Shown here: in pieces, positions 1-64,000 of the stretch | Numbering within the stretch: the first letter of the stretch is position 1 | Layout: the number at the start of each line of letters is the position of its first letter | Assembly: GCF_003315135.1 (NCBI RefSeq) | Contig: NZ_QNRK01000028.1 | Coordinates: forward strand, 1 to 64,000 | DNA: 64,000 nucleotides | Direction of reading: 5' to 3' | Origin: Roseiarcus fermentans | GTDB taxonomy: Bacteria; Pseudomonadota; Alphaproteobacteria; Rhizobiales; Beijerinckiaceae | The notes under the pieces: generated by a model | Databases searched by the model: none | Told to the model about the DNA's origin: nothing | What the model saw: the letters and a program-made list of their open reading frames with translations, nothing else | Position numbers and translations under genes: made by a program

Positions 1-320
1 GCAGGGAGGAGCCGCTCAGGAAGTTCCCGAAACCGAACCCCGCCCGCCACCGCGTCTCCGCAGCGCCGTCGTCGTCCAGTGGCAGCGATATAGGGCCGGG
101 CTCGAAGGCTGTCAAACACTTTTTTGAACAATTTGTCACAGGCTGGTGACGAGGGGCGAAACCGGGCGGAATTCCGCGCCCGCCGCGCATTCGCCACGGT
201 TCGGCGCGATAGGCCCCGGCGCCGCCTCGGTCGGTTGATTGCCTCGCCGCCGCGTCGGCGCTAACAGATCGGATCGCTTCCCGCGCTCTCGATCGCGGGA
301 ACGGAGCGGAAAGAACCGTT
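1..320. other. Upstream non-coding region
   Basis: I see no credible gene here. The stretch precedes the M23 peptidase gene and has a short AT-richer patch around 115-140 that could hold its promoter. No clear -35/-10 pair, repeat or RNA structure was recognised. Confidence 0.4.
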
Positions 321-2357
321 TTGACGACAGCTGCTCCCGCCTTTCCTCGTCTCGTCGCGCGGGGCGACCGCGCGGTCGCCGGCATGGAGCTCGGCGTCGA
401 ACCGCCCATCCGTCTGGGCGACGACCGCCTCGACCGCGCCGAACGCCGCAGAGCCTCGCTTCGCTGGCTCGCGGGCGCGGCGCTCACGGGCTTGAGCGGC
501 GTCGCCCTGATCGGCGCCGCGCTCTATTTCGATCTCGACAGCCAGTACGATTTCGCCGACGCGCCGGAATTCGTCGCCAACGCGGCGCCGGCCGACTCGC
601 AGGAAGAAGGCGTCAGCGGCGGCAAGGGCGACAGGTTGCTGCGGCCGGTCGACATCGTATCCGACAAGCAGACCTACAGCGTGCCCACGACCCTCAAGGT
701 CGGCGACAAGGAAGTGGTGAGGGCGCGCGCGTTCACCCGTCTGCAGACCACCCTGACGCTCACGCCGACCGGTTTCGCCGACGCGGTGCCGCCGTTCAAT
801 CCCCTGAAACTCAGCGACCGGGCGACGACGGCGGACGCCGCGCCCGATCCGGGCCCGGTGCAGGACGACGCCGAAGTGGCGTTCCGCACGACCGACCTCA
901 CGCCGCAGGACGCCGCTGGCGCGACCGGCGAACTTTCGGCCGCCGAGGCGCAGGCGCAGATCGTCGAGACCCTCAAGGCAGGCCCCGAGACGCCGAAGGC
1001 GCCCCTGCAGCCGTTGCCGCCCCAGCTCATGCTGATGCGGACGAGCCAGGCCGGCGACCCGCTCGCCGCGTCGCTCGCCTATGCGACGGTCGGCAGCGTC
1101 AGCCCGAACGCGCCGTTCGCTTCGATCGAAGTCCGCATGATCCCGGAAAACGTCACCAACGTCGCCAAATCGGCCGGGCCGGACGACGCCTCGCCGACGG
1201 AGAAACTGGTCGCGATGCGGCACGGCGAATCCTTCGAGGACGTGCTCAGGGCCAATGGCGCGACCCCCGAGGCGGCCGCCGCGATCGTCGCCGCTTTCGG
1301 GGTGAAGCGCGGCGAATCCCCGGTCGGCGAGGGGCAGAAGATCCTTCTCCTGCCCGAGGAGCCGGGCGCGCGCGGCGACAGGCCGCGGATCGCCCGGGTC
1401 GCGGTCTACGCCGACGACCAGCTGAAGGCGACCGTCGCGGTCGACGATCGCGGAAACTACGCTCCCGTCTCCGCCAGGACCGCCGCCGCGCCGCGCAAGG
1501 CGCAGGCCGATTCGGGCGATTCGGGCGGCATGAGCCTCTATCAGAGCCTGTACGAGACGGCGCTGAAGCAGGGCCTGTCCAAACCGATGATCGAGCTCCT
1601 GACCCGAGTGTTCGCCAACGACGTGGATTTTCAGCGCTCGACGTCGGCCGGAGACGCGGTCGAGGCCTTCTTCTCGGACCCCGACGACCTCGACCCGCGG
1701 CCCGAGCTGCTCTACGCCACCCTCACCGTTCACGATCAGACGTACAAATATTACCGTTTTCAGGCGCCTGACGACAACAGCGTCGATTATTACGACGAGA
1801 GCGGCCGCTCGAACCGGAAATTCCTGCTGCGCAAGCCGATCGCCGAGGGCGACATCACCTCGCCGTTCGGCATGCGCTACCATCCCATCCTCGGCTTCAC
1901 CCGCATGCACACCGGCGTCGACTGGGGCGCGCCGATCGGCACGCCGATCTACGCCGCCGGCAACGGCGTGATCATCAAGGCGGCGTGGGACTCCGGCTAC
2001 GGGCGCCGGGTCGAGATCCAGCACGCCAACGGCTACGTCACCACCTACAACCACATGTCCGGCTTCGGCCGCGGGGTCACCGAAGGCGCCCATGTCGCGC
2101 AAGGTCAGGTGATCGGTTATCTCGGGTCGACCGGCCTTTCGACCGGGCCGCATCTGCACTACGAGGTCGTCATCAACGGTAATTTCGTCGACCCGATGGC
2201 GATCAAGCTCGCCCGCACCCGCGAGTTCGACGGCAAGATGCTGGCGGCGTTCAAGCGCGAACGCGACCGAATCGACGCGTTCCGCGCCCAGGCGCCGTCC
2301 GCCGCCGCCGAATCCGTCGACAAGCCCGCGACCGGCCTCACCGCCAGGATCAACTGA
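321..2357 (+). CDS. M23 family (LytM-type) metallopeptidase, membrane-anchored
   Basis: Predicted murein endopeptidase, or an activator of one, acting on peptidoglycan from the periplasmic face of the inner membrane. A single N-terminal membrane segment lies near residues 48-70 (the LAGAALTGLSGVALIGAAL stretch). A long Ala/Pro-rich linker follows, and a C-terminal M23 domain spans about residues 510-615. The zinc ligands are visible as HTGVDWG (H530, D534) and HLHYE (H611, H613). The start is uncertain: TTG at 321 gives 678 aa, and ATG at 384 gives 657 aa and still keeps the membrane anchor. The gene ends convergently with GluQRS and overlaps its 3' end by 8 bp. The family is common in Rhizobiales. 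The domain call is secure, the exact cleavage specificity is not. Confidence 0.88.
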   Translation: MTTAAPAFPRLVARGDRAVAGMELGVEPPIRLGDDRLDRAERRRASLRWLAGAALTGLSGVALIGAALYFDLDSQYDFADAPEFVANAAPADSQEEGVSGGKGDRLLRPVDIVSDKQTYSVPTTLKVGDKEVVRARAFTRLQTTLTLTPTGFADAVPPFNPLKLSDRATTADAAPDPGPVQDDAEVAFRTTDLTPQDAAGATGELSAAEAQAQIVETLKAGPETPKAPLQPLPPQLMLMRTSQAGDPLAASLAYATVGSVSPNAPFASIEVRMIPENVTNVAKSAGPDDASPTEKLVAMRHGESFEDVLRANGATPEAAAAIVAAFGVKRGESPVGEGQKILLLPEEPGARGDRPRIARVAVYADDQLKATVAVDDRGNYAPVSARTAAAPRKAQADSGDSGGMSLYQSLYETALKQGLSKPMIELLTRVFANDVDFQRSTSAGDAVEAFFSDPDDLDPRPELLYATLTVHDQTYKYYRFQAPDDNSVDYYDESGRSNRKFLLRKPIAEGDITSPFGMRYHPILGFTRMHTGVDWGAPIGTPIYAAGNGVIIKAAWDSGYGRRVEIQHANGYVTTYNHMSGFGRGVTEGAHVAQGQVIGYLGSTGLSTGPHLHYEVVINGNFVDPMAIKLARTREFDGKMLAAFKRERDRIDAFRAQAPSAAAESVDKPATGLTARIN

Positions 2358-3243
2358 GCGCGACTTCGAACGCCGGCGCGTCTGCGCGGCCGAAGCCGAG
2401 CGCTTGGACCACCTCGGCGGCCGAGATCCCCTGCGCCCGCAGATCGGCGAGCGACGGCGAGCCGCGACTCTTCGCCAGCTTGCCGCCGGCCGGGTCGAGC
2501 ACGAGACGATGGTGGCGATAGCGCGGCGCCGGCAGGCCCATGAGCGCCTGCAGGAGGCGGTGGACCGAGGTCGCGGCCAGCAGGTCGCGCCCGCGCACGA
2601 CGTCGGTCACGCCCTGAAGCGCGTCGTCGACCGTGACCGCGAGATGGTAGCTCGCGGCGAGGTCCCGCCCGCCGAGGACGACGTCGCCCCAGGCCGCGGG
2701 GTCGGCGATCCGGGTCTCGGCCGCCGTCCCCTCGCCGTACTCGATCCAGGCGAGCGGACCCGCGACCGCGGCGAGGGCGCGGCCCATGTCCAGCCGCCGC
2801 GCCGCCTTGTCGCCACGCGCGAGTCGCGCCCGCCGCTGCGCGCCGGTCAGCGCCCGGCACGCGCCCGAATAGAGCGGAGCGCCGTCGGGATCGCGTCCGA
2901 CGGCGGCGCGCGCGACTTCGGCGCGGCTGCAGAAGCACGGATAGACGAGCCCCGCCTGCTCGAGCCGGGAGAGCCGGGCGGCATAATCGGCCGTGTGCTC
3001 GCTCTGGCGCCGCGGCGCGCCGTCGAAACCGACCCCGAGCCAGGCGAGGTCGAAGCGGATGGCGTCCTCGTGAAGGCGCTTGCAGCGACTCCTGTCGAGG
3101 TCTTCAATGCGCAGCAGCAGCCGTCCGCCGGTCTCCCCGGCGCGGCGCTGGTTCATCAGCGCGGAATAGGCGTGTCCCAGGTGCAGCGCGCCGTTGGGGG
3201 TCGGCGCGAACCGGAAGACGGAGGAAGGGGCGGCCTCGGACAT
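2350..3243 (-). CDS. gluQ: Glutamyl-Q tRNA(Asp) synthetase GluQRS
   Basis: A GluRS-like enzyme without an anticodon-binding domain. The family activates glutamate without tRNA(Glu) and attaches it to queuosine-34 of tRNA(Asp). The class I HIGH-type motif is seen near the N terminus (FRFAPTPNGALHLGHAYSAL). A zinc site begins with CFCSR and closes with the Cys of SGAC. The second class I motif is KLAKSRG. Length is 297 aa from the ATG at 3243, normal for the family. A longer reading from 3264 adds only seven residues (MCIRLSA) and is less likely. The start overlaps the divergently transcribed DNA glycosylase start (ATG at 3242), so the two genes probably share a compact control region. Confidence 0.92.
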   Translation of the reverse strand: MSEAAPSSVFRFAPTPNGALHLGHAYSALMNQRRAGETGGRLLLRIEDLDRSRCKRLHEDAIRFDLAWLGVGFDGAPRRQSEHTADYAARLSRLEQAGLVYPCFCSRAEVARAAVGRDPDGAPLYSGACRALTGAQRRARLARGDKAARRLDMGRALAAVAGPLAWIEYGEGTAAETRIADPAAWGDVVLGGRDLAASYHLAVTVDDALQGVTDVVRGRDLLAATSVHRLLQALMGLPAPRYRHHRLVLDPAGGKLAKSRGSPSLADLRAQGISAAEVVQALGFGRADAPAFEVALS

Positions 3244-3982
3244 GGCGGACAAGCGGATGCACAAGCCCGGCCGTCGCGCAAGCCGCGGGAAGCCGCCGCC
3301 CGGCGCGCGGCTCTATCGTCCCGGGCCGCCGATCGCCGACGAAGCGAGCCTCGGCGCGGCCGTCGAAGCCCTTCGCGCGCAGGATCCCGAGCTGATGGCG
3401 CGGCTTCTGGCGGTCGCCGGGCCGCCGCCGCTGCGGCGGCGCGCGCCCGGGTTCGCCGGGCTCGCGGCGATCGTCGTGTCGCAGCAGGTGTCGGTGGCGA
3501 GCGCGCGCGCGATCCTCGGCCGGCTCGAGGCGCGCGTGGCGCCGCTCGACGCGGAGCGGCTGGCCGCGGTCGGCGACGAGGATCTCAGAACTTGCGGCCT
3601 GTCGGCGGCGAAGATCCGCGCGCTGAGGGCGGTGGCGCGGGCGATCGCCGACGGCGCTCTCGATCTCGATCGCCTCGCGGAGCTCGACGCAGAAGGGGCG
3701 CATCGCGCCCTCGTCGCCATCACCGGGATCGGTCCGTGGACGGCCGACATTTTCCTCATGTTCTGCCTCGGCCATCCCGACGCCTTCGCCGCGGGCGACC
3801 TCGCCCTGCAGGAGGCGGCGCGACTGGCGTTCGATCTCGAGGCGCGGCCGGACGCGGCGCGGCTCGAGCGCCTGGCCGAGCGCTGGCGTCCGTGGCGGGC
3901 GGTGGCGGCGCGCGTGCTGTGGGCCTACTACCGTGCGGTGAAGGCGCGTTCCGGGATGGCTCTCGCCGACGGTTCCAGCTAA
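3242..3982 (+). CDS. DNA-3-methyladenine glycosylase II (AlkA-like, HhH-GPD)
   Basis: A base-excision repair glycosylase that removes alkylated purines. The helix-hairpin-helix is visible as AITGIGPWTAD, followed 14 residues later by the GPD aspartate in FAAGDLALQEA, the catalytic residue of this superfamily. SQQVS near the N-terminal third is also typical of AlkA/MPG-II proteins. The protein is 246 aa from ATG 3242. An upstream TTG at 3194 would run into gluQ and is rejected. No iron-sulphur cluster cysteines are present, unlike Nth or MutY. Thirty-four bases separate it from the following esterase gene, so co-transcription is possible. Confidence 0.85.
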   Translation: MADKRMHKPGRRASRGKPPPGARLYRPGPPIADEASLGAAVEALRAQDPELMARLLAVAGPPPLRRRAPGFAGLAAIVVSQQVSVASARAILGRLEARVAPLDAERLAAVGDEDLRTCGLSAAKIRALRAVARAIADGALDLDRLAELDAEGAHRALVAITGIGPWTADIFLMFCLGHPDAFAAGDLALQEAARLAFDLEARPDAARLERLAERWRPWRAVAARVLWAYYRAVKARSGMALADGSS

Positions 3983-4016
3983 GTCCGACGCCGGAAGTCG
4001 AAGTGGAGAGATTCCG

Positions 4017-4712
4017 ATGAGCGTTGCGCTGGACGGACCGCGAATACAGGCGAGCGGCGGCAAGGCGACCGCGCTGGTCGTCTTCCTGCACGGCTACGGC
4101 GCCGACGGGAACGACCTGATCGAGATCGGCCATCAATGGCGCAAGCTGCTGCCCAACACGGCTTTCGTGTCGCCACACGCCCCCGACCGCTGCGCCGCCT
4201 CGCCCATGGGCCGGCAGTGGTTCGCCCTCGCCTCCACGGCGCCGGACGATCCGGCCGGCGGCGCGGAACGCTGGAACGGCGTCGTCAAGGCCCGGGGCGC
4301 GATCGACGCCTTCCTCGACGCCGAACTCGCGCGCCTCGGCCTCGACGAGTCGCGGCTGGCGCTGGTCGGTTTCAGCCAGGGGACGATGATGGCGCTGCAC
4401 GTCGGGCTCAGGCGCCGACGCGCCCCCGCCGGGATCGTCGGCTATTCGGGTATGCTGGTCGGTCCCGAGCGGCTCGGCGAGGCCAAGGCGCGGGACGCCC
4501 GCGGCGCGCCGCCGCCGGTGCTTCTCGTCCACGGCGACCGCGACCCGCTCATCCCGGTCGACGCCCTGTTCGCGGCGGCCGACGGGCTGGCCGGCGCCGA
4601 CATTCCGACCCAGTGGCACATTTCCTTCGGCGTCGCGCACGGCATCGACGGCGGCGGCCTTCAGCACGGCGGCCTGTTTCTCGCGCAGGCGCTTCGCGCT
4701 CCCAAGCGCTGA
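4017..4712 (+). CDS. Alpha/beta-hydrolase, phospholipase/carboxylesterase family
   Basis: A cytosolic serine esterase of the acyl-protein-thioesterase/carboxylesterase family (231 aa, usual length). The oxyanion-hole motif is FLHGYGADGND, the nucleophile elbow is GFSQG, the acid is in HGDRDPLIP and the His is in VAHGID near the C terminus, so the triad is complete. No signal peptide is seen. It follows the DNA glycosylase closely on the same strand. The natural ester is unknown. Confidence 0.88.
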   Translation: MSVALDGPRIQASGGKATALVVFLHGYGADGNDLIEIGHQWRKLLPNTAFVSPHAPDRCAASPMGRQWFALASTAPDDPAGGAERWNGVVKARGAIDAFLDAELARLGLDESRLALVGFSQGTMMALHVGLRRRRAPAGIVGYSGMLVGPERLGEAKARDARGAPPPVLLVHGDRDPLIPVDALFAAADGLAGADIPTQWHISFGVAHGIDGGGLQHGGLFLAQALRAPKR

Positions 4713-4751
4713 GCCCGCGACCCGGCGCCCGGGCCGTCGCGCGGCCCCCCC

Positions 4752-4837
4752 AAAAAAAAGGAGGCCGCCTTTCGGCGGCCTTCGAGTCTAGGGAGGAAAC
4801 GCCCAAGGAGGGCATGTGCAGCGCAACCGCGCCGCAC
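4752..4837 (-). ncRNA. mmgR: Candidate MmgR-type small RNA (alpha-r8 / suhB family)
   Basis: On the minus strand, a promoter at 4872-4844 is followed by roughly 85 nt holding three elements. First is a small 5' hairpin (GCCC/GGGC). Second is the single-stranded ten-mer TTTCCTCCCT (plus-strand 4790-4799). Third is a strong terminator: stem 4762-4769 / 4774-4781, loop 4770-4773, followed on the minus strand by eight T at 4759-4752. From memory, the ten-mer plus terminator is the hallmark of the Hfq-binding MmgR/alpha-r8 sRNAs of Rhizobiales, which limit polyhydroxybutyrate granule accumulation in Sinorhizobium. The 5' end is inferred from the -10 box. The small overlapping reading frame on the same strand looks like a by-product. 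Family assignment is by motif, not by covariance search. Confidence 0.7.
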
Positions 4838-4843
4838 CCGACC

Positions 4844-4872
4844 TATCTAGTGCTGCACCGCAGCAAAGGCAA
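4844..4872 (-). promoter_or_regulatory. sRNA promoter with PhaR/AniA-type box in the spacer
   Basis: On the minus strand, TTGCCT (4872-4867), a 17-bp spacer and TAGATA (4849-4844) form a good sigma70 promoter about 7 bp before the predicted sRNA start. The spacer is almost filled by the palindrome TGCTGCACCGCAGCA (plus-strand 4851-4865). This fits the CTGC-N3-GCAG operator of PhaR/AniA, the PHB-sensing repressor, and AniA is reported to repress mmgR in Sinorhizobium. A repressor bound here would occlude RNA polymerase. Confidence 0.7.
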
Positions 4873-5013
4873 GAACTTTCGTTCCAGTTTGCGAGCAAAA
4901 GTTGCGGCGCCGATCAAAAATTCCCATCTAATCCTGAAAAGTCAAAGGTTCTTCGGCCACCAGTGATCGTCGGTCCGATTATCTCGAAAACGGGTGGCCA
5001 GGGAGCGGCTGTG

Positions 5014-5589
5014 TCAGCGAATGGCTTCGCTCTCGATGATCAGGTCGACCTTGTCGCCGATGTAGGGAATGTAGGTCTTCAGACCGAAGTCCGAGCGGTT
5101 CAGCGAGCCCCTCGCCGAGAATCCGACTGCGTCGGCCTTGTCGGTCGGGCGAACGCCCGCCTTGTTGAAGGCGACCTCGAGCGTGACCGGCTTGGTGACG
5201 CCGAGCAGGGTGAGATCGCCGGTGAGTTCGCCGGACTTGTCTCCCGTCTTCTTGAAGGTCTTGCCGACGAACGTCATGTCCGGGAACTCGGCGACGTTGA
5301 ACCAGTCCGCCCCCTTGAGGTCGGTGTCGCGCGGGCCGAACTGCGACTGAAGGCTCGCCGTCTTGATGTCGACGCTGAGCTTGCTCGCCGCGGGATTGGC
5401 CGGGTCGAACGCGACCGCGCCGGTCGTGTCGCCGAACAGGCCGATCATTTTCGAAAAGCCGAGGTGGTCGACCATGAAGAGAACATGGGTGTGGCTCGGG
5501 TCGATCTTGTAGTCGGCGCCGGCGAACGCCGGAGCGGAGACGCCGAGAGCGGCGAACGAGGCGAGCGCGAGCGGTGCAAGGAAGCGCAT
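5014..5589 (-). CDS. YceI-family periplasmic lipid-binding protein
   Basis: A 191-aa lipocalin-like YceI protein. It has an N-terminal signal peptide (MRFLAPLALASFAALGVSAPAFA, cleavage after AFA) and the family opening YKIDPSHTHVLFMVDHLG, followed by the alternating beta-strands and the FVGKTFKKTGD and LTGDLTLLGVTKPV segments. YceI proteins form a periplasmic barrel around a polyisoprenoid or amphiphile and are often induced by stress. The gene sits 9 bp downstream of a membrane-protein gene on the same strand and probably forms an operon with it, divergent from a LysR regulator. The ligand cannot be read from the sequence. Confidence 0.9.
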   Translation of the reverse strand: MRFLAPLALASFAALGVSAPAFAGADYKIDPSHTHVLFMVDHLGFSKMIGLFGDTTGAVAFDPANPAASKLSVDIKTASLQSQFGPRDTDLKGADWFNVAEFPDMTFVGKTFKKTGDKSGELTGDLTLLGVTKPVTLEVAFNKAGVRPTDKADAVGFSARGSLNRSDFGLKTYIPYIGDKVDLIIESEAIR

Positions 5590-5598
5590 GGGAAGTCC

Positions 5599-6459
5599 TC
5601 AGGTTGCGAGGGGATTGTCGTGACGCAGCAGCAGGAGCGCCACGATCACCGGCAGCGGTGACAGGATGGCCAGCCCGGACACGACCCATGCGACGACGGG
5701 ACGCCTCTCGAGGGCGGGCGGCAGCAGGCGAGCAGCCAGCGGGCCGAGGAAGGGCGCGAGCGCGATCAGCGCCAGGGCGAAGGGATCGGCGTTGCGAGTG
5801 ACGAGCGCAATGGTGTCGAGCGCGGCGAGGAGGCCGCTCCCGGCGCCGAGCATCGCCGCAGGACCGAGCCGGCGCGGGGCGAGAAACCCGTCCGCCGACA
5901 GCACGGCCGCGCCCGCAGCCAGCCCGAGGCAAAGGCCCACTCCGGTCGACGACCCGCCGAACAGCAGCGCCGGCGCCGACAGCGCGGAGACCGCCGCCAG
6001 ACCCGCGAGCGCCGCGGCGCCCCCGCCCGAGGGTCGAGGCTCGGCCGCGAGGCGATCGAGGCCCCACAGCGCGAGACCACCGCCGAGGACGAGCGCGGGG
6101 AACAGAACGAGGCCGATCGAATCGGGATTGGCCAGCTTCGTCGACCCCACCCATCCGGCGGCGACCAGGGAAGCGAGCCCGGCGAGCGCCCAGCGCGGAA
6201 GCGATGCGAATGCGTCGAGGGCCAGCGCCGCCAGCGTCACGGCGACCGCGACATAAAAGACCTTGTTGGCGGCGCCGACGGGCGGGAAAGTCGGAATCTT
6301 CTGGTAGGTGACGACATAGGCGACGAGGAAGACGGCGGGCGCGGCGAGCGTCGCCGCCGTGCGCGACCCGCTCAGCCGCGCCGCGGCGGCGAACGCCAGC
6401 GCCACAATGACGCAGGCCGAAAGGACGGGCAGGAAGGGGCTGTCGACGATCGCGTCCAT
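5599..6459 (-). CDS. Polytopic membrane protein of unknown function
   Basis: 286 aa, almost entirely hydrophobic, with roughly eight or nine predicted membrane helices rich in Ala, Leu and Gly and few charged residues between them. I do not recognise a family. It lies 9 bp upstream of yceI on the same strand and is divergent from a LysR gene, so it is probably co-regulated with YceI. YceI genes are often paired with cytochrome b561-like proteins, but I see no clear conserved haem-ligating histidines here. Confidence 0.72.
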   Translation of the reverse strand: MDAIVDSPFLPVLSACVIVALAFAAAARLSGSRTAATLAAPAVFLVAYVVTYQKIPTFPPVGAANKVFYVAVAVTLAALALDAFASLPRWALAGLASLVAAGWVGSTKLANPDSIGLVLFPALVLGGGLALWGLDRLAAEPRPSGGGAAALAGLAAVSALSAPALLFGGSSTGVGLCLGLAAGAAVLSADGFLAPRRLGPAAMLGAGSGLLAALDTIALVTRNADPFALALIALAPFLGPLAARLLPPALERRPVVAWVVSGLAILSPLPVIVALLLLRHDNPLAT

Positions 6460-6570
6460 GGGCGGTTCCGAGAGAGGCGGCCGGGGCGCCGCCGCTACAA
6501 ACCGGTACCTTGCTATGAATTGCGGGACAATTTACGATCCTGGCACATAGCTGTTGCGTTTGGAGCAACA

Positions 6571-7500
6571 ATGGACCGATTCGCCGCGCTCGAAGCGTTT
6601 GTCAGGGTCGCGGAGACGCAGTCGTTTTCCGAAGCGGCGCGGCGCCTTCGCATCTCGAAATCGGCCGTCAGCCGGAGCGTCGGCGCGCTCGAGACCGAGC
6701 TCGGCGCGCGGCTGTTCAACCGCACGACGCGATCGCTGAACCTGACCGAGGCCGGCCGCGGCTATCTGGAGCGGGTGACCCGGATTCTCGCCGACCTTGA
6801 AGACGCCGATCGCGCTCTCGGGCGGCTTCAGGCGCGCCCGCGCGGGCGCCTCCAGGTCAGCGCGCCGATGAGCTTCGGGTTTCTCCACCTCGCCCCGGCC
6901 CTGCCGGAGTTTCTCGCCCGCTTTCCCGAGGTCGACGTCGAGATGGCGCTCAGCGACCGCTTCGTCGACCTGGTCGACGACGGCTTCGACGTGGCGCTGC
7001 GAATCGGCGCCCTGCCGGATTCGAGTCTCGTGGCGCGGCGGATCGCGCCGATCCGGCTGACTTTGTGTGCGAGTCCCGACTACTTCGGCCGGCGGGGGAC
7101 GCCGCAGGCCCCCGACGAGTTGAAGGCGCACGAATGCCTGCGCAATCGGACGGTCGCGCGCGTGGAGGAATGGCGCTTCGTCGATCCGGACGGAAAGCCG
7201 CGCCTCGTCCCGGTCTCTGGCCGGGTCGGCGCCAACAACGGGGACGCGCTGCGGGCGATGGCGCTCGCCGGCGTCGGCGTCGCCCTGCTGCCGACCTTTA
7301 TCGTCGGCCCGGACCTGAGCGCGGGCGCGCTCGTTCCGGCGCTCGACCGCTTCCTCGCCCAGGACCTCGCGATGAGCGCGGTCTATCCGCACTCGCGCCA
7401 TCTGTCACCGAAAGTGCGCGCCTTCGTCGACTTCCTGGTCGAGCGGTTCGGCAGGCGGCCGTACTGGGACCCTGTCGATCGCGTCGACGAGACGGCCTGA
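6571..7500 (+). CDS. LysR-family transcriptional regulator
   Basis: 309 aa. The N-terminal winged helix-turn-helix is clear (MDRFAALEAFVRVAE, then FSEAARRLRISKSAVSRSVG and LGARLFNRTTRSLNLTEAG). A LysR substrate-binding domain follows from about residue 90. The start at 6571 fits the family opening; an upstream in-frame extension has no support. It is divergent from the membrane-protein/yceI pair with a 111-bp intergenic region, the classical LysR arrangement, so those genes are its likely targets. The effector is unknown. Confidence 0.9.
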   Translation: MDRFAALEAFVRVAETQSFSEAARRLRISKSAVSRSVGALETELGARLFNRTTRSLNLTEAGRGYLERVTRILADLEDADRALGRLQARPRGRLQVSAPMSFGFLHLAPALPEFLARFPEVDVEMALSDRFVDLVDDGFDVALRIGALPDSSLVARRIAPIRLTLCASPDYFGRRGTPQAPDELKAHECLRNRTVARVEEWRFVDPDGKPRLVPVSGRVGANNGDALRAMALAGVGVALLPTFIVGPDLSAGALVPALDRFLAQDLAMSAVYPHSRHLSPKVRAFVDFLVERFGRRPYWDPVDRVDETA

Positions 7501-7512
7501 TCCGCCCAGGCG

Positions 7513-7549
7513 AAAAAAAAACGGGCCGGCCCCGCGAGGGGCCGGCCCG
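7513..7549 (-). terminator. Rho-independent terminator of the DegP-type gene
   Basis: A perfect 12-bp GC stem (7522-7533 with 7538-7549) closed by loop GCGA. On the minus strand it is followed by a run of nine T (A run 7513-7521), about 60 bp after the protease stop codon. The same stem may also end the convergent LysR transcript, but that side lacks a T tract. Confidence 0.85.
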
Positions 7550-7609
7550 CCGAACGATCCGGCGAAGCGAGCGAAGGGGAGGCGCCGCCTCGACCGGACC
7601 GATCGGAGG

Positions 7610-9148
7610 TTACGAAACCGCGGTGGGCATCGCGATGAAATGCGTACCGTTGTCGTTCTTGACCTGCATCAGCACCGACTTCTTGCCGTCTGACTTGGCG
7701 GAGTCGAGCGCCGCGGCGACCTCGGAGGGATGCGACACCGACTTGCCGCCGACCGCCAGGATGACGTCGCCGGTCTGCAGTCCCTTCTGGGCGGCCGTGC
7801 CGTCGGGGTCGATCCCGGCCACGACGACGCCGCTCTTGCCGGCCCCCTCGACCGCGGTCGCGGGCTCGAGCGCCATGCCGTACTTCGCCATCGCGTCCTT
7901 CGGCCCCCGATCCGGAGCGTCGGCGCTCGCCTGGCGCTCGTCCGACAGCGAGCCCAGCGTGACCTTGACGGTCTCGGTCGAGCCGCCGCGCACGATCGTC
8001 AGGACGATGTCCTTCTTCGGTCCCAGCGCCGCGATCTTGCGGGCGAGGTCGTGGGAATCGGCGATCGAGTCGCCGTTGACCGCGGTGATCACGTCCCCGT
8101 CCTTCAGGCCCGCGGTCGCGGCGGGCGAATCCTTCTCCGCCTTGTCGACGATCGCGCCCTTGGGTTCCTTGAGCCCCAGGCTGTCGGCGATGTCCTGCGA
8201 CACCGGCTGGATCTGCACGCCGAGCCAGCCGCGCGCGACCTTGCCGTTGTCCTTGAGCTGCGCGACGACGGTCTTGGCGACGTCGCTGGCGATCGCGAAG
8301 CCGATGCCGACGCTGCCGCCTGACGGCGAGAAGATCGCGGTGTTGACGCCGACGACCTCGCCCTCGGCGTTGAAGGTCGGCCCGCCCGAGTTGCCGTGGT
8401 TCACCGGCGCGTCGATCTGGAGGAAGTCGTCGTAGGGGCCGGCGCCGATGTCGCGGCCGCGCGCCGAAACGATGCCGGCCGTGACCGTGCCGCCGAGGCC
8501 GAACGGATTGCCGACCGCAATCACCCAGTCGCCGACGCGCGGAGACTGCGCGGCGAACGAGACATACTGGAAGTCCGAGCCGTCCTTGACCTTGAGCAGC
8601 GCGAGGTCGGTCTTGGGGTCCGTGCCCACGACGCGCGCCGGGATGGTCTTGCCGTCGGCGGTGGTGACGGTGACCTCGGTGGCGTGGTCGACGACGTGGT
8701 TGTTGGTCACGATGTAGCCGTCGGGGGAAATGAAGAAGCCCGAGCCCTGGGCCATGCCGGTGTGCGGGCGCTGTTCGTGGCGCTCGCCGTCGCCGAACTG
8801 CTGCGGCGCGCCGGGCATGCCGAACTGGCGGAAGAATTTCTCCAGCGGCCCGCCCTTCGGAAAGTTGGGCATGGGCTGGGCGTCGCCCTCGTCGTCGGAA
8901 ATCTTGGTCTCGGAAATCTTGACCTTCACCGAGACGACCGCGCCTTTGACGTGGTCGACGACGTCGGCGAAGGACGCCGGGCCGGCGGAGGCCATGGGCG
9001 CGGCGGCGATGGCGGGATTGGTCGAGAGCGGCAGCGCCTCGATCGTCACGGCGCCGACCGCAGCGACTGCGACCGCCCCGAGCAGCGCCCCGCGCACGGA
9101 CCGACCCGGACGGACGGAAAACAGATTGCCCACGTGTTTGAACTCCAT
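7610..9148 (-). CDS. DegP/DegQ-type periplasmic serine endoprotease (Do family)
   Basis: 512 aa from the ATG at 9148. After an N-terminal membrane/signal segment (VRGALLGAVAVAAVGAVTI) comes a trypsin-like domain with the HtrA triad: His in TNNHVVDHA, Asp in TDLALLKV, Ser in GNSGGPTFN. Two PDZ domains follow, the first opening near GWLGVQIQ. The protein degrades or refolds misfolded envelope proteins. The frame stays open for 132 codons upstream of 9148 and encodes a DUF433-like segment (see separate entry). That part is not Do-like and precedes the signal sequence, so I place the start at 9148. No strong Shine-Dalgarno is visible before it. Confidence 0.93.
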   Translation of the reverse strand: MEFKHVGNLFSVRPGRSVRGALLGAVAVAAVGAVTIEALPLSTNPAIAAAPMASAGPASFADVVDHVKGAVVSVKVKISETKISDDEGDAQPMPNFPKGGPLEKFFRQFGMPGAPQQFGDGERHEQRPHTGMAQGSGFFISPDGYIVTNNHVVDHATEVTVTTADGKTIPARVVGTDPKTDLALLKVKDGSDFQYVSFAAQSPRVGDWVIAVGNPFGLGGTVTAGIVSARGRDIGAGPYDDFLQIDAPVNHGNSGGPTFNAEGEVVGVNTAIFSPSGGSVGIGFAIASDVAKTVVAQLKDNGKVARGWLGVQIQPVSQDIADSLGLKEPKGAIVDKAEKDSPAATAGLKDGDVITAVNGDSIADSHDLARKIAALGPKKDIVLTIVRGGSTETVKVTLGSLSDERQASADAPDRGPKDAMAKYGMALEPATAVEGAGKSGVVVAGIDPDGTAAQKGLQTGDVILAVGGKSVSHPSEVAAALDSAKSDGKKSVLMQVKNDNGTHFIAMPTAVS

Positions 9149-9349
9149 GACTGTTGAACCTGGACGGACCGGAACGTGTCCGGCGCGATGGAGCCGTTCT
9201 ACGTTTGCGGCGTTTGCGCTGCGGTTTCGGGGAGATGAACAGTTGGTAAGATCGCTGGGCGTGACGCGGCGGGAAGCGCGCACCGAGGGCCGGGGACGAT
9301 CGCGGCCGCGCCGGCCTTCGGCGCGGCGCCGAGGCCGAATTGGTTCGCC

Positions 9350-9544
9350 GAAGCTCGAGGAGCGCACGACATCGTCTCGGTCGAGGGCGTCGTACGCGTC
9401 GATCGCCATGCCGTCGGCGAGGGTTTCGAACAGCGCCTCGATCGGGACGCGCGCGCCCGTGACGACGGGACGACCGCTCGACACGGCGGGATCGGAGACG
9501 ATGAGATCGTCCAACGTCGCCGCCTTCCGGGTCTCGTCGATCAT
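9350..9544 (-). pseudogene. DUF433-like antitoxin fragment, apparently degraded
   Basis: From the ATG at 9544, about 65 codons read like the DUF433/VapB45-type domain (IVSDPAVSSGRPVVTGARVP, then FETLADGMAIDAYDAL and DRDDVV). The usual helix between the last two segments seems shortened and the expected C-terminal end is lost. Downstream codons look non-coding (Arg-rich) yet no stop occurs before the DegP start, so the frame runs through in phase. DUF433 proteins usually pair with a PIN/DUF5615-type toxin and none is visible here. I read it as a decayed orphan antitoxin. A real N-terminal extension on the protease is unlikely. Confidence 0.5.
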
Positions 9545-9787
9545 GGCGGCGCCCTGAACATTCGTCCCGATCGCGCCAGCATCGTGACGCCGAGCGAAGC
9601 CGTGGGGACAGCCGGTCGCCGGCCCTGGGTCGATTGCCCGGATGACGAGAGGCTCGGGAAGGGTCCTGTTGCTCGAACCCGGCCGCGGCTGAAAAATCAG
9701 ACCGCCGGCTCGCCCGACGACACAGACCCCGAGCGGACCCGGCCAGGGGTCTCGCGCCAGCGGAAATCGAGGGTGGCGGGGCGAGGA

Positions 9788-9872
9788 TGGTGGGGGAGGT
9801 AGGACTCGAACCTACGAAGGCTTAGCCAGCGGATTTACAGTCCGCCCCCTTTGCCGCTCGGGACACTCCCCC
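9788..9872 (-). tRNA. tRNA-Tyr (anticodon GTA)
   Basis: Minus strand, 85 nt including an encoded CCA (plus-strand TGG 9788-9790). The acceptor stem GGGGGAG (plus 9866-9872) pairs with CTCCCCC (9792-9798). The anticodon loop reads CTGTAAA, giving GTA. The T arm GGTTCGAGTCC is intact and a long class II variable arm is present, as expected for tRNA-Tyr. No integrase gene or repeated 3' end was noticed beside it. Confidence 0.95.
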
Positions 9873-10062
9873 GCATCCGGTCGATCCGGACGACAACGCC
9901 TCGGGCAGGCCGAGGCGCGGTCGGCGGCTTATCTTTCCTCGACCCTCGGACTGTCAACTGGAAAATCGCGCCCGACGGCGCCGCGATCCGTCGCGCTCAC
10001 TGGTCAGGGGTCCCGAACCGGCCTAGAGCTTCGTCCCGCACTCGAAGCCGCAAGGGCGTTCC

Positions 10063-10920
10063 ATGACCCGCAACCGCCAAAGGCGCGGCGCCGAGCCGCC
10101 CCGGACATCCGACGAGCGCCGGCCCGGCGCTGCGAAGCCGCGCGCCGCGCCGCAGCCTGCCGCCGAAGCCGGGCGGGCGCGCGACCGGCCGCGGGAGCGG
10201 CGCGAACCGGACGTCGCCCGGATCTACGGCTTCCACAGCGTCGAGGCGGCGCTGAACGCGCCGCGCCGGGAACTGATCCGGCTCTACGCCACCGCCGCGG
10301 CGGCCGAGCGCCTGAAGGCCGCGATCGACGCCCGCGGGGTCGAGACCCGCATCGTCGGCCTGGAGGAGGTGGCCGGCCGCTTGCCGCGCGATTCGGTGCA
10401 TCAGGGCGTCCTGCTGGAAGCGCGGCCGCTCGCGCCGATCGATGTTTCGGAACTGCCGGCGCGCGGACTCGTGCTGGTCCTCGACCAGATCACCGATCCG
10501 CACAACGTCGGCGCGATCTTCCGCACCGCCGCCGCCTTCGCCGTCGACGCCGTCGTCACCACCGAGCGCCACGCCCCGGAACTGTCCGGCGCGCTCGCCA
10601 AGTCCGCCTCGGGCGGGCTCGAACACGTGCCGATCTGCTCGGTGACCAATCTGTCGCGGGCGCTGACCGAAATGGGCGAGATGGGATACCAGCGCGTCGG
10701 CCTCGATTCGGAAGCGCCGACGACGCTCGACGCCATCCCCCTCGCCCGCCCGCTGGCGCTCGTGCTCGGCGCCGAGGACAAGGGCCTGCGCCGCCTCACC
10801 CGCGAGCGCTGCGACGCGCTCGCGCGCCTCGACCTGCCCGGCGCGATCCGGAGCCTCAACGTCTCGAACGCCGCCGCGATCGCGCTGACGCTCGCCTGGG
10901 GGAAAGTCGGGAAGGCGTGA
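10063..10920 (+). CDS. rlmB: 23S rRNA (guanosine-2'-O-)-methyltransferase RlmB / TrmH family
   Basis: A SPOUT-fold 2'-O-methyltransferase of 285 aa. The first 50 residues are Arg/Pro/Ala-rich and disordered. A substrate-binding domain (YGFHSVEAAL) comes next, then the three TrmH/SpoU motifs: ITDPHNVGAIFRTA, LVLGAEDKGLRRLTRE and IRSLNVSNAAAIAL. RlmB methylates G2251 of 23S rRNA in the peptidyl-transferase P-loop; exact position specificity is inferred from family similarity. The gene stands alone, preceded by tRNA-Tyr on the other strand and convergent with a dehydrogenase gene. Confidence 0.9.
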   Translation: MTRNRQRRGAEPPRTSDERRPGAAKPRAAPQPAAEAGRARDRPRERREPDVARIYGFHSVEAALNAPRRELIRLYATAAAAERLKAAIDARGVETRIVGLEEVAGRLPRDSVHQGVLLEARPLAPIDVSELPARGLVLVLDQITDPHNVGAIFRTAAAFAVDAVVTTERHAPELSGALAKSASGGLEHVPICSVTNLSRALTEMGEMGYQRVGLDSEAPTTLDAIPLARPLALVLGAEDKGLRRLTRERCDALARLDLPGAIRSLNVSNAAAIALTLAWGKVGKA

Positions 10921-10932
10921 ACCGCCGCTACC

Positions 10933-10968
10933 GAAGCGCCGACGCGGGACGACCGGCGCGTCGGCTTC
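10933..10968. terminator. Possible bidirectional terminator hairpin
   Basis: Between the convergent rlmB and dehydrogenase genes, the arms GAAG(CG)CCGACGCG and CGCGTCGGCTTC pair over 12 bp with a 2-nt bulge around a ten-base loop. No long T run follows on either side, so termination would be weak or would need help. Confidence 0.45.
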
Positions 10969-11035
10969 GTTGCATTCCGGGCTTGCGCGCGGTCCGTCGC
11001 TCGTCCCCGGCGGCGGCGCGCGCGGGGCGGTCCGC

Positions 11036-12031
11036 CTACAGCATGCTCGGCAGCACCCGGTCCGGCGGACGGTGGCCGTCCACGAACGTGCGGATGTTGA
11101 TGATCACCTTCTCGCCCATGTCGGCGCGGCCCTCGTTCGTCGACGACCCCATGTGGGGCAAGAGGGTGACCTTGCTCGCCCGCGCGAGCGCGATCAGCTT
11201 CTCGTTGACCGCCGGCGCGTGCTCGAACACGTCGAGGCCGGCGCTGGCGAGTTCTCCCGCCTCCAGCATCCGCACGAGCGCGTTCTCGTCGACCACCTCG
11301 CCGCGCGCCGTGTTGATCAGAATGGCGTCCGGACGCAGGTGCTTGAGGCGGCGTGCCGACAGAAGATGGTAGGTGCCCGGCGTGTGCGGGCAATGGATCG
11401 AGACGAAATCCATCCGCGCCAGCATCTGGTCGAGCGAATCCCAGTAGGTCGCCTCGAGCGACTCCTCGATCTGCGGCGCGACGCGGCGGCGGTTGTGATA
11501 GTGGATCGACATGCCGAACGCCCGCGCCCGCCGCGCGACCGCCTGGCCGATGCGGCCCATGCCGATGATGCCGAGGCGCTTTCCGGTGATCCGGCGGCCG
11601 AGCATCCAGGTCGGCGTCCAGCCGCCCCAATGTCCGTCGGGAATGACGTGCGAGCCCTCGACCAGCCGGCGCGCCGTCGACAGAATCAGCGCCATCGTCA
11701 TGTCGGCCGTGTCTTCGGTCATGACGCCCGGCGTATTGGTGACCGTGATGCCGCGTCTGAGCGCGCTGGTGACGTCGATGTGATCGACGCCGTTGCCGAA
11801 ATTCGCGATCAGGCGCATCTGGTCGCCCGCCTGGGCGATCATGGCGGCGTTGATGTGATCGGTGATGGTGGGAACGATGACGTCCGCCTCACGCATCGCC
11901 TCGACGATCTCGGCCTGCGACATCGGCTTGTCTTCGATGTTGAGGCGGGCGTCGAACAACTCGCGCATGCGGGTTTCAACGAGTTCGGGCAGCCGCCGCG
12001 TCACGACGACAACCGGTTTCTTCTTGGTCAT
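11036..12031 (-). CDS. D-2-hydroxyacid dehydrogenase (glyoxylate/hydroxypyruvate reductase-like)
   Basis: 331 aa. The NAD(P)-binding motif is GIIGMGRIGQAVARRA, and the catalytic residues of the family are visible as Arg in NFGNGVDHID/INTARGEVVD, Glu in the LDVFEHAP region and His in LPHMGSS. This pattern is typical of GyaR/GhrB-type reductases that interconvert glyoxylate/glycolate or hydroxypyruvate/D-glycerate. Coenzyme preference and substrate cannot be fixed from sequence. The start at 12031 (MTKKKPVVVVTRRLPE) is a normal family start. The gene is divergent from the SH3-regB-regA operon. Confidence 0.88.
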   Translation of the reverse strand: MTKKKPVVVVTRRLPELVETRMRELFDARLNIEDKPMSQAEIVEAMREADVIVPTITDHINAAMIAQAGDQMRLIANFGNGVDHIDVTSALRRGITVTNTPGVMTEDTADMTMALILSTARRLVEGSHVIPDGHWGGWTPTWMLGRRITGKRLGIIGMGRIGQAVARRARAFGMSIHYHNRRRVAPQIEESLEATYWDSLDQMLARMDFVSIHCPHTPGTYHLLSARRLKHLRPDAILINTARGEVVDENALVRMLEAGELASAGLDVFEHAPAVNEKLIALARASKVTLLPHMGSSTNEGRADMGEKVIINIRTFVDGHRPPDRVLPSML

Positions 12032-12237
12032 GAACGCCGCCCTTTCCGCCCTGCCTGCGCCTTTTTCGCTTTGGCTTCGTCTTCGAACATCGCGTCCACG
12101 CCTTCAAGCGGTTTACGCCCCGTTAACGCCGCACGCAGCAAATGGCGTCGCCGGCGACCGGCGGCGGGCTCGCGGGCCTGTCTAACAGATGGCCGGGCAA
12201 AGACAAGGATGGCCTCTCCGCCATCGAGGAATCCACG

Positions 12238-12771
12238 ATGAACCGACGCCTCCGCACCAAGCCCACGCGCCGCCTGGCGCTCGCCGCCCTGTGCCTCGCC
12301 GCGCTGACGCCGGCTCTGGCTTTCGCCGACCAGGTGGGCACGGTGACCAGGCTGCCGCTGCCGCGCTTCGCGAGCCTCAAGACCGACCGGGTGAACCTGC
12401 GCGAGGGCCCGTCCAAGGACCACGCGACCAAATGGGTCTACCAGCGCGCCGGGCTGCCGGTGGAGATCACGGCGGAGTTCGAGATCTGGCGGCGGATCCG
12501 CGATTCGGAAGGCGCCGACGGCTGGGTTCTGCACTCGCTCCTCTCCGGCCGCCGAACGGCGCTGGTGACGCCGAACAAGAAGGGGGAGAGTTCCAAGATC
12601 TACGCCCGTCCCGCCGCCGGAGCCGACCTCGCCGCGACGCTGCAGTCGGGGGTGATCGTCAACCTGCGCAAGTGCGACGGCGACTGGTGTCAGGTCGACG
12701 GAGACGGTTTCAAGGGCTATATCGAGCAATACAAGCTCTGGGGGGTCTACCCCAACGAGAAGATTGAATGA
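12238..12771 (+). CDS. Secreted SH3-domain protein
   Basis: 177 aa, with a signal peptide (LALAALCLAALTPALAFA) followed by two bacterial SH3-like repeats. The first starts at LKTDRVNLREGPS and the second near SSKIYARPAAGADL, ending at the KCDGDWCQVDGDGFKGYI segment. Such proteins usually bind peptidoglycan or other envelope ligands. Its stop overlaps the regB start by 4 bp (ATGA), so it is probably translationally coupled to the redox two-component system. Its role there is unknown. Confidence 0.85.
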   Translation: MNRRLRTKPTRRLALAALCLAALTPALAFADQVGTVTRLPLPRFASLKTDRVNLREGPSKDHATKWVYQRAGLPVEITAEFEIWRRIRDSEGADGWVLHSLLSGRRTALVTPNKKGESSKIYARPAAGADLAATLQSGVIVNLRKCDGDWCQVDGDGFKGYIEQYKLWGVYPNEKIE

Positions 12772-14129
12772 CGGACGGGTCGGGCAGCGTGAGTCATCGC
12801 GATATGAGCGCAGTCTTGCCGCCCGAGCCGGAGGGCCTCGGACTCGAAGCGCGGCGTCTGCGGCTCAACACCCTCATCGCCCTCAGGTGGCTCGCCGTCG
12901 CCGGCCAGACGGCCGCCGTCGTGATCGGCGTGTTCGGCCTCGGCCTCGGCTTCCCGGCGGTCGCCTGCTTCGCCCTGATCGCCGCCTCCGCCGCGCTCAA
13001 CCTCGCGCTGCGATGGTTCTATCCGAAGAGCGTCCTCCTGAGCGAGCGCGACGCCACGATCTTTCTCGCCTACGACATTCTTCAGCTCGCGGGCCTGCTT
13101 TTCCTCACCGGCGGAGTGTCCAACCCCTTCGTCATTCTGCTGCTCGCGCCGATCGTCATCGCGGCCGGGTCGTTGCCGCTCGACCGGGCGCTTGGCCTTT
13201 CGGCGCTGGCGCTGGTCTGCGCGACCGCGCTGCTGCGCTTCAACCTTCCGCTGCCCTGGATCGGCGGCGGCGAGCTGGACCTTCCCCCGCTCTATGTCGC
13301 GGGGCTCTGGCTCGCGCTCGTGGTCAGCGCGGCGTTCCTGACGCTCTACGCCCATCGGGTGGCCGCCGAAACCCGCCAGACCGCGAGCGCGCTGACGGCG
13401 GCCGAGCTCGTTCTGGCGCGGGTCCAGCATCTTTCGCAACTCGACGGCCTCGCCGCCGCCGCCGCGCACGAACTGGGCACGCCGCTCGCGACGGTCGCGC
13501 TGGTGGTCAGGGAAATGGCGGCCCAGAAGCCGCACGACGAAGCGTTCGCCGACGACCTGAGCCTGCTCGAGGAATCGGTGGATCGGTGCCGGGCGATTCT
13601 CGGAAAACTGTCGGCGCCCGCGGATCTCTCCGGGCAGCCCATGGACGTGTCGAGCCCGGTGGAGCTCGCGGAGCTCGCCGCGGCGCCCCATCGCCTGCTC
13701 GGCATCGCCATTTCCGTCGTCGGCGAAGGGCCCGAGCCGCCGCCGAAATGTCCGCGCAACCCCGGAGTTCTCTACGGTCTCGGCAATCTGATCGAGAACG
13801 CGGTGAGTTTCGCCGAACGCGAGGTCAAGATCAGCGCCGACTGGACACGATCGACAGTGACGATCGTCGTTTCGGACGACGGGGCGGGATTTCCTCCGGG
13901 CGTGCTGTCGCGGATCGGAGAGCCCTACCTGTCGGAACGGGACCGGGCGCGGCGGTCGGAGAAGGCGGGCGGCGGGCTCGGCCTCGGACTGTTCATCGCG
14001 CGTTCGCTGCTCGAGCGGTCGCGCGCGAGCCTGCGCTTCGACAACGCCTCCCCGCCCGCGACCGGCGCCCTCATCACGGTGCAGTGGGCGCGCAGCGCCT
14101 ACGAGGAGGGTCGACGCGGCGATAAATAG
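12768..14129 (+). CDS. regB: Redox-sensing histidine kinase, RegB/ActS/PrrB type
   Basis: 453 aa. Six membrane helices fill about residues 35-210. The quinone-sensing signature GGVSNPF is in place (G115 onward). The phosphoacceptor H234 sits in AAAHELGTPLAT, and a cysteine (DRCRAIL, C274) lies exactly 40 residues later, matching the redox-active H225/C265 spacing of Rhodobacter RegB. ATP-binding N and G boxes are NLIENAVSFAE and GGGLGLGLFIARSLLE. RegB/RegA controls energy-generating and carbon or nitrogen fixation genes by respiratory redox state. The start overlaps the SH3 gene, and regA follows after 46 bp. Confidence 0.92.
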   Translation: MTDGSGSVSHRDMSAVLPPEPEGLGLEARRLRLNTLIALRWLAVAGQTAAVVIGVFGLGLGFPAVACFALIAASAALNLALRWFYPKSVLLSERDATIFLAYDILQLAGLLFLTGGVSNPFVILLLAPIVIAAGSLPLDRALGLSALALVCATALLRFNLPLPWIGGGELDLPPLYVAGLWLALVVSAAFLTLYAHRVAAETRQTASALTAAELVLARVQHLSQLDGLAAAAAHELGTPLATVALVVREMAAQKPHDEAFADDLSLLEESVDRCRAILGKLSAPADLSGQPMDVSSPVELAELAAAPHRLLGIAISVVGEGPEPPPKCPRNPGVLYGLGNLIENAVSFAEREVKISADWTRSTVTIVVSDDGAGFPPGVLSRIGEPYLSERDRARRSEKAGGGLGLGLFIARSLLERSRASLRFDNASPPATGALITVQWARSAYEEGRRGDK

Positions 14130-14175
14130 TCGATAAGATTTTGCTGGCGAACCTGTTTGCGTTAACACGGACGGT

Positions 14176-14757
14176 ATGGACAAGGACGCATCCCACCAGT
14201 CGACGAGCCAGAGTCAGAGCGGCGGGGAGACCCTCGACAAGTCGCTGCTCGTCGTGGACGACGATCGCCTGTTCTGCGACAGGCTTGCTCGCGCCATGGC
14301 GGCGCGCGGTTTCATCGCGCGCACCGCCACCAACGTGTCCGAGGCGCTGGCCGCGATCGAGACGTCGCCGCCCGCCTTCGCCGTGATCGATCTGAGGCTT
14401 GGCGACGGCAGCGGCCTCGATGTGATGCGCGCTCTCAAGGCGCGGCGTCCCGATTCGCGCGGCGTCATCCTGACCGGCTACGGCGCGATCGCGACCGCGG
14501 TGATGGCGGTCAAGCTCGGCGCCTTCGATTACCTCGCCAAACCCGCCAACGCCGACGACGTGGTCGCCGCGCTGATGGCCGGCCGGCTCGACACGCCGGC
14601 CGAGCACGACCCGCCGATGTCGGCGGACCGGGTGCGCTGGGAGCACATCCAGCGCATCTACGAAGCCTGCGAGCGCAACGTGTCCGAGACCGCGCGCCAG
14701 CTCAACATGCACCGGCGAACGCTGCCGCGGATCCTCGCCAAGCGCGCGCCGAAGTAG
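14176..14757 (+). CDS. regA: Redox response regulator, RegA/ActR/PrrA type
   Basis: 193 aa, the usual RegA length. The receiver domain has the acidic pair VVDDDR, the phosphoacceptor Asp in VIDLRLGDGSG, Thr in LTGYGAI and Lys in YLAKPAN. The C-terminal Fis-type helix-turn-helix NVSETARQLNMHRRTLPRIL is nearly invariant in RegA orthologues. It is cognate to the RegB encoded just upstream. Targets in this window are not evident. Confidence 0.94.
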   Translation: MDKDASHQSTSQSQSGGETLDKSLLVVDDDRLFCDRLARAMAARGFIARTATNVSEALAAIETSPPAFAVIDLRLGDGSGLDVMRALKARRPDSRGVILTGYGAIATAVMAVKLGAFDYLAKPANADDVVAALMAGRLDTPAEHDPPMSADRVRWEHIQRIYEACERNVSETARQLNMHRRTLPRILAKRAPK

Positions 14758-15187
14758 GGCGCGCTCCCGGGCCGGGGCGGCCCGGGCGGTCGGCTCGGGG
14801 TCGAGGACCCCGATCTGCGCGGGACGTTCTCGGGCAGCGGCCTGCGGGAAGCCGCCGATCTCGGCGGCGACGGAGCGCGACGCCTTCGTCCCCCCTTCAG
14901 CGCGCCCCGCCGCCTGCTTCCGCTGTCTCGCCGGGCGCCGACAGCGGTCGATCCGAGCTGTCTCCCGGCGAGACGTCGCGGCTTGCCGCGTGATCATTTC
15001 TCTTGCGACAGCGCGACCGGATTGGGCCGCGCCTCGCGGGCTGTGGCAAGGACGATCCACCCTTCCGGCTCGGAGTATCAATTGTCGCGGTCGGGGAGCG
15101 ACCCGAATGAAGTTTCGACGTTCACACAAGCGTTGCCCCCGGCGCGGCGCCGCGCCGCCTGTTGCGGACGGCGAGACTCCGGGCCTG
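14758..15187. other. Non-coding region after regA
   Basis: GC-rich stretch with no gene I can support. Short hairpins directly after regA (a CCGGGCC/GGCCCGG pair near 14767-14786 and CGGGGTC/GACCCCG near 14802-14818) could slow or end the regBA transcript, though no T run follows. The remainder shows no recognised protein similarity. Confidence 0.4.
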
Positions 15188-15862
15188 TCAGGTCGACGCC
15201 CATGATCTCGGCGCGCCGCTCTCACCGTGCTTGAGTTGGCGCTCGAGCAGGATGAGCGCATCGGCTGTCATCTCGGCGTCCAGCAAGGCGCCGTGCCGGC
15301 CGTCTCTTTCGCTGCTGTCAATCACCAGACGATCGCACATCGCAGTCAGAGACCTGGTGGCGCCTGGGAAAAGCTGGGCGAACAGGACCTGAGTGCATAA
15401 GTAACGCTCGTCGGGGTAGGCGCTCTCCCCCCACGCGATCACCTTGGCGCGGGCGAACTCATAGTCGAGAAAACCTCGCTCGTTCTCGTAGGCGTGGGCC
15501 ACGATCGGCGAGTCTCCAACGAAGTCTTTCACTCTTGGAAGGATGGTCGGGAACCGTGGCGCGTTCTTGAGTTCGGCGGGCCGAATCTTGTGGACCTTGA
15601 TGGCATCGGGGTTGACTGGCCCATCGGGGTTGACCCGGGAACTCCACGTCTCGCCCTTGCGCCAAATCTCACCTTCGCGCAGCAATTCGACGAAACCGAC
15701 TTCGATGACGACGCCAGGGGCTTTCCACGCGAAAGGCTGCTTGCGAATGAACTCGGCGCTCGGCGTCGGCTTGCCAGTCGTCTCGGCGTCGAAGACGACC
15801 AGCCGATCGAAACCGTCGAGGAAATTCGGCATGTACATCGCGGCGCTCCGAGTCAGCGCCAA
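15188..15862 (-). CDS. DnaQ-like 3'-5' exonuclease (DEDDh)
   Basis: 224 aa. Exo I is FDAETTG, an ExoII-like region is AHAYENERGFLDYE, and Exo III is RHGALLDAEMTA with the His of the DEDDh group, so the active site is complete. VHKIRPAEL also matches the DnaQ/RNase T family. The protein has no polymerase or helicase partner domain and could be a stand-alone proofreading or RNA-trimming exonuclease. It lies at the edge of the accessory island; upstream sequence resembles neither neighbour. The start at 15862 is uncertain, since MYMPNF at 15838 is an alternative. Confidence 0.78.
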   Translation of the reverse strand: MALTRSAAMYMPNFLDGFDRLVVFDAETTGKPTPSAEFIRKQPFAWKAPGVVIEVGFVELLREGEIWRKGETWSSRVNPDGPVNPDAIKVHKIRPAELKNAPRFPTILPRVKDFVGDSPIVAHAYENERGFLDYEFARAKVIAWGESAYPDERYLCTQVLFAQLFPGATRSLTAMCDRLVIDSSERDGRHGALLDAEMTADALILLERQLKHGESGAPRSWAST

Positions 15863-16296
15863 TTCCTACGCGTTTCTCCAATCGGCGTCACGGCGTCCGA
15901 CCGAATGTCTCCGGTTTCGAAAACCGGATCGATGAGGACCACGCGAGGTTCGAGGTTTCGGCCCGGAGGGCCAGATCGTCTCTTGTCCCAATCCAGGCGA
16001 TCGGCGCATCCTGGCGCTGAGGACGGACGGAGCCTTGCGGGTCGCGACCGCGAACGGCGCCAGTGGGCAAGGAAGCGGGTCTTGCTCGGAGACGCGGTTT
16101 TCGCCCTGAACGGAAGTTCGGCGGCGTCGCAGGGGTCGGCGCGCCATCTGTCCGTGCCGGGGGCCTCGCCCGTCAACCCAGTCTGATCGGCTTCCGCTGC
16201 GGATCGCGACGCCGATCTGGGATGAGCGCTCTGCACCGATCGACCTCCATCGGCGCCGCGGAATTTCCGCGACTCTTCGGCTCGACGACGGCCGTC
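15863..16296. other. Non-coding boundary region, left edge of the catabolic island
   Basis: No supportable gene. A perfect 8-bp hairpin (15910-15928, TCCGGTTT/AAACCGGA) lies upstream of the exonuclease. Open frames crossing the region show no recognisable family and probably reflect high GC. Sequence becomes visibly less GC-extreme from about 16.25 kb, where the island begins. Confidence 0.4.
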
Positions 16297-16330
16297 TTGA
16301 TCCTACAGTCATCTCGTATTATGGTAATAC
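16297..16330 (+). promoter_or_regulatory. Promoter plus GntR-type operator site A
   Basis: TTGATC (16297-16302), 17 bp, then TATGGT (16320-16325). The operator GTATTATGGTAATAC (16316-16330) overlaps the -10 box: a perfect GTATTA/TAATAC inverted repeat with a 3-bp spacer. It stands 73 bp before the start of the first binding-protein gene. Matching sites occur at 27372-27386 and 31351-31365. Confidence 0.75.
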
Positions 16331-16403
16331 CCGTCAGGTGAAATTGCGCTTGCGTCACGCGGGCGGACTGAAGCCCAAGACGCAACGGCCCTTGGAGGAA
16401 ACG

Positions 16404-17576
16404 ATGAAATTGCTTGCGAAATGGTTGGTCGGAGCGGCTCTGGCCGCGGGGGCCGGAACTCTGCCGGGTCTCGCTGCGGCCGACGACGCCGCGGACATGA
16501 TGAAGTCGCGGCTCGGCACGATCAGCGCTGATCCTGTGATCGCGGAGGCCTTTGCGCGCGCCGCAAAGCCGGTCACGCCGGAGATCCGGGCCAAGGCGCT
16601 GGAGTGCTGGAACAACAACGGCTGCGATACGGGCACTGGCGGCAAGATCAAGGTCGCCTACGCCGACGGATTCGGCGAGAACGTCTGGCGTCGCGTGACC
16701 GCGATGGAATTCATCGAACAGGCTCTGACCTATCCGGAGATCGGCCACATCCAATATTCGTCGGCGCGGGGGGACGCTTCGAAGGCGATCGCTGACATTC
16801 AGGCGTTTACCGCCCAGGGCGTCGATGTCATCGTCGTGTTTGCGGACCACGGCAAGGCGCTGGGGCCGGCTATCCGGGAGGCGAAGGACGCCGGCATCGA
16901 GGTCGTGCTGCACAACGGCACCGAGGCCGGAACGTCAGGCAAAGACTATCTCTCCAACGTCGCCGAGAACATCTGCCAGATGGGCAAGGAGTTCGTGAAG
17001 GCCGTGCTCGTCGGCAATCCGAACGCCAAATCGATCGTCGCGCTCGGGGGCACCCCCGGCAACCCGCTCAGCGCCTCCTGGCAGGAATGCGCGGAGAAGG
17101 AGGCTGCCGAACACCCCGGCGTCAAGATTGTCGGCAAGTTCGACACGAATTGGACTCAGGAAGGCACGTTCAACGCGGTCTCGGCGGCGCTGTCGCAGTT
17201 CGGCAAGGTCGACGGCTACATATACGAATATGCGGACGGCTTCCGCGGCGGGGTCCGTGCTTATGAAACGGAAAAGAAGCCCGAGGATTTCGTCGTTGCG
17301 CTGCGTACCGACGAGCAGGGTCTGTTTTGCGACTGGGAGGCCGCCGACCACGACGCCTTCAAGGTCTATTACTCGTCAGGTCAGAATTATCAGGCGAGAA
17401 TTGCGCTGACCGCCGCGATGATGGGCAAGGAGGGCAAGACCGTTCCCGCCAAGATCGATGTCCCCTTCTCGATGAAACCCGTCCATAAGGGCATGTGCAA
17501 CAAGGCGCTGCCGATGGAGATCTCCGTCTCGTCGCTCGTCGACCGCGACACGCTCGTGAAGATGTTCAGCAAATAG
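16404..17576 (+). CDS. Sugar-type (CUT2) ABC transporter substrate-binding protein, system 1
   Basis: 390 aa with a clear signal peptide (MKLLAKWLVGAALAAGAGTL, cleavage near LAAA). It has the periplasmic-binding-protein I fold: VAYADGFGENVWRR at the first strand, DIQAFTAQGVDVIVVF typical of RbsB/XylF-like proteins, and VALGGTPGNPLSASWQ. Four cysteines in the mature chain suggest disulphides. It resembles the system 4 binding protein in this window more than those of systems 2 and 3 (shared GFG-N-WRR and GGTPGN motifs). The first gene of an operon with the fused transporter and a second permease, it is preceded by operator A. The ligand is unknown. Confidence 0.88.
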   Translation: MKLLAKWLVGAALAAGAGTLPGLAAADDAADMMKSRLGTISADPVIAEAFARAAKPVTPEIRAKALECWNNNGCDTGTGGKIKVAYADGFGENVWRRVTAMEFIEQALTYPEIGHIQYSSARGDASKAIADIQAFTAQGVDVIVVFADHGKALGPAIREAKDAGIEVVLHNGTEAGTSGKDYLSNVAENICQMGKEFVKAVLVGNPNAKSIVALGGTPGNPLSASWQECAEKEAAEHPGVKIVGKFDTNWTQEGTFNAVSAALSQFGKVDGYIYEYADGFRGGVRAYETEKKPEDFVVALRTDEQGLFCDWEAADHDAFKVYYSSGQNYQARIALTAAMMGKEGKTVPAKIDVPFSMKPVHKGMCNKALPMEISVSSLVDRDTLVKMFSK

Positions 17577-17590
17577 AATTCCACAGCAAA

Positions 17591-17618
17591 GTCGATGACC
17601 GGTCCGCCGGTCATCGAC
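17591..17618 (+). promoter_or_regulatory. Intercistronic hairpin after binding-protein gene 1
   Basis: A perfect 12-bp stem (17591-17602 with 17607-17618), loop TCCG, no T run after it. It lies between the binding-protein and transporter genes. Such hairpins commonly protect the upstream message from 3' decay so that binding protein outnumbers membrane components. Confidence 0.65.
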
Positions 17619-17639
17619 GCACGGTGAGGGAGGGCGGCG

Positions 17640-20195
17640 GTGTCGGAACTCGTGCTCCGTATCGAAGACGTGTCGAAGACATATCCCGGCGTTCTGGCGC
17701 TGGACCGGTTCAGCATCGATTGCCGGGCGGGAGAGGTTCACGCGATCCTGGGCGAAAACGGATCGGGCAAGACCACGCTGATGAAGATCGCCAGCGGGAC
17801 GATTGCGCCGGACGGCGGCGTCGTCGAGATCAACGGGGCGAAGCTCGCCTCCGTCGATCCGCGTCTCGCCCGCCGGCTCGGTCTTGCGACCGTTTATCAG
17901 GATGATTCGCTCATCCGGGAATTGTCGGTCGCGCAGAATCTGTTTCTCGCCGCCCCCCCGGAGTCGGTCGCCTTCGGCGCAATGGTTCCCTGGGCGCGCG
18001 ATCAACTGGCGCGCTTCGGCGTGCAAACCGATCCGACAGCCGCAGTTGGATCCTTGTCGCCGGCGCAGCGGCAATTCATCGAAATCGTGAAGGCGCTGCT
18101 CTCCGATCCGAAGGTCCTGCTGCTCGACGAGCCGACCTCGACGTTGGACATGGATGGGGTGCGAAAACTCACCGACCTCATCCACAAACTGACCGCGGGA
18201 GGCGCCGGCATCGTCTATGTCAGCCACCGGCTGCCCGAGATTCTCGAACTTGCGCAGCGCGTCACGATCCTGCGCGACGGCGTGCATCGAGGCACCTTTC
18301 CGATCACGGCCGAGGTTTCCGAGCACGACCTCGTCTCGCTCATGGTCGGTCGGGACATCGGCAGCGAATACCCGCCGAAGCCCGCGACGCTGTCCGACCG
18401 CGTCGTGCTCTCGGTACGCGGCCTTTCCGGCGATCTTTTCTCCGATGTGTCCTTCGACGCGCACGCGGGCGAAATCGTCGGCTTCGCGGGCGCCGAAGGC
18501 AACGGTCAGCGTGAAGCCCTGCGCGCGATTGTCGGCCTCGAGGACGCGCAGGGGGCGATTGTTTGTCACGGAGCCGCCGTCGACGCGTCCGCGCCGAGAT
18601 CGGCGCTGGAGAGCGGGATCGTCTTCTTGAGCGCGGACCGGCCGGGCGAAGCGGTGTTCCCCGATCTCGGCGTCCAAAAAAACATGACGCTTTCGCGTCT
18701 CTCGGACTTCGCGCGCCTTGGATTTCTGTCGGGCTCCAACGAACGCGCCGCGGCCCGACTCATGAAGGCCGATTTCACCGTGGTCACCGCAAGTCTCGAC
18801 AAGCCGATCAGCGGGCTTTCGGGCGGCAACCAACAGAAGGCCGTCCTCGCGCGCAGCTTTCGGGCCGGCGCTAAGGCCGTGCTGATCGACGAACCGACTC
18901 AAGGCGTGGACGCCGGCGCGCGGTTCGAGATCTATAAGGCGGTGCGCGAAAACATCAGCGGGAGCGGCGCCTGTGTCGTCAATTCGTCCGACGCGCAGGA
19001 ACTCGCTGGCATCTGCGACAGGGTCCTGGTCTTTTCTCGCGGAAGAATCGTTCGCGAACTCAGGGGAGACGACGTCAACGAGGAGCGCATCGTCGCGAGT
19101 TTCCTCACCGTGCGCGACGCCAAGACCTTGAAGGAGCGATCAGAGCCGGCGGCGTTCTCGCGAATTCTTTCCGGCCTGATCCGCTACTTCGTTCACGGAA
19201 GCGAAACGTGGTGGATGCCGCTCGCATTCCTCGCCGCGTTGACGGCCCTCGTCGTCCTGTACGCCGCGTCGAAGAGCGACGTCTTTCTCCGCCCGATCAA
19301 CCTTCGCCATATGTTGCAGTCCACGGCGCCGGCGGCGCTGGTTGCAATGGCCCAACTGAACGTGCTCCTGGTGCGCGGTCTCGACGTTTCGGTGGGCTCG
19401 CTGATGAGCCTTACCGTGGTCGCAGCATCGTTCCTGATCGCGTCCGACGTTCCGCTGCTCATGGCGATCCTCGGAACGCTCGGGTGCCTCGCCATCGGCG
19501 CCGTCGTGGGGTTGGCGAACGGATCGCTCGTCCGGTACGCGAAGATCAATGCGGTCATCACCACGATCGCGATGCTCAGCGTCTTGCAGGGCGTCGCGCT
19601 GATCGGTCGGCCCATTCCGGATGGCGCGATCGATTCCGGATTCAGCGAGCTTCTGAAGCGACATGTCGGATTTGCGCCAGTCTGGACCGCCGCGCTGATC
19701 GTGCTCGCGATTCTCGGCGATCTCTGGCTCCATCGCTCGCGCGCCGGCCTCGAAGTCAAGGCGACGGGGTTCCGCGAGGAGGCCGCGCGGCGCAACGGCG
19801 TCGCCGTCGGCTTCGTTCAGGTGCGCGCCTATGTCGCCGCTTCGGTGATGGCCGCGGCCGCCGGTCTCTTCCTCGGCGCCGAGGTCGGAGTCGGTCATCC
19901 GACCGTCGGCGAAAACTTTCCGCTGATGAGCATCGCGGCGGCGGTCCTCGGCGGAGCGGCGCTCGGCGGCGGCCGTGGGTCGTATACCGGCGCCTTCTTC
20001 GGCGCCTTCTTTTTCACGCTGATGATCAACGTCATTTCGATCCTCGGCCTCAGCGCCGCGGTCGGCGTGATCGCAAGCGGCGCGATGACTTTGATGGCGA
20101 TCTTCTTCTACTCCGGGTTGGCGGAGGTCGACCGCTTGCTGCGCAGACTCTTTGCGCAGAGGCGACAACCGGTCGTGTCGACCCCTGCGGAGTAG
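17640..20195 (+). CDS. Fused CUT2 ABC transporter: two ATPase domains plus permease, system 1
   Basis: 851 aa. NBD1 (residues 1-240) has Walker A GENGSGKTT and Walker B LLLDEPTS. NBD2 (about 250-490) has a degenerate Walker A region (GAEGNGQRE) with signature LSGGNQQK and Walker B IDEPTQGVD, as in RbsA. From about residue 515 an RbsC-like permease follows, with helices through FLAALTALVVLYAAS and the GLDVSVGSLMSLT motif. RbsA and RbsC are normally separate proteins, so this is a natural fusion. GTG start at 17640 behind a GAGGGAGG ribosome site. A separate permease follows 4 bp later and may complete a heterodimeric channel. Confidence 0.88.
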   Translation: MSELVLRIEDVSKTYPGVLALDRFSIDCRAGEVHAILGENGSGKTTLMKIASGTIAPDGGVVEINGAKLASVDPRLARRLGLATVYQDDSLIRELSVAQNLFLAAPPESVAFGAMVPWARDQLARFGVQTDPTAAVGSLSPAQRQFIEIVKALLSDPKVLLLDEPTSTLDMDGVRKLTDLIHKLTAGGAGIVYVSHRLPEILELAQRVTILRDGVHRGTFPITAEVSEHDLVSLMVGRDIGSEYPPKPATLSDRVVLSVRGLSGDLFSDVSFDAHAGEIVGFAGAEGNGQREALRAIVGLEDAQGAIVCHGAAVDASAPRSALESGIVFLSADRPGEAVFPDLGVQKNMTLSRLSDFARLGFLSGSNERAAARLMKADFTVVTASLDKPISGLSGGNQQKAVLARSFRAGAKAVLIDEPTQGVDAGARFEIYKAVRENISGSGACVVNSSDAQELAGICDRVLVFSRGRIVRELRGDDVNEERIVASFLTVRDAKTLKERSEPAAFSRILSGLIRYFVHGSETWWMPLAFLAALTALVVLYAASKSDVFLRPINLRHMLQSTAPAALVAMAQLNVLLVRGLDVSVGSLMSLTVVAASFLIASDVPLLMAILGTLGCLAIGAVVGLANGSLVRYAKINAVITTIAMLSVLQGVALIGRPIPDGAIDSGFSELLKRHVGFAPVWTAALIVLAILGDLWLHRSRAGLEVKATGFREEAARRNGVAVGFVQVRAYVAASVMAAAAGLFLGAEVGVGHPTVGENFPLMSIAAAVLGGAALGGGRGSYTGAFFGAFFFTLMINVISILGLSAAVGVIASGAMTLMAIFFYSGLAEVDRLLRRLFAQRRQPVVSTPAE

Positions 20196-20199
20196 ATCG

Positions 20200-21249
20200 A
20201 TGTCGGACCGCTATTTTGGAACCCGAACCCTGAAGGGCGACATGACCAACGTCGGCGCCGAATTGCAAGCCAACCCTCAGAGCCCCGCGGCGAAACCGCA
20301 TGACAGGGCGCAGATCCCGATGCGCTTCGTCGCAATCTGGATCGGGCTCGGCGCGCTCATGCTCCTCAGTCGCATCTTCGTGCCGCCGAGCGTCGAATTT
20401 TCGACGCTGATGTCGGTCCTGCCCTTCGCCGCCTTTCTCACCTGCGTGACGATGGGCCAGACGCTGGTGCTGATGGGCCGCGGCATCGATCTTTCGCCGC
20501 CGGCGATCATCTCCCTGACCAGCACGACCTTGCTCGGGGTTTCCGGCGGTCATGACGACCGCATGTGGCTGGCCATCGGCGTGGCCTTGCTGGCGGCGGT
20601 TGCGGTCGGGCTTGTCAACGGCGTCCTGGTGGCCCTGGTCAAGCTCAACGCGCTGATCGTGACGCTCTCCACAGGCGCGATCGTTTCCGGCGTCACGCTC
20701 TGGTATCGCCAGAGCCTCGCCGCGGAATCCAAGGTTCCCGGCGCGCTCGCGAATTTCGGCGGCGCGCGGTTTATCGGGATTCCCACCTCGTTTTGGATCG
20801 TGGCGGCGTTGGCGGTCGTCATCGCGGTCATGATGAAGAAGACGGTCGTCGGGCGACGTTTCGAGGCGGTCGGCGCCAACCCTCGCGCAGCCTACGCCAC
20901 GGGCGTCGAGATCATCCGCTATCAAGCGGGCAGCTTTGTCGTCGCCGCGCTGCTCTATGGCGTGGCCGCGATCTTGCTTTCGGCCTTCATCCGAAATCCG
21001 ACGCTGGAAGTGGGCGCGCCCTATTTGCTCAGCCCGATCGCCGCCGCGGTGCTCGGCGGCACAGCGATCGCGGGCGGCATCGGGAACATGTTCGCCGTGG
21101 CCGGCGCCTCGCTGTTTCTGATCCAGCTCGACCACTCGCTCAAGATGCTCGGCCTCGCGACCTCGTATCAGCTCGTGATCCAGGGCGTCGCGATTGCGTT
21201 CGGGATGTGGCTGTCGGAAGCGACCGGCCGGGTCGGGCGGCGCTATTGA
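20200..21249 (+). CDS. CUT2 ABC transporter permease, system 1
   Basis: 349 aa, RbsC-family inner-membrane permease with about ten helices. The conserved GQTLVLMGRGIDLSPPAIISL, GRRFEAVGANPRAAYATGV and AVLGGTAIAGGIGN segments are present. It starts at ATG 20200, 4 bp after the stop of the fused transporter, so it is translationally linked. With the permease half of the fusion it probably forms a heterodimeric pore. Residues 1-45 form a hydrophilic N-terminal extension. The substrate is unknown. Confidence 0.88.
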   Translation: MSDRYFGTRTLKGDMTNVGAELQANPQSPAAKPHDRAQIPMRFVAIWIGLGALMLLSRIFVPPSVEFSTLMSVLPFAAFLTCVTMGQTLVLMGRGIDLSPPAIISLTSTTLLGVSGGHDDRMWLAIGVALLAAVAVGLVNGVLVALVKLNALIVTLSTGAIVSGVTLWYRQSLAAESKVPGALANFGGARFIGIPTSFWIVAALAVVIAVMMKKTVVGRRFEAVGANPRAAYATGVEIIRYQAGSFVVAALLYGVAAILLSAFIRNPTLEVGAPYLLSPIAAAVLGGTAIAGGIGNMFAVAGASLFLIQLDHSLKMLGLATSYQLVIQGVAIAFGMWLSEATGRVGRRY

Positions 21250-21319
21250 CGCCGCCCGGGATCGACCACCGCTGCGCGACGGCGAGAGACCGTCGGTCTA
21301 AACCTGAGGAGGACCCGCC

Positions 21320-22387
21320 GTGGAGATCAGAGCGCTCATTGTTGGAGTGACCGGAATTGCGGGGAGAGGCGCGTCGCAGGCCCTGCTGGACGTGGGTGCG
21401 ACTGTTTACGGACTCTCGCGTCACGGCGAGGGCGTCGTCGACGGCGCGCGCCATATTCGCGCGGACGTGTTGGATGCAAATTCGCTGGAGAGGGCGCTGT
21501 CAGGGCTCGAGCCGACCCATGTCTTTCTGACGACCTGGATACGGCGCGCGACCGAGCAGGAGAATATCGAGACCAACGCCGGGATCGTTCGGCGCACGCT
21601 CGAAGTCGCGAGTCGAGAGAACAGCGTTCAGCACGTCGCGCTCGTCACAGGCCTCAAACATTATCTCGGCCCGTTCGAATCGTACGCACGCACCGGAACT
21701 CTGCCCTTGACGCCAGTGCGCGAGGAGCAGCCCCGGCTCCCGACGCCGAATTTCTACTACGCACAGGAAGACGAGCTCTTTGCGGCCGCAGAGCGTTACA
21801 GATTCACCTGGAGCGTTCACCGGCCGCATACGATCATCGGCAAGGCGATCGGCAATGCGATGAACATGGGTACGACGCTCGCCGCCTACGCCTCGATCTG
21901 CAAGGAGACCGGACGGCCGTTCAAGTTCCCGGGTAGCGCGGCGCAGTGGAATGGCCTGACCGACATGACCGACGCGCGCGTTCTCGGCAAGCATCTCGTC
22001 TGGGCGAGCACTGAGGATCGAGCCAAGAACGACGCCTACAATATCGTCAACGGCGATGTGTTTCGGTGGAGCTGGATGTGGCCGCGCATCGCCGACTGGT
22101 TTGGGGTGCGTTGGACCGGTTTCGAAACGGAGCCCGCCCCGCTCGAAGCGCAGATGCAGGATTGCAGACCGATCTGGAAAGCGATGGCGGCCAAATACGG
22201 CCTGGTCGAAGCGGAACTCGATCGGGTCGCTTCGCCCTGGCACACCGACCTCGATCTCGGTCGCCCGCTCGAGGTGGTGACCGACATGGCCCTCAGCCGC
22301 AAACGCGGCTTCCTCGAATACCAAAGCACTGAGGAGTCGTTCCGCGATCTGTTTTCGCGGCTGCGAGAGGACCGTGTGATTCCGTAA
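21320..22387 (+). CDS. PRISE-type enone reductase (progesterone 5-beta-reductase/iridoid synthase-like SDR)
   Basis: 355 aa, an atypical SDR. Diagnostic PRISE motifs are present: GVTGIAGRG for the cofactor, TGLKHYLGPFE (K113) in place of the SDR catalytic segment, NFYYAQEDEL (Tyr146/147), SVHRPHTIIG, and FPGSAAQWNGLTDMTDA with NIVNGDVFRW at the end. Characterised relatives reduce C=C bonds of alpha,beta-unsaturated ketones or dialdehydes with NADPH. GTG start behind a strong GAGGAGG. It is the last gene of the operon led by binding protein 1, so it probably acts early on the imported compound, perhaps producing the saturated ketone for the BVMO. Substrate unknown. Confidence 0.85.
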   Translation: MEIRALIVGVTGIAGRGASQALLDVGATVYGLSRHGEGVVDGARHIRADVLDANSLERALSGLEPTHVFLTTWIRRATEQENIETNAGIVRRTLEVASRENSVQHVALVTGLKHYLGPFESYARTGTLPLTPVREEQPRLPTPNFYYAQEDELFAAAERYRFTWSVHRPHTIIGKAIGNAMNMGTTLAAYASICKETGRPFKFPGSAAQWNGLTDMTDARVLGKHLVWASTEDRAKNDAYNIVNGDVFRWSWMWPRIADWFGVRWTGFETEPAPLEAQMQDCRPIWKAMAAKYGLVEAELDRVASPWHTDLDLGRPLEVVTDMALSRKRGFLEYQSTEESFRDLFSRLREDRVIP

Positions 22388-22576
22388 CGCCAGGCTCTAC
22401 TGAAGCCGGCTTGCGAGCGGCCGCCGGAAGGCTGCGCTCGAGGGTGCAATTCGGGAACGCCGTGCTGCCGATGCAGCTCGGCGGCGGCGACGCGGGCGTC
22501 GGAGACAATATCCCGGGTCGAGCAGAAGCAATTCGTCCATCGACAGGTCCCCCGCTTTTTCGCTGACGCCGCGCGT

Positions 22577-23434
22577 TCATCCCACCCTGGCGGGTTGCGC
22601 CTGCGCGATTGGCCTCAGGCCGAGAATCGCGCGCGCCTCAGCCGGAGTGGCGACCGGGCGATCGTGATTGTGGCAGAGTTCGACGACACGTTTCACCAGG
22701 GCGGCGTTGGAGGGCGCAAGCGTGTTTCGATCGAGACGAACATTGTCCTCGAGTCCGGTCCTCGCATGGCCCCCCGCCGCCACGACCCATTCGTTCAGAA
22801 CGATCTGGTTGGCGCCGATGCCGGCGGCGCACCACTCCGCGCCCGGCATCAGGCGCTTCGTCGTCTCGATGTAGAAGTCGAAGACGGCGCGGTCGGCCGG
22901 CATGGCGTTTTTGACGCCCATAACGAACTGAACATAGACGTTTCCCGGAATGCGGCCGTCGGCGTTCATCTCCGCGGCTTTGAAAATATGGCTGAGATCG
23001 AAGGCTTCGATTTCGGGCTTGACCGCGTGGGCGCGCATCTCCCCAGCCAGCCAGTCGACCAGATCCGGAGGGTTTTCGTAGACCCGGGTCGGAAAGTTGT
23101 TCGATCCGACGGCGAGCGAGGCCATGTCGGGCCGGAGCGACAGCATTCCACCGCGGTCTTTGCCGGACGCCGCGCGCCCGCCGGTCGAAAACTGGACGAC
23201 CATGCCGGGGCAATACTTCACGACGCCCTCCTTGAGCCGGGCGAAGCGCTCGGGGTCCGAGGTCGGGTTCTGGTCGGCGTCCCGAACATGGGCGTGAACG
23301 ATCGCGGCGCCGGCCTCGAAGGCGGCCTGCGCACTCTCAATTTGTTCGGCGACCGTCACCGGGACTGCCGGGTTGTCCGATTTGCGAGGCAGGGAGCCCG
23401 TGATCGCGACACAGATGATGCACGGTTTCGACAT
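22577..23434 (-). CDS. Beta-keto acid cleavage enzyme (BKACE, DUF849)
   Basis: 285 aa from ATG 23434, with GGGAG spaced ahead of it. Zinc ligands HAH (H47, H49) are followed by VRD, and the distal GGHARTGLEDN carries the Arg/Glu pair typical of Kce-like enzymes. The family transfers the acetoacetate part of a beta-keto acid to acetyl-CoA, giving acetoacetate (or a homologue) and a new acyl-CoA. In this cluster it could cleave the beta-keto acid at the end of the oxidative pathway. Divergent from an MBL hydrolase across operator B. The first annotated Met upstream (in the operator) is rejected because it precedes the motif-poor stretch overlapping the promoter. Confidence 0.87.
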   Translation of the reverse strand: MSKPCIICVAITGSLPRKSDNPAVPVTVAEQIESAQAAFEAGAAIVHAHVRDADQNPTSDPERFARLKEGVVKYCPGMVVQFSTGGRAASGKDRGGMLSLRPDMASLAVGSNNFPTRVYENPPDLVDWLAGEMRAHAVKPEIEAFDLSHIFKAAEMNADGRIPGNVYVQFVMGVKNAMPADRAVFDFYIETTKRLMPGAEWCAAGIGANQIVLNEWVVAAGGHARTGLEDNVRLDRNTLAPSNAALVKRVVELCHNHDRPVATPAEARAILGLRPIAQAQPARVG

Positions 23435-23467
23435 CGCGTTTCTCCCGAGGTCCAGGCCAGCAGGCCC

Positions 23468-23514
23468 TTGATCGATTTCAGTCTTATGGTAATACAGTAT
23501 TACGGCCATGACAA
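23468..23514. promoter_or_regulatory. Divergent promoters plus GntR-type operator site B
   Basis: Two overlapping inverted repeats: GTCTTATGGTAATAC (23481-23495, one mismatch to the site A type) and GTAATACAGTATTAC (23489-23503, perfect arms GTAATA/TATTAC). Plus strand: TTGATC (23468-23473), 16 bp, TAATAC (23490-23495). Minus strand: TTGTCA (23514-23509), 17 bp, TACCAT (23491-23486). The operator thus covers the core of both the BKACE and MBL promoters. Confidence 0.7.
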
Positions 23515-23580
23515 GCGCCAGGCCGAAGCGAAAGCGCGGCCGCGGCGTGACTGTGCGCGGCCCTCAGGAGGAAGAGTTCC

Positions 23581-24486
23581 ATGAGCGCACCCCTTCTCGG
23601 CACGCAAAACGCGGGATGGCATCGGTTCAAGATCGGCTCGCTCGAATGCACCGCCCTCTGGGACGGCTACATTCACCACGCCTACGACGGCCTGTTTCCC
23701 AACGGCGATCCGGCCGAGCTGCTGCGCCTGAAACAGGCGTATCGGCTTCCCCTCGACCACATTCCGATGGACCTCAATCCCGTTACGGTAAACACCGGCG
23801 AAAAGCTCTGCCTGATCGATACCGGGATGGGGCGCACGTCGACGATGTTCGGCGACAGGATGGGACGCCTGATGGAGAACCTGCACGCCGCCGGGATCAA
23901 ACCGGACGAGATCGATGCGGTCTTGATGACCCACCTCCATCCCGACCATTGCTTCGGCCTCATCGACCCGGATGGCGCGCCGGCTTTTCCGAACGCCGAA
24001 CTGTATTGCACCGAAACCGACTGGGCCGAGTGGACCAACGAGGACAATCTCAAGCGAAACGATTTTCGCGCCCCGTGGACGCAAGGCGCGCTCGCAGCGG
24101 TCGCGCCCTACCGCGGCCGCCTGACGCTGTTTCAGCCCGGCGCGACCTTGGCGCCGGGGCTTGCGACGTTTTCGGTGTCGGGGCACGCGGCGGGAATGGT
24201 CGCCTATATTTTCGAGAGCCAGGGACAGAAGATCGCCTTCACGGGCGACGTCTGCCACCATCAGGTGTTCGACCCGCATCACCCCGAATGGTTCTTCCAT
24301 ATGGACTACGACACCAACCCGCAGGAGGGTGCAAAAGCCAAGGCTGCGATCTTCGCGAAGGTCGTATCCGAAGGCATCCGGTATCACGGCTACCACTTCC
24401 CCTATCCGGGTCTGGGCGACATCGCTCGGGTCGAGGACGGCTCCTATCGCTTCCATGAGGAGGCGGCGAACCCGCGTCTGCTCTGA
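23581..24486 (+). CDS. MBL-fold metallo-hydrolase (candidate lactonase), first copy
   Basis: 301 aa. The metal motif THLHPDH (H118, H120, D122, H123) is complete, followed by the bridging His in VSGHAAG and Asp in FTGDVCHH. This arrangement is shared with AHL lactonases and related dinuclear-zinc hydrolases. No signal peptide, so cytosolic. Strong AGGAGG ribosome site at 23570. The gene is divergent from BKACE and close to a BVMO gene. Opening the lactone made by the BVMO is the obvious candidate role, but ester or thioester hydrolysis is equally compatible with the fold. Confidence 0.85.
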   Translation: MSAPLLGTQNAGWHRFKIGSLECTALWDGYIHHAYDGLFPNGDPAELLRLKQAYRLPLDHIPMDLNPVTVNTGEKLCLIDTGMGRTSTMFGDRMGRLMENLHAAGIKPDEIDAVLMTHLHPDHCFGLIDPDGAPAFPNAELYCTETDWAEWTNEDNLKRNDFRAPWTQGALAAVAPYRGRLTLFQPGATLAPGLATFSVSGHAAGMVAYIFESQGQKIAFTGDVCHHQVFDPHHPEWFFHMDYDTNPQEGAKAKAAIFAKVVSEGIRYHGYHFPYPGLGDIARVEDGSYRFHEEAANPRLL

Positions 24487-24646
24487 ACGACGACGCGCGC
24501 CCCGGCGTGGTCCTTCGCGGCCCCGGCCCCGGCCGGCGTCTCTCGCCGGGGGCGGCCTCCGCCGTTCGCGAAACGGCGGCCGCTCCGCGTCAAATCCTTC
24601 GCTCACGCTCGTGTCGCACCCGAGAGAGCAAAACGATCGGCGCGGT

Positions 24647-25360
24647 CTAACCGACGGTGACGCCGCCGCAGACGAACAGCGTCTGCCCCGTCACGAAGCT
24701 CGAATCGTCGCTGCAAAAGAAGCTGACCGCGTTGGCGACGTCCTGCGGAGTTCCCATTCGCTTGAGCGGGATCGAGGCGATCAGGTCCCTCGTGGACTGG
24801 GAGTCGGGCGAATTGTTCTGCCAGAAGGCGGTCGTGGCGATAGGGCCCGGCGCGACGCAATTGACGGTGATTCCGTCGCCCGCGAACTCGAGCGCCCAGG
24901 TGCGCGCCATGGCCTGAAGCGCGCCCTTGCTCGCGCTGTAGAGCGTGCGATTCAGCTTCCCCAGCGTGACGCGGCTCGTGTTCATCACGATGCGTCCACC
25001 GCCGAGCCGGCGCATCGCTGGAACGAGCGCCTTCGCCGCGACGAGCGCGGTGCGCGTGTTCAGATGCATGATGCGATCGAAATCGTCGACGTCGACCGCG
25101 TCGAAGGCGGCCGGCGCCACGATGCCGACGTTGTTGATCAGCGCCGTGACCGGATAGTCGGCGGCGATCTCGGCGAAAGCGGCTTCCGCGGCGGCGCGGT
25201 CCGAGAGGTCGACCTGCCGCGCATCGGCCCGCAGACTCTCGGCCTCGGGCTCGACAACGTCGAGAACGACAACGCGATAACCATCCTTTTGAAGGCGCTC
25301 GGCGATCGCTCCGCCGATGTTCCGCGCTCCGCCCGTAACGACCGCACATTTGTCCGACAT
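24647..25360 (-). CDS. SDR-family NAD(P)-dependent oxidoreductase, copy 1
   Basis: 237 aa, classical SDR. The cofactor motif is TGGARNIG, the structural motif is NNVG (Val replaces the usual Ala), and the active site is NTSR then YSASK. The C-terminal QTLFVCGGVTVG end is usual. Predicted to interconvert an alcohol and a ketone. It lies 72 bp downstream of BVMO 1 on the same strand and is probably co-transcribed from operator C. This is consistent with an alcohol dehydrogenase supplying the ketone to the monooxygenase. Confidence 0.87.
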   Translation of the reverse strand: MSDKCAVVTGGARNIGGAIAERLQKDGYRVVVLDVVEPEAESLRADARQVDLSDRAAAEAAFAEIAADYPVTALINNVGIVAPAAFDAVDVDDFDRIMHLNTRTALVAAKALVPAMRRLGGGRIVMNTSRVTLGKLNRTLYSASKGALQAMARTWALEFAGDGITVNCVAPGPIATTAFWQNNSPDSQSTRDLIASIPLKRMGTPQDVANAVSFFCSDDSSFVTGQTLFVCGGVTVG

Positions 25361-25432
25361 GCCGAAAAATCTCGCTCTGGTCTTTTCGTTCTCGATCAGG
25401 TCGGGCCGGCGCGAGGCCGGCCCGGCATCCGT

Positions 25433-27070
25433 TCACGCCGCGCGGGCCTTGGCCGGAGAGAGGGTGTACCCCTTGTACTCCTGGCTCGCGCAAAGCTCGG
25501 CGTGTTTCATGTATTCGCCAAAGCCGCCCATATAGAAGCTGACCGCCTTGACCTTGCCGGGTATGTTGGCCCCGGACACCCACCAATCGATCTTATGAAA
25601 GAGCGTCATCTCCTCGATGCGCTTGCATTCGTCGAGCCACGCTTGCTCGGCTTCGGGCGTCGCCTCAATCGTCTCGATGCCGTTGTCGATCGCGTACTTG
25701 ATGGCCTGCGACACCCATTCCGCTTGCCATTCGATCGCCGGCGGCTGATTGGTGAACGGCCCGGGAGGTCCGTAAAGCGAGAACATGTTCGGGAAGCCGG
25801 CCGCGGACAGCCCGAGGAAGGCCCGGGGGCCCTGGGCCCAGTGATCCTTCATCTTGACGCCGTTGCGGCCCTGGAAGTCGATGCGCGTGAAATTGCCGGT
25901 GACCGCGTCGAATCCCGTGGCGAAGATCACGTAATCGAGTTCGACCTCGCCAGCCGAGGTGCGGACGCCCTTCTCGGTAAACTCGATGATTGGATTCTGG
26001 CGGATATTGGCGACCGTAACATTGCTGCGGTTGATCGCCTGATAGTATCCATTGTCGCAGAGCGGACGGCGCGCGTAGAGATCGGTCGGCGTGACCGCCT
26101 CCAGCTTCGCCGGGTCTGTAACGATCTGCGCGATTTTCCGGCGGATGAAGTCGGCGGCGGCTGCGTTCGATTCGCGGTTGACCGCAATGTCGTTGAACGT
26201 TCCGAACATGAAGTTGAATCCGCCGCCGTCGCGCCACGCCTTCTCGAAGACGCGCTCGCGTTCCTCCGCCGAAACTTCCATTGCGCCGACCTTCGCATCT
26301 TCAAACGCGAAGACGGTCGCGGATTTGCGAACGCGGTCGAAATAGGGCTCGAGACTGTCGGCGATCCCGTCGAGGAATTGGGGGTCGAGCGGATGATTCT
26401 GCGCCGGCACGGAATATTGCGGGGTGCGCTGGAACAACGTCAAATGTTCGACCGTTGCGGCAAGTTCCGAGACGACCTGAACGCCCGTCGAGCCATTGCC
26501 GATGACGCCGACTCGCTTGCCGGCGAAATCAATCGGCTCGTGCGGCCACCTGGCGGTGTGCAGCACTTGCCCCTTGAAGCGCTCCTCGCCCGGGAACGGC
26601 GGCTTGTTGGGCGCTGAGAGAATGCCGAGGCCGGTGATGAGGAACCTCGCCGAGAAGCGATCGCCTTTGTCGGTCTCGATGTCCCAGCGGCTCGTCTTCT
26701 CGTTGAAATGCGCGGACAGCACCGCCGTCGAGAAGATGATGTTTTTGCGCAGGTCGAAGCGGTCGGCGACATGCTCGAGATAGGCGCGAATCTCGGATTC
26801 GCGCGGATATCGCTCGGTCCACTTCCACTCACGGTACAGCGTGGGGTCGAAACTGTAGCAATAGACCCAGCTTTCGGTGTCCGAGCGCGCCCCGGGATAG
26901 CGGTTCCAGTGCCAGGTGCCGCCGACGCCGTCGGCTTTGTCGATCACCCGGGCGTTGAGCCCGAGGCTGTTCTGCAGCTTGTGCAGCATGGCAAGGCCGG
27001 CAAAGCCCGCGCCGAAGACGATGGCGTCAAGCTTCTGCGGTTCTTTCTTCGCGGTCTCGGTTGTGCTCAC
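25433..27070 (-). CDS. Baeyer-Villiger monooxygenase (type I flavoprotein), copy 1
   Basis: 545 aa from GTG 27070, which has AGGAGG at the right distance; the longer upstream frame has no support. FAD-binding GAGFAG (G20-G25) is followed by the GTWHWNRYPG motif. The type I BVMO fingerprint FKGQVLHTARWP (165-176) is intact including H171. The NADPH-binding GNGSTG (191-196) and the RRP arginine region (DLYARRPLCD) are also present. These enzymes insert oxygen next to a ketone to give an ester or lactone. Probably first gene of a unit with the SDR, behind a 290-bp leader starting at operator C. Confidence 0.92.
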   Translation of the reverse strand: MSTTETAKKEPQKLDAIVFGAGFAGLAMLHKLQNSLGLNARVIDKADGVGGTWHWNRYPGARSDTESWVYCYSFDPTLYREWKWTERYPRESEIRAYLEHVADRFDLRKNIIFSTAVLSAHFNEKTSRWDIETDKGDRFSARFLITGLGILSAPNKPPFPGEERFKGQVLHTARWPHEPIDFAGKRVGVIGNGSTGVQVVSELAATVEHLTLFQRTPQYSVPAQNHPLDPQFLDGIADSLEPYFDRVRKSATVFAFEDAKVGAMEVSAEERERVFEKAWRDGGGFNFMFGTFNDIAVNRESNAAAADFIRRKIAQIVTDPAKLEAVTPTDLYARRPLCDNGYYQAINRSNVTVANIRQNPIIEFTEKGVRTSAGEVELDYVIFATGFDAVTGNFTRIDFQGRNGVKMKDHWAQGPRAFLGLSAAGFPNMFSLYGPPGPFTNQPPAIEWQAEWVSQAIKYAIDNGIETIEATPEAEQAWLDECKRIEEMTLFHKIDWWVSGANIPGKVKAVSFYMGGFGEYMKHAELCASQEYKGYTLSPAKARAA

Positions 27071-27363
27071 GGCATACTCCTCCTGAGAATCAATTTCGGC
27101 GCGTCGGCATGGCCGGCGATCGGACGGTCGGTTGCGTGCGGCTGTGGGTCGACAGGGCCTCTGCCTGGCCACAGCGAGATTCGCTGTCGCCGCGCCGTTG
27201 AATTGTCGGAGAGGTCCGAATTTCGCGGATCGGCTGGTCGACCGCCCGCTCGAGGCTCCTTGTCGCCAGATGCAATCGCAGCCTCCCAACTCGCCCCGCT
27301 CTCGGCGGCTTCCCGACGACAGGCCCGTCGCCACCGCGCGCGTTCGCTACGGCCGTCACGTCG

Positions 27364-27392
27364 TTGATACGGTATTATCGTAATACCGTCAA
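27364..27392 (-). promoter_or_regulatory. BVMO promoter with GntR-type operator site C in the spacer
   Basis: On the minus strand: TTGACG (27392-27387), 17 bp, TATCAA (27369-27364). The spacer is a near-complete palindrome, GTATTATCGTAATAC at 27372-27386, and the arms extend to 9 bp each (27369-27377 with 27381-27389). It is the most symmetric member of the operator family. The 656-bp gap between BVMO 1 and the aldehyde dehydrogenase (27071-27726) holds this site, site D and no recognisable gene. Confidence 0.75.
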
Positions 27393-27612
27393 GCGACCCA
27401 TGCGGAGAATCGGCTTGGACCGGCTTCGCGACGCGTTGAGCGAGGAGGATCGGGTGAGCGCCGCGCTTCCCCGTCGGGGCGTGACGTCATCCCAGCGCTA
27501 GGCGGATCCCGCTCGGGTCGCGAATAGCACGCTCGGCAAGGGGGATTCCTCGAGGCGCATGCCCGTCGGGTTCGGCCGTACAACGGCGGAGCTCATGGGA
27601 CACCCCGCGCTC

Positions 27613-27641
27613 TTGCGCTTATGATATTACAGTATTACAGT
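27613..27641 (+). promoter_or_regulatory. Aldehyde dehydrogenase promoter with GntR-type operator site D
   Basis: TTGCGC (27613-27618), 17 bp, TACAGT (27636-27641). The operator ATATTACAGTATTAC (27624-27638) has a perfect right arm and a left arm with two mismatches relative to the site B form. It lies about 86 bp before the aldehyde dehydrogenase start. Confidence 0.6.
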
Positions 27642-27726
27642 CATAGGCTCTTACGGAGCCAAGAGCTTCGATGGAGGACTCGCCTGCCGCGAACTCTTCG
27701 GAACAGCCGCACAACGGAGCGCACTT

Positions 27727-29199
27727 GTGAATTTCCAAGCTTCAGGGATTTCGCTTCCTCAAACCAGCCTGTTCATCGACGGGGAGTGGCGCCCCGGCGC
27801 AGGCGTCTATCCGCTCTTCAACCCGGCTGACGGCGCACAGATCGCGGACATCGCAAACTGCGACGCGACTCACGCGCTCGCCGCGCTCGACGCCGCGGCG
27901 CGCGCGCAGCCGGGTTGGGCGCGCCTGGCGCCGAGGGCCCGCGCCGACCTGATGCATGCGGGGCACCGGCTCATGCGGGAGCGCGGCGCTCAATTCGTCC
28001 ATACGATGACGCTGGAATCCGGCAAGCCGCTGACCGAGGCGCGAGCGGAGTTCAATCTTTCCGCCGACTTCCTGCTCTGGTTCGCTGAACAGACCGCGCA
28101 CATCCACGGTTCGTTTTCCAACGCCTCACACGGCGGATTTCGGGTCGTGACGACCCATCAGCCGGTCGGCCCTTGCCTCTTGATCACGCCGTGGAACTTT
28201 CCCCTGCTGATGATCGTGCGCAAGGCGGGCGCGGCGCTCGCGGCCGGCTGCACGACCGTAACGAAGTCGGCCCAGGAAACGCCGCTGACCTGCGCGTTGT
28301 TCGTCCAGACGCTGATCGACGCCGGTTTCCCAAAGGGGGTGGCCAATCTGCTCCACACGACCACGCCGTCCGCCGTTTCCGAGACGTTGCTCAAGGACCG
28401 CCGGCTCCGCAAGGTGAGCTTCACCGGCTCGACGCGCGTCGGAAGCCTGCTCTTGCGGCTCGGCGCCGACAACATCGTCAACACCTCTCTCGAGCTCGGC
28501 GGCGACGGACCGTTCATCGTGCTCGCCGACGCCGATGTCGATCTCGCCGTCGACCACGCGATCATGTGCAAGTTCCGCAACGCCGGCCAGGCCTGCGTCG
28601 CCGCCAACCGCATTATCGTGGACCGCGAGGTCGAGCCGGACTTCACCGACAAGTTCGTCAAGAAGGTGAGCGAGCTCAAGGTGGGGGACGGCATGGATCC
28701 GGTCGATGTCGGCCCGATGATCTCGGCGCGGCAGCGCGACCGCCTCTTCGACACGATCAACCAGTTGACGTCCGCGGGCGGCAAGGTCCTGACAGGCGGC
28801 CGCGCGTTGCAGCGCCCGGGCTATTTCTTCGAGCCGACGGTGGTCCGGTTCGACGGCCCGAACCCGGTCATGTGCGACAATGAACTGTTTGCTCCGATCG
28901 CGACGGTCTTCCCCGTCGAAGGACCGCGCCAGGCGCTCGAATTCGCCAACACCTCGAATTACGGTCTGGCGTCCTACGTATTCACGCGCGACCTGACCCA
29001 GGCGATCGCCATGGGCGAGCAGCTCGAGTTCGGCATGGTCGGTATCAATCGAGGCATCATGGCGGAGCCGGCGGCGCCGTTCGGCGGCACGAAGTGGTCC
29101 GGAATCGGTCGCGAGGCCGGGCACGACGGCATCTACGAGTTCCTGGAAACGAAATACATGGCCCTGACGGTCGGAGAAATCGAGGAGGCGCTCAAGTGA
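27727..29199 (+). CDS. NAD(P)-dependent aldehyde dehydrogenase (succinate-semialdehyde DH-like)
   Basis: 490 aa, GTG start. Typical ALDH landmarks: TPWNFPLLMIVRK, FTGSTRVG for the cofactor, catalytic Glu in LELGGDGPF and the catalytic Cys in GQACVAANR, then the C-terminal AAPFGGTKWSGIGREAG. Closest by motif to the GabD-like branch that oxidises semialdehydes to dicarboxylic acids. It overlaps the following Fe-alcohol dehydrogenase by 4 bp (GTGA), so alcohol to aldehyde to acid oxidation by this pair is likely. In a BVMO/lactonase context it would complete hydroxy acid to dicarboxylate. Confidence 0.9.
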   Translation: MNFQASGISLPQTSLFIDGEWRPGAGVYPLFNPADGAQIADIANCDATHALAALDAAARAQPGWARLAPRARADLMHAGHRLMRERGAQFVHTMTLESGKPLTEARAEFNLSADFLLWFAEQTAHIHGSFSNASHGGFRVVTTHQPVGPCLLITPWNFPLLMIVRKAGAALAAGCTTVTKSAQETPLTCALFVQTLIDAGFPKGVANLLHTTTPSAVSETLLKDRRLRKVSFTGSTRVGSLLLRLGADNIVNTSLELGGDGPFIVLADADVDLAVDHAIMCKFRNAGQACVAANRIIVDREVEPDFTDKFVKKVSELKVGDGMDPVDVGPMISARQRDRLFDTINQLTSAGGKVLTGGRALQRPGYFFEPTVVRFDGPNPVMCDNELFAPIATVFPVEGPRQALEFANTSNYGLASYVFTRDLTQAIAMGEQLEFGMVGINRGIMAEPAAPFGGTKWSGIGREAGHDGIYEFLETKYMALTVGEIEEALK

Positions 29200-30440
29200 C
29201 CTTGGATAACCGATTGGGGCTCGGCTTCGTCCGCCAGCCCAAATTCGTCCTGTTCGGGCCCGGCCAACGTCGGCAACTCGGACTCATGGCGAAGGGACTC
29301 GGCCGCCGCGCTCTGGTCATCACGGACGAACGGATGGCGACGACTGCGGAGTTCAAGGGCATGCTCGAGAGTCTGTCTCGGGAGGACGTGGCCGCCTCGG
29401 TCTACGACAAGGCGCTCCCCGATCTTCCCCGCAGCAACATCGTCGAGGTGGTGTCGCTTTTTCGCGACAAGGATGTCGATCTGGTTATCGGCGTCGGCGG
29501 CGGAAGCTGCATGGACCTCGCGAAGACCGCGTCGATCGTCCTCGCCAACGGGGGCGACGTCCGCGACTACTATGGCGAGTTCCGTGTGCCGGGGCCCGGT
29601 CTTCCGATCATCGCGGTTCCGACCACGGGGGGAACCGGCGCTGAAGTGACGAGCATCGCCGTCATCTTCGACGACGAAACGAATATGAAGATGGCGATCA
29701 CCGACGCCCACCTGGAGCCGACGGCCGCGATCATCGACCCCGAGCTGACGCTGACGTGTCCGCGCGGCCTGACGGCCGCAACCGCCGCGGACGCGATTTC
29801 GCATCTCGTGGAAGGTTTCACCGCCCGTCCCAAGAACCCGACGCCCGAGGAGCTGGCGACGAAGATCTACGTCGGCAAGAACCGGATCACCGACATCTTC
29901 TGCATCAAGGGGCTCGAGCTGATGAACCGGTCGGTTGGCCGCGTCGTCGCAGATCCCTCCGATCTCGAGGCGAGGTCCGACGTGATGTTTGCAGCCTATT
30001 GTGCAGGCATGGTCATCAACACGACCGGCACAGCGGCCGCGCACGCGATCCAAAGTCCGATCGCCGCGTTCAGCCACGCCCCGCACGGCTTCGGCGTCGG
30101 CGCGCTCTTGCCCTACGTGATGCGCCTGAACCTGCCCTATTGCACGAGCGAATTCGCCGAGATCGGCCGCGTGCTCGGCGTCGCCGCGCCGGACCAGCCG
30201 GAGCTACGGCAGGCTCGAGCCGGCATAGCGCGCATCGAGGAGCTCCTCGCCGCCCTCGGAGCGCCGCTCGACCTCAAGGCCATCGAGGTCAGACCGGAGA
30301 ATTTCCAGACAATCGCGGAATCCTCCCTGAAGGCGAGCCGCCTCGTGCTGAACAATCCGGCGCCCATGACCATGGAGAGCGTCATGGCGGTGTTGCGGCG
30401 TGGCTATGACGACGATCGCAGTTGGTGGACCGCGCCGTGA
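29196..30440 (+). CDS. Iron-containing alcohol dehydrogenase
   Basis: 414 aa from GTG 29196, overlapping the aldehyde dehydrogenase stop. A group III metal-dependent ADH: the NAD-binding GVGGGSCMDLAKT, TTGGTGAEVT, and metal ligands in TAADAISHLVEG (Asp, His) and FSHAPHGFGVG (two His). Such enzymes oxidise or reduce primary alcohols and hydroxy acids such as 4-hydroxybutyrate. Pairing with the aldehyde dehydrogenase suggests sequential oxidation of an omega-hydroxy acid released by the lactonase. Confidence 0.9.
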   Translation: MTLDNRLGLGFVRQPKFVLFGPGQRRQLGLMAKGLGRRALVITDERMATTAEFKGMLESLSREDVAASVYDKALPDLPRSNIVEVVSLFRDKDVDLVIGVGGGSCMDLAKTASIVLANGGDVRDYYGEFRVPGPGLPIIAVPTTGGTGAEVTSIAVIFDDETNMKMAITDAHLEPTAAIIDPELTLTCPRGLTAATAADAISHLVEGFTARPKNPTPEELATKIYVGKNRITDIFCIKGLELMNRSVGRVVADPSDLEARSDVMFAAYCAGMVINTTGTAAAHAIQSPIAAFSHAPHGFGVGALLPYVMRLNLPYCTSEFAEIGRVLGVAAPDQPELRQARAGIARIEELLAALGAPLDLKAIEVRPENFQTIAESSLKASRLVLNNPAPMTMESVMAVLRRGYDDDRSWWTAP

Positions 30441-30509
30441 CGCCCTTTCGACCAAACATGCGCCGAGCGTATTTTGTGGGCGATTTCAACTCGCGCTTTG
30501 GCCCATCTC

Positions 30510-30524
30510 GTAGTACTGTATGAC
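30510..30524 (+). promoter_or_regulatory. Possible autoregulatory GntR-type operator, site E
   Basis: GTAGTACTGTATGAC agrees with GTAATACAGTATTAC (site B) at 12 of 15 positions and ends 20 bp before the gntR start. I see no convincing -35/-10 pair around it. A weak site at the regulator's own gene would allow autoregulation. Confidence 0.4.
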
Positions 30525-30544
30525 GATCGCCAAAGGGGCTCGAA

Positions 30545-31234
30545 ATGGTCGCCAGCACAGTCATACCTCGTACCGCCGCGCCGCTGCGACAGCAGGTCGT
30601 GCGCGTCATCCGCGAAGATATTTTGAACGGAAAACTTAGCCCGGGCCAGCGCCTGATCGAAACGACTCTCTGCGAGGCCTATGGCGTCTCCCGCACTGTG
30701 ATCCGGGAAGCGCTGCGTCAATTGGAATCGGAGCGGCTGATTACGGTTCTGCCCAATACCGGGCCGATCGTTACGGTGCTAACCGACCCGGAAATCCGCG
30801 CCATCTACGTCGTGCGCGCGACCCTGGAGGGGCTCGCCGGCAAGCTGTTCGCCGAGAATGCGACGGCCCAGGATTGCCGAGCCCTCCTGAGGCTGCGCGA
30901 CCGACTCGACAAGGAATATCGCCGTGGCGACGTCGACAGCCGGGAGGCTATCAAAGCTGAATTTTACCAATTGTTGCTGAAAGGAGCCGGCAACGAGGTC
31001 CTCTCGGAGCAGTTGCACATGATCCATGCGCGAATCGCGATGTTCCGGCGATTCGCGTTCATCAACGAGGCGCGCATCGAGCCCTCGATCCGGGAGCTCG
31101 AGACGATCATCGCCGCCGCGGCGGAGAAGCGTGACCCCCTGGCGTCCTGGGCGGCTTGCGAGCACCACATCGTGATCTCCGGCGATCTTGCGATCATGGA
31201 ATACGCGAAAGTCGGAAAGGCGCTGGCTTCGTGA
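30545..31234 (+). CDS. GntR-family (FadR/FCD) transcriptional regulator
   Basis: 229 aa. The N-terminal winged helix (residues 14-75) contains LSPGQRLIETTLCEAYGVSRTVIREALRQLESE, the FadR-subfamily signature. The C-terminal FCD domain is all-helical, with Arg/Asp/His residues that normally hold a metal and a carboxylate effector. Predicted repressor of module A: palindromes of one family lie before the importer 1 operon, BKACE/MBL, BVMO 1, the aldehyde dehydrogenase, SDR 2 and possibly its own gene. The effector may be a pathway acid. It is the only GntR gene in the window. Confidence 0.9.
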   Translation: MVASTVIPRTAAPLRQQVVRVIREDILNGKLSPGQRLIETTLCEAYGVSRTVIREALRQLESERLITVLPNTGPIVTVLTDPEIRAIYVVRATLEGLAGKLFAENATAQDCRALLRLRDRLDKEYRRGDVDSREAIKAEFYQLLLKGAGNEVLSEQLHMIHARIAMFRRFAFINEARIEPSIRELETIIAAAAEKRDPLASWAACEHHIVISGDLAIMEYAKVGKALAS

Positions 31235-31337
31235 GCGGACTTCGTCGGATTTCTCATGTGAGCCGGTAAAGCGCCCGGAAAACCTGGCCGGCAGCGCGAA
31301 GAACTGACAAAAACGTCGGCGTCCGGCGTCAAACCGA

Positions 31338-31365
31338 TTGACGTATGACCGTATTATCGTAATAC
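31338..31365 (+). promoter_or_regulatory. Promoter plus GntR-type operator site F
   Basis: TTGACG (31338-31343), 16 bp, TAATAC (31360-31365). The operator GTATTATCGTAATAC (31351-31365) is identical to the core of site C and overlaps the -10 box. It lies 95 bp before the SDR 2 start. Confidence 0.75.
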
Positions 31366-31460
31366 TGATAGCGTGAGCGGACGCTGCGACCGAACCCGCG
31401 GCGACGGCAGTCGGCCGGAAGCCGCGCAAAACTATCGGCTCGCGTCGGTTGGAGGAATGC

Positions 31461-32180
31461 ATGAGGCTCAAGGACAAGGTTGTGCTGGTCACCGGCGCAT
31501 CGCGTGGCATCGGTCTGGGGATGGTCAACCGATTTGCCGAGGAAGGAGCGGTTGTCATCGCCGGCAGCACCAGCAACCCGCCGGACGTCTATCCGGCCGC
31601 GGTCGAGGGTGTGGTCCAGGATGTCGGCAAGGAGGAGGACTGGGCGCGGGTCATCGATCACATTCTCGCCCAGCACGGCCGGATCGACGTCCTCGTCAAC
31701 AATGCCGGCATCATCGCCTATTCTCCATTGCATGAACTGACGATGGACGACTGGATGCACGTGGTTCGGGTCAACCAAACCGGCGTCTTCCTCGGCATGC
31801 GCGCGGTCGTGCCGCCGATGCGGAAGCAGAAGTCGGGTTCAATCATCAATGTCTCGTCTATCTGGGGCAACAGCGCTGTTCCCGGCGCACACGCCTATCA
31901 CGCGACCAAGGGAGCGGTTCGCAACATGACCAAGAACGCGGCGATCACCTACGTCGCCGACGGAATCCGCGTGAACTCGCTTCATCCGGGCTTCATCGAC
32001 ACGCCGTTGACCCAAGCTCAAGATCCTGCGGTCAACGCATTCGTCGTCGCCGCGACGCCCATGAAGCGCGCAGGCACCCCTTACGAGATCGCAAATGGGG
32101 CGCTTTTCCTCGCGAGCGACGAAAGCAGCTTCATGACCGGAGCGGAGCTGGTGATTGACGGAGGCTATCTCGCTCAATAA
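31461..32180 (+). CDS. SDR-family oxidoreductase, copy 2
   Basis: 239 aa from ATG 31461, which has GGAGGA just upstream. Classical SDR: TGASRGIG, NNAG, then INVSSIWG and the YHATK active site, ending TGAELVIDGGY. YHATK-type enzymes include hydroxysteroid and cyclic alcohol dehydrogenases, so oxidation of a ring alcohol to a ketone is plausible. Single-gene unit behind operator F. Its 3' end abuts a pseudogene on the other strand, marking the right edge of module A. Confidence 0.88.
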   Translation: MRLKDKVVLVTGASRGIGLGMVNRFAEEGAVVIAGSTSNPPDVYPAAVEGVVQDVGKEEDWARVIDHILAQHGRIDVLVNNAGIIAYSPLHELTMDDWMHVVRVNQTGVFLGMRAVVPPMRKQKSGSIINVSSIWGNSAVPGAHAYHATKGAVRNMTKNAAITYVADGIRVNSLHPGFIDTPLTQAQDPAVNAFVVAATPMKRAGTPYEIANGALFLASDESSFMTGAELVIDGGYLAQ

Positions 32181-32680
32181 GTCCGTGTCGTCTGGGCGCG
32201 CAGCTCGGCGAACGGCGAGGAGTCGGGTTTGGCTCGACCTGTCTCGGCGAGGATCTCCGGCGCCCTCTCGTATCCCGACGGCCCGCCACAGTCTTCGGGC
32301 GGGCAGCGGCCTGTGGCTTCGAGCAGCAGAAGGACCGGCTCGCCGTCGGTCGCCGGCACGATCTTGTCGCGCTTGACGGTGTCATCCCGGCGTCGCCGAA
32401 GCCATCGAGGCAACTGAACGTCTCGCGGCGGGCGTCGGCCGGGCCGGAGCGGCGGCGAGATGCGCCATCTTGGCGTCGTTTGGCCCATCATGGATGCCGT
32501 CCGGATCGGGTTCGCCCCAGCCGGCGCCGCCGATGCGGAACTCGTAAAGGGGCATCTTGGTCCAGCCCATGGCCGCCTGGATCGCCAGACGGAGCCGGTC
32601 CGGACGGATATCGGCCGGCACGACGACGCCTCGCATGACTTTGGGCTCGACATGTCGAGCGTGATCTTCAGCGCGCGGCG
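32174..32680 (-). pseudogene. Plasmid pRiA4b ORF-3-like protein, frameshifted remnant
   Basis: Pieces of one protein appear in three successive minus-strand frames. ALKITLD lies near 32672-32650. VEPKVMRGVVVPADIRPDRL, IQAAMGWTKMPLYEFRIGG and WGEPDPDG follow in a second frame. RDDTVKRDKIVPATDGEP and GRCPPEDCGGPSGYE come last. Together they follow the order of the PRiA4b_Orf3 family, which is common on plasmids and near mobile elements, but at least two frameshifts separate them. No intact copy is present, so the gene is dead. It overlaps the end of SDR 2 by a few bases. Confidence 0.7.
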
Positions 32681-32715
32681 GACTTGGACATGGGCGCAAT
32701 TTCAAGCGCCCGGGC

Positions 32716-32853
32716 GCTCCGGTTCCAGAGCAAGAGCGCGTCGAAGCGGCTTGCCGGATGGTCGCCGACGCGGGCGGTCAGATCGGCGAGATCGGCCACT
32801 GGGTTCACGCTGTTGAGCTTACGGCTCTGGATCAGGCTGAAGACGAACGCGGC
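32716..32853 (-). mobile_element. IS66-family transposase C-terminal fragment
   Basis: A short minus-strand stretch reads FSLIQSRKLNSVNPVADLAD, then HPASRFDALLLWN. It matches in order the conserved end of IS66 TnpC transposases (usually I-E-T-x-KLNGVDP ... HPASRIDELLPW). Only about 45 residues survive, no inverted repeats or TnpA/TnpB genes are visible, and the pRiA4b pseudogene follows. It is a fossil of an insertion between modules A and B. Confidence 0.65.
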
Positions 32854-32985
32854 GCAGGCGCGGCATGGACGACGATTTCGCGCAGACGATGATCGGGCGG
32901 CGGGCGACGATTGCCCAACGCGGCGCGCGCGCCGACGACCCTGTCCGGGTCGTTCGCGCTCGGCGATCGCCACGCGCCTCGGATC

Positions 32986-33026
32986 TTGTAACCGGCTCAC
33001 GATTGACGTAGACTGAGCGAACGCTC
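32986..33026 (+). promoter_or_regulatory. Module B promoter 1 with TetR-type operator
   Basis: TTGTAA (32986-32991), 17 bp, TAGACT (33009-33014), then immediately the palindrome GAGCGAACGCTC (33015-33026). The same order and spacing recur at 38948-38988 and 49386-49426. It stands 240 bp ahead of the system 2 binding-protein gene. A repressor here would cover the transcription start. Confidence 0.75.
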
Positions 33027-33265
33027 GCTCGATAATGGGCTGGATGGAGGCTATGACAAGGGGCCGTCCCCGATCTGACGCGTCGTTGACCGGCGCGCGG
33101 AATGGGGCGCGGGAAGCATGAACACCTGGCTATGGCAGCCTTGGGGTGGCTGAAACCTTTCCAAAAGAGCCGGCAGCAAGGTCATATCAAAAAGCCAGGC
33201 GCCCCCAGACGGGCTTGTCCTCGGCGGATAACTGTCGAAAGACAGAAGCAACGGGAGGAAGAGAA

Positions 33266-34300
33266 ATGAGAAATTCCAGATTGTTCTCAACGATTGCCGG
33301 CGCTCTGTTCGCGGGAATCGTGACATCAACTGCCGTTCTGGCTGACCCTTCAACCAGAATTGGCATTGTCGCGCCTGGGCCTCACCCGTACTTCACGCAA
33401 TGGGATGCGGCCGGTCAGCAGGCGGCCAAGGACTTCAATATCGGCGTCGTGGACTACCGTGTGCCCGCCAAATGGGAGCTTGCGGCGCACAACGCCTTGC
33501 TGGAAAGCATGGCCTCCCAAAACTATAACGCATTTCTGATCTTTCCGGGCGATCCCGTCGCCACCCGACCGACGGTAGCCGACCTTGTCGGCATGGGAGC
33601 GCCCGTGATTTCGCTGGCCGGCTGCCTTCAGGATCCGAGCGACGCCGCGTTCTGCTTTGCGACTGACAATACGGTCGCCGCCTATGACGCCGCAAAGCTC
33701 TTGATCAAGGAGATGGGCGGCAAGGGCAAGATCGTCCACTTTGCCGGCTTCCTGACCGATCCCAACACGAAGGTGCGCATCGATGCGATCGCGCGTGCGG
33801 TCGCCGAAACCAACGGCGCCGTCACGGTCGTCGACAACATCACCGATCTCGACGTGCCCGAGGCGGCGCAGGACAAGATCAACGCGTTCCTCGCGACCCA
33901 GGGCAACAACATCGATGGGATCATCACCACCGCCTGGATCCCCTCGGTCGTCGCCGCGACCGCGCTGCGCAAGATTGGCGACAAGCGCATCAAGATGATC
34001 GGCCTGGACAACGACGACCTTCTGATGGCGGCCATCAAGGACGGCTACGTCTCCGGAACGGTCGTCGAGAACGCGTTCGCGCAGGCCTACGTGGGCTCGT
34101 TCGCGGTCGATAAGCTGCGCACCGGCTGCAAGCTGCGCGACGACGCGCCATGGAAGAACGCCAACCGCAGCGCCAAGCTGATGGATAGCGGCACGGTTTA
34201 TGTGACCGCCGCCAACCTCGACACCTATCACGACATTCAGAAAGACAAGGCCAAGGGTCTGCTGGCGAGCTTCAAGTCCGCTTACCTGAAGTGCCCTTGA
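33266..34300 (+). CDS. CUT2 ABC transporter substrate-binding protein, system 2
   Basis: 344 aa with a signal peptide (LFSTIAGALFAGIVTSTAVLA). Periplasmic-binding-protein I fold: IGIVAPGPHPYFTQWDAAG opening, NYNAFLIFPGDPVA, then KIKMIGLDNDDLLMAAIKDG, the RbsB-like hinge strand. First gene of a complete four-gene importer operon (binding protein, two permeases, ATPase) behind the TetR-type promoter 1. ATG 33266 follows GGGAGGAAGAG. Only distantly similar to the binding proteins of systems 1 and 4. Ligand unknown. Confidence 0.88.
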   Translation: MRNSRLFSTIAGALFAGIVTSTAVLADPSTRIGIVAPGPHPYFTQWDAAGQQAAKDFNIGVVDYRVPAKWELAAHNALLESMASQNYNAFLIFPGDPVATRPTVADLVGMGAPVISLAGCLQDPSDAAFCFATDNTVAAYDAAKLLIKEMGGKGKIVHFAGFLTDPNTKVRIDAIARAVAETNGAVTVVDNITDLDVPEAAQDKINAFLATQGNNIDGIITTAWIPSVVAATALRKIGDKRIKMIGLDNDDLLMAAIKDGYVSGTVVENAFAQAYVGSFAVDKLRTGCKLRDDAPWKNANRSAKLMDSGTVYVTAANLDTYHDIQKDKAKGLLASFKSAYLKCP

Positions 34301-34349
34301 GCCTCACAACCGGTCAGGCTTCGTTCCAAGCGGTCGGGAGTTTTGAAGA

Positions 34350-35345
34350 ATGGCTGTTGGCCGCTCCTCCAGGAGTCAGCCGAACGAGGAAGCATCGACC
34401 GCGCTCGGTCTGTTGCTGTTGATCGTAATTGCCTTCGCGGTCTTTTCCTGGACCGCGACCGGCTTCGCCTCGCCCTATAACCTCTACACGCTGACGCGAA
34501 CGGCGGGGCTCAACGTCCTGCTCGGGCTCGCCATGATGGTCGTGATCGCCACCGGGGGTCTCGACCTTTCGGTCGGCGCGACCGGCGTCGCGTCGGCAAT
34601 GTTCGCCGGCTATCTGATGCAAGACTTCCGCTTTCAGATGGTCATTGCGATCGTTGCGGCGCTCTGCTTCGGCGGAGCGCTCGGCTTCTGCAACGGCTTC
34701 GTGGTGGTGTTCGCGCGTGTCCATAGCTTCATTGTGACGCTCGCCTCCATGAGCATCATCTTTGGCGCGATGATCGTGCTCACAAAGGCCGAGTCCGTTC
34801 GCGACCTGCCGGCGTCGTTTCTCGCGCTCGGAAAAATCCGCTGGTTCGGGTATCTCTCGCCGATGCTGATTGTGAGCGTCGCCATCGGGGCGCTGATCGC
34901 GATCATGCTGCGCTGGACCGACCTGGGGCGCGAGATTCTCGCCTCCGGCGCGAGTTCGCGCGCCGCGACCCTGTCTGGCGTGAGAGTTGGAAGTCGGATC
35001 ATCACGGTCCATGCTCTCTCGGGCATGCTGGCCGCGGCCGCCGGCGTCATGTTGTCCATTCGCAACGGAGCGATGGTGCCGTCGATGGCCGGAAATCTCG
35101 GCCAGGAATGGCTGCTTCCGGCTTTCCTTGCGCCGGTTCTCGGCGGGACGTTGCTCAGCGGCGGCCGAGCCTGGGTGCTGACGACGGTCCTTGCGGCGCT
35201 GTTGGTCACGGAGCTCACGAGCGGCATGCTGCTCATGGCGATCGGCGAGTTCTGGGTTCAGTTTGCGCTGGGTTCGGTGCTGCTCCTCGCGGTTCTGCTG
35301 GAGAAGGGGCGCAGCACGCTGATGGGAACGGGCGAGGGGATCTGA
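34350..35345 (+). CDS. CUT2 ABC transporter permease, system 2, first
   Basis: 331 aa RbsC-like inner-membrane permease. Conserved segments: VVIATGGLDLSVGATGVASAM, TDLGREILASGASSRAATLSGV, and a C-terminal FLAPVLGGTLLSGGRAWV. About eight to ten helices. It is followed 2 bp after its stop by the TTG start of the second permease, so the two are translationally linked and probably form a heterodimeric pore. Confidence 0.88.
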   Translation: MAVGRSSRSQPNEEASTALGLLLLIVIAFAVFSWTATGFASPYNLYTLTRTAGLNVLLGLAMMVVIATGGLDLSVGATGVASAMFAGYLMQDFRFQMVIAIVAALCFGGALGFCNGFVVVFARVHSFIVTLASMSIIFGAMIVLTKAESVRDLPASFLALGKIRWFGYLSPMLIVSVAIGALIAIMLRWTDLGREILASGASSRAATLSGVRVGSRIITVHALSGMLAAAAGVMLSIRNGAMVPSMAGNLGQEWLLPAFLAPVLGGTLLSGGRAWVLTTVLAALLVTELTSGMLLMAIGEFWVQFALGSVLLLAVLLEKGRSTLMGTGEGI

Positions 35346-35347
35346 TC

Positions 35348-36307
35348 TTGGCGAAATCGATATTGCGCCAGGAATGGCTCGGGCTCGCGGTGATCGCCGT
35401 CCTCGGGTTTGTGGTCATGGCCACGCTTCGGCCCTCGTTCCTCACTCCTTTCAACCTCTTCGTATTGATGAGCACCTTCGCCCTCGCGACGCTGATCGCG
35501 CTCGGGCAGATGGTCACCCTCGCGGTCGGCCAGCTCAACCTCTCGCTCGGCTCGGTCGGCGGCCTCGTGGCCGTATCGTTCGCCGGACTGATGGATGTAT
35601 GGCACTGGTCGGCCGCGCCGAGCCTCATGGCTGGTCTCGCGCTCGGGGCGCTTGCGGGCGCGCTGAACGGGATCCTGATCGCGCAATTCGAGCTTTCGGC
35701 CTTCATCGTCACGCTCGCCACATTGGCGATGTTCAAGGGACTGAACCTCGCGCTCACCAAGGCGCAGCCGTTCTACCACATCGACAGGATCGTCAGCGCC
35801 TTCGGCAACGCCTCGATCGGCGGACCCATTCCGGCCGTGCTGATTCCGACTGTGATGGCGACGGCGGTCGTCGCCTTTATCTTCTATCGTCTGCCCATTG
35901 GACGACAGATCCTGGCGGTCGGCGGCAACAGCAGCGCCTCCGAACTGTCGGGCATATCGAACAAGCGGGCGGTCATCACCGCCCACGTGATGTCGGGAGC
36001 GCTTGCGGGCCTCGCCGGGATGGTGGCTGTCGCGCGCCTGCAACTCGGGCAGCCGACGATCGGCGAGGACTGGTTGATTTCCTCCTTCGCGGCGCCGGTG
36101 ATCGGCGGCGTCGCGTTGACCGGGGGCCATGTCAGCATCGTCGGAACGCTCCTCGCCGTTGTCATTGTCGCGCTCATTACCCAAGGCCTGGTGCTGTTCG
36201 CCGTCGATCCCTTTTACGTCCAGCTGGTCCTCGGGGGACTCATCCTGGTCGCGGTCGGGCTCAACAGCCTGCGGTCGCTGCTGCCCATCGGATATTCTTC
36301 GCTGTGA
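35348..36307 (+). CDS. CUT2 ABC transporter permease, system 2, second
   Basis: 319 aa from TTG 35348. RbsC-like: MVTLAVGQLNLSLGSVGGLV, RLPIGRQILAVGGNSSASEL and FAAPVIGGVALTGGHVSI. Partner of the permease just upstream. Its last codons overlap the GTG start of the ATPase gene by 4 bp. The frame is open further upstream but only overlapping the previous gene, and the hydrophobic start AKSILRQEWLGLAVIAVLG is a natural first helix. Confidence 0.85.
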   Translation: MAKSILRQEWLGLAVIAVLGFVVMATLRPSFLTPFNLFVLMSTFALATLIALGQMVTLAVGQLNLSLGSVGGLVAVSFAGLMDVWHWSAAPSLMAGLALGALAGALNGILIAQFELSAFIVTLATLAMFKGLNLALTKAQPFYHIDRIVSAFGNASIGGPIPAVLIPTVMATAVVAFIFYRLPIGRQILAVGGNSSASELSGISNKRAVITAHVMSGALAGLAGMVAVARLQLGQPTIGEDWLISSFAAPVIGGVALTGGHVSIVGTLLAVVIVALITQGLVLFAVDPFYVQLVLGGLILVAVGLNSLRSLLPIGYSSL

Positions 36308-37830
36308 CCCTCGCGCTCGAACTCCAGGGTATCGTCAAATCCTTCCCGGGCGTGATCGCGCTCAATGGGGTCTCGCTGGCGGTCGAGCGGGGAAGCATTC
36401 ACGCTTTGATCGGCGAGAACGGCGCCGGCAAGTCGACGCTGATCAAGATCATCACCGGCGTTCACCGGGCCAACGAAGGAACCATCAAGGTGGACGACCG
36501 GATCGTCCATTTCGTGAACCCGCGCGCCGCCAGTCGCGAGGGCATCGGCGTCGTTCACCAAGAGCGCAACTTGATCCCGCGATTTTCGATCGCCGAAAAC
36601 ATCGTCCTCGACCGGATCGCCGCGAAGACCTTCGCGCCGATCAACTATCGGGAAATCAACCGTCTCGGCGAACAGTGGCTACGGCGGCTCGAACTCGACC
36701 TGGACGTGCGCCGGCCGGTGTCTTCGCTGACCGCCGCGCAGGCGCAGATGGTCGAAATCGCACGCGCGCTGTCGCTGCAGTCCAAGGTGCTGGTGCTTGA
36801 TGAACCGACGGCGTCGCTTACCTCGCATGAAGCGGAGGCGCTGTTCAGGGTCTTGCGCCAGCTGCGCGACCAGGGCGTCGCGATCCTGCTCGTGAGCCAC
36901 AAGCTGGAGGAGATTGAATCGCTCTGCGATTGCGTGACTGTGCTGCGCGACGGCCGCAACGCCACGTCGAGTGGTCCGCTCGCCGGCTATGACCGGGCGG
37001 CTCTGGTGCGCGCGATGGTGGGGCGCGACTTCGCTCTCGAACAGGCTGCGCGCATCGGCTTTACCTCGACGGCCTCGAACTCGGTTCCCGCGCTCGAACT
37101 CGACGGCGTCTCGACCAGTCTCGGTCATCGCGACATCAGCCTGTCCGTCGCCCGCGGTGAAATCGTCGGCCTCTATGGACTGGTCGGCGCGGGCCGCACC
37201 GAACTCGCGAAGTCCATCATCGGCCTTCATCCCATTGTTTCGGGTGAACTGCGCGTCCACGGCCGCGCGGTCCGAATCGGAGACGTCAACAGCGCCGTCC
37301 ATCGATACAGCCTCGGCTACGTGAGCGAAGACCGAAAGGCCGAGGGCGTCATCCTGATGCACAGCGTGCTTGCCAATGCCGGGATTACGATCTGGGCGAG
37401 GTTGCGGGGCGCGCTTCGCCTGCTGTCCGACAGCCGGATTCTCAGCAATGTGGATCCGCTCCTGCGACGATTGGACGTGAAGGCCGCGTCTCGCCATGCG
37501 GCGGTGCGCAATCTCTCCGGCGGCAATCAGCAGAAGGTCAGCATCGCGAAATGGCTCGCGGCCGGGGTCGAGATCTTGATCATCGACGAACCCAGCGTCG
37601 GCATCGACATTCGCACCAAGGCCTATCTTCACCAACTGATCATGAATCTGGCCGACCAAGGGACCGCCATCCTTCTCATCTCCAGCGATCTGCCCGAGAT
37701 GGTTGCGCTCGCGGACCGCATCCTCCTGATGAAGGACTTCCGGCTGGTCAGTGAAATCGCAAACGACAAGGACTACACCAAGATTTCAGCCGACATCATG
37801 AGCCGAATTCAGGCCGTTGCGTTCGACTAA
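36304..37830 (+). CDS. CUT2 ABC transporter ATP-binding protein (RbsA-like, double NBD), system 2
   Basis: 508 aa from GTG 36304. NBD1: Walker A GENGAGKST, Walker B VLDEPTAS. NBD2: the usual degenerate GLVGAGRTEL, signature LSGGNQQKVSIAKWL, Walker B IIDEPSVGID. A standard RbsA/MglA architecture, here not fused to a permease, unlike systems 1 and 4. It energises the heterodimeric permease encoded just upstream. Confidence 0.92.
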   Translation: MTLALELQGIVKSFPGVIALNGVSLAVERGSIHALIGENGAGKSTLIKIITGVHRANEGTIKVDDRIVHFVNPRAASREGIGVVHQERNLIPRFSIAENIVLDRIAAKTFAPINYREINRLGEQWLRRLELDLDVRRPVSSLTAAQAQMVEIARALSLQSKVLVLDEPTASLTSHEAEALFRVLRQLRDQGVAILLVSHKLEEIESLCDCVTVLRDGRNATSSGPLAGYDRAALVRAMVGRDFALEQAARIGFTSTASNSVPALELDGVSTSLGHRDISLSVARGEIVGLYGLVGAGRTELAKSIIGLHPIVSGELRVHGRAVRIGDVNSAVHRYSLGYVSEDRKAEGVILMHSVLANAGITIWARLRGALRLLSDSRILSNVDPLLRRLDVKAASRHAAVRNLSGGNQQKVSIAKWLAAGVEILIIDEPSVGIDIRTKAYLHQLIMNLADQGTAILLISSDLPEMVALADRILLMKDFRLVSEIANDKDYTKISADIMSRIQAVAFD

Positions 37831-37890
37831 ACTGACAGTTTTGGATTCCGATCGAAGCGCTCTTCAACCCTGAAACTATCCGAGGCGGCA

Positions 37891-38649
37891 ATGTCAAAGA
37901 AACTGGAAAGCAAAGTCGCATTGATCACTGGCGCGGGCTCGGGAATGGGCCGGGCCATGTGTCTCGAGTTCGCGCGTGAAGGGGCGCGCATCATCGCGGT
38001 CGATTTGAACCTGGATTCGGCGAAGCGCGTGGAGTCCGAGCTCGGCGGCGGCGACGCGTGCCTGGCTCTGGCCGGCGACGTTTCCAACAGCAAGTCCGTC
38101 GCCGATTTCTGCGGACAGGCTCTCGATGCGACCGGCCGCGTCGACATTCTGGTGAACAATGCCGGGATCCTCGACAACTATGCCTCCGTCACGGACACGA
38201 GCGAAGAGCTGTGGGACCGCATTATCGGCGTCAATCTCAAGGGCATGTTTCTCGTCTGCCGCGCTCTGCTGCCGGCCATGGTGGAGCGCCGATCTGGCGT
38301 CATCATCAATCTCGGTTCGATCGCGGGCTTCGTCGCCGGCGGCGGCGGCGCCGCTTACACGTCTTCGAAGCACGGCGTCATCGGGTTCACGCGGCAACTC
38401 GCCTTCGACTACGGCAAGCTCGGCGTTCGGGCGAACGCGATTTGCCCCGGCGCCGTTGAAACCGGCATGACAAAGGACATTCTGGCCTCCGGCGATATGG
38501 CGGTCATCGAGAGCATCAGGTCCGTTCCAGCGGGGAGGCATGCGCAACCCGAGGAAATCGCGAAGCTCGGCCTTTACCTTGCCTCGGACGACTCCTCTTT
38601 CGTGCATGGCGCCGCCATGCTGATCGATGGCGGTTGGACCATCAAGTAA
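37891..38649 (+). CDS. SDR-family oxidoreductase, copy 3
   Basis: 252 aa. TGAGSGMG cofactor motif, NNAG, INLGSIAG with YTSSK active site, and the HGAAMLIDGGW ending. A classical SDR of the FabG/cyclic-alcohol-dehydrogenase type. It follows the system 2 ATPase by 60 bp on the same strand and is probably expressed with the importer, so it may oxidise the imported alcohol first. Substrate unknown. Confidence 0.88.
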   Translation: MSKKLESKVALITGAGSGMGRAMCLEFAREGARIIAVDLNLDSAKRVESELGGGDACLALAGDVSNSKSVADFCGQALDATGRVDILVNNAGILDNYASVTDTSEELWDRIIGVNLKGMFLVCRALLPAMVERRSGVIINLGSIAGFVAGGGGAAYTSSKHGVIGFTRQLAFDYGKLGVRANAICPGAVETGMTKDILASGDMAVIESIRSVPAGRHAQPEEIAKLGLYLASDDSSFVHGAAMLIDGGWTIK

Positions 38650-38947
38650 AGAGGCGCGCATCGGCGCACGGTGCGATCCGGCGTCTGAAAAATCGTCCGC
38701 GTGGCGGCGTCGGTCGCATCAGCGAATTCGGTGCGCGGGGCCTGTCCTGCCGCCGTTCACCGAACCTGCGCCAGGCAGTCCAGACCAAGCCTGGACCAAG
38801 CGCCGGCGGCGTCGAGGCGGCAAAGCGAACGCCGTCTCGTCGCCCTCGCAGGGATCCGCCCGCCTCTGAGCCCTCGCGGCCAGCGCGCGAGGGCGATCGC
38901 GAACGGAAGCACCTGTCAGAATCCCGGTCGCCCGCTCATTTGCCTGG
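38650..38947. other. Non-coding region before module B promoter 2
   Basis: No gene that I can support. Small open frames on both strands are Arg/Pro-rich and lack family motifs. The next 45 bp hold the TetR-type promoter 2, and 100 bp of leader then precede the system 3 permease. Confidence 0.4.
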
Positions 38948-38992
38948 TTGCGGACGACCGGCAACTGAAATATAGTGAGCGGGCGCTCGCTA
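38948..38992 (+). promoter_or_regulatory. Module B promoter 2 with TetR-type operator
   Basis: TTGCGG (38948-38953), 17 bp, TATAGT (38971-38976), directly followed by GAGCGGGCGCTC (38977-38988). Symmetry extends outward to TAG/CTA (38973-38992) with one mismatch. Best -10 match of the three module B promoters. Drives the system 3 importer operon. Confidence 0.8.
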
Positions 38993-39094
38993 GAAAAATC
39001 GCTGGGAGACGGCCATCGTCGATGGCGCCCGAGGAAACGAGGCCGTGAGTGCATCACTCATGTTCGAGGCGGGTTCAGCCGCCGGGAGTGCGCC

Positions 39095-40297
39095 ATGAGC
39101 GCTGAGCAAGTGAGCGGTTTGTCACCGTCTGGACGAGCGCCGCTTGTTTCGCGCGCCGCGGCGTTGCTGGCCGGAGATTGGCGCTACGTTCCCATCGCGA
39201 CCGCAATCGTCTTGATCTGGGCCTTCTTCGCCCTTCAAAACCCGGCCTATCTGACGCCTCGCAATCTCTCGAATCTCTGCCTGCAAAGCGTCGTCACCGG
39301 CTTGCTTGCGCTGGGACTCGTACCGGTCTTGCTTGTCGGCCAGATCGACATGTCGGTTGCAGCCATGAGCGCGGTTGCAGCAACCATCACCGGGCAATTG
39401 CTGCTCGTGGAGCGGGTCTCGGTCTGGCTTGCGATCGCCGCGGGCGTTCTGTTCGGGGGCTGCGTCGGATTTCTTCAGGCCCGCTGGATCACCTGGACCG
39501 GCACGCCGGCATTCCTCGTGACGTTCGGCGTGTCGCTGGCTCTCGCCGCGCTTCAGTTGCATCTCTTGCCGGTAACGGGACAAATCAATCTCTACGGAAC
39601 CGACATCGTCGTATTGGCCGGAGCCTATCTCCCTGCGGGTTTGAGCTGGGCCCTCGTGATCTTCGCCGTCCTCGCCTTCGCAGCGTTTCGGCTGTCGGCG
39701 TTCGTGGAATCCCGCGACGCAGGCCTGGAGGCGAGCGTGCGCAGCGTCGTACTGCCGACCTTTCTTGTCATGGTCGGCCTCGCCGTTGTCGTCGGAGCGC
39801 TCAACATGCACAACGGCGTGCCGATCGCTCTGCTGCTGTTCGTCGTGCCGATCATCGTACTCGTCTACATCGGCTCGCACACGAAATTTGGTCTTTACCT
39901 GTACGCAACCGGCGGTAACCCAAGCGCCGTCGCGCGCGCCGGCATCGACGTCGACCGCATTCGAATCGCGGCCTTCGTAATTTGCGGCATGTTCGCGGCT
40001 TTCGGGGGCATCGTCGGCGCTTCCCGCCTTCTCGGGGTGTCTGCACAGTCCTCGGGTATGGGAACGCTGCTCCTCGAGGCGATTACCGCCGCAGTCGTCG
40101 GGGGCACCAGTCTCTTCGGCGGCCGCGGCTCGCCCTGGTCGGCGCTCTTTGGCGCTCTGGCGATCACCAGCATTTCGAACGGCATCGACCTGCTCGGACT
40201 CGGAACGGAAGTGAAGCTCGCAACCCAAGGCCTGGTCCTGGTGCTCGCGACTTCGGTGGATTCGGTGGCCAACAAATTCGCCAACGATGCGCGGTGA
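39095..40297 (+). CDS. XylH-like CUT2 ABC transporter permease, system 3
   Basis: 400 aa, the longer XylH type with extra helices. Conserved segments: LLVGQIDMSVAAMSAVAAT, TKFGLYLYATGGNPSAVARAGID, and AITAAVVGGTSLFGGRGS. ATG 39095 is preceded by GGGAG. It comes first in the operon, ahead of the binding-protein gene, which differs from the other three systems. A second, RbsC-like permease is encoded at the end of the same operon. Confidence 0.87.
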   Translation: MSAEQVSGLSPSGRAPLVSRAAALLAGDWRYVPIATAIVLIWAFFALQNPAYLTPRNLSNLCLQSVVTGLLALGLVPVLLVGQIDMSVAAMSAVAATITGQLLLVERVSVWLAIAAGVLFGGCVGFLQARWITWTGTPAFLVTFGVSLALAALQLHLLPVTGQINLYGTDIVVLAGAYLPAGLSWALVIFAVLAFAAFRLSAFVESRDAGLEASVRSVVLPTFLVMVGLAVVVGALNMHNGVPIALLLFVVPIIVLVYIGSHTKFGLYLYATGGNPSAVARAGIDVDRIRIAAFVICGMFAAFGGIVGASRLLGVSAQSSGMGTLLLEAITAAVVGGTSLFGGRGSPWSALFGALAITSISNGIDLLGLGTEVKLATQGLVLVLATSVDSVANKFANDAR

Positions 40298-40384
40298 TCC
40301 CTCAAAGCGAGAGCGTTGAGGAAGCAAAAATAACGTGCAGGGGCCCAGTTGAAACCGGGAGTCCCGGCTGAACAGGAGGAACTG

Positions 40385-41476
40385 ATGACGCGACTGACGA
40401 AGGCTTTGGCGGCGGCGTTCACGGCGAGTTGTATGGCGGCGGCTCCAGCGCTCGCGACGGACTCGGATCCGTCCCTCACCGGAACAGTCTATTTCATGCT
40501 GCCGAACTTCACGACAGTTCGGTTCGTGCAAAAGGATGGGCCAGATTTTGTCGCGGCGATGAAGAAGTACGCGCCAAACGTGAAGGTCGAACTGGTCAAC
40601 GGGGAAAGTAATCCCGGAGAGCAGCAGGCGCAGGCCGAGGCCGCCATTACCGGCGGAGCCAAGGCGATCGTCTTGACGGCGGCGGACCCGTCTCTCGCCA
40701 GTTCGATCCTGTTCGCCGCGGACAAGGCCAAGGTTCCGTTGATCGCTTACGAGCATGAGGCGAGCGGCGGCCCTCTGACCTACTACACGGGCTTTGGAGC
40801 GCTCAAAGCAGGCCAGGCGCAGGGCAAGAACGCCGTCGCCGCCCTCTCCGACGGCAATGCCACCCCAGTCGCACGTCTCTACGGCAACACGGGCGACTTC
40901 TGGCAGCGCGCCACCAAGCAAGGGCAGGACGAAATGCTTGATCCGCTGATCAAGGCAGGCAAGATCAAGATTGTCTGTGAGGATTACGTGCCGAACTGGA
41001 ACCCTTCCGAAGCGCAACGCATTATTGAACAATGCCTGACGAAGACGAACGGCGCCATTTCGGCAATCGTGGCCTCCAACGACGGCACCGCCGAAGGCGC
41101 TCTCGCGGCATTGGTATCGCAGGGGTTGGCCGGCAAAGTGAAAATTCTTGGCGGCTGCGACGCCAATGTCACGACATTGCAGAATATCCTGCTTGGCCTG
41201 CAAAATGGAACTGTCTTGAAGGACTATTCAACGCTCGCTGACGATGCCGCCCGACTTGTTGTCGCCGCGCTGCAGAACAAGAAGCCGGAAGACGGAGTGG
41301 TCAACGGTGAATTCGACAACGGCTTCGCGAAGGTTCCGGCCTCCTTCGCCGATGTCACGATGATCGACAAGTCCAATGTCGGCGACGTCGTCAAGGCTGG
41401 CGTTTGGTCCTGGAAGGACATTTGCGCCGGGCCGGCCGCGAAGACGCCGGAGTGCGCCGCCCATGCGTCGGACTAA
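40385..41476 (+). CDS. XylF-like CUT2 substrate-binding protein, system 3
   Basis: 363 aa with a signal peptide (LAAAFTASCMAAAPALA). XylF/RbsB-type fold: VYFMLPNFTTVRFVQKDGP opening, NPGEQQAQAEAAITGGAKAI, SAIVASNDGTAEGALAALV, which is the hallmark hinge region of xylose-binding proteins, and DYSTLADDAARLV. AGGAGG precedes ATG 40385. No xylose isomerase or xylulokinase gene is nearby, so xylose itself is an unlikely ligand. Confidence 0.88.
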   Translation: MTRLTKALAAAFTASCMAAAPALATDSDPSLTGTVYFMLPNFTTVRFVQKDGPDFVAAMKKYAPNVKVELVNGESNPGEQQAQAEAAITGGAKAIVLTAADPSLASSILFAADKAKVPLIAYEHEASGGPLTYYTGFGALKAGQAQGKNAVAALSDGNATPVARLYGNTGDFWQRATKQGQDEMLDPLIKAGKIKIVCEDYVPNWNPSEAQRIIEQCLTKTNGAISAIVASNDGTAEGALAALVSQGLAGKVKILGGCDANVTTLQNILLGLQNGTVLKDYSTLADDAARLVVAALQNKKPEDGVVNGEFDNGFAKVPASFADVTMIDKSNVGDVVKAGVWSWKDICAGPAAKTPECAAHASD

Positions 41477-41540
41477 CCAGCAGACCAGCGTTGTTCAGCG
41501 CTTACATTGATCTTGGCTCGATTTGGGCGGCTACGGAGTG

Positions 41541-42398
41541 ATGGCGATGGACGGGAGGGAGTTACGGCGGGACGCTGCTGCCCCGGTCGACGCCGACAAT
41601 GCGCCGCTCATGCAGCTGAGGGGAATCTCCAAGCACTTTGGCGGCGTGACGGCGCTCGACCGGATCGAACTGAAACTCTTTCCAAGCGAAATCGTCGCAA
41701 TCGTCGGCGACAACGGGGCGGGCAAATCGACGTTGATCAAGGCGATATCGGGCAACCAGCCGCCTGATTCGGGCACTTTCCTCTTCAATGGCAAGCTGGT
41801 CGAAATCAGAACGCCACAAGATGCGAGCCGTGTCGGCATCGAAACAGTCTATCAAGATCTCGCCTTGTGCGACAACCTCGACACGGTCCAGAATCTGTTC
41901 CTCGGAAACGAGAAGATCACCTCACTGCGGTCCGGGCGACGACTCAATCATGCCCTCATGGAGAGCACTGCGCGAGAAGCCTTGCGCGATATCGGAGTGG
42001 CGACGATCCGCTCTCTTCGCAGTCCGGTCGGCCGCCTCTCCGGCGGCCAGAGACAGGGCATCGCCATTTGTCGCTGCATCCTTCGCGATCCCAGGGTGGT
42101 GCTTCTCGATGAGCCGACTGCGGCGCTCGGGGTGGAACAGCGCCAAGGAGTCGTCCGCCTGATAAAGCGACTGAAATCGGAGAGCCGCTCGGTCATCGTG
42201 ATCTCGCACGACCTTCATGACGTTGTTCTCGAGGTCGCCGACCGCATCGTCGTTTTGCGCCTGGGACGCAAAGTGGCGGAATTTCAGCGAACGGGCATCA
42301 ACGCTTCCGATCTCGTCGCCGCCATTACTGGCGTACAGCACTTTGCCCGGGGAGACGTCCGCAGCGACACTTCAGCAAATCGGATGGCGAGAGAATGA
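41541..42398 (+). CDS. Single-domain CUT2 ATP-binding protein, system 3
   Basis: 285 aa, one NBD only. Walker A GDNGAGKST, Q-loop YQDLALCDNL, signature LSGGQRQG, Walker B VVLLDEPTAAL and the H-loop His in VISHDLHDV. Most CUT2 ATPases are double NBDs, but single-NBD forms such as FrcA exist and act as homodimers. ATG 41541 is preferred; in-frame TTG 41523, GTG 41538 and ATG 41547 are alternatives. It lies between the binding-protein gene and the second permease gene. Confidence 0.85.
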   Translation: MAMDGRELRRDAAAPVDADNAPLMQLRGISKHFGGVTALDRIELKLFPSEIVAIVGDNGAGKSTLIKAISGNQPPDSGTFLFNGKLVEIRTPQDASRVGIETVYQDLALCDNLDTVQNLFLGNEKITSLRSGRRLNHALMESTAREALRDIGVATIRSLRSPVGRLSGGQRQGIAICRCILRDPRVVLLDEPTAALGVEQRQGVVRLIKRLKSESRSVIVISHDLHDVVLEVADRIVVLRLGRKVAEFQRTGINASDLVAAITGVQHFARGDVRSDTSANRMARE

Positions 42399-42567
42399 CC
42401 GGGGCGGAGGGCTTTCGGCAGATCGATCCGATGCAAGGTCCGCGGGTTCACACCCTCGTGCCGCGGTCATCGCCTCAGGAACACAACGCGTGCGACGGCT
42501 TGACGTCCTATCGCCGCGCCGCCAAGCTGTGTTTGTCAACATTAACGACACAGTTGGGGAGGACATC

Positions 42568-43512
42568 TTGAGGCTGGGGCGGTTCTCGGCCATTTGGGTC
42601 GCAACGGCAATTCTGTTGGGGGTGAGCCCATTTATCGCTTCTGGCAGTCTTTCTCAGGCAGCGATCTTCTCGATGCTGCCATTTGCCGCGATTCTGGCGC
42701 TCGTTGCCGTCGGGCAGACCCTGGTCGTACAGCAGCGCGGTCTTGATCTTTCGATCCCCGGCGCGATTTCTTTGTGCGCTCTTCTCGTCACCAAATTCCC
42801 AAACCAGTCGGACGCTCTGGTCCCGGTCGCAATCGCCCTCACCCTGTTTGGCGGCGCCGTCGTCGGGCTCGTCAATGGGCTCACAGTTGCGCTGTTCGGG
42901 GTCGCGCCGTTCGTCGCCACGCTCGGCGTCAACGCGCTGCTGCTGGGCTTTGTGCAATGGTATTCCGGCGGCTCGCCGACCGGCGCCGCGGGCGCGCTCA
43001 ATCAATGGGCGCTCGCGACGACCGCTGGCTTGCCCAATACCGTTGTCCTGACGGTCGTCTTGATCGCGATTGCCCAGGCCATGCTTTTGTTGACGGTCAG
43101 CGGCCGGCGGTTCGAGGCTGTCGGAGACAATCCCGATGCGGCGCTTGCGGCCGGCATCCGTGTCTTGCGCTATCAAGTCGGCTCTTATGTTTTGGCCGGG
43201 GTTTGCTACGCGATCGCGGCCATCCTGCTTGCGGCCTTCTTGAAGACTCCCGGCGTGTTCATCGGAGACACCTATCTTCTGCCGTCGGTTGCCGCGGTCG
43301 TACTGGGCGGCACGGCGCTGACAGGAGGCGTCGGCAATGTCGGGGCGAGCGCGATCGCGGCCCTGTTCCTTACACAACTCGGCCAGTTGGTTCTGTCGAT
43401 CGGCGCGCCCACCGCTGTGCAACTCCTCATTCAGAGCGGGGCGATCGCGGTCGGCATGGGACTTCGCGAGATGAATCAGAGTTTCTTGTTGCGATGGCTG
43501 CGACCGGGGTGA
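42568..43512 (+). CDS. RbsC-like CUT2 permease, system 3, second
   Basis: About 314 aa if translation starts at TTG 42568, which has GGGGAGG 5 bp ahead; an in-frame GTG at 42490 is an alternative. RbsC motifs: GQTLVVQQRGLDLSIPGAIS, GRRFEAVGDNPDAALAAGI, SVAAVVLGGTALTGGVGN. It resembles the system 1 permease more than its operon mate XylH-like protein. The two different permeases would form a heterodimer, or this gene could serve system 4 encoded just downstream. Confidence 0.82.
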   Translation: MRLGRFSAIWVATAILLGVSPFIASGSLSQAAIFSMLPFAAILALVAVGQTLVVQQRGLDLSIPGAISLCALLVTKFPNQSDALVPVAIALTLFGGAVVGLVNGLTVALFGVAPFVATLGVNALLLGFVQWYSGGSPTGAAGALNQWALATTAGLPNTVVLTVVLIAIAQAMLLLTVSGRRFEAVGDNPDAALAAGIRVLRYQVGSYVLAGVCYAIAAILLAAFLKTPGVFIGDTYLLPSVAAVVLGGTALTGGVGNVGASAIAALFLTQLGQLVLSIGAPTAVQLLIQSGAIAVGMGLREMNQSFLLRWLRPG

Positions 43513-43618
43513 GCGCGTCACGCGGATGCCTGCGCAGCAGGCGACGGATCTTCGTTAGGGGCTGGATATGACCCGGCGCCTCGGGAAGGTAACTCAGAAA
43601 AAAGGAAGGGAGCGTTCG

Positions 43619-44779
43619 ATGATGGATGAAATTGCAGGAGGTCGTACGACCGGAAGGGCGGGGGCAATCGGCCTGCGTCTTCGATCGTCTGTTGCTGCGG
43701 CGGTTCTGGCGCTCGGCCTTGCGCCGACCGGAGCCGCATGGTCGCAAGACAAGATGATGGCCACGGTCGGTCGAGTCGGAAACGTCGACGAACTCGTGAC
43801 CATGGACAAGGTCTGCGGCACAAAGCCGATTCGCGTCGCCCTGGTCGACGGTTTCGGCGGCAATTCATGGCGGCGCATAACCCGCGCCGAATATGAAGAC
43901 GAGGCGAAGAAGTGTCCCAACATCAAAGAGGTCCTCTACGCCGACGGGCAGAACAATCCCCAGAAGACCATTTCGGACATCCAGAGCCTCGTCGCCCAGG
44001 GCGTGGAGGCGATCGTGGTGTTCCCTGACGCAGGGCCCGCCATGCTGCCGGCTATTCGCGCGGCCCACAAAGCAGGCGTTGCGATCGTCGCCTACACCGC
44101 GTCGCCGGGCGGAAAGCCGGGAGTCGATTATCTCGACTTCGTCGCGCCCAATACGCCGAGCGACGGCTCCACTTGGGCGAAATGGGTCGCAAAGACCCTG
44201 AACGGTCAAGGAAAGGTTGTCTTTCTGGGCGGCACTCCGGGCAACCTGCAAAGCCAGGCCGAACTCGAGGGAATCAAGAAGGTTTTTGCCGACTTTCCGA
44301 AGATCGAACTGCTCGGCGGCGGACCGGTGGATACCAACTGGGACCCGGCGGAGACGCAGAAGGTCGTGTCGGGCCTGCTCACACGTTATCCGCAGATCGA
44401 CGCGATCATTTCTGATTACGGCGGGGGTTCCGTCGGCGGCATCCGCGCCTTCATCAACGCCAAGCACCCCCTCGTGCCGTGGGCGGCCAACGACGCCAAC
44501 GAGTTCGCCTGCCTGTGGCAGGAAAACAAGGCGGCCAATCCCAACTATCAGATGATGACGGTCAGTTCGCGCACATGGCTGGTTCGCGTCGCTCTGCGCA
44601 AGGCGGTCGCAAAAGCCGAGGGTGTCGACGATCCGGAGCCCTCGATCGTCAATCAGCCGATCGTCGAGGATTCGACCGATCCGAAGTTGCCGCCGAAGTG
44701 CGATTCGAGCCTGCCGCCGGACGCGATCTTCTCTTCGCAACTGCCCCCGGACAAACTGAAGGCGGTTTTCGCGCAGTAA
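43619..44779 (+). CDS. CUT2 ABC transporter substrate-binding protein, system 4
   Basis: 386 aa from ATG 43619 (GGAAGGGAG ahead; 43622 is also possible). A signal segment lies near residues 21-42 (SSVAAAVLALGLAPTGAAWS). PBP-I fold: VALVDGFGGNSWRR, DIQSLVAQGVEAIVVFPDAG, VFLGGTPGN. These motifs are shared with binding protein 1 (GFG-N-WRR, GGTPGN), so systems 1 and 4 are probably paralogous and may bind related ligands. Next gene is a fused transporter, as in system 1. Confidence 0.87.
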   Translation: MMDEIAGGRTTGRAGAIGLRLRSSVAAAVLALGLAPTGAAWSQDKMMATVGRVGNVDELVTMDKVCGTKPIRVALVDGFGGNSWRRITRAEYEDEAKKCPNIKEVLYADGQNNPQKTISDIQSLVAQGVEAIVVFPDAGPAMLPAIRAAHKAGVAIVAYTASPGGKPGVDYLDFVAPNTPSDGSTWAKWVAKTLNGQGKVVFLGGTPGNLQSQAELEGIKKVFADFPKIELLGGGPVDTNWDPAETQKVVSGLLTRYPQIDAIISDYGGGSVGGIRAFINAKHPLVPWAANDANEFACLWQENKAANPNYQMMTVSSRTWLVRVALRKAVAKAEGVDDPEPSIVNQPIVEDSTDPKLPPKCDSSLPPDAIFSSQLPPDKLKAVFAQ

Positions 44780-44793
44780 CGGATGAGGGTCAT

Positions 44794-44818
44794 GGCGGCC
44801 TCTCCTGGAGACGCCGCC
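44794..44818 (+). promoter_or_regulatory. Intercistronic hairpin after binding-protein gene 4
   Basis: Arms 44794-44805 and 44807-44818 pair over 12 bp with one mismatch; the innermost pairs must open to form a loop. It lies between the binding-protein stop and the fused transporter start with no T run, the same position as the hairpin in system 1. Confidence 0.55.
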
Positions 44819-44837
44819 GTGTCTCGAATTCGAACCG

Positions 44838-47414
44838 ATGAGGATGGGGCCACGCGTGCACGGTGGGATGTCGCAACCCGGGGCAGGGCAGGATCAGGAC
44901 GACGGCGTTGCGCCCGAACGCGCGGCGCCTTCCGTCACGTTGCGCCTGAGTAAGGTCACCAAGCGCTTTTCGGGCGTTGTCGCCCTGAAGAATGTGTCGT
45001 TCGAAAGCCTGGCCGGAGAGGTGCACGCGCTCGTCGGGGAGAACGGGGCCGGAAAGTCGACCTTGATGGGCGTAGCGGCTGGCGACGTCGTTCCGGACGC
45101 TGGCGCGGTCGAGATCAACGGCGCGATGGTCGAGGTTTTCTCCTCGGCAAATTCCACACAGCGTGGTTTGGCGCTTGTCCACCAACACCCGGCTTTGTTG
45201 CCGGATTTGACAGTCGCCGAAAACTTGATCCTGGCGATGCCGTCGGCGGTTCGGTCCCAGATCCGCGGTCGCGCCGCCTGGGTGCGCGAGCGACTATCGC
45301 AATGGGACGCCGAGTTTTCGCCCAACGCGCGCATCAAAAGCCTGTCGATGTCCGAACAGCACCTCGTCGAGCTGATCAAAGCGACATCCTTCAATCCGCG
45401 GGTGCTCGTTCTCGACGAACCAACCGAACACATGGATCGCGACGGAATCGAGCTTCTGTTTCGCAGGATTCGAGCGACAACGGCCGCCGGCTGCACCGTG
45501 ATCTACATTTCGCATCGGATCCACGAGGTCAAGGCGATCGCAGACCGGGTGACCGTCCTGAGGGACGGCGAGATCCGCGGCACGTTCAACGTTACGGATC
45601 TCGACGTTCAGCAGATCGTCAATCTCGTGGTCGGGCGCACGCTTCAATCCGCCTTTCCGCCCAAGGCCGCGATGATCGACGCCGAGGCCGAGCCGGTGCT
45701 TGCCGTCGATAGGCTGTCGGGCGCCGGATTCAACGCGGTCACGCTCCATGCCCGGCGCGGCGAGATCATTGGGCTCGCCGGGATCGAGGGCAATGGCCAG
45801 CGCGAGTTTTTGCGGGCGCTCGCTGGCCTCGTCCCGTCCTCGGGGCAGGTCCGGGTCAATGGCGAGACGCGCAATGTCTCGAGCCCGGCGGAGTCTCGCC
45901 GGGCTGCGCTCGTGTATGTGCCCCGCGAGCGCCATCGCGAGGCGCTCATGCTGTCGCTTTCGGTGGGAAAGAATATCGGGCTGATCGCGCTTGCCCGGAA
46001 CGCGATCTTTGGCGTGATCGATCGCCGTCGTGAGCTCGCGGAGATCAACAACCAGGTTGCGGCTCTGTCGATCAAGACTCCACGACTCGAGACGCAGATC
46101 CAGAATTTATCCGGCGGCAATCAGCAAAAGGTGGTGATTGCAAGGTGCCTCATGGACCAGCCGGCGGTCTTGCTCGCTGACGAGCCGTCTCAAGGGGTCG
46201 ACGCCGGCGCCCGCTTCGAGATCTACACGATTCTTCGCGCCGCCGCCTCGGGCGGCCGCGGCGTGGTCATTGCGTCGGCCGACGCGATGGAACTCGAGGG
46301 CTTGTGCGACCGCGTCCTGATTTTTTCGCGCGGCTCGGTGATCGCGGAGCTGTCGGGCGCGGAGGTGGTCGAACGAAACATTACCGAAGCGGCGCTGACG
46401 GCGACGGCGCTGCGCACCCGCGGCGCCGCCGCGCGGCGAGCGTCTCCTCTCATGAGCTTCCTCCAGGGAGACTATGCGCCGAGCCTCGTTTTGCTCGTGG
46501 CGATTTTGGCGCTCGGCGCCTTCGCTTCGTTCATCAGCCCGTACTACCTGACCAGCCGCAATTTCTCCAACATGCTGACGCTCCTGACCGCGACGACCTT
46601 TGTCTCGCTCGGACAACTGGTCATCCTCCTGGTCGGAGCAATCGACCTTTCGGTCGGGCCGCTGACCGGGCTCGTGGTGGTGGTCGCGTCATTCCTGGTC
46701 AACGACGGCGTATCCGTACCGTCCATTGTCGGGGGCTTTCTGCTGTCGCTCCTCGTCGCCGCCGCGGTCGGGTGCACAAACTGGTTTCTCACTCGCCGGG
46801 CTCGGATTACGCCGGTCATCGCGACCCTGACGACGTATATGGGACTGCAGGGCGTCTCTCTGCTCCTGCGCCCGGTTCCTGACGGTCTGTTCAATTCGGA
46901 CGTCGCCGCCGTGATCGAGAGCCATATCGGTTTCGTGCCGGTCGCCTTCCTCGCCTGCGTGGCTCTTGCTGCGCTGCTCGAATATGGCTTGCGCCGCAGC
47001 CGCTGGGGCCTGACGCTGCGTGCCGTTGGGTCGGGCGAGGCAAACGCCCGCCGGGTCGGCGTCAATGTCGGCCTGACCTATTTCGGCGCTTTTCTTCTCT
47101 GTTCGCTGCTCACTTACCTCGGTGGCGTGATGCTGATGGCGCAGATCGGCGTCGGCGACCCGACCGCCGGAGTCAATTACACGCTGGCGAGCATCACGGC
47201 GGTGGTTCTGGGCGGCGCCAGCCTGTTCGGCGGCCGAGGCTCTTTCGTCGGCGCCCTGTTGGGAGCGACCCTGATCCAGCAAATCATCAACGTGACCACC
47301 TTCGTTCGGCTTTCTCCCGCCTGGCAGTACTGGCTGCTGGGAATCCTAACCCTCGTCGCCGCGATTCTGTACTCGCGCCTGGGCGTCCAGCGACGGACGA
47401 CCAGCGGCTCCTGA
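44838..47414 (+). CDS. Fused CUT2 ABC transporter: two ATPase domains plus permease, system 4
   Basis: 858 aa, the same natural fusion as in system 1. NBD1: Walker A GENGAGKST, Walker B VLDEPTEH. NBD2: degenerate GIEGNGQREFL, signature LSGGNQQKVVIARCL, ADEPSQGVD. From about residue 535 an RbsC-like permease begins, with LLVGAIDLSVGPLTGLVVV, GLTLRAVGSGEANARRVGV and AVVLGGASLFGGRGS. No separate permease gene follows immediately; the upstream RbsC-like protein at 42568 may pair with it, as in system 1. ATG 44868 is an alternative start. Confidence 0.87.
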   Translation: MRMGPRVHGGMSQPGAGQDQDDGVAPERAAPSVTLRLSKVTKRFSGVVALKNVSFESLAGEVHALVGENGAGKSTLMGVAAGDVVPDAGAVEINGAMVEVFSSANSTQRGLALVHQHPALLPDLTVAENLILAMPSAVRSQIRGRAAWVRERLSQWDAEFSPNARIKSLSMSEQHLVELIKATSFNPRVLVLDEPTEHMDRDGIELLFRRIRATTAAGCTVIYISHRIHEVKAIADRVTVLRDGEIRGTFNVTDLDVQQIVNLVVGRTLQSAFPPKAAMIDAEAEPVLAVDRLSGAGFNAVTLHARRGEIIGLAGIEGNGQREFLRALAGLVPSSGQVRVNGETRNVSSPAESRRAALVYVPRERHREALMLSLSVGKNIGLIALARNAIFGVIDRRRELAEINNQVAALSIKTPRLETQIQNLSGGNQQKVVIARCLMDQPAVLLADEPSQGVDAGARFEIYTILRAAASGGRGVVIASADAMELEGLCDRVLIFSRGSVIAELSGAEVVERNITEAALTATALRTRGAAARRASPLMSFLQGDYAPSLVLLVAILALGAFASFISPYYLTSRNFSNMLTLLTATTFVSLGQLVILLVGAIDLSVGPLTGLVVVVASFLVNDGVSVPSIVGGFLLSLLVAAAVGCTNWFLTRRARITPVIATLTTYMGLQGVSLLLRPVPDGLFNSDVAAVIESHIGFVPVAFLACVALAALLEYGLRRSRWGLTLRAVGSGEANARRVGVNVGLTYFGAFLLCSLLTYLGGVMLMAQIGVGDPTAGVNYTLASITAVVLGGASLFGGRGSFVGALLGATLIQQIINVTTFVRLSPAWQYWLLGILTLVAAILYSRLGVQRRTTSGS

Positions 47415-47464
47415 TCTCGCTGGATCCAGACGAGCAGTCGCTCTTTAGGAGTTGCAGACCCCCG

Positions 47465-48541
47465 ATGCGCGTTTTCGGTTCTCCCCACCGCTACTACCAA
47501 GGTCCCGGCGTTTTCGACGAACTGGGTCCGATCATCGCTCCGTTCGGACCGCGTCCCCTGATTGTCGTCGACGCCTTGATGCTGGAAGCTCTCCGTGACC
47601 GACTTGAAGCGACGCTCGGGCGCGCCTCCGTGACGGCCATCGTCAAACCGTTCTCCGGCGAGATCACCTATGCCGCGATCGACGATCTGATCGCCGAGCT
47701 CGGGGGCGCAGTTCCAACTGCGGCCGTCGGCATTGGCGGGGGCAAGTCGCTCGACGCCGCAAAGGCGGTTGCGCTCAAACTCGGCCTTCCGGTGGTGACG
47801 GTCCCGACAATCGCCTCGAACGACAGCCCCACGTCATCCGTCATCGCAATGTACGACGCGTCCCACTCCTTGATTTCCGTGGACAAAATGCCGCGCAGTC
47901 CGGAGGCGGTGGTCGTCGACACCGCCATCATCGCAAGAGCCCCTGCCCGACTGCTTCGGGCGGGCATCGGAGACGCCGTCGCCAAGAAGTTTGAAGCGGA
48001 GGGTTGCCTTCGGGGAACCGGAAAGACTCCTTTCGGCACACGTCCCCTTCACACGGCGATGGTCATCGCCGACGCCTGTTACCAGACGCTTCGGGCTCAC
48101 GCTGTCGATGCGCTCGCCGCCGTCGAACGGCAGCGGGTCGACGATGCCCTCGAAAGGGTCGTCGAAGCGACGATTCTGATGAGCGGGCTCGGGTTCGAGA
48201 ACGGCGGGCTCTCCCTTGCCCATTCCATGACGCGGGGTCTCGTCAACGCCCGGGGCGCCCGCGACGCCATCCATGGGGATCAGGTCGCCTACGGCCTCCT
48301 TGTCCAGCTCGCGTTCGAGAACCGGCCGGACGACTTTCTCCGCGATCTTCTCGGATTCTATCGCGCAATCGGACTTCCGTCTTCGCTCACGCGACTCGGC
48401 ATGGATCGCCCGACGGACGAGGAGGTGGCCGAGATCGCGCGCCTGACCATGACTGCGCCGCATCTCGCCAACGTGACCCCGACGGCGACCGAGAGCGGTA
48501 TTGGGGAAGCTGTTCGTCGCGTCGAACGTTTGGCGGCTTGA
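47465..48541 (+). CDS. Glycerol-dehydrogenase-like (GldA family) NAD-dependent alcohol dehydrogenase
   Basis: 358 aa. GldA landmarks: VFGSPHRYYQGPGV opening, GIGGGKSLDAAKA for NAD, TVPTIASNDSPTSS, and metal ligands in GIGDAVAKKFEA (Asp), GLSLAHSMTRG (His) and DAIHGDQVAYG (His). The family oxidises vicinal diols such as glycerol or 1,2-propanediol to hydroxyketones. Position: right after importer 4, 50 bp gap, probably same operon. An alpha-hydroxyketone product would be a natural substrate for the TPP-dependent transketolase encoded nearby. Confidence 0.88.
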   Translation: MRVFGSPHRYYQGPGVFDELGPIIAPFGPRPLIVVDALMLEALRDRLEATLGRASVTAIVKPFSGEITYAAIDDLIAELGGAVPTAAVGIGGGKSLDAAKAVALKLGLPVVTVPTIASNDSPTSSVIAMYDASHSLISVDKMPRSPEAVVVDTAIIARAPARLLRAGIGDAVAKKFEAEGCLRGTGKTPFGTRPLHTAMVIADACYQTLRAHAVDALAAVERQRVDDALERVVEATILMSGLGFENGGLSLAHSMTRGLVNARGARDAIHGDQVAYGLLVQLAFENRPDDFLRDLLGFYRAIGLPSSLTRLGMDRPTDEEVAEIARLTMTAPHLANVTPTATESGIGEAVRRVERLAA

Positions 48542-48599
48542 ACGACCGCTCACCCGGATCGCGACGATTGCCCGAGAGTGGGTCCGCAGGCCGGGTGTT

Positions 48600-49391
48600 T
48601 CAGGCGAGGTCGACTGGGACAGCCGGCGTCGGTTCCTTGGCCGAGATCGCGGCGGTGACGAAACTGATGACCGCCGCAATATAGGTGTCGATCGAAATGC
48701 CGCGCCTTCTGTACTTTGCCCGCTTGACGTACCAGTCTTGCAGCAGCGGCTTGATGAGGGCGGCGGTAAGGCCAACGTCAGACAGGGCAAAGATCCCCGC
48801 GGCGGCGCCTTGCTCGAGAACGCGCGCTATGATGGCCTCGGTTAGGGCTTCGCTGTCGATTGCAATCCGCCGTTCGGCCGGCGGGAAGGCTTTCGCCTCC
48901 ATATAGGCGAAGACGAACCAGGGCTGCAGGGTTTCGGTCAAGCGGATGTGCGATTCAATCAACCATCGAAGGTGCGCGGCTGCATCGATTGTGACCTCTT
49001 GCGGCGGCTTGCTGAGGACGTCGGCCACCGTCGAGGCCACTTCCCTCAGAATCATCGAAAGAAGCATGGGCTTGCCTGAGAAGTACGAATAGAGCCCGCC
49101 CATGCTGAGGCCGGTCGTCTTCGCCAGGTCCCGCAGGGTCGTCGCCTGAAAGCCCTGCCTGTTGGAAAGCTTCAGCGTCGCATCGATGATCCGGGCGAGA
49201 TTGGCCACCGCGATATGGGTTTTTTGCACCCGAATGGCGTCGCGATGCCGTTCCAAAATGCGCCCACACAGGACCTCCGTCGAGACGTTGGCCGTCAGTC
49301 CGTTTCGACTCGGGTAACTCACGGTGCCCTCTCGGCTCGCCTGTCGCAGTTGCAGCGTCCTTCTGAAATCATAGCACTTGCGTCCTTGCAA
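48600..49391 (-). CDS. TetR-family transcriptional regulator
   Basis: 263 aa. The helix-turn-helix region is FQATTLRDLAKTTGLSMGGLYSYFSGK, typical TetR/AcrR, followed by an all-helical ligand-binding domain. An N-terminal extension of about 60 residues precedes the HTH; GTG or ATG starts further in are possible. Divergent from the transketolase pair with a palindromic GAGCG-N2-CGCTC site in between. The same site appears at two other module B promoters, making this the likely regulator of all three. It is the only TetR gene in the window. Confidence 0.88.
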   Translation of the reverse strand: MQGRKCYDFRRTLQLRQASREGTVSYPSRNGLTANVSTEVLCGRILERHRDAIRVQKTHIAVANLARIIDATLKLSNRQGFQATTLRDLAKTTGLSMGGLYSYFSGKPMLLSMILREVASTVADVLSKPPQEVTIDAAAHLRWLIESHIRLTETLQPWFVFAYMEAKAFPPAERRIAIDSEALTEAIIARVLEQGAAAGIFALSDVGLTAALIKPLLQDWYVKRAKYRRRGISIDTYIAAVISFVTAAISAKEPTPAVPVDLA

Positions 49392-49426
49392 AAAAAGCGC
49401 GAGCGGAATAAAAGGAGCGAACGCTC
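49386..49426 (+). promoter_or_regulatory. Module B promoter 3 with TetR-type operator
   Basis: TTGCAA (49386-49391), 17 bp, TAAAAG (49409-49414), then GAGCGAACGCTC (49415-49426) at once, the same geometry as promoters 1 and 2. Reads toward the transketolase genes and lies just upstream of the divergent tetR start, so autoregulation is likely. Confidence 0.75.
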
Positions 49427-49558
49427 GCTATATGCGGCTCGGGAGGAGCGCGTCGTGGTTCGCAACCGTTCGAAGGGCGCTTCCGTTTTCGAAGGCCGTT
49501 CGCCTCGGAAGCTCTCTCCAGAGCCACGGCCAAGCCGCGGAAGATCTCTCCTATCATG

Positions 49559-49573
49559 GTATGATCGTAACAA
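49559..49573 (+). promoter_or_regulatory. Degenerate GntR-type site near the transketolase start
   Basis: GTATGATCGTAACAA matches GTATTATCGTAATAC at 12 of 15 positions. A nearby inverted repeat ATCAT-GGT-ATGAT (49553-49565) overlaps it. If real, it would link module B to the module A regulator. Chance similarity is possible. Confidence 0.3.
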
Positions 49574-49575
49574 TC

Positions 49576-50418
49576 ATGTCCATTAAGAACCACCCGGCTT
49601 CCCCGCCCGATATTCCTGGTCTGCGCTCGAGAGCGCTCAATCTGCGTCGCAAGATGATGGCGATGGCCAGGGGTAAGGGTGAGGGGTACATCGCCCAAGG
49701 GCTTGGGATAGCGGACTGCCTGGCGGCGATCTACTTTCATGAGTTGCGCTACGATTCGGCCAACCCGACCTGGTCGGAGCGAGACCGATTTGTTTTGTCG
49801 ACAGGCCATTACTCGATCGCAATGTATGCGACCCTGGCCGAGGCGGGCTATATCGACGCAGCCGAACTTCCGACCTATGGCCTGAACGGGTCACGCTTGC
49901 CAATGAGCACTTTTGACGATCTTCCCGGCGTCGAGGTGGTCGGCGGCTCGCTCGGACATGGCCTCGGGCAGGCGGTCGGCATGGCCATGGGGCTCAGGCT
50001 CGATGGCTCGGAGGCCAGAGTGATCTGCGAGCTGTCCGACGGGGAGCTGGAGGAGGGGTCGACCTGGGAGGCGGCGATGGCCTCGGCGACCTTCAAATGC
50101 GACAACCTCGTCGCGCTGATCGATTGCAACGGGATCCAGGCGGACGGCCCGATTACGGTGAAGATCGAGCCGGTGGCCGACAAGTTCGCCGCCTTCGGTT
50201 GGGACACCGCCGAGGTGAACGGCAACGACATGGCCGAGTTGGTCGACGCGCTGGCTCGGATGAGAGCGCGGGACGAAAAGCCCAAAGCAATCGTCATGCG
50301 CACCACCCCAGGATTCGGCGTGCCGACCATCATGAAACGAGAGCGTGCGCATTTCGTGAGGGTCGACAATAGCGAGTGGGATGCGCTCGTCGCCGAATTG
50401 GAGCGCGAAAATGGCTGA
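49576..50418 (+). CDS. Transketolase, N-terminal (TPP-binding) subunit
   Basis: 280 aa from ATG 49576; ATG 49561 is also possible but sits inside inverted repeats. The TPP motif is CELSDGELEEGSTWEAAM followed by LIDCNGIQADG. The N-terminal His-containing GSLGHGLGQAVGMAMG and LSTGHYSIAMYA are also typical. Split transketolases transfer a two-carbon ketol unit between ketose and aldose donors and acceptors. No companion phosphosugar genes lie nearby, so the donor may be unusual. Overlaps the C-terminal subunit gene by 8 bp. Confidence 0.88.
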   Translation: MSIKNHPASPPDIPGLRSRALNLRRKMMAMARGKGEGYIAQGLGIADCLAAIYFHELRYDSANPTWSERDRFVLSTGHYSIAMYATLAEAGYIDAAELPTYGLNGSRLPMSTFDDLPGVEVVGGSLGHGLGQAVGMAMGLRLDGSEARVICELSDGELEEGSTWEAAMASATFKCDNLVALIDCNGIQADGPITVKIEPVADKFAAFGWDTAEVNGNDMAELVDALARMRARDEKPKAIVMRTTPGFGVPTIMKRERAHFVRVDNSEWDALVAELERENG

Positions 50419-51397
50419 GGACACTTTTTCGCCCGGCCGCACCCGCGGCATGGGGGAGTTGATCGACATCTCCGGCAAGACCACGGAACTCGCGCCGTTT
50501 GGTCGAACGCTGGCGGAGCTCGGAACCGAGCGCCCCGAGATTGTGGGGCTCACCGCGGACATGGGACGCTACAGCGACATTCTGCCGTTCCGCGACGCTC
50601 ATCCCACGCGTTTTTTCAATGTGGGCATGGCCGAGCAGTGTCTTGTCATGGTTGCCGCTGGCCTCGCCAAGACCGGCAAGATCGCATACTGCACCACCTA
50701 CTCCGTCTTCATCACCCGACGCGCTTATGATTTTGTCGCGATCGCCGGCGCCCATTCAAAGGCGAATGTGAAAATCTTCGCCGGCATGCCGGGCTTGATG
50801 AACGGGTATGGCGCCACGCATCAGGCCACTGAAGATCTCAACATGATGCGCGGAATCGCGGACCTCACGATCATCGACCCCTGCGACGCGACCGAGCTCA
50901 AGCAGGTTGTGCGGGCCGTCGCCGACATTCCCGGCGCCGTCTATGTGCGCACCTTGCGCGGCAAAGTTCCGGTCGAACTCCCAGCCGACTACAGGTTCGA
51001 GCTTGGCAAGGCGAAGCTTTTGCGGCGCGGCGGCGACGTCGGGATCATCTCGACTGGCTACATGTCGGCGCGCGCGTTGGACGCCGCCAAAGCGGCCTCG
51101 GCCGCCGGAGTGGAGGCGAGTGTGCTCCACCTGTCGACGATCAAGCCGTTCGACGCCCGCTCGGTCCGCGACTTTGCACAACAGTTCCGTCGCCTGATTG
51201 TCGCAGAGAATCACAAGACGACAGGCGGGCTGGCGAGCCTCGTGGTCGAGACGTTGTATGATTCCGGAATCGTGAAGCCCATGATCAAGATCGGTCTCGC
51301 CGACAGTTTCTTCGAGTGCGGCTCCCAGGAATATCTCGAAGCCAAGTATGGCGTCGACCTGCCGCGATTCGTGAGGGCGATCGTAGAAGCGCGCTGA
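50411..51397 (+). CDS. Transketolase, C-terminal subunit
   Basis: 328 aa from ATG 50411. Pyrimidine-binding domain with the catalytic Glu in NVGMAEQ, the YGATHQATEDLNMMRGI segment typical of split transketolases, and a C-terminal domain with the VRTLRGKVPVELP region. It forms the active enzyme with the N-terminal subunit encoded just upstream. Followed 11 bp later by an SDR gene, so TK and SDR are co-transcribed. Confidence 0.88.
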   Translation: MAEDTFSPGRTRGMGELIDISGKTTELAPFGRTLAELGTERPEIVGLTADMGRYSDILPFRDAHPTRFFNVGMAEQCLVMVAAGLAKTGKIAYCTTYSVFITRRAYDFVAIAGAHSKANVKIFAGMPGLMNGYGATHQATEDLNMMRGIADLTIIDPCDATELKQVVRAVADIPGAVYVRTLRGKVPVELPADYRFELGKAKLLRRGGDVGIISTGYMSARALDAAKAASAAGVEASVLHLSTIKPFDARSVRDFAQQFRRLIVAENHKTTGGLASLVVETLYDSGIVKPMIKIGLADSFFECGSQEYLEAKYGVDLPRFVRAIVEAR

Positions 51398-51408
51398 GGG
51401 GCCGTTCG

Positions 51409-52194
51409 ATGGAATTGCAGGGGCGCGTGGCCCTTATCACCGGAGCGGCGAGCGGGCTTGGCCTCGTGGCCGCGAGAACCTTTGCGCGTGAGGGCGCAAC
51501 AGTCGTCGTCAACGACTTGCGCCTCGCGCTTGCGCAGGAGGCGGCGCGCGGCCTCGGCGAGAACCATTCGGCAGTGGCCGGCGACGTCTCCAACGAGGCG
51601 CAGGTGAACGCCATGGTCGCCGAGGCGATCGACCGCCACGGCAAGATCGACATTCTCGTCAACAACGCCGGCGTGCCGGACATCTTTGCGCCCACCGTCG
51701 AGCAATCCCTCTCGCATTGGCAGCGCCTGATCGACGTCCATCTGACCGGAACCTTCCTTGTTTCCAAGGCGGTCGCGCCTTCGATGATTGCGCGCCGGTC
51801 CGGGGTCATACTCAATATGAGTTCGATCGCAGGGGTCCTGGGCTTGCCAGTGCGAACCGCTTACAGCGCGGCGAAGGCGGGCATCGGGATGCTGACGCGG
51901 GTCCTCGGCTGCGAGTGGGGACCGCACAGCATACGGGTGAATGCCGTGGCGCCTGGATACATTCGAACGCCGATGACCGAGAAGCTGATCGGCGAAGGCA
52001 AGATCGACGAGCGACGTATCCGCAAGCGTACCCCCATGGGAAGGATGGGAAGCGCCGAGGATGTCGCGGAGGCCTTGCTCTTTCTGGCCTCGGATCGCGC
52101 CCGCTTCATCACCGCCGCCACCCTTCCGGTTGACGGAGGATACTGCGCCTGGGGCGCGCCGAGCGACGCATTTCCGCTGGCTGAAGGCGAATAG
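51409..52194 (+). CDS. SDR-family oxidoreductase, copy 4
   Basis: 261 aa from ATG 51409. TGAASGLG, NNAG, MSSIAG and YSAAK active-site segments, ending ATLPVDGGYCAWG with an unusual hydrophilic tail. Classical SDR. Co-transcribed with the split transketolase upstream and BVMO 2 downstream (153-bp gap). Substrate unknown, but an alcohol-to-ketone step ahead of the monooxygenase is consistent. Confidence 0.87.
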   Translation: MELQGRVALITGAASGLGLVAARTFAREGATVVVNDLRLALAQEAARGLGENHSAVAGDVSNEAQVNAMVAEAIDRHGKIDILVNNAGVPDIFAPTVEQSLSHWQRLIDVHLTGTFLVSKAVAPSMIARRSGVILNMSSIAGVLGLPVRTAYSAAKAGIGMLTRVLGCEWGPHSIRVNAVAPGYIRTPMTEKLIGEGKIDERRIRKRTPMGRMGSAEDVAEALLFLASDRARFITAATLPVDGGYCAWGAPSDAFPLAEGE

Positions 52195-52347
52195 GCGTCG
52201 TGGAATTCACCTAATCGCGGGTTCCACGGCTGGATTGCGGAGCAGGCCGCGGCGTGGTCGCAAAGCAAGAATGTTCAAGGTTACATCAACGTCTCGGCAA
52301 GACGGTTCGCCGGGCGAGATGGGACCGCATAACGGAGGAAGCACTCA

Positions 52348-53970
52348 ATGACCGAGATCGCCCATTCGAGCCCCGATGTCACCGAGCTTGACGTTGCCGT
52401 GATCGGCACGGGCTTCGGCGGTCTCTATGCGCTGCACAAATTTCGCAACGAGCTTGGCCTCAACGTCCAGGCCTTTGATGACGCCGGTGACGTCGGGGGC
52501 ACGTGGTATTGGAATCGGTACCCGGGCTGCCGCGTCGACACAGAGGCGACGGTCTACTGTTATTCCTTCGACAAAGACCTCGTACGCAGCTGGAAATGGT
52601 CGGAGCGTTATCCGCAGCAGCCGGAAGTGTTGGCCTACCTGAACACGGTCGCGACCAAACATGATCTCAGGCGCTCGATCAACTTCAACACGAGAGTGGT
52701 GAACGCCGAGTGGGATGAGACATCGCCAGGCTGGAAACTGACGACCGCGGATGGAAGGCGATACAAAGCCCAGTTCGTCGTCGAAGGGGTTGGTCTCCTC
52801 TCCTCGACCAACATCCCGAAGTTCACCGGCTCGGAGACATTCAAGGGCGAAATCATCTCGGCCTCGCGCTGGCCTCAGCGTCCCGTTGATCTCAAGGGCA
52901 AGCGCGTGGCCGTGATCGGCACGGGCTCGACGGGCGTTCAGGTGATAACGGCGATCGCGCCCGAGGTCGGTCACCTCTACGTCTTGCAGCGGACTCCGCA
53001 ATATGTCGTCCCGCTCGGCAACCAGCATCCGCTTCCTGAGAAAGCGCTTCGCGCGATACAAGAGGATCCGGATGAGTTCTTCCGGTGGAATCTTAATACT
53101 GGCGCCGTGTTCGGTTTCCAGGAGAGCACGATTCCGGCGTTGAGCGTGTCGGATGCGGAAAGACAGCGCCTCTATCAGCAGGCGTGGGATCGGGGCAACG
53201 GCTTCGCTTTCATGCTCGAGACCTTCAGCGACCTGACGACCAGCGAGGAGGCGAACAAGACAGCGACCGATTTCATGCGCGACAAGATCCGCAGCACCGT
53301 CAAGGATCCGCAGGTCGCCGAGATGCTTTGCCCGAATGATTTCTACGCCAAGCGGCCGCTCGCGACCGACAACTACTACGAGGTCTACAATCGGTCGAAC
53401 GTTACGCTCGTCGACGTGAAGGCGGACCCGATTCAGGGGTTTACCGAGCGCGGCATCCGGACAACCAGTGGAGAGATCGAACTCGACGTCGTCATCTTCG
53501 CGACCGGCTTCGACGCAGTCACCGGCAACTATCTGAAGATCGACACGACCGGCCGCGACGGTCAGAAGCTTCAGGACAAATGGAGGAATGGACCGAGCGC
53601 CTTCGCGGGCGTCGCGATCTCCGGCTTCCCGAACCTCTTCATGATCTACGGTCCGTTCTGCCCCTTTACCAGCCAACCGCTGGTGCATGAATGGCAGGTC
53701 AACTGGTTCGCCGATCTCGTGGTCCACGCGCGCGCAACCGGCGGCAAGACCGTCGAGGTCTCGCCAGAGACCGAAAAGGCGTGGGTCAAGGTGTGTGTCG
53801 ATGGCGCCGCGGCGACCTTGTTCGCGCGCACCGATAGCTGGATCAACGGGACCAACATTCCCGGCAAGCCGAGGGCCGCAATGTTCTACATGAACGGAAT
53901 GGCGAATTACATCAAGGAGATGAGCCAGATCGTCAACTCCGGTTACGCCGGTTTCGGCATCGGCGCCTGA
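52348..53970 (+). CDS. Baeyer-Villiger monooxygenase-like flavoprotein, copy 2, altered fingerprint
   Basis: 540 aa. FAD-binding GTGFGG (G20-G25), GTWYWNRYPG, NADPH-binding GTGSTG (191-196) and the KRP arginine region (FYAKRPLATD) are all present. The type I BVMO fingerprint reads FKGEIISASRWP (165-176): the conserved His is Ser171 (codon 52858-52860), while BVMO 1 has His at the same position. In known BVMOs this His supports the conformational change during catalysis. The enzyme could still work, or could act as an NADPH oxidase, N-monooxygenase-like or other group B flavin monooxygenase. Strong AGGAAG before ATG 52348. Confidence 0.87.
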   Translation: MTEIAHSSPDVTELDVAVIGTGFGGLYALHKFRNELGLNVQAFDDAGDVGGTWYWNRYPGCRVDTEATVYCYSFDKDLVRSWKWSERYPQQPEVLAYLNTVATKHDLRRSINFNTRVVNAEWDETSPGWKLTTADGRRYKAQFVVEGVGLLSSTNIPKFTGSETFKGEIISASRWPQRPVDLKGKRVAVIGTGSTGVQVITAIAPEVGHLYVLQRTPQYVVPLGNQHPLPEKALRAIQEDPDEFFRWNLNTGAVFGFQESTIPALSVSDAERQRLYQQAWDRGNGFAFMLETFSDLTTSEEANKTATDFMRDKIRSTVKDPQVAEMLCPNDFYAKRPLATDNYYEVYNRSNVTLVDVKADPIQGFTERGIRTTSGEIELDVVIFATGFDAVTGNYLKIDTTGRDGQKLQDKWRNGPSAFAGVAISGFPNLFMIYGPFCPFTSQPLVHEWQVNWFADLVVHARATGGKTVEVSPETEKAWVKVCVDGAAATLFARTDSWINGTNIPGKPRAAMFYMNGMANYIKEMSQIVNSGYAGFGIGA

Positions 53971-54041
53971 ATCGGGGCGGCGCGCGCTGGTTTTTTTTGC
54001 GCCGCGCCTCTCAACGCTGAACACAGAGAGGGTCTCTGGCA

Positions 54042-54572
54042 ATGCGCTTCGCAAAGGAAACGCGCATCGGCGACGGCGAGGGCTTCCGGGCGTTTCCCGC
54101 CGACGCCGCTCTCGACGGTCGGACGGCGACTTACGTTCTGAAGGCGCAGGCGGGTTTCGATGCCCTGCGCAACGCGGCGGCGCAGCTTGCTGCCCTGCTC
54201 GTGTTGGTGTCGATTGGCAAGCGAGATCGTGTCCTTGACGAGCCGATCCTTGCGCAGGCCGAAACCGCATTCAAAGAAGCGGAAGACATCCTCGGTGCGA
54301 TCGAGGCGCCCGCAGCCGCGGCTCACCACCACTTTCACCTTTCGCTCGCCCGCGAACGAATTGGCGAGGCCTTGCGAATTGCTCGGCAGGGTTCGCTGCG
54401 GATTGACGAGCCGTCGCTTGATCGGGCGCATCAGACGCTGAAGGCAGGGTGGCGGGAGATGCTGGCAGGGAGCAAGGCGCTGCCGGGCTTTCAGGTCGTC
54501 GATTTCAGCCAATCCTGCTGCGCGGCCCATCGAGGTCTTCGCGAGCGTCGGATCGAGCCTTGTAGCGGATAA
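54042..54572 (+). CDS. Unknown helical protein between BVMO 2 and MBL 2
   Basis: 176 aa, no family recognised. Predicted mostly helical with an Ala/Leu/Glu-rich middle, a histidine cluster (AAAHHHFHLSL near residues 87-97), two adjacent cysteines near the C terminus (SQSCCAAH) and no signal peptide or membrane segment. It lies 71 bp after BVMO 2 and 26 bp before the second MBL gene on the same strand, so it very probably belongs to the pathway operon. His and Cys clusters could hint at metal binding. No function is proposed. Confidence 0.7.
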   Translation: MRFAKETRIGDGEGFRAFPADAALDGRTATYVLKAQAGFDALRNAAAQLAALLVLVSIGKRDRVLDEPILAQAETAFKEAEDILGAIEAPAAAAHHHFHLSLARERIGEALRIARQGSLRIDEPSLDRAHQTLKAGWREMLAGSKALPGFQVVDFSQSCCAAHRGLRERRIEPCSG

Positions 54573-54598
54573 CCAAAAGAAGCGAAAGGGAGGCGATT

Positions 54599-55477
54599 AT
54601 GAGCAAGTATTCCATTTGGGTTCTAGAGTACTGCCGCGTCGAAGAACTGCCGGCGAGCGCGGTCGTATACGGCGCCCATAACCGGGGAACGCTTCGGCTT
54701 CCCTTCTGTTACACTCTGGTCAAAGGACCGGACTTCGCGGCATTGATCGACGTGGGTTACAACGACGTGGACCACGGGCGCGAGCTGACCGAGATGTTCG
54801 GGATCTCGAATTGGCGCGACCCGCACACTGTCCTTGGCGAATGCGGACTGACCCCTGAGCAGATCACGCATGTGATTCTGACCCATGGCCATTTCGATCA
54901 CATGGGGGGCACGGACCTCTTTCCGAAAGCAACGTTCTTCATTCAGGAAAGGGAGCTTTCGCGATGGGTTTGGGCGATGTCGATCGGCCGAAGGTTCCGG
55001 TGGCTCATGGAGGCCGTCGATCCTGGCGATGTTCTGCGCGTAGTCGAACTCGCACGCCAGGGCCGGCTCGTTTCTCTCGAGGGCGCTCTCGAAGACGTGC
55101 TGCCCCATATCGATCTTTATCCCGCGCACGAGAGCCACACGCCGGGCTCCCAATACGTGGTCATTCGTAACGACGGCAAACGCGACTCGGCCGACGTTTG
55201 GGTCATGGCGGGCGACCTGATTTACCAGTTCGAGAATCTGCACGGCAACAACGAAGCCGATCCCTACTATGTCCCGGTCGGGCTCGGGAGCGGCAGTCAG
55301 ACCAATATGTTGCTGGCGATCGACGAGATGATCAAGCGCGCCGGCGGGGAGATGCGCCGCGTGATCCCGGCCCACGAAGAGGGACTCAAGACTGTGTTCC
55401 CTTCGCGGATTGCAGCGAGCGGATTGCGCGTGACCGAGATAGCGCTCGCGGATGGAGAGCCAAGTCGGGTGCGGTGA
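54599..55477 (+). CDS. MBL-fold hydrolase, AHL-lactonase-like, second copy
   Basis: 292 aa. Metal motif THGHFDH (H96, H98, D100, H101) and the distal His and Asp in AHESHTPGS and VMAGDLIY, with a last His in IPAHEEG. Closer to the N-acyl-homoserine-lactonase group than MBL 1. GGGAGG ribosome site. Last gene of module B. With BVMO 2 it mirrors the BVMO/MBL pairing of module A, supporting lactone or ester hydrolysis after Baeyer-Villiger oxidation. Quorum-quenching activity is a possible alternative. Confidence 0.86.
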   Translation: MSKYSIWVLEYCRVEELPASAVVYGAHNRGTLRLPFCYTLVKGPDFAALIDVGYNDVDHGRELTEMFGISNWRDPHTVLGECGLTPEQITHVILTHGHFDHMGGTDLFPKATFFIQERELSRWVWAMSIGRRFRWLMEAVDPGDVLRVVELARQGRLVSLEGALEDVLPHIDLYPAHESHTPGSQYVVIRNDGKRDSADVWVMAGDLIYQFENLHGNNEADPYYVPVGLGSGSQTNMLLAIDEMIKRAGGEMRRVIPAHEEGLKTVFPSRIAASGLRVTEIALADGEPSRVR

Positions 55478-56107
55478 GCGCAAGCGACGAAAGTCCGCGC
55501 GCGCGCCGCCGCCTGAGCGGGTTGCGCATCGGCGCGCTCGATGCGCGGTCGGCAGCAGGTTGCGGCCGCCTCGGCCTCGGCCTGCAGGCGCTCGACGGCG
55601 ATTTCCTCGACGAGCCGGGCGTTGCGGGCGAAGCCGGAATTGGCGCCCGCAACAGAATGCCCGCCCTCGTCCAGCGCGTCCGCGTCTGGCCGAGGGCGAG
55701 GGCGAGGGGGAAGTAGGAGAAGTCGAGACTGGATCGGCGACGGCTGCATCGCGATTTGCCAGCGGCAGGCCAATCTCCTCAACCGAGAAACCGGCGAGGA
55801 ATTTCCGCATGGAGAGCGCGGCGCTCCGAGGCAGGCCGAATCGGTGCGCGCTTGTCGAAACGGCGTCGCGGCGCCGAGCGATTGGCGCTCGGGATTCGTA
55901 AACCGGATGGGATTGAGGACCAACGGCGGCATCGGGGTCCCGGTCTCGGGCGGGCGAAAGCGGGCCACGAGGTCGGGCAGGCGCTGGCGTCGAGAGCCGG
56001 CGCGATCGCGTCGGTGAGTTCGGCCTCGCGCACATCGCCGCGCTCCGGCAATGCGTCGAAGCCGCGCCGCGGCTGCGTCGGCGTGACGGATCGTCGAGAA
56101 GCGCCGC
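55478..56107. other. Non-coding or degenerate region at the right edge of the island
   Basis: No intact gene. Minus-strand reading contains short pieces that look once-coding (RFRPPETGTPMPPLVLNP near 55900-55960, and GDVREAELTDAIAPALDAS in another frame near 55990-56050), suggesting a decayed gene with a frameshift, but I cannot name it firmly. The region separates the catabolic island from the exopolysaccharide locus. Confidence 0.4.
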
Positions 56108-56758
56108 TCAGAAGTAACGCTCCGGCACCCGGATCAGGTCGCCCGGCAGCACCGGAATGGTCGGCGAAAGCGGATACTGCTTGAAGCCCGCCTCGCCGGA
56201 ATGCTGGATCGATACATCGGACCGGCTCGCTCGATAGGTCGAGCCGCCCGCGAGCGCGATTGCGCTCAACACGTTCAGGCCGCCCTTGAACGGGTATTCG
56301 CCGGGCTTTTCCACCTCCCCGAGTATGTAGAAGGGCCGGAAGCTCGAGACTTCGACCGTCACTTTGGGATCGCGCAGGTACTCGCCGCGGAACGCCTTGG
56401 TCAACGCCGCCTCGAACTGCTTGTTGCTCAAGCCGGCCGCCTTGACCGTCCCGGCAAGCGGCAGGGAGACGTTGCCGCCCGGGTCGATCTCGTATTCTCC
56501 CGAAAGACGGTCCTCGCCGAACACCGTCACCTTGATCTTCTCGCCCGGCTGAAGGTCCGGCGCGGTCGTCGCAGCCGCGGTGATCAGCGCCTCCTGCTCG
56601 GTCGCCGTCGCCGGACCGAGGCTGTCGACACTCGCACAGCCCGACAAGACGGCGCTGCCGAACGCTGCTCCACATATGGCCCGCCAGATCTTCGACAACG
56701 TCAGACCCCGTGATCGCCAGCCCCAAACTAGTGGCCACATCTTCTTCAAGTCAAACAA
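56108..56758 (-). CDS. Polysaccharide export lipoprotein (Wza-like, PES domain)
   Basis: 216 aa. An N-terminal signal is followed by a lipobox (AVLSGC, Cys lipidated). The polysaccharide export sequence domain starts LQPGEKIKVTVFGEDRLSGE and continues IDPGGNVSLPLAG, with a SLBB-like part (FYILGEVEKPGEYPF). Forms the outer-membrane part of a Wza-type channel. Shorter than E. coli Wza and similar to ExoF-like proteins of Rhizobiales. It is divergent from the plus-strand exopolysaccharide genes across an AT-rich region. ATG 56740 is an alternative start. Confidence 0.9.
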   Translation of the reverse strand: MFDLKKMWPLVWGWRSRGLTLSKIWRAICGAAFGSAVLSGCASVDSLGPATATEQEALITAAATTAPDLQPGEKIKVTVFGEDRLSGEYEIDPGGNVSLPLAGTVKAAGLSNKQFEAALTKAFRGEYLRDPKVTVEVSSFRPFYILGEVEKPGEYPFKGGLNVLSAIALAGGSTYRASRSDVSIQHSGEAGFKQYPLSPTIPVLPGDLIRVPERYF

Positions 56759-57012
56759 TTTGTAGAGCTTAGTCGACAGCGTAAACCATCTTTGTTATTG
56801 GCGAAAGATGAATCAGGTTTTCGAGTCTAGATTTCACGATAAATGAATGGTCACGAATTATTCCGTTTACAGAACTTCTGTTGAACGTCAATGACAAAGT
56901 CTACAAACGTGTTAAGATTACAAACTGGAAATCATGCGGACTTTTTTCTCTTGCGGCGTTTGTAGTGTGAGGATATTGGATTGTTCATGCGCAACCATTT
57001 CAAAGTTGCATC
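56759..57012. promoter_or_regulatory. AT-rich divergent control region of the exopolysaccharide locus
   Basis: About 250 bp that are strikingly AT-rich against the flanks. It must hold the promoters of the export lipoprotein gene and of the plus-strand operon. A small hairpin ATCTTT/AAAGAT (about 56788-56808) is visible. Because the operon encodes a NusG-like antiterminator, part of this leader may be its recruitment site. Confidence 0.5.
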
Positions 57013-58434
57013 ATGGATGTTTACTATGGCAACGCGCCCACTTGTTGGAGCCGGCTGCGGCCGGCGGAACGAAGCGTCCGGGCGGCGCTGCCGCTCGTGC
57101 TCGGCGTCCTGACGCTGGCGGGGATGGCGCGGGCGCAGGACGCGACCAACGCGGCCGCCGGCGGGTCGGGTTCGGCCGCCGCGTCTCGTTCCGACGCAGC
57201 CCTCGGAATCCAGGGAGCCCCCCTTCCGGCAAACGGTCTGGTCGTCGGCGGGTTCCTCGTTTACCCCTCGATCTTCGTCGGCGCGATCTACAACGACAAT
57301 CTCTTCACGTCCGAAAACCACCGGGTGAACGGCATGGGCCTCGAGTTCACGCCGAACGTGGTCGCGGTTGACGATCAGGGGATCCACAAGACCACGCTCA
57401 CGCTCAACGCCGACGCCACCGTCTATCCCGACGCGTCGCGCCCGCCCTTCACGAACACGCCGTCGCCGAACAACGTCACCGGGACAGCGTCTTTCGACCA
57501 TGTCTGGAAGCCGACCGCAGACCTGACGGTCGACGTGACCGGCGCATTCACCCGCCAGAACGGAATTTTCGGGACATTCGGCGCAGCCGGCTCGTCGTTC
57601 GTCTCCTCGATCAACACGACCAGCACCGCGGCGCTGAACCAGAACTGGAATGAGGCGAGCGGCGCGCTGGCGATCGAGAAACTCCTGGCCGACCGCTTCT
57701 ACGTGAGGGTCGGCGCCGGGGCGCAACTCACGCAATACGAAGCGCTTCCGCTCGGAGGCGGTTCGCAGAGCGGCGCCAGTTACGACGCGTTCGTGCGGAC
57801 GGGCTACTGGGTGACGCCGCAACTGAGCGTGTTCATCGAAGGCGGCGGCGACTGGGCGCGCTACTGGAACGGCTGGTACGACACGAATGGCTATCGCGTG
57901 ATCGGCGGCCTCAGGTCCGATCTCATCGGCCTGTTTCGCGGCGAAATTTACGCCGGCTACCAGACGCAGAACAGCGTCAGTCGTGTCTTCGGGTCCGTCG
58001 GCGCGCCGGCATTCGGCGGAAGGATCTCCTACTATCCGACGCGGTATCTCACGCTCGCCGTATCCCTCGAAAATTCCGTTGGATCTGCCGTTACACAATT
58101 GCCGCCGGTCGCCGTGGTTCAATTGCAGCCAATTCCGTTGCAGGCGATCGCTGGATCGCCGAACGGCGTCACGTCTCAGGCGCGATTCGAGGCAGATTAT
58201 TCGTTGGCGACGTCTTGGTCCTTGGCGGTGCGGGGAGGATGGGCGCGGACGGCCTGGTCGAACAGTCCTCTCGACGATACCGCTTGGACATTTGGCGGTG
58301 GCTTAAATTATACCTACTGGAGAAACATCGCATTGACTTTTAACTATCAATACACGGCGACAACCTCAAATCGCAATTATGTCGCTGTATATCATCAAAA
58401 CATAATTTCGGCTGGGCTAACTTATCACTATTAA
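57013..58434 (+). CDS. Outer-membrane beta-barrel protein (BBP2-like) of the exopolysaccharide locus
   Basis: 473 aa with a signal segment (LPLVLGVLTLAGMARAQ). The mature chain consists of alternating amphipathic strands, begins with FLVYPSIFVGAIYNDNLF (the usual opening of BBP2-type barrels) and ends in an aromatic Tyr (AGLTYHY), as outer-membrane barrels do. Such proteins accompany exopolysaccharide export genes in Rhizobiales. GC falls near the 3' end. Start at ATG 57013 is provisional. Confidence 0.8.
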   Translation: MDVYYGNAPTCWSRLRPAERSVRAALPLVLGVLTLAGMARAQDATNAAAGGSGSAAASRSDAALGIQGAPLPANGLVVGGFLVYPSIFVGAIYNDNLFTSENHRVNGMGLEFTPNVVAVDDQGIHKTTLTLNADATVYPDASRPPFTNTPSPNNVTGTASFDHVWKPTADLTVDVTGAFTRQNGIFGTFGAAGSSFVSSINTTSTAALNQNWNEASGALAIEKLLADRFYVRVGAGAQLTQYEALPLGGGSQSGASYDAFVRTGYWVTPQLSVFIEGGGDWARYWNGWYDTNGYRVIGGLRSDLIGLFRGEIYAGYQTQNSVSRVFGSVGAPAFGGRISYYPTRYLTLAVSLENSVGSAVTQLPPVAVVQLQPIPLQAIAGSPNGVTSQARFEADYSLATSWSLAVRGGWARTAWSNSPLDDTAWTFGGGLNYTYWRNIALTFNYQYTATTSNRNYVAVYHQNIISAGLTYHY

Positions 58435-58451
58435 CTGTTTTGGGGTGCGCG

Positions 58452-58925
58452 ATGAGAATAGTCGCCATAGGCTTGTTCGCGACGGCCGCCGCTGTTCTGA
58501 CGGTCCCGGCATCGGCCCAGCAGATCCGGACGCCCGGCGAACTCGGCGCCGCGGCGGTGCAGGTCCCGCTGTCGCCAACGGCGCGGCGCACGCGAGATCG
58601 ACTGATCGCCGACCCCGGCGCCATCGCAGCCGTGGTCAGGGCCGCCAACAGGGCGAACCCCAGGGATCGCAGGGAGATCGAGCGCGGCATCGTGGCCGCG
58701 CTGGTCTATCTCAGCCGTTATGATCCGGCCGGCTCCCGGGCGATTTCGACCTTCCTGGCGGACAACGCCGGCGACCCGGTGGTCGCCGACGTCGTCGCCG
58801 ACTTCGCGGCCCTGACCTCCGCTGCGCCATACGGCGGCGCTGGCGGTCTCGGCCTGGAGGGGGGCCTGGGCGGCGGCGGGGGCGGCTTTTCCTCCAGTCC
58901 TGGCTCGCCCGCCAGCGTGCAATAG
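58452..58925 (+). CDS. Small secreted protein of the exopolysaccharide locus
   Basis: 157 aa with a signal peptide (MRIVAIGLFATAAAVLTVPASA). The mature part is helical, with a Gly-rich C-terminal tail (GGAGGLGLEGGLGGGGGGF). No named family is recognised. It sits 17 bp after the beta-barrel gene and 4 bp before the NusG-like gene on the same strand, so it is part of the operon. Confidence 0.75.
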   Translation: MRIVAIGLFATAAAVLTVPASAQQIRTPGELGAAAVQVPLSPTARRTRDRLIADPGAIAAVVRAANRANPRDRREIERGIVAALVYLSRYDPAGSRAISTFLADNAGDPVVADVVADFAALTSAAPYGGAGGLGLEGGLGGGGGGFSSSPGSPASVQ

Positions 58926-58929
58926 GTCT

Positions 58930-59505
58930 GTGGCCTTGCTCTCACTCCATCCGCGAGAACCCGCGCAGCCGCATGGAGCCGCTGCGCCTGTCGACAGGCC
59001 GCTCGACCAAGGCGAGCGATGGCATGTCGTACAGACACTGGCGCATCGGGAATTCGGCGCGGCGATGCAGTTGCGCGCCCAGGATCTGCGCGTCTTCCTG
59101 CCGTTCGTCCGGGCGTCCGTCCGCCATGCGAGGCGAACCCGCGATGTCTGTCGCGCGGCGTTTCCCGGCTACCTGTTCGTCGCGCTGGATCTCGATCGCG
59201 ACCGCTGGCGCTCGATCAACGGAACGATCGGCGTCCTGCGCCTGATCATGGGCGAGAACGGACCGCTGCCGGTTCCCGCCGGGGTCGTCGAGACGCTGTT
59301 CGGCTATCTCGACGAGACCGGCGCCTGTCGCTTCGACCGCGATCTCGTCACGGGCCAGTCCGTGCGCGTCGCCTCGGGGCCGCTGGCCCAGGCGATGGGC
59401 CGACTGGTGCGGCTCGACTCGCGCGGCAAGGTGCGGGTGCTCCTCGAAATTCTCGGCGGCCAGATCTACGCCACCCTGGACAGGGCGAACCTGGAAGCCG
59501 TCTGA
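58930..59505 (+). CDS. NusG-like specialised antiterminator (RfaH/UpxY type)
   Basis: 191 aa, GTG start at 58930. NGN domain: WHVVQTLAHREFGAAMQLRAQ, FLPFVRASVRHARRTR, FPGYLFVALDLDRDRWRSIN. A KOW-like C-terminal domain follows (VRVASGPLAQAMGRLVRLDS). NusG paralogues encoded inside polysaccharide operons bind RNA polymerase at the leader and suppress pausing and Rho termination along the long transcript. Its position as third gene fits that role. Confidence 0.87.
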   Translation: MALLSLHPREPAQPHGAAAPVDRPLDQGERWHVVQTLAHREFGAAMQLRAQDLRVFLPFVRASVRHARRTRDVCRAAFPGYLFVALDLDRDRWRSINGTIGVLRLIMGENGPLPVPAGVVETLFGYLDETGACRFDRDLVTGQSVRVASGPLAQAMGRLVRLDSRGKVRVLLEILGGQIYATLDRANLEAV

Positions 59506-59595
59506 CACCCGCGCGCCCCGCGCGGGGCGCGCGCGCCGCCGAATCTCCCTCCACGCGTGAACGTCAGTTCACCCGAAGTGCGGTAGCATGCCGAA

Positions 59596-61089
59596 ATGAC
59601 CGCGATGTCGAGACACAAGGACGGATTCGACCCTGCCGCGTCCCAGGACGGGGGCACGGCGCCGGATCAGCCGACCCTGCGAGCGCTGGGCGACGACCCG
59701 ATCGAAGCCTGTCTGTTCGTCGGCCTCATCGCCGGGCTCGCGTGGGTTCCGCTCTGGCTCGGCGGCAACCGGCTTTTGCCATGGAGCGTGGATGCGATCG
59801 TATTCCCCGCCCTGGCGTTCGTTTACGAGGTCTCGAACCTCGCGCGCGCGCGCCGGCATGCGATCGCCGTCAAACGGATCGCCGTTGCGGCCGCATTGTT
59901 TCTGGCCGTCGTCGTGTGGATTCTCGCCCAGATGTCGACGCTCGTGATGTCCGGCCTCGCCCACCCGATATGGGCGATGGCTTCGGACGCGCTCGGCCGA
60001 AGCGCGGCCGCCGGCCTGCCCGGGACGATCAGCGTCAATCCCGCGGCCACCGGACGGGCGCTGATGCGCTTGCTCACCGATGCGAGCGTGCTGTGGCTTG
60101 CGATGCAGCTCTGCCGCAGGGCGGCGCGGGCGCAACTGTTGCTGCTCTTCGTCGCCGGCGTCGTCGCCGCCTATTCCGCCCTCGGGCTGATCCTGGCGGT
60201 CGCGGCGCACGGCGCGATCCCGTTCCTGGATGCGCCCGACGGAAGCGGCTTCGTTCGCTCGACCTTCGCCAACCCGAACTCCTTCGCCACCTATGCTGGT
60301 CTCGGCCTGATAACCGTCACCGCGCTCGCGTTGCGCCTGTACCAGCACGCCATGTCCGACACCGCCGGGATCGCTTCCAATCGGATCGGGAGCCTGATCG
60401 CCGCCACGGGCGCCCGGGCCGGCTTCTGCCTCGGCGCCCTGCTGGTGATCCTGGTCGCGCTCCTCGGGACAGCCTCGAGAGGCGGGATTCTGGCCACCAT
60501 GCTCGGCGTGTTCGCCGTCCTCGTCTTGACGACGACGCGCCGGCGGCGGCGGCAGGGCGAGCGGATCGAGGGGATCGCCTTCGTCGCGGCGGCGATCGCG
60601 GTGACGTTCATCGGGTTCGGCGACCGGTTCGTCGGCCGCATCGCGACCGCGGGTCTCGGCGACGTCAGCCGCCTCGCCGTCGACGCCATCGCCATGCGCG
60701 CGATCCTCGACGCCCCGCTTCTCGGATTCGGTTATGGCGCCTTCGCCGACGTGTTCCCGATGTACCGGGACCAGTCGATCTCGAACTTCGAAGTCTGGGA
60801 CCTCGCCCACAACACCTATGTCGAGGTCTGGCTCGGCCTCGGCCTCGTCTTCGGCACGGCGCTGATGACGGCGCTGGCGCTGCTCGTGCTCAAGTGCGCC
60901 ATCGGGGCGGTGATACGGCAGCGCGACTCGATGGCGCCGGTCGTCGCCACGGCCGCCGCGCTGACCGTCGGCGTGCACGCGCTCGTCGACTTCAGCCTGC
61001 AGATCCAGGCCGTGTCACTGACGTTCATGGCCCTGCTGGGCGCCGGCGTCGCGCAGTCGGAAAGCTCCCGTCACGCCGTCGCCGATTGA
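59596..61089 (+). CDS. O-antigen ligase/Wzy-like polysaccharide polymerase
   Basis: 497 aa, about ten to twelve membrane helices. The Wzy_C-type periplasmic loop and surrounding motifs are visible: LFVAGVVAAYSALGLIL, FANPNSFATYAGLGL, GTASRGGILATMLG and LGFGYGAFADVFPMY with AHNTYVEVWLGLGL. Such enzymes join repeat units on an undecaprenyl carrier or ligate polymer to lipid A. Location with Wza- and Wzc-like genes favours polymerisation of an exopolysaccharide. Confidence 0.87.
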   Translation: MTAMSRHKDGFDPAASQDGGTAPDQPTLRALGDDPIEACLFVGLIAGLAWVPLWLGGNRLLPWSVDAIVFPALAFVYEVSNLARARRHAIAVKRIAVAAALFLAVVVWILAQMSTLVMSGLAHPIWAMASDALGRSAAAGLPGTISVNPAATGRALMRLLTDASVLWLAMQLCRRAARAQLLLLFVAGVVAAYSALGLILAVAAHGAIPFLDAPDGSGFVRSTFANPNSFATYAGLGLITVTALALRLYQHAMSDTAGIASNRIGSLIAATGARAGFCLGALLVILVALLGTASRGGILATMLGVFAVLVLTTTRRRRRQGERIEGIAFVAAAIAVTFIGFGDRFVGRIATAGLGDVSRLAVDAIAMRAILDAPLLGFGYGAFADVFPMYRDQSISNFEVWDLAHNTYVEVWLGLGLVFGTALMTALALLVLKCAIGAVIRQRDSMAPVVATAAALTVGVHALVDFSLQIQAVSLTFMALLGAGVAQSESSRHAVAD

Positions 61090-61117
61090 CCCTCGAACAA
61101 GCCCAGGAAAGGCGCAG

Positions 61118-63397
61118 ATGCTGAAGCGCTTGGACGGTCCGGAAACCGGTCGTGGCGATACCCTGCATCCGGACAGGAAGGAGCCGGCCTCCTTCGATTT
61201 CCTGGACGCGATCAACTTCGCATGGCGCAACTGGAAGTTCATTGCCGGCGTCGCCGCGCTCGCGGTCCTGATCGGGGGGCTCTACATCGCCCGCCAAACG
61301 CCGCTCTACACCGCGACGGCCCAGTTGCTGCTCGATCCCAACAAGGAGAAGGCGGGCGCCCAGGATTCGATGCTCGCCGGATTCGCGCTCGATCTGCCCG
61401 CCATCGAGAGCCAGATTCAGGTCATCCGCTCCACCTCGCTGCTCAGCCGTGTGGTGCGGCAGGATCATCTCGTCACCGACCCGGAGTTCGGCGCCGCGAC
61501 CCCGGTCGTGGGCAGCCGGGGGCTGCTCGGCCCGATCCGCGCGTTCTTCAGCCCCGCCCCCGCGCCTGCGCCGTCGGCGGCGCCTGCCGGACGCGACGAA
61601 CTCGGCCGCAGCGAGCCGCCCACGCTCGAAGTGGCGCAGACGGTGCAAAACGTCATGGGCGCGGTGGGCGTTAGCCGCAACGGCCAATCGCTGGTGCTCA
61701 ACGTCTCCTTCACCTCGGCCGATCCGGCGAAAGCCGTCCGGCTCGCCAACGCCATCGCCGACGCCTATGTCATCGACAAGCTCGACGCGCGCTTCGAAGC
61801 GGCCAAGCGCGCCTCCGCCTGGCTCAGCGACCGCCTCGTCGACTTGCGCAAGCAGTTACGCGAGTCGGAGGAAGCGGTCGCGCGCTTCCGCTCGGACAAC
61901 AATCTCATCGGCGCGGGCGGCGGCAACGTCACGCTGAACCAGGACCAGCTCGGACAGCTCAACGGCCGGCGGGTCGCCGCCCGCGCCGAGACCGCCGACA
62001 AGAAGGCGCGGCTCGACCTGTTGCTGCAGGTGCAGGCGGCGGGCGGCTCCGTCGCGGACCTGCCCGATATCGCCAACGCCGGCGCCATCCCCGAACTGCG
62101 GCAGCAGGAGAACGACCTCATGCGCCAGGCGGCGGACCTGCTCGCTCGCTATTCCGACCGCCATCCTTCGGTCGTCAACATCCACGCGCAACTCGCCGAT
62201 CTGCGCCGCTCGATCGCCAGGGAAGCCGAGCGGCTCGCCGCCGATGTCAAGCACGACTACGACATGGCGCTGGCGCGCCAGCAGGCGATCGAGAAGACGC
62301 TGAACGAGGTCACGGGGGAAACGGATCTCGACGCCTCCAAGGCCATCACGCTGCGCGAACTCGAGCGCAACGCCGCCGTCGACAAGACCCTGTTCGAGGA
62401 GTTCCTTCAGCGCGCGAAAGTGACGGAGGAGCAGTCCACTTTCGAGGCCCGCGACGCCCGTGTCATCACCCCGGCGCAGCCGCCGGCCCCGCAGACGTCG
62501 CCCCGGACGATGCTCGTCCTCGGCGCGTCGCTCGTCCTGGGTCTCGCGGCCGGAGTGGGGGGCGCCTTCGTCGTCGAATTGCTCAATCCCGGCTTCACGA
62601 CGCCGCGGCAGGTCGAGGAATTTCTAGACCTGCCGCTGCTCGCCTCGATCGCCCTCATGGAAACGCGCGATCTCACCAACGACGGCGTGTTGATCACGAT
62701 GCCGGAATATCCTTTCGTCAAGCCGCTGTCGCGATTCTCCGAGGCGTTCCGTTCGTTGCGCAGCGCCGTGCAAATGAGCGACGTCGACAATCCGCCGAAA
62801 GTGCTGCTCGTGACTTCGACCGTCCCCAGCGAAGGCAAATCGACGATCGCGATGACCACCGCAGCCTCCGCGGCGCGGTCGGGGCTTCGGACCCTGATCG
62901 TCGAGGGCGACCTGCGGCATCCGACCGTCTCACGCTATTTCAACGCCGCGGACGGCCCGGGCCTGGTCGATCACCTGGTCTACGGCGCCGAGCTCTCGAG
63001 CGTCGTCTTGCGCGACGAAAAGCTTCAGCTGTGGGTGCTGCCCGCCGGCGCCAAGACGCAGAATCCGCCCGACCTGCTCGGCTCGGATCGCTTCCGGGCG
63101 CTCATCGCCGAGCTCCGCGAGCAATACGACCTGATCCTCATCGATTCTCCGCCGCTTGGACCCGTCGTCGACGCGTTGATCGTTTCCCAACTCGTCGACA
63201 AGACGCTGTTCGTCGTGCGATGGGCGTCCACGCCGCGGGAAATGGTCGCCCATTCCGTCGAGCGGCTCGCCAGTCATCGAAAGGTGGCGGGAGTGGTCTT
63301 CAATTACGTGGTGCATGCGCAGGCGCAGAAATACGGGAAGTACGCGTACTCGTATTACTATGGCGATCGTTACTACAAGAAATACTATACGGAATGA
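61118..63397 (+). CDS. Wzc/ExoP-like co-polymerase with tyrosine autokinase domain
   Basis: 759 aa. A Wzz-type N-terminal domain has a membrane helix near residues 39-60 (FIAGVAALAVLIGGLYI). A long coiled-coil periplasmic part and a second helix (MLVLGASLVLGLAAGVGGAF) precede the cytosolic BY-kinase: Walker A PSEGKST, Walker A' LIVEGDLRHP, Walker B LILIDSPP. The C terminus is a Tyr cluster (YAYSYYYGDRYYKKYY), the autophosphorylation site. It controls chain length and export through cycles of phosphorylation. Confidence 0.93.
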   Translation: MLKRLDGPETGRGDTLHPDRKEPASFDFLDAINFAWRNWKFIAGVAALAVLIGGLYIARQTPLYTATAQLLLDPNKEKAGAQDSMLAGFALDLPAIESQIQVIRSTSLLSRVVRQDHLVTDPEFGAATPVVGSRGLLGPIRAFFSPAPAPAPSAAPAGRDELGRSEPPTLEVAQTVQNVMGAVGVSRNGQSLVLNVSFTSADPAKAVRLANAIADAYVIDKLDARFEAAKRASAWLSDRLVDLRKQLRESEEAVARFRSDNNLIGAGGGNVTLNQDQLGQLNGRRVAARAETADKKARLDLLLQVQAAGGSVADLPDIANAGAIPELRQQENDLMRQAADLLARYSDRHPSVVNIHAQLADLRRSIAREAERLAADVKHDYDMALARQQAIEKTLNEVTGETDLDASKAITLRELERNAAVDKTLFEEFLQRAKVTEEQSTFEARDARVITPAQPPAPQTSPRTMLVLGASLVLGLAAGVGGAFVVELLNPGFTTPRQVEEFLDLPLLASIALMETRDLTNDGVLITMPEYPFVKPLSRFSEAFRSLRSAVQMSDVDNPPKVLLVTSTVPSEGKSTIAMTTAASAARSGLRTLIVEGDLRHPTVSRYFNAADGPGLVDHLVYGAELSSVVLRDEKLQLWVLPAGAKTQNPPDLLGSDRFRALIAELREQYDLILIDSPPLGPVVDALIVSQLVDKTLFVVRWASTPREMVAHSVERLASHRKVAGVVFNYVVHAQAQKYGKYAYSYYYGDRYYKKYYTE

Positions 63398-64000
63398 TCC
63401 GAGTCCGCGAAATCCGCTTCTGGACGGCGATCATCGTCATGATCCTGTCGGGACTGGCGATTGGAAGCGGCGCCACGGGTTTGAGCCTCGCGCTCGCCGA
63501 ACGGTCCGCTGACGCGGCGAGCGCGGCGACCGCGTTGGCGCCTTTCGTCGGAGACAGTCTCGTCGGCGACGTCGCGGCGCGGGCCGCCGCGAGGCTGGCC
63601 CGACCACGGTCGCCCGTCGAGGCGGAGACATTGGCGGGCCAGCTGTTGTCGCAGGCGCCGCTGAGCTCCGGCGCCTGGCTGGATCTGGCGATTGCCCGGC
63701 GGGAGGCCGGAGAGCCGGCCGAGACCGTCGCCGCCGCGCTGGCGATGTCGACGACGACCGGCCCCAACGAACTGCGCTTCATGACGGCGCGCGCCAAATT
63801 CGCGTTGCCGTTCTGGAAGTCCCTGCCTCCGGACGTTCAGCATGCGGTGATCGCCGACCTCGTCGGGGGCTGGGCCGGGATCGACCCGGGCGCCAGGACG
63901 AAGCTCAGGACGATGCTCTCGAGCGCGCCCGAAGGGACAGTCGAAGCGATGCGGACCGCGTTGCTTCTGAACGGCGGCGACGACGCGGCGGCCGTCGACG
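63394..64000 (+). CDS. Membrane-anchored protein of the exopolysaccharide operon (truncated by the window end)
   Basis: The frame opens at ATG 63394, overlapping the autokinase stop by 4 bp (ATGA), and remains open to the end of the window (202 codons). Residues 8-38 form one membrane/signal segment (FWTAIIVMILSGLAIGSG), then an Ala/Leu-rich helical region resembling short helical repeats. No named family is recognised, though similar small membrane proteins follow Wzc in Rhizobiales. The C terminus lies outside. Confidence 0.75.
   Translation, partial: MIRVREIRFWTAIIVMILSGLAIGSGATGLSLALAERSADAASAATALAPFVGDSLVGDVAARAAARLARPRSPVEAETLAGQLLSQAPLSSGAWLDLAIARREAGEPAETVAAALAMSTTTGPNELRFMTARAKFALPFWKSLPPDVQHAVIADLVGGWAGIDPGARTKLRTMLSSAPEGTVEAMRTALLLNGGDDAAAVD

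Follow-up and report, generated by a model that had tools for sequence, protein, structure and literature searches.

Predicted GntR-controlled regulon joining a CUT2-type importer to Baeyer-Villiger enzymes in Roseiarcus fermentans

The left part (16.3-32.2 kb) of a gene island in Roseiarcus fermentans is probably a catabolic regulon, controlled by a GntR-type protein and directed at a small hydroxylated alicyclic substrate. Gene identities, a core kept together with a CUT2 importer, a common operator and a Baeyer-Villiger monooxygenase (BVMO) clade with its own pocket signature were all established by computation. The window, i.e. the whole stretch of 64,000 nucleotides analysed, carries the island at 16297-55477, exactly where the original prediction had placed it. 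After gene calling, all 31 named island proteins were screened against Pfam and 30 of them, all but one permease, against NCBIfam. Every gene class previously listed is present: four substrate-binding proteins (SBPs, PF13407) which with ATPases and PF02653 permeases make up four CUT2-type systems, two BVMOs, two metallo-beta-lactamase (MBL)-fold proteins, four SDRs, a PRISE protein (PF22917), a BKACE, an aldehyde dehydrogenase (ALDH), an Fe-dependent alcohol dehydrogenase (Fe-ADH), a GldA-like protein, a split transketolase, and one regulator each of the GntR/FCD and TetR types. The reported lack of sugar kinases and isomerases holds among the proteins scanned; the same Pfam and NCBIfam scans revealed no glycosidase, so that the "glycosidic" substrate that had been envisaged is not supported. 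The features are as follows.

16316..16330, operator GTATTATGGTAATAC ahead of the importer operon, an exact match (0 mismatches) ending short of the SBP1 start at 16404 by 73 bp
16404..17576 (+), SBP1, substrate-binding protein of importer 1 (PF13407)
17640..20195 (+), ATPase-permease fusion of importer 1, 851 aa (2x PF00005 + PF02653)
20200..21249 (+), permease of importer 1 (PF02653)
21320..22387 (+), PRISE-type enone reductase candidate (PF22917; NFYY at 144)
22577..23509 (-), BKACE (NF053568, 3-oxoadipate:acetyl-CoA acetyltransferase, 483.9 against a curated equivalog cut-off of 350 bits)
23481..23503, two overlapping copies of the operator where BKACE and MBL1 diverge, 1 and 2 mismatches, inside the called BKACE start
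23581..24486 (+), MBL1, MBL-fold lactonase candidate (PF00753)
24647..25360 (-), SDR1 (PF13561)
25433..27070 (-), BVMO1, CHMO-type (Pfam; both sequence fingerprints)
27372..27386, operator between the divergent BVMO1 and ALDH genes, 0 mismatches
27624..27646, a further operator region ahead of ALDH, made up of two matches that overlap, each with 2 mismatches
27727..29199 (+), ALDH, succinate-semialdehyde-dehydrogenase (SSADH)-like (PF00171; best NCBIfam TIGR01780, 450 bits, below the cut-off of 646)
29196..30440 (+), Fe-ADH (PF00465 + PF25137)
30545..31234 (+), GntR/FCD regulator (PF07729 + PF00392; orthologue in 5/5 related loci)
31351..31365, operator upstream of SDR2, 0 mismatches
31461..32180 (+), SDR2 (PF13561; orthologue in 4/5 related loci)
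33281..37830 (+), CUT2 system 2: SBP2, two permeases, ATPase (Pfam; outside the operator regulon)
37891..38649 (+), SDR3 (PF13561; 61.5% to an SDR of a Cnuibacter cluster)
39164..42398 (+), CUT2 system 3: permease, XylF-like SBP3, single-domain ATPase (Pfam/NCBIfam)
42529..47414 (+), CUT2 system 4: permease, SBP4, fused ATPase-permease (Pfam; relative in Mesorhizobium L042)
47465..48541 (+), GldA-like dehydrogenase (NF006941, 356.9 against a cut-off of 336)
48600..49322 (-), TetR regulator (PF00440)
49654..51397 (+), split transketolase, N and C halves (PF00456; PF02779 + PF02780)
51409..52194 (+), SDR4 (PF13561)
52348..53970 (+), BVMO2, CHMO-type, with Ser in place of the fingerprint His (Pfam, PDB match)
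54042..54572 (+), small protein of a family preceding MBL2-type enzymes (homologous ORFs)
54599..55477 (+), MBL2, MBL-fold hydrolase (PF00753)

For SBP1 the start at 16404 was preferred to that of the gene caller (16338) because the resulting N-terminus is signal-like. Solved BKACEs align to the called BKACE from residue 26 onwards, which would place its start near 23434. NFYY is a mark of PRISE enzymes; relatives of this protein are found beside fused CUT2 importers in loci L111, L113 and L114 (50-57%), and one at 51% is present in L043. Residues H118, H120, D122, H123, H202 and D223 of MBL1 are invariant in six aligned proteins, MBL2 included. Regular expressions for the metal sites of the Fe-ADH and GldA-like proteins gave no match, a result which reflects the patterns rather than the enzymes.

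The comparison set consisted of all five other loci found with a BVMO1 orthologue (69-83% identity). SDR1, BVMO, GntR, MBL1, Fe-ADH and ALDH each occur in 5/5, as does a further SDR (SDRx) without an orthologue in the window, while the flanks are mostly unrelated. A CUT2 importer accompanies them in every case, being of the SBP1 type in three (two SBP1 orthologues show 70 and 72% identity), of the SBP4 type in Mesorhizobium L042, where a system-4-related importer (SBP 55%) adjoins the BVMO1 orthologue, and of a third, unfused type in L044. PRISE is found in one of the five (L043, a locus from a MAG which may be misbinned) and BKACE in none. Importer and Baeyer-Villiger enzymes are thus kept together in all five loci orthologous to the left module, and they share a predicted operator. 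Retention of the importers without the enzymes, which had been named as the observation that would speak against the prediction, was not seen in these loci and was seen in one other case: an SBP1-type importer of Sinorhizobium chiapasense has no BVMO within 14 kb and adjoins P450s, with a BKACE farther off.

The palindromic operator GTATTAnnnTAATAC has seven matches in the window at up to two mismatches (0.07 expected), all of them in the left module near gene starts; since it was enumerated in these same clusters, the counts there do not constitute an independent test, and shuffles and 26 other loci served as controls. Its degenerate tandem variant GTAWTAYNRTAWTAC (14 or more of 15) gave 28 matches in the window plus six other cluster pieces, and two in the 26 other loci (593 kb), both being the same Pararhizobium sites from an overlapping piece. 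In the window and in L041, L043 and L044 the importer has operator sites ahead of it, even though the importer type of L044 differs; none lies directly before the importer in L042 and L055. The operator consensus of FadR/FCD regulators is GTA-n-TAC-like. As in an FCD-GntR regulon, a conserved operator is present at the target promoters together with a co-conserved GntR gene, and we propose from sequence that the GntR/FCD protein may bind it.

FxGxxxHxxxW and GG-x-W-x4-YPG-x3-D are the fingerprints of type I BVMOs. Both are present in BVMO1, the closest PDB entry to which is TmCHMO; in two orthologues (L062, L063) Gln replaces the fingerprint His. BVMO2, closest to 8wkc, has Ser at this position, the aligned 8wkc stretch likewise lacking the His; it keeps the second motif and the D59/R329 equivalents, and scores 596 bits to TmCHMO. 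Eight CUT2-linked BVMOs, among them both from the window, form one clade (98/93). In TmCHMO numbering, read from chain 5m0z, all eight possess Tyr428 and Gln437 where TmCHMO has Leu at both, and the pair occurs in 0/41 other BVMOs (35 + 6 more), a minority of which were checked for a nearby importer; because the eight are one clade, the signature may count as one event. L428 and L437 of TmCHMO are described as contacting the ligand (PMC5213842). The solved BVMO2 relative 8wkc, for which no open PMC paper was found, has Gln at 437 yet Phe at 428. A search with BVMO2 (E<=1e-150) of a class sample of 230 genomes and an actinobacterial sample of 244 returned its own matches, the BVMO of L043 and one further CHMO (G1364), nothing else; the last has Leu/Leu and, in two pieces of 13 kb each, no match to the CUT2 proteins of the window.

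The domain set of CUT2 (RbsABC-type) importers, a PF13407 SBP, an ATPase with two ABC domains and PF02653 permeases, is complete in systems 1, 2 and 4, the ATPase of system 3 being single-domain. Unlike RbsABC-type systems, importers 1 and 4 have ATPase and permease fused, and they account for the only matches to the fused permease part among the 31 CUT2-type ATPase matches of the genome. That CUT2 means sugar is doubtful for these two importers. Outside the BVMO1 clusters, 12 loci with fused importers were read, and their annotated neighbours are mostly not sugar-type. In three fused-importer loci a ring-cleavage dioxygenase and a maleylacetate reductase accompany a PRISE relative, a route which would end at 3-oxoadipate. 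The solved relatives of SBP1 and SBP3 are distant and do not fix the ligand; the AlphaFold model of SBP1, from an alignment of three rows only, is of poor quality (pLDDT 45.5).

From these data we infer an order of reactions, a substrate and an opening towards 3-oxoadipate. The CUT2-like importer with its fused ATPase-permease would take up the hydroxylated alicyclic, SDRs may oxidise the ring hydroxyls, and the PRISE candidate could saturate an enone where one exists. Putative oxygen insertion by BVMO1 would convert the cyclic ketone to a lactone for hydrolysis by MBL1, Fe-ADH and the SSADH-like ALDH may take the freed alcohol to the dicarboxylate, and BKACE with acetyl-CoA would cleave a beta-keto acid of the 3-oxoadipate type; the protein passes the equivalog cut-off for 3-oxoadipate:acetyl-CoA acetyltransferase and lies at a left-module operator. 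A cyclohexanediol or a deoxycyclitol-like compound is the best guess for the substrate, and a 1,3- or 1,4-dioxygenated ring would give 3-hydroxy- or 3-oxoadipate. It is tentatively suggested that this is an undescribed oxidative pathway in which fused CUT2 importers feed polyhydroxylated or deoxy-cyclitol carbocycles to Tyr428/Gln437 BVMOs, the ring being opened without aromatisation and the acid taken to 3-oxoadipate via BKACE; if so, the sister clusters that combine this importer type with PRISE would aromatise the ring and arrive at 3-oxoadipate through a hydroxyquinol-type route. The original view that the mix is unusual and not known as a described pathway agrees with the open PMC listings, in which no such pathway was found on pairing Baeyer-Villiger with transporter, cyclitol or regulator terms. 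In the oxidative deoxyribose/deoxyribonate pathway, which likewise handles an oxygenated substrate, a lactonase, an SDR and a BKACE share a putative operon; in contrast to the left module, MFS uptake is proposed, the substrate is a sugar acid and, as far as the available text of that report goes, no BVMO is named (PMC6365646).

The right part appears to be a mosaic of further modules adjoining the left regulon. Outside that regulon lie BVMO2, the split transketolase/GldA cassette and CUT2 systems 2-4, which seem to be modules conserved independently of it: the operator scan of the window gave no close match in 33-55 kb, where a 3-mismatch site at 49559 between genes and another weak site inside BVMO2 were seen, and BVMO2 was dropped as a regulon member. 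Four left-module genomes were searched and contained no BVMO2 orthologue, and transketolase-GldA occurs without a BVMO in L068 and L069. One relative of system 2 sits with mannitol dehydrogenase, SDR and GntR genes and one of system 3 with inositol 2-dehydrogenase, so that both systems may be ordinary polyol or cyclitol importers. These observations make it unlikely that, as first read, all 39 kb form a single two-module pathway whose four importers serve one compound, even though both BVMOs fall in the same CUT2-linked clade, the BVMO1 cluster of L042 has an importer of the SBP4 type, and a BVMO2-like enzyme is found on a Cnuibacter plasmid (L065) together with transketolase halves, GldA, SDRs, SSADH, a CUT2 importer and an annotated N-acyl homoserine lactonase. 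Baeyer-Villiger ring opening coupled to import is accordingly retained for the left module and not for the island as a whole.

Cyclohexanol degradation proceeds through alcohol dehydrogenase, BVMO, lactonase, hydroxy-acid dehydrogenase and semialdehyde dehydrogenase (ChnA-E), and candidates for all five, by family membership only, do occur in one cluster as predicted. This common reaction set and the proximity of BVMO1 to TmCHMO would suit an ordinary chn cluster with a transporter adjacent by chance, which we regard as improbable. In seven canonical stretches, from Polaromonas JS666, Roseibium, Pseudosulfitobacter, Pseudomonas, Sulfitobacter, Rhodococcus YL-1 and Sphingobium plasmids, the CHMO-type BVMO is always accompanied by an annotated alpha/beta-hydrolase and by a dehydrogenase annotated as alcohol or zinc-binding, never by an annotated MBL protein; an SDR ("glucose 1-dehydrogenase") is nearby in 6/7, and an SSADH is present in 6/7. 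In the left module an MBL-fold enzyme replaces the ChnC-type alpha/beta-hydrolase lactonase, and the dedicated CUT2 importer shares the predicted GntR operator, whereas a CUT2 system occurs in 1/7 canonical stretches (that of Roseibium lies ~6 kb from the CHMO). BVMO1, with Tyr428/Gln437, also belongs to another clade than the Polaromonas and Roseibium CHMOs, the two canonical ones in the tree. Fe-ADH instead of Zn-ADH was dropped as a cluster mark, since two of the seven canonical stretches, those of Roseibium and Sulfitobacter, also have an Fe-ADH near the CHMO.

The fused importer could also carry a non-sugar terpenoid or xenobiotic alcohol or ketone upon which the BVMO acts, the CUT2 label being misleading; this is credible, if short of probable. 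CHMO-type enzymes usually take small hydrophobic ketones, and fused importers elsewhere adjoin two XplA-like P450s, nitrile hydratase and amidase, alkene reductase/MaoC/EthD or Fe-ADH/SSADH, but four fused-importer loci with Gfo/Idh/MocA oxidoreductase, ring-cleavage dioxygenase and maleylacetate reductase fit polyhydroxylated rings, and the pocket change from Leu/Leu to Tyr/Gln argues in the same direction. Very improbable is a signal or quorum-quenching locus, with MBL enzymes opening acyl-homoserine lactones and importers taking up signals: annotated MBL2 relatives are named as N-acyl homoserine lactonase family members and the AidB AHL-lactonase model gives MBL1 134 bits, under the model's cut-off of 360, but MBL1 is found with BVMO, Fe-ADH and ALDH in 5/5 related loci and no other signalling gene is present among the island proteins scanned.

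If the regulon reading is true, an importer family known for sugars would be tied to Baeyer-Villiger catabolism, and there would be a pointer to the natural role of a BVMO clade whose pocket is more polar, which is of use in biocatalysis. The operator and regulator offer a testable handle for finding the substrate, and Tyr428/Gln437, an MBL lactonase candidate and a tandem GTAWTAC operator together form a signature for finding further such pathways.

A formaldehyde- or ketol-transfer role was considered for the transketolase/GldA cassette; no open PMC paper was found combining a split transketolase with glycerol dehydrogenase, and the closest solved structure to the C half is 6yaj. The small protein at 54042..54572 is related, at 28% (E 1e-15, L108) and 31% (L110), to the ORF before the MBL2 homologue on Mesorhizobium ciceri plasmids.

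The genome contains 44 Peripla_BP_4 matches, and four within 28 kb arise somewhere in 3.2% of simulated random placements, so that CUT2 gene clustering alone is weak evidence and was no longer treated as remarkable in itself. Two of the three CHMO-like BVMOs of the genome (E<=1e-100) would fall within 28.6 kb in 2.6% of random placements. The left-flank histidine kinase is present in 8/10 congeners, and the island is absent downstream of it from 8/8 congener pieces, which reach only ~2 to 17 kb. GC3 is lower in the island (0.79, 31 genes) than in the flanks (0.88, 19 genes; p=1.8e-7).

The left module of the island (16.3-32.2 kb) is well supported as a probable Baeyer-Villiger pathway with its own dedicated CUT2-type importer. 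Gene calling, with Pfam on 31 island proteins and NCBIfam on 30, bore out the gene inventory and coordinates of the original prediction; of its reading, the joining of such a pathway to a CUT2-type importer held for the left module, while the notions of a single pathway and of a glycoside substrate found no support. In the proposed scheme the substrate would be imported by the CUT2-type importer, the SDRs would oxidise it and PRISE would reduce an enone, the Baeyer-Villiger monooxygenase (BVMO) would make a lactone, the metallo-beta-lactamase-fold (MBL) enzyme would hydrolyse it, Fe-ADH and the SSADH-like enzyme would oxidise the product further and BKACE would perform the final cleavage. BKACE is the sole proposed step with a specificity call at a curated cut-off (3-oxoadipate). 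3-Hydroxy- or 3-oxoadipate would result from a ring carrying oxygen at C1 and at either C3 or C4, and the substrate is therefore guessed to be a cyclohexanediol or deoxycyclitol. This guess is soft, since in the catabolism of deoxyribonate, too, BKACE is proposed to take a beta-keto acid that is oxygenated (PMC6365646).

The related loci carry much of the argument. A scan of genome contigs with BVMO1, which requires exact short peptides and is not exhaustive, gave nine loci. The BVMO is 69-83% identical in four: Prosthecomicrobium pneumaticum (L041; strain DSM 16268 carries the orthologous cluster), Mesorhizobium comanense (L042), a Solirubrobacterales MAG (L043) and Pararhizobium sp. YC-54 (L044). 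The remaining five (four Brevibacterium and one uncultured Rhodopila) show 43-54%, and the rest of the left module was absent from the three annotated ones (two Brevibacterium, Rhodopila). The order sample (397 genomes, E<=1e-175) returned the window's own genome, the Prosthecomicrobium place again and genome G380 (82%; L055/L056), the phylum sample (398 genomes, E<=1e-190) nothing besides its own, and the family sample (298 genomes) no match above 47% outside its own; the module is thus rare in the samples searched. In all five other loci BVMO1 occurs together with SDR1, GntR, MBL1, Fe-ADH, ALDH, a CUT2 importer and SDRx, a further SDR with no orthologue in the window. SDR2 is present in four of the five, PRISE in one (L043, 51%) and BKACE in none. 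The importer is of the SBP1 type in L041, L043 and L055, and of the SBP4 type in L042, while L044 has a third type that is unfused; that differing importers fill the same slot argues for a genuine need for import. The L043 cluster, on the MAG contig, is 66-79% identical to that of the window apart from PRISE, and reflects either inter-phylum transfer or misbinning.

Palindromes were enumerated over 31 intergenic stretches taken from the window and the related loci, and GTATTA-N3-TAATAC was found in seven of them; in 50 base shuffles, no single palindrome with 6-base halves was present in more than two stretches. With at most two mismatches to GTATTANNNTAATAC the window held seven matches, all inside 16.3-31.4 kb, versus 0.07 expected from dinucleotide shuffles, a count equalled in 0 of 100 shuffles. 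The predicted operator DNA is GTATTAnnnTAATAC, the candidate binder being the GntR protein, and the sites are as follows.

Sites matching GTATTANNNTAATAC:
upstream of the importer
BKACE/MBL1 divergence
BVMO1-ALDH interval, in two places
upstream of SDR2
Weaker sites with three mismatches (chance expectation about 2.5 per 64 kb):
before GntR
beside the SDR2 site
49559, between TetR and transketolase
within BVMO2

The degenerate tandem GTAWTAY-N-RTAWTAC (>=14/15) gave six matches in the window, 22 across the six pieces that cover the five related loci and two in 26 other loci (593 kb), both of the latter being the already counted Pararhizobium promoter sites, read in an overlapping piece. Since these very stretches yielded the motif, the real control comes from the shuffles and from the 26 other loci. 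The importer has sites upstream of it in the window and in L041, L043 and L044; in L042 and L055, where it is encoded downstream of SDR2 in the same orientation, none lies immediately upstream. The heptamer GTAnTAC matches the FadR/FCD-type GntR consensus, an FCD-GntR gene is found in all six clusters, and the operator is probably bound by this protein.

Seven annotated stretches around related cyclohexanone-type BVMOs (CHMOs) were compared (Polaromonas, Roseibium, Pseudosulfitobacter, Pseudomonas, Sulfitobacter, Rhodococcus and Sphingobium; up to 10 kb per side). Unlike the left module, all seven have an alpha/beta-hydrolase annotated beside the BVMO and none an annotated MBL protein, the PLSDB gene tables being incomplete; only Roseibium has a CUT2 system, about 6 kb off and with an unfused ATPase. 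Fe-ADH, present in two of the seven, was ruled out as a distinctive mark of the left module. The host has a third CHMO-like BVMO (G000:C7:25946-27556; 40% to BVMO1), of which the longer match spans one TGA and the shorter none.

Among 43 aligned BVMOs, the equivalents of residues 428/437 of the solved enzyme TmCHMO are Tyr/Gln in 8/8 CUT2-linked enzymes versus 0/35 others, linkage being known for only the ten of 41 comparison BVMOs whose neighbourhoods were examined (the seven annotated plasmid stretches; G1364, over two pieces of 13 kb; and, through tblastn, two loci from Brevibacterium). Six additional comparison BVMOs all lacked the pair, and 8wkc, a solved relative of BVMO2, has Phe428/Gln437. 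In TmCHMO both residues touch the ligand, which lies in front of the flavin (PMC5213842), and the five further contacts that this paper names (T60, L145, P430, F434, T435) are identical in BVMO1 and BVMO2. The plain reading is that the CUT2-linked pocket would be more polar, but the eight linked enzymes are a single lineage. They form one side of a branch (98/93 support), in which BVMO2 pairs with the Cnuibacter enzyme. The BVMO fingerprint His is Ser in BVMO2 and Gln in two BVMO1 orthologues. Overall, the explanation of the left module is considered likely, with confidence slightly reduced because Fe-ADH is not distinctive and importer neighbourhoods are known for few comparison BVMOs.

In the host genome, 31 CUT2-type ATPase matches were found, and the permease part was also matched only at 17643 and 44934 (systems 1 and 4), in a search at E<=1e-40 that scored 150 of 257 candidates and that fusions to very different permeases could escape. 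When 22 ATPases were placed in a tree, the 11 full-length fusions all fell into one group with that of Cnuibacter (99/98), which is truncated at the locus edge and whose record annotates 2616 bases. Twelve fused-importer loci outside BVMO1 clusters, picked among the best matches and not at random, have the following surroundings.

L065: BVMO
L102: two P450s, AMP-binding protein, BKACE-like protein
L103: unannotated; Pfam on 10 ORFs gave only ALDH, AraC-type and cupin matches
L104: nitrile hydratase, amidases
L105: alkene reductase, MaoC, EthD
L106: EthD, ALDH, choline dehydrogenase
L110: hisD-like and NAD(P)-dependent oxidoreductases, MBL2-type enzyme with small partner; farther off, an acid-sugar kinase/PdxA operon
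L111-L114: Gfo/Idh/MocA oxidoreductase, ring-cleavage dioxygenase, maleylacetate reductase; PRISE relative (50-57%) in three of four
L115: Fe-ADH, SSADH

On plasmids of Loktanella (L111), Rhizobium WL3 (L113) and Sinorhizobium B11 (L114), the fused importer recurs with the PRISE relative, Gfo/Idh/MocA, a Zn-dehydrogenase, the dioxygenase and maleylacetate reductase. This cluster looks like a pathway from a cyclitol through hydroxyquinol to 3-oxoadipate, of which we know of no description; a search of open PMC papers for inositol with hydroxyquinol-route terms returned nothing on it.

The host genome (6.79 Mb, 90 contigs) has 44 Peripla_BP_4 matches, so CUT2 systems are frequent in it, and simulated random placement put four SBPs (substrate-binding proteins) inside 28 kb somewhere in 3.2% of placements. 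GC3 is 0.79 in the island (31 genes), below the 0.88 of the flanks (19 genes). The histidine kinase by the left edge is present in 8 of 10 congeners, and the eight congener pieces downstream of it held no island gene except generic ABC ATPase matches. These data suggest that the island was acquired, short of proof because the pieces extend only about 2 to 17 kb beyond the histidine-kinase pair. Two further features were observed.

32174-32653 (-), between the two parts: short protein, PF07929 (plasmid pRiA4b ORF-3-like; 29.1 vs cut-off 26.6 bits), a possible mobile-element remnant
56108-61089, right flank: polysaccharide-export protein, beta-barrel porin-like protein, O-antigen-ligase-like protein

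The right part is read as a probable mosaic of additional modules, the one with BVMO2 being of the same general kind. A Cnuibacter physcomitrellae plasmid holds together relatives of BVMO2 (54%), the transketolase halves (66%), SDR4 (54%), GldA (45%) and SDR3 (62%), along with a fused CUT2 importer, SSADH, CoA ligase, thiolase and an annotated N-acyl homoserine lactonase unmatched to MBL1 or MBL2 at 1e-10. No BVMO2 orthologue was found in the four module-1 genomes searched. The transketolase-GldA cassette occurs without a BVMO on a Paracoccaceae plasmid (75/78/63%) and in Variovorax (63/52/41%); the split transketolase (49654-51397), GldA and an SDR form a portable cassette recurring in different catabolic clusters (L065, L068, L069). 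A relative of CUT2 system 2 adjoins mannitol dehydrogenase, and one of system 3 adjoins inositol 2-dehydrogenase, intradiol dioxygenase and maleylacetate reductase. At 54042-55477 a small protein lies directly upstream of the MBL2-type enzyme near CUT2 systems, as on two Mesorhizobium ciceri plasmids (L108, L110), and its family has VDFxxSCC in common between the window and L108 members.
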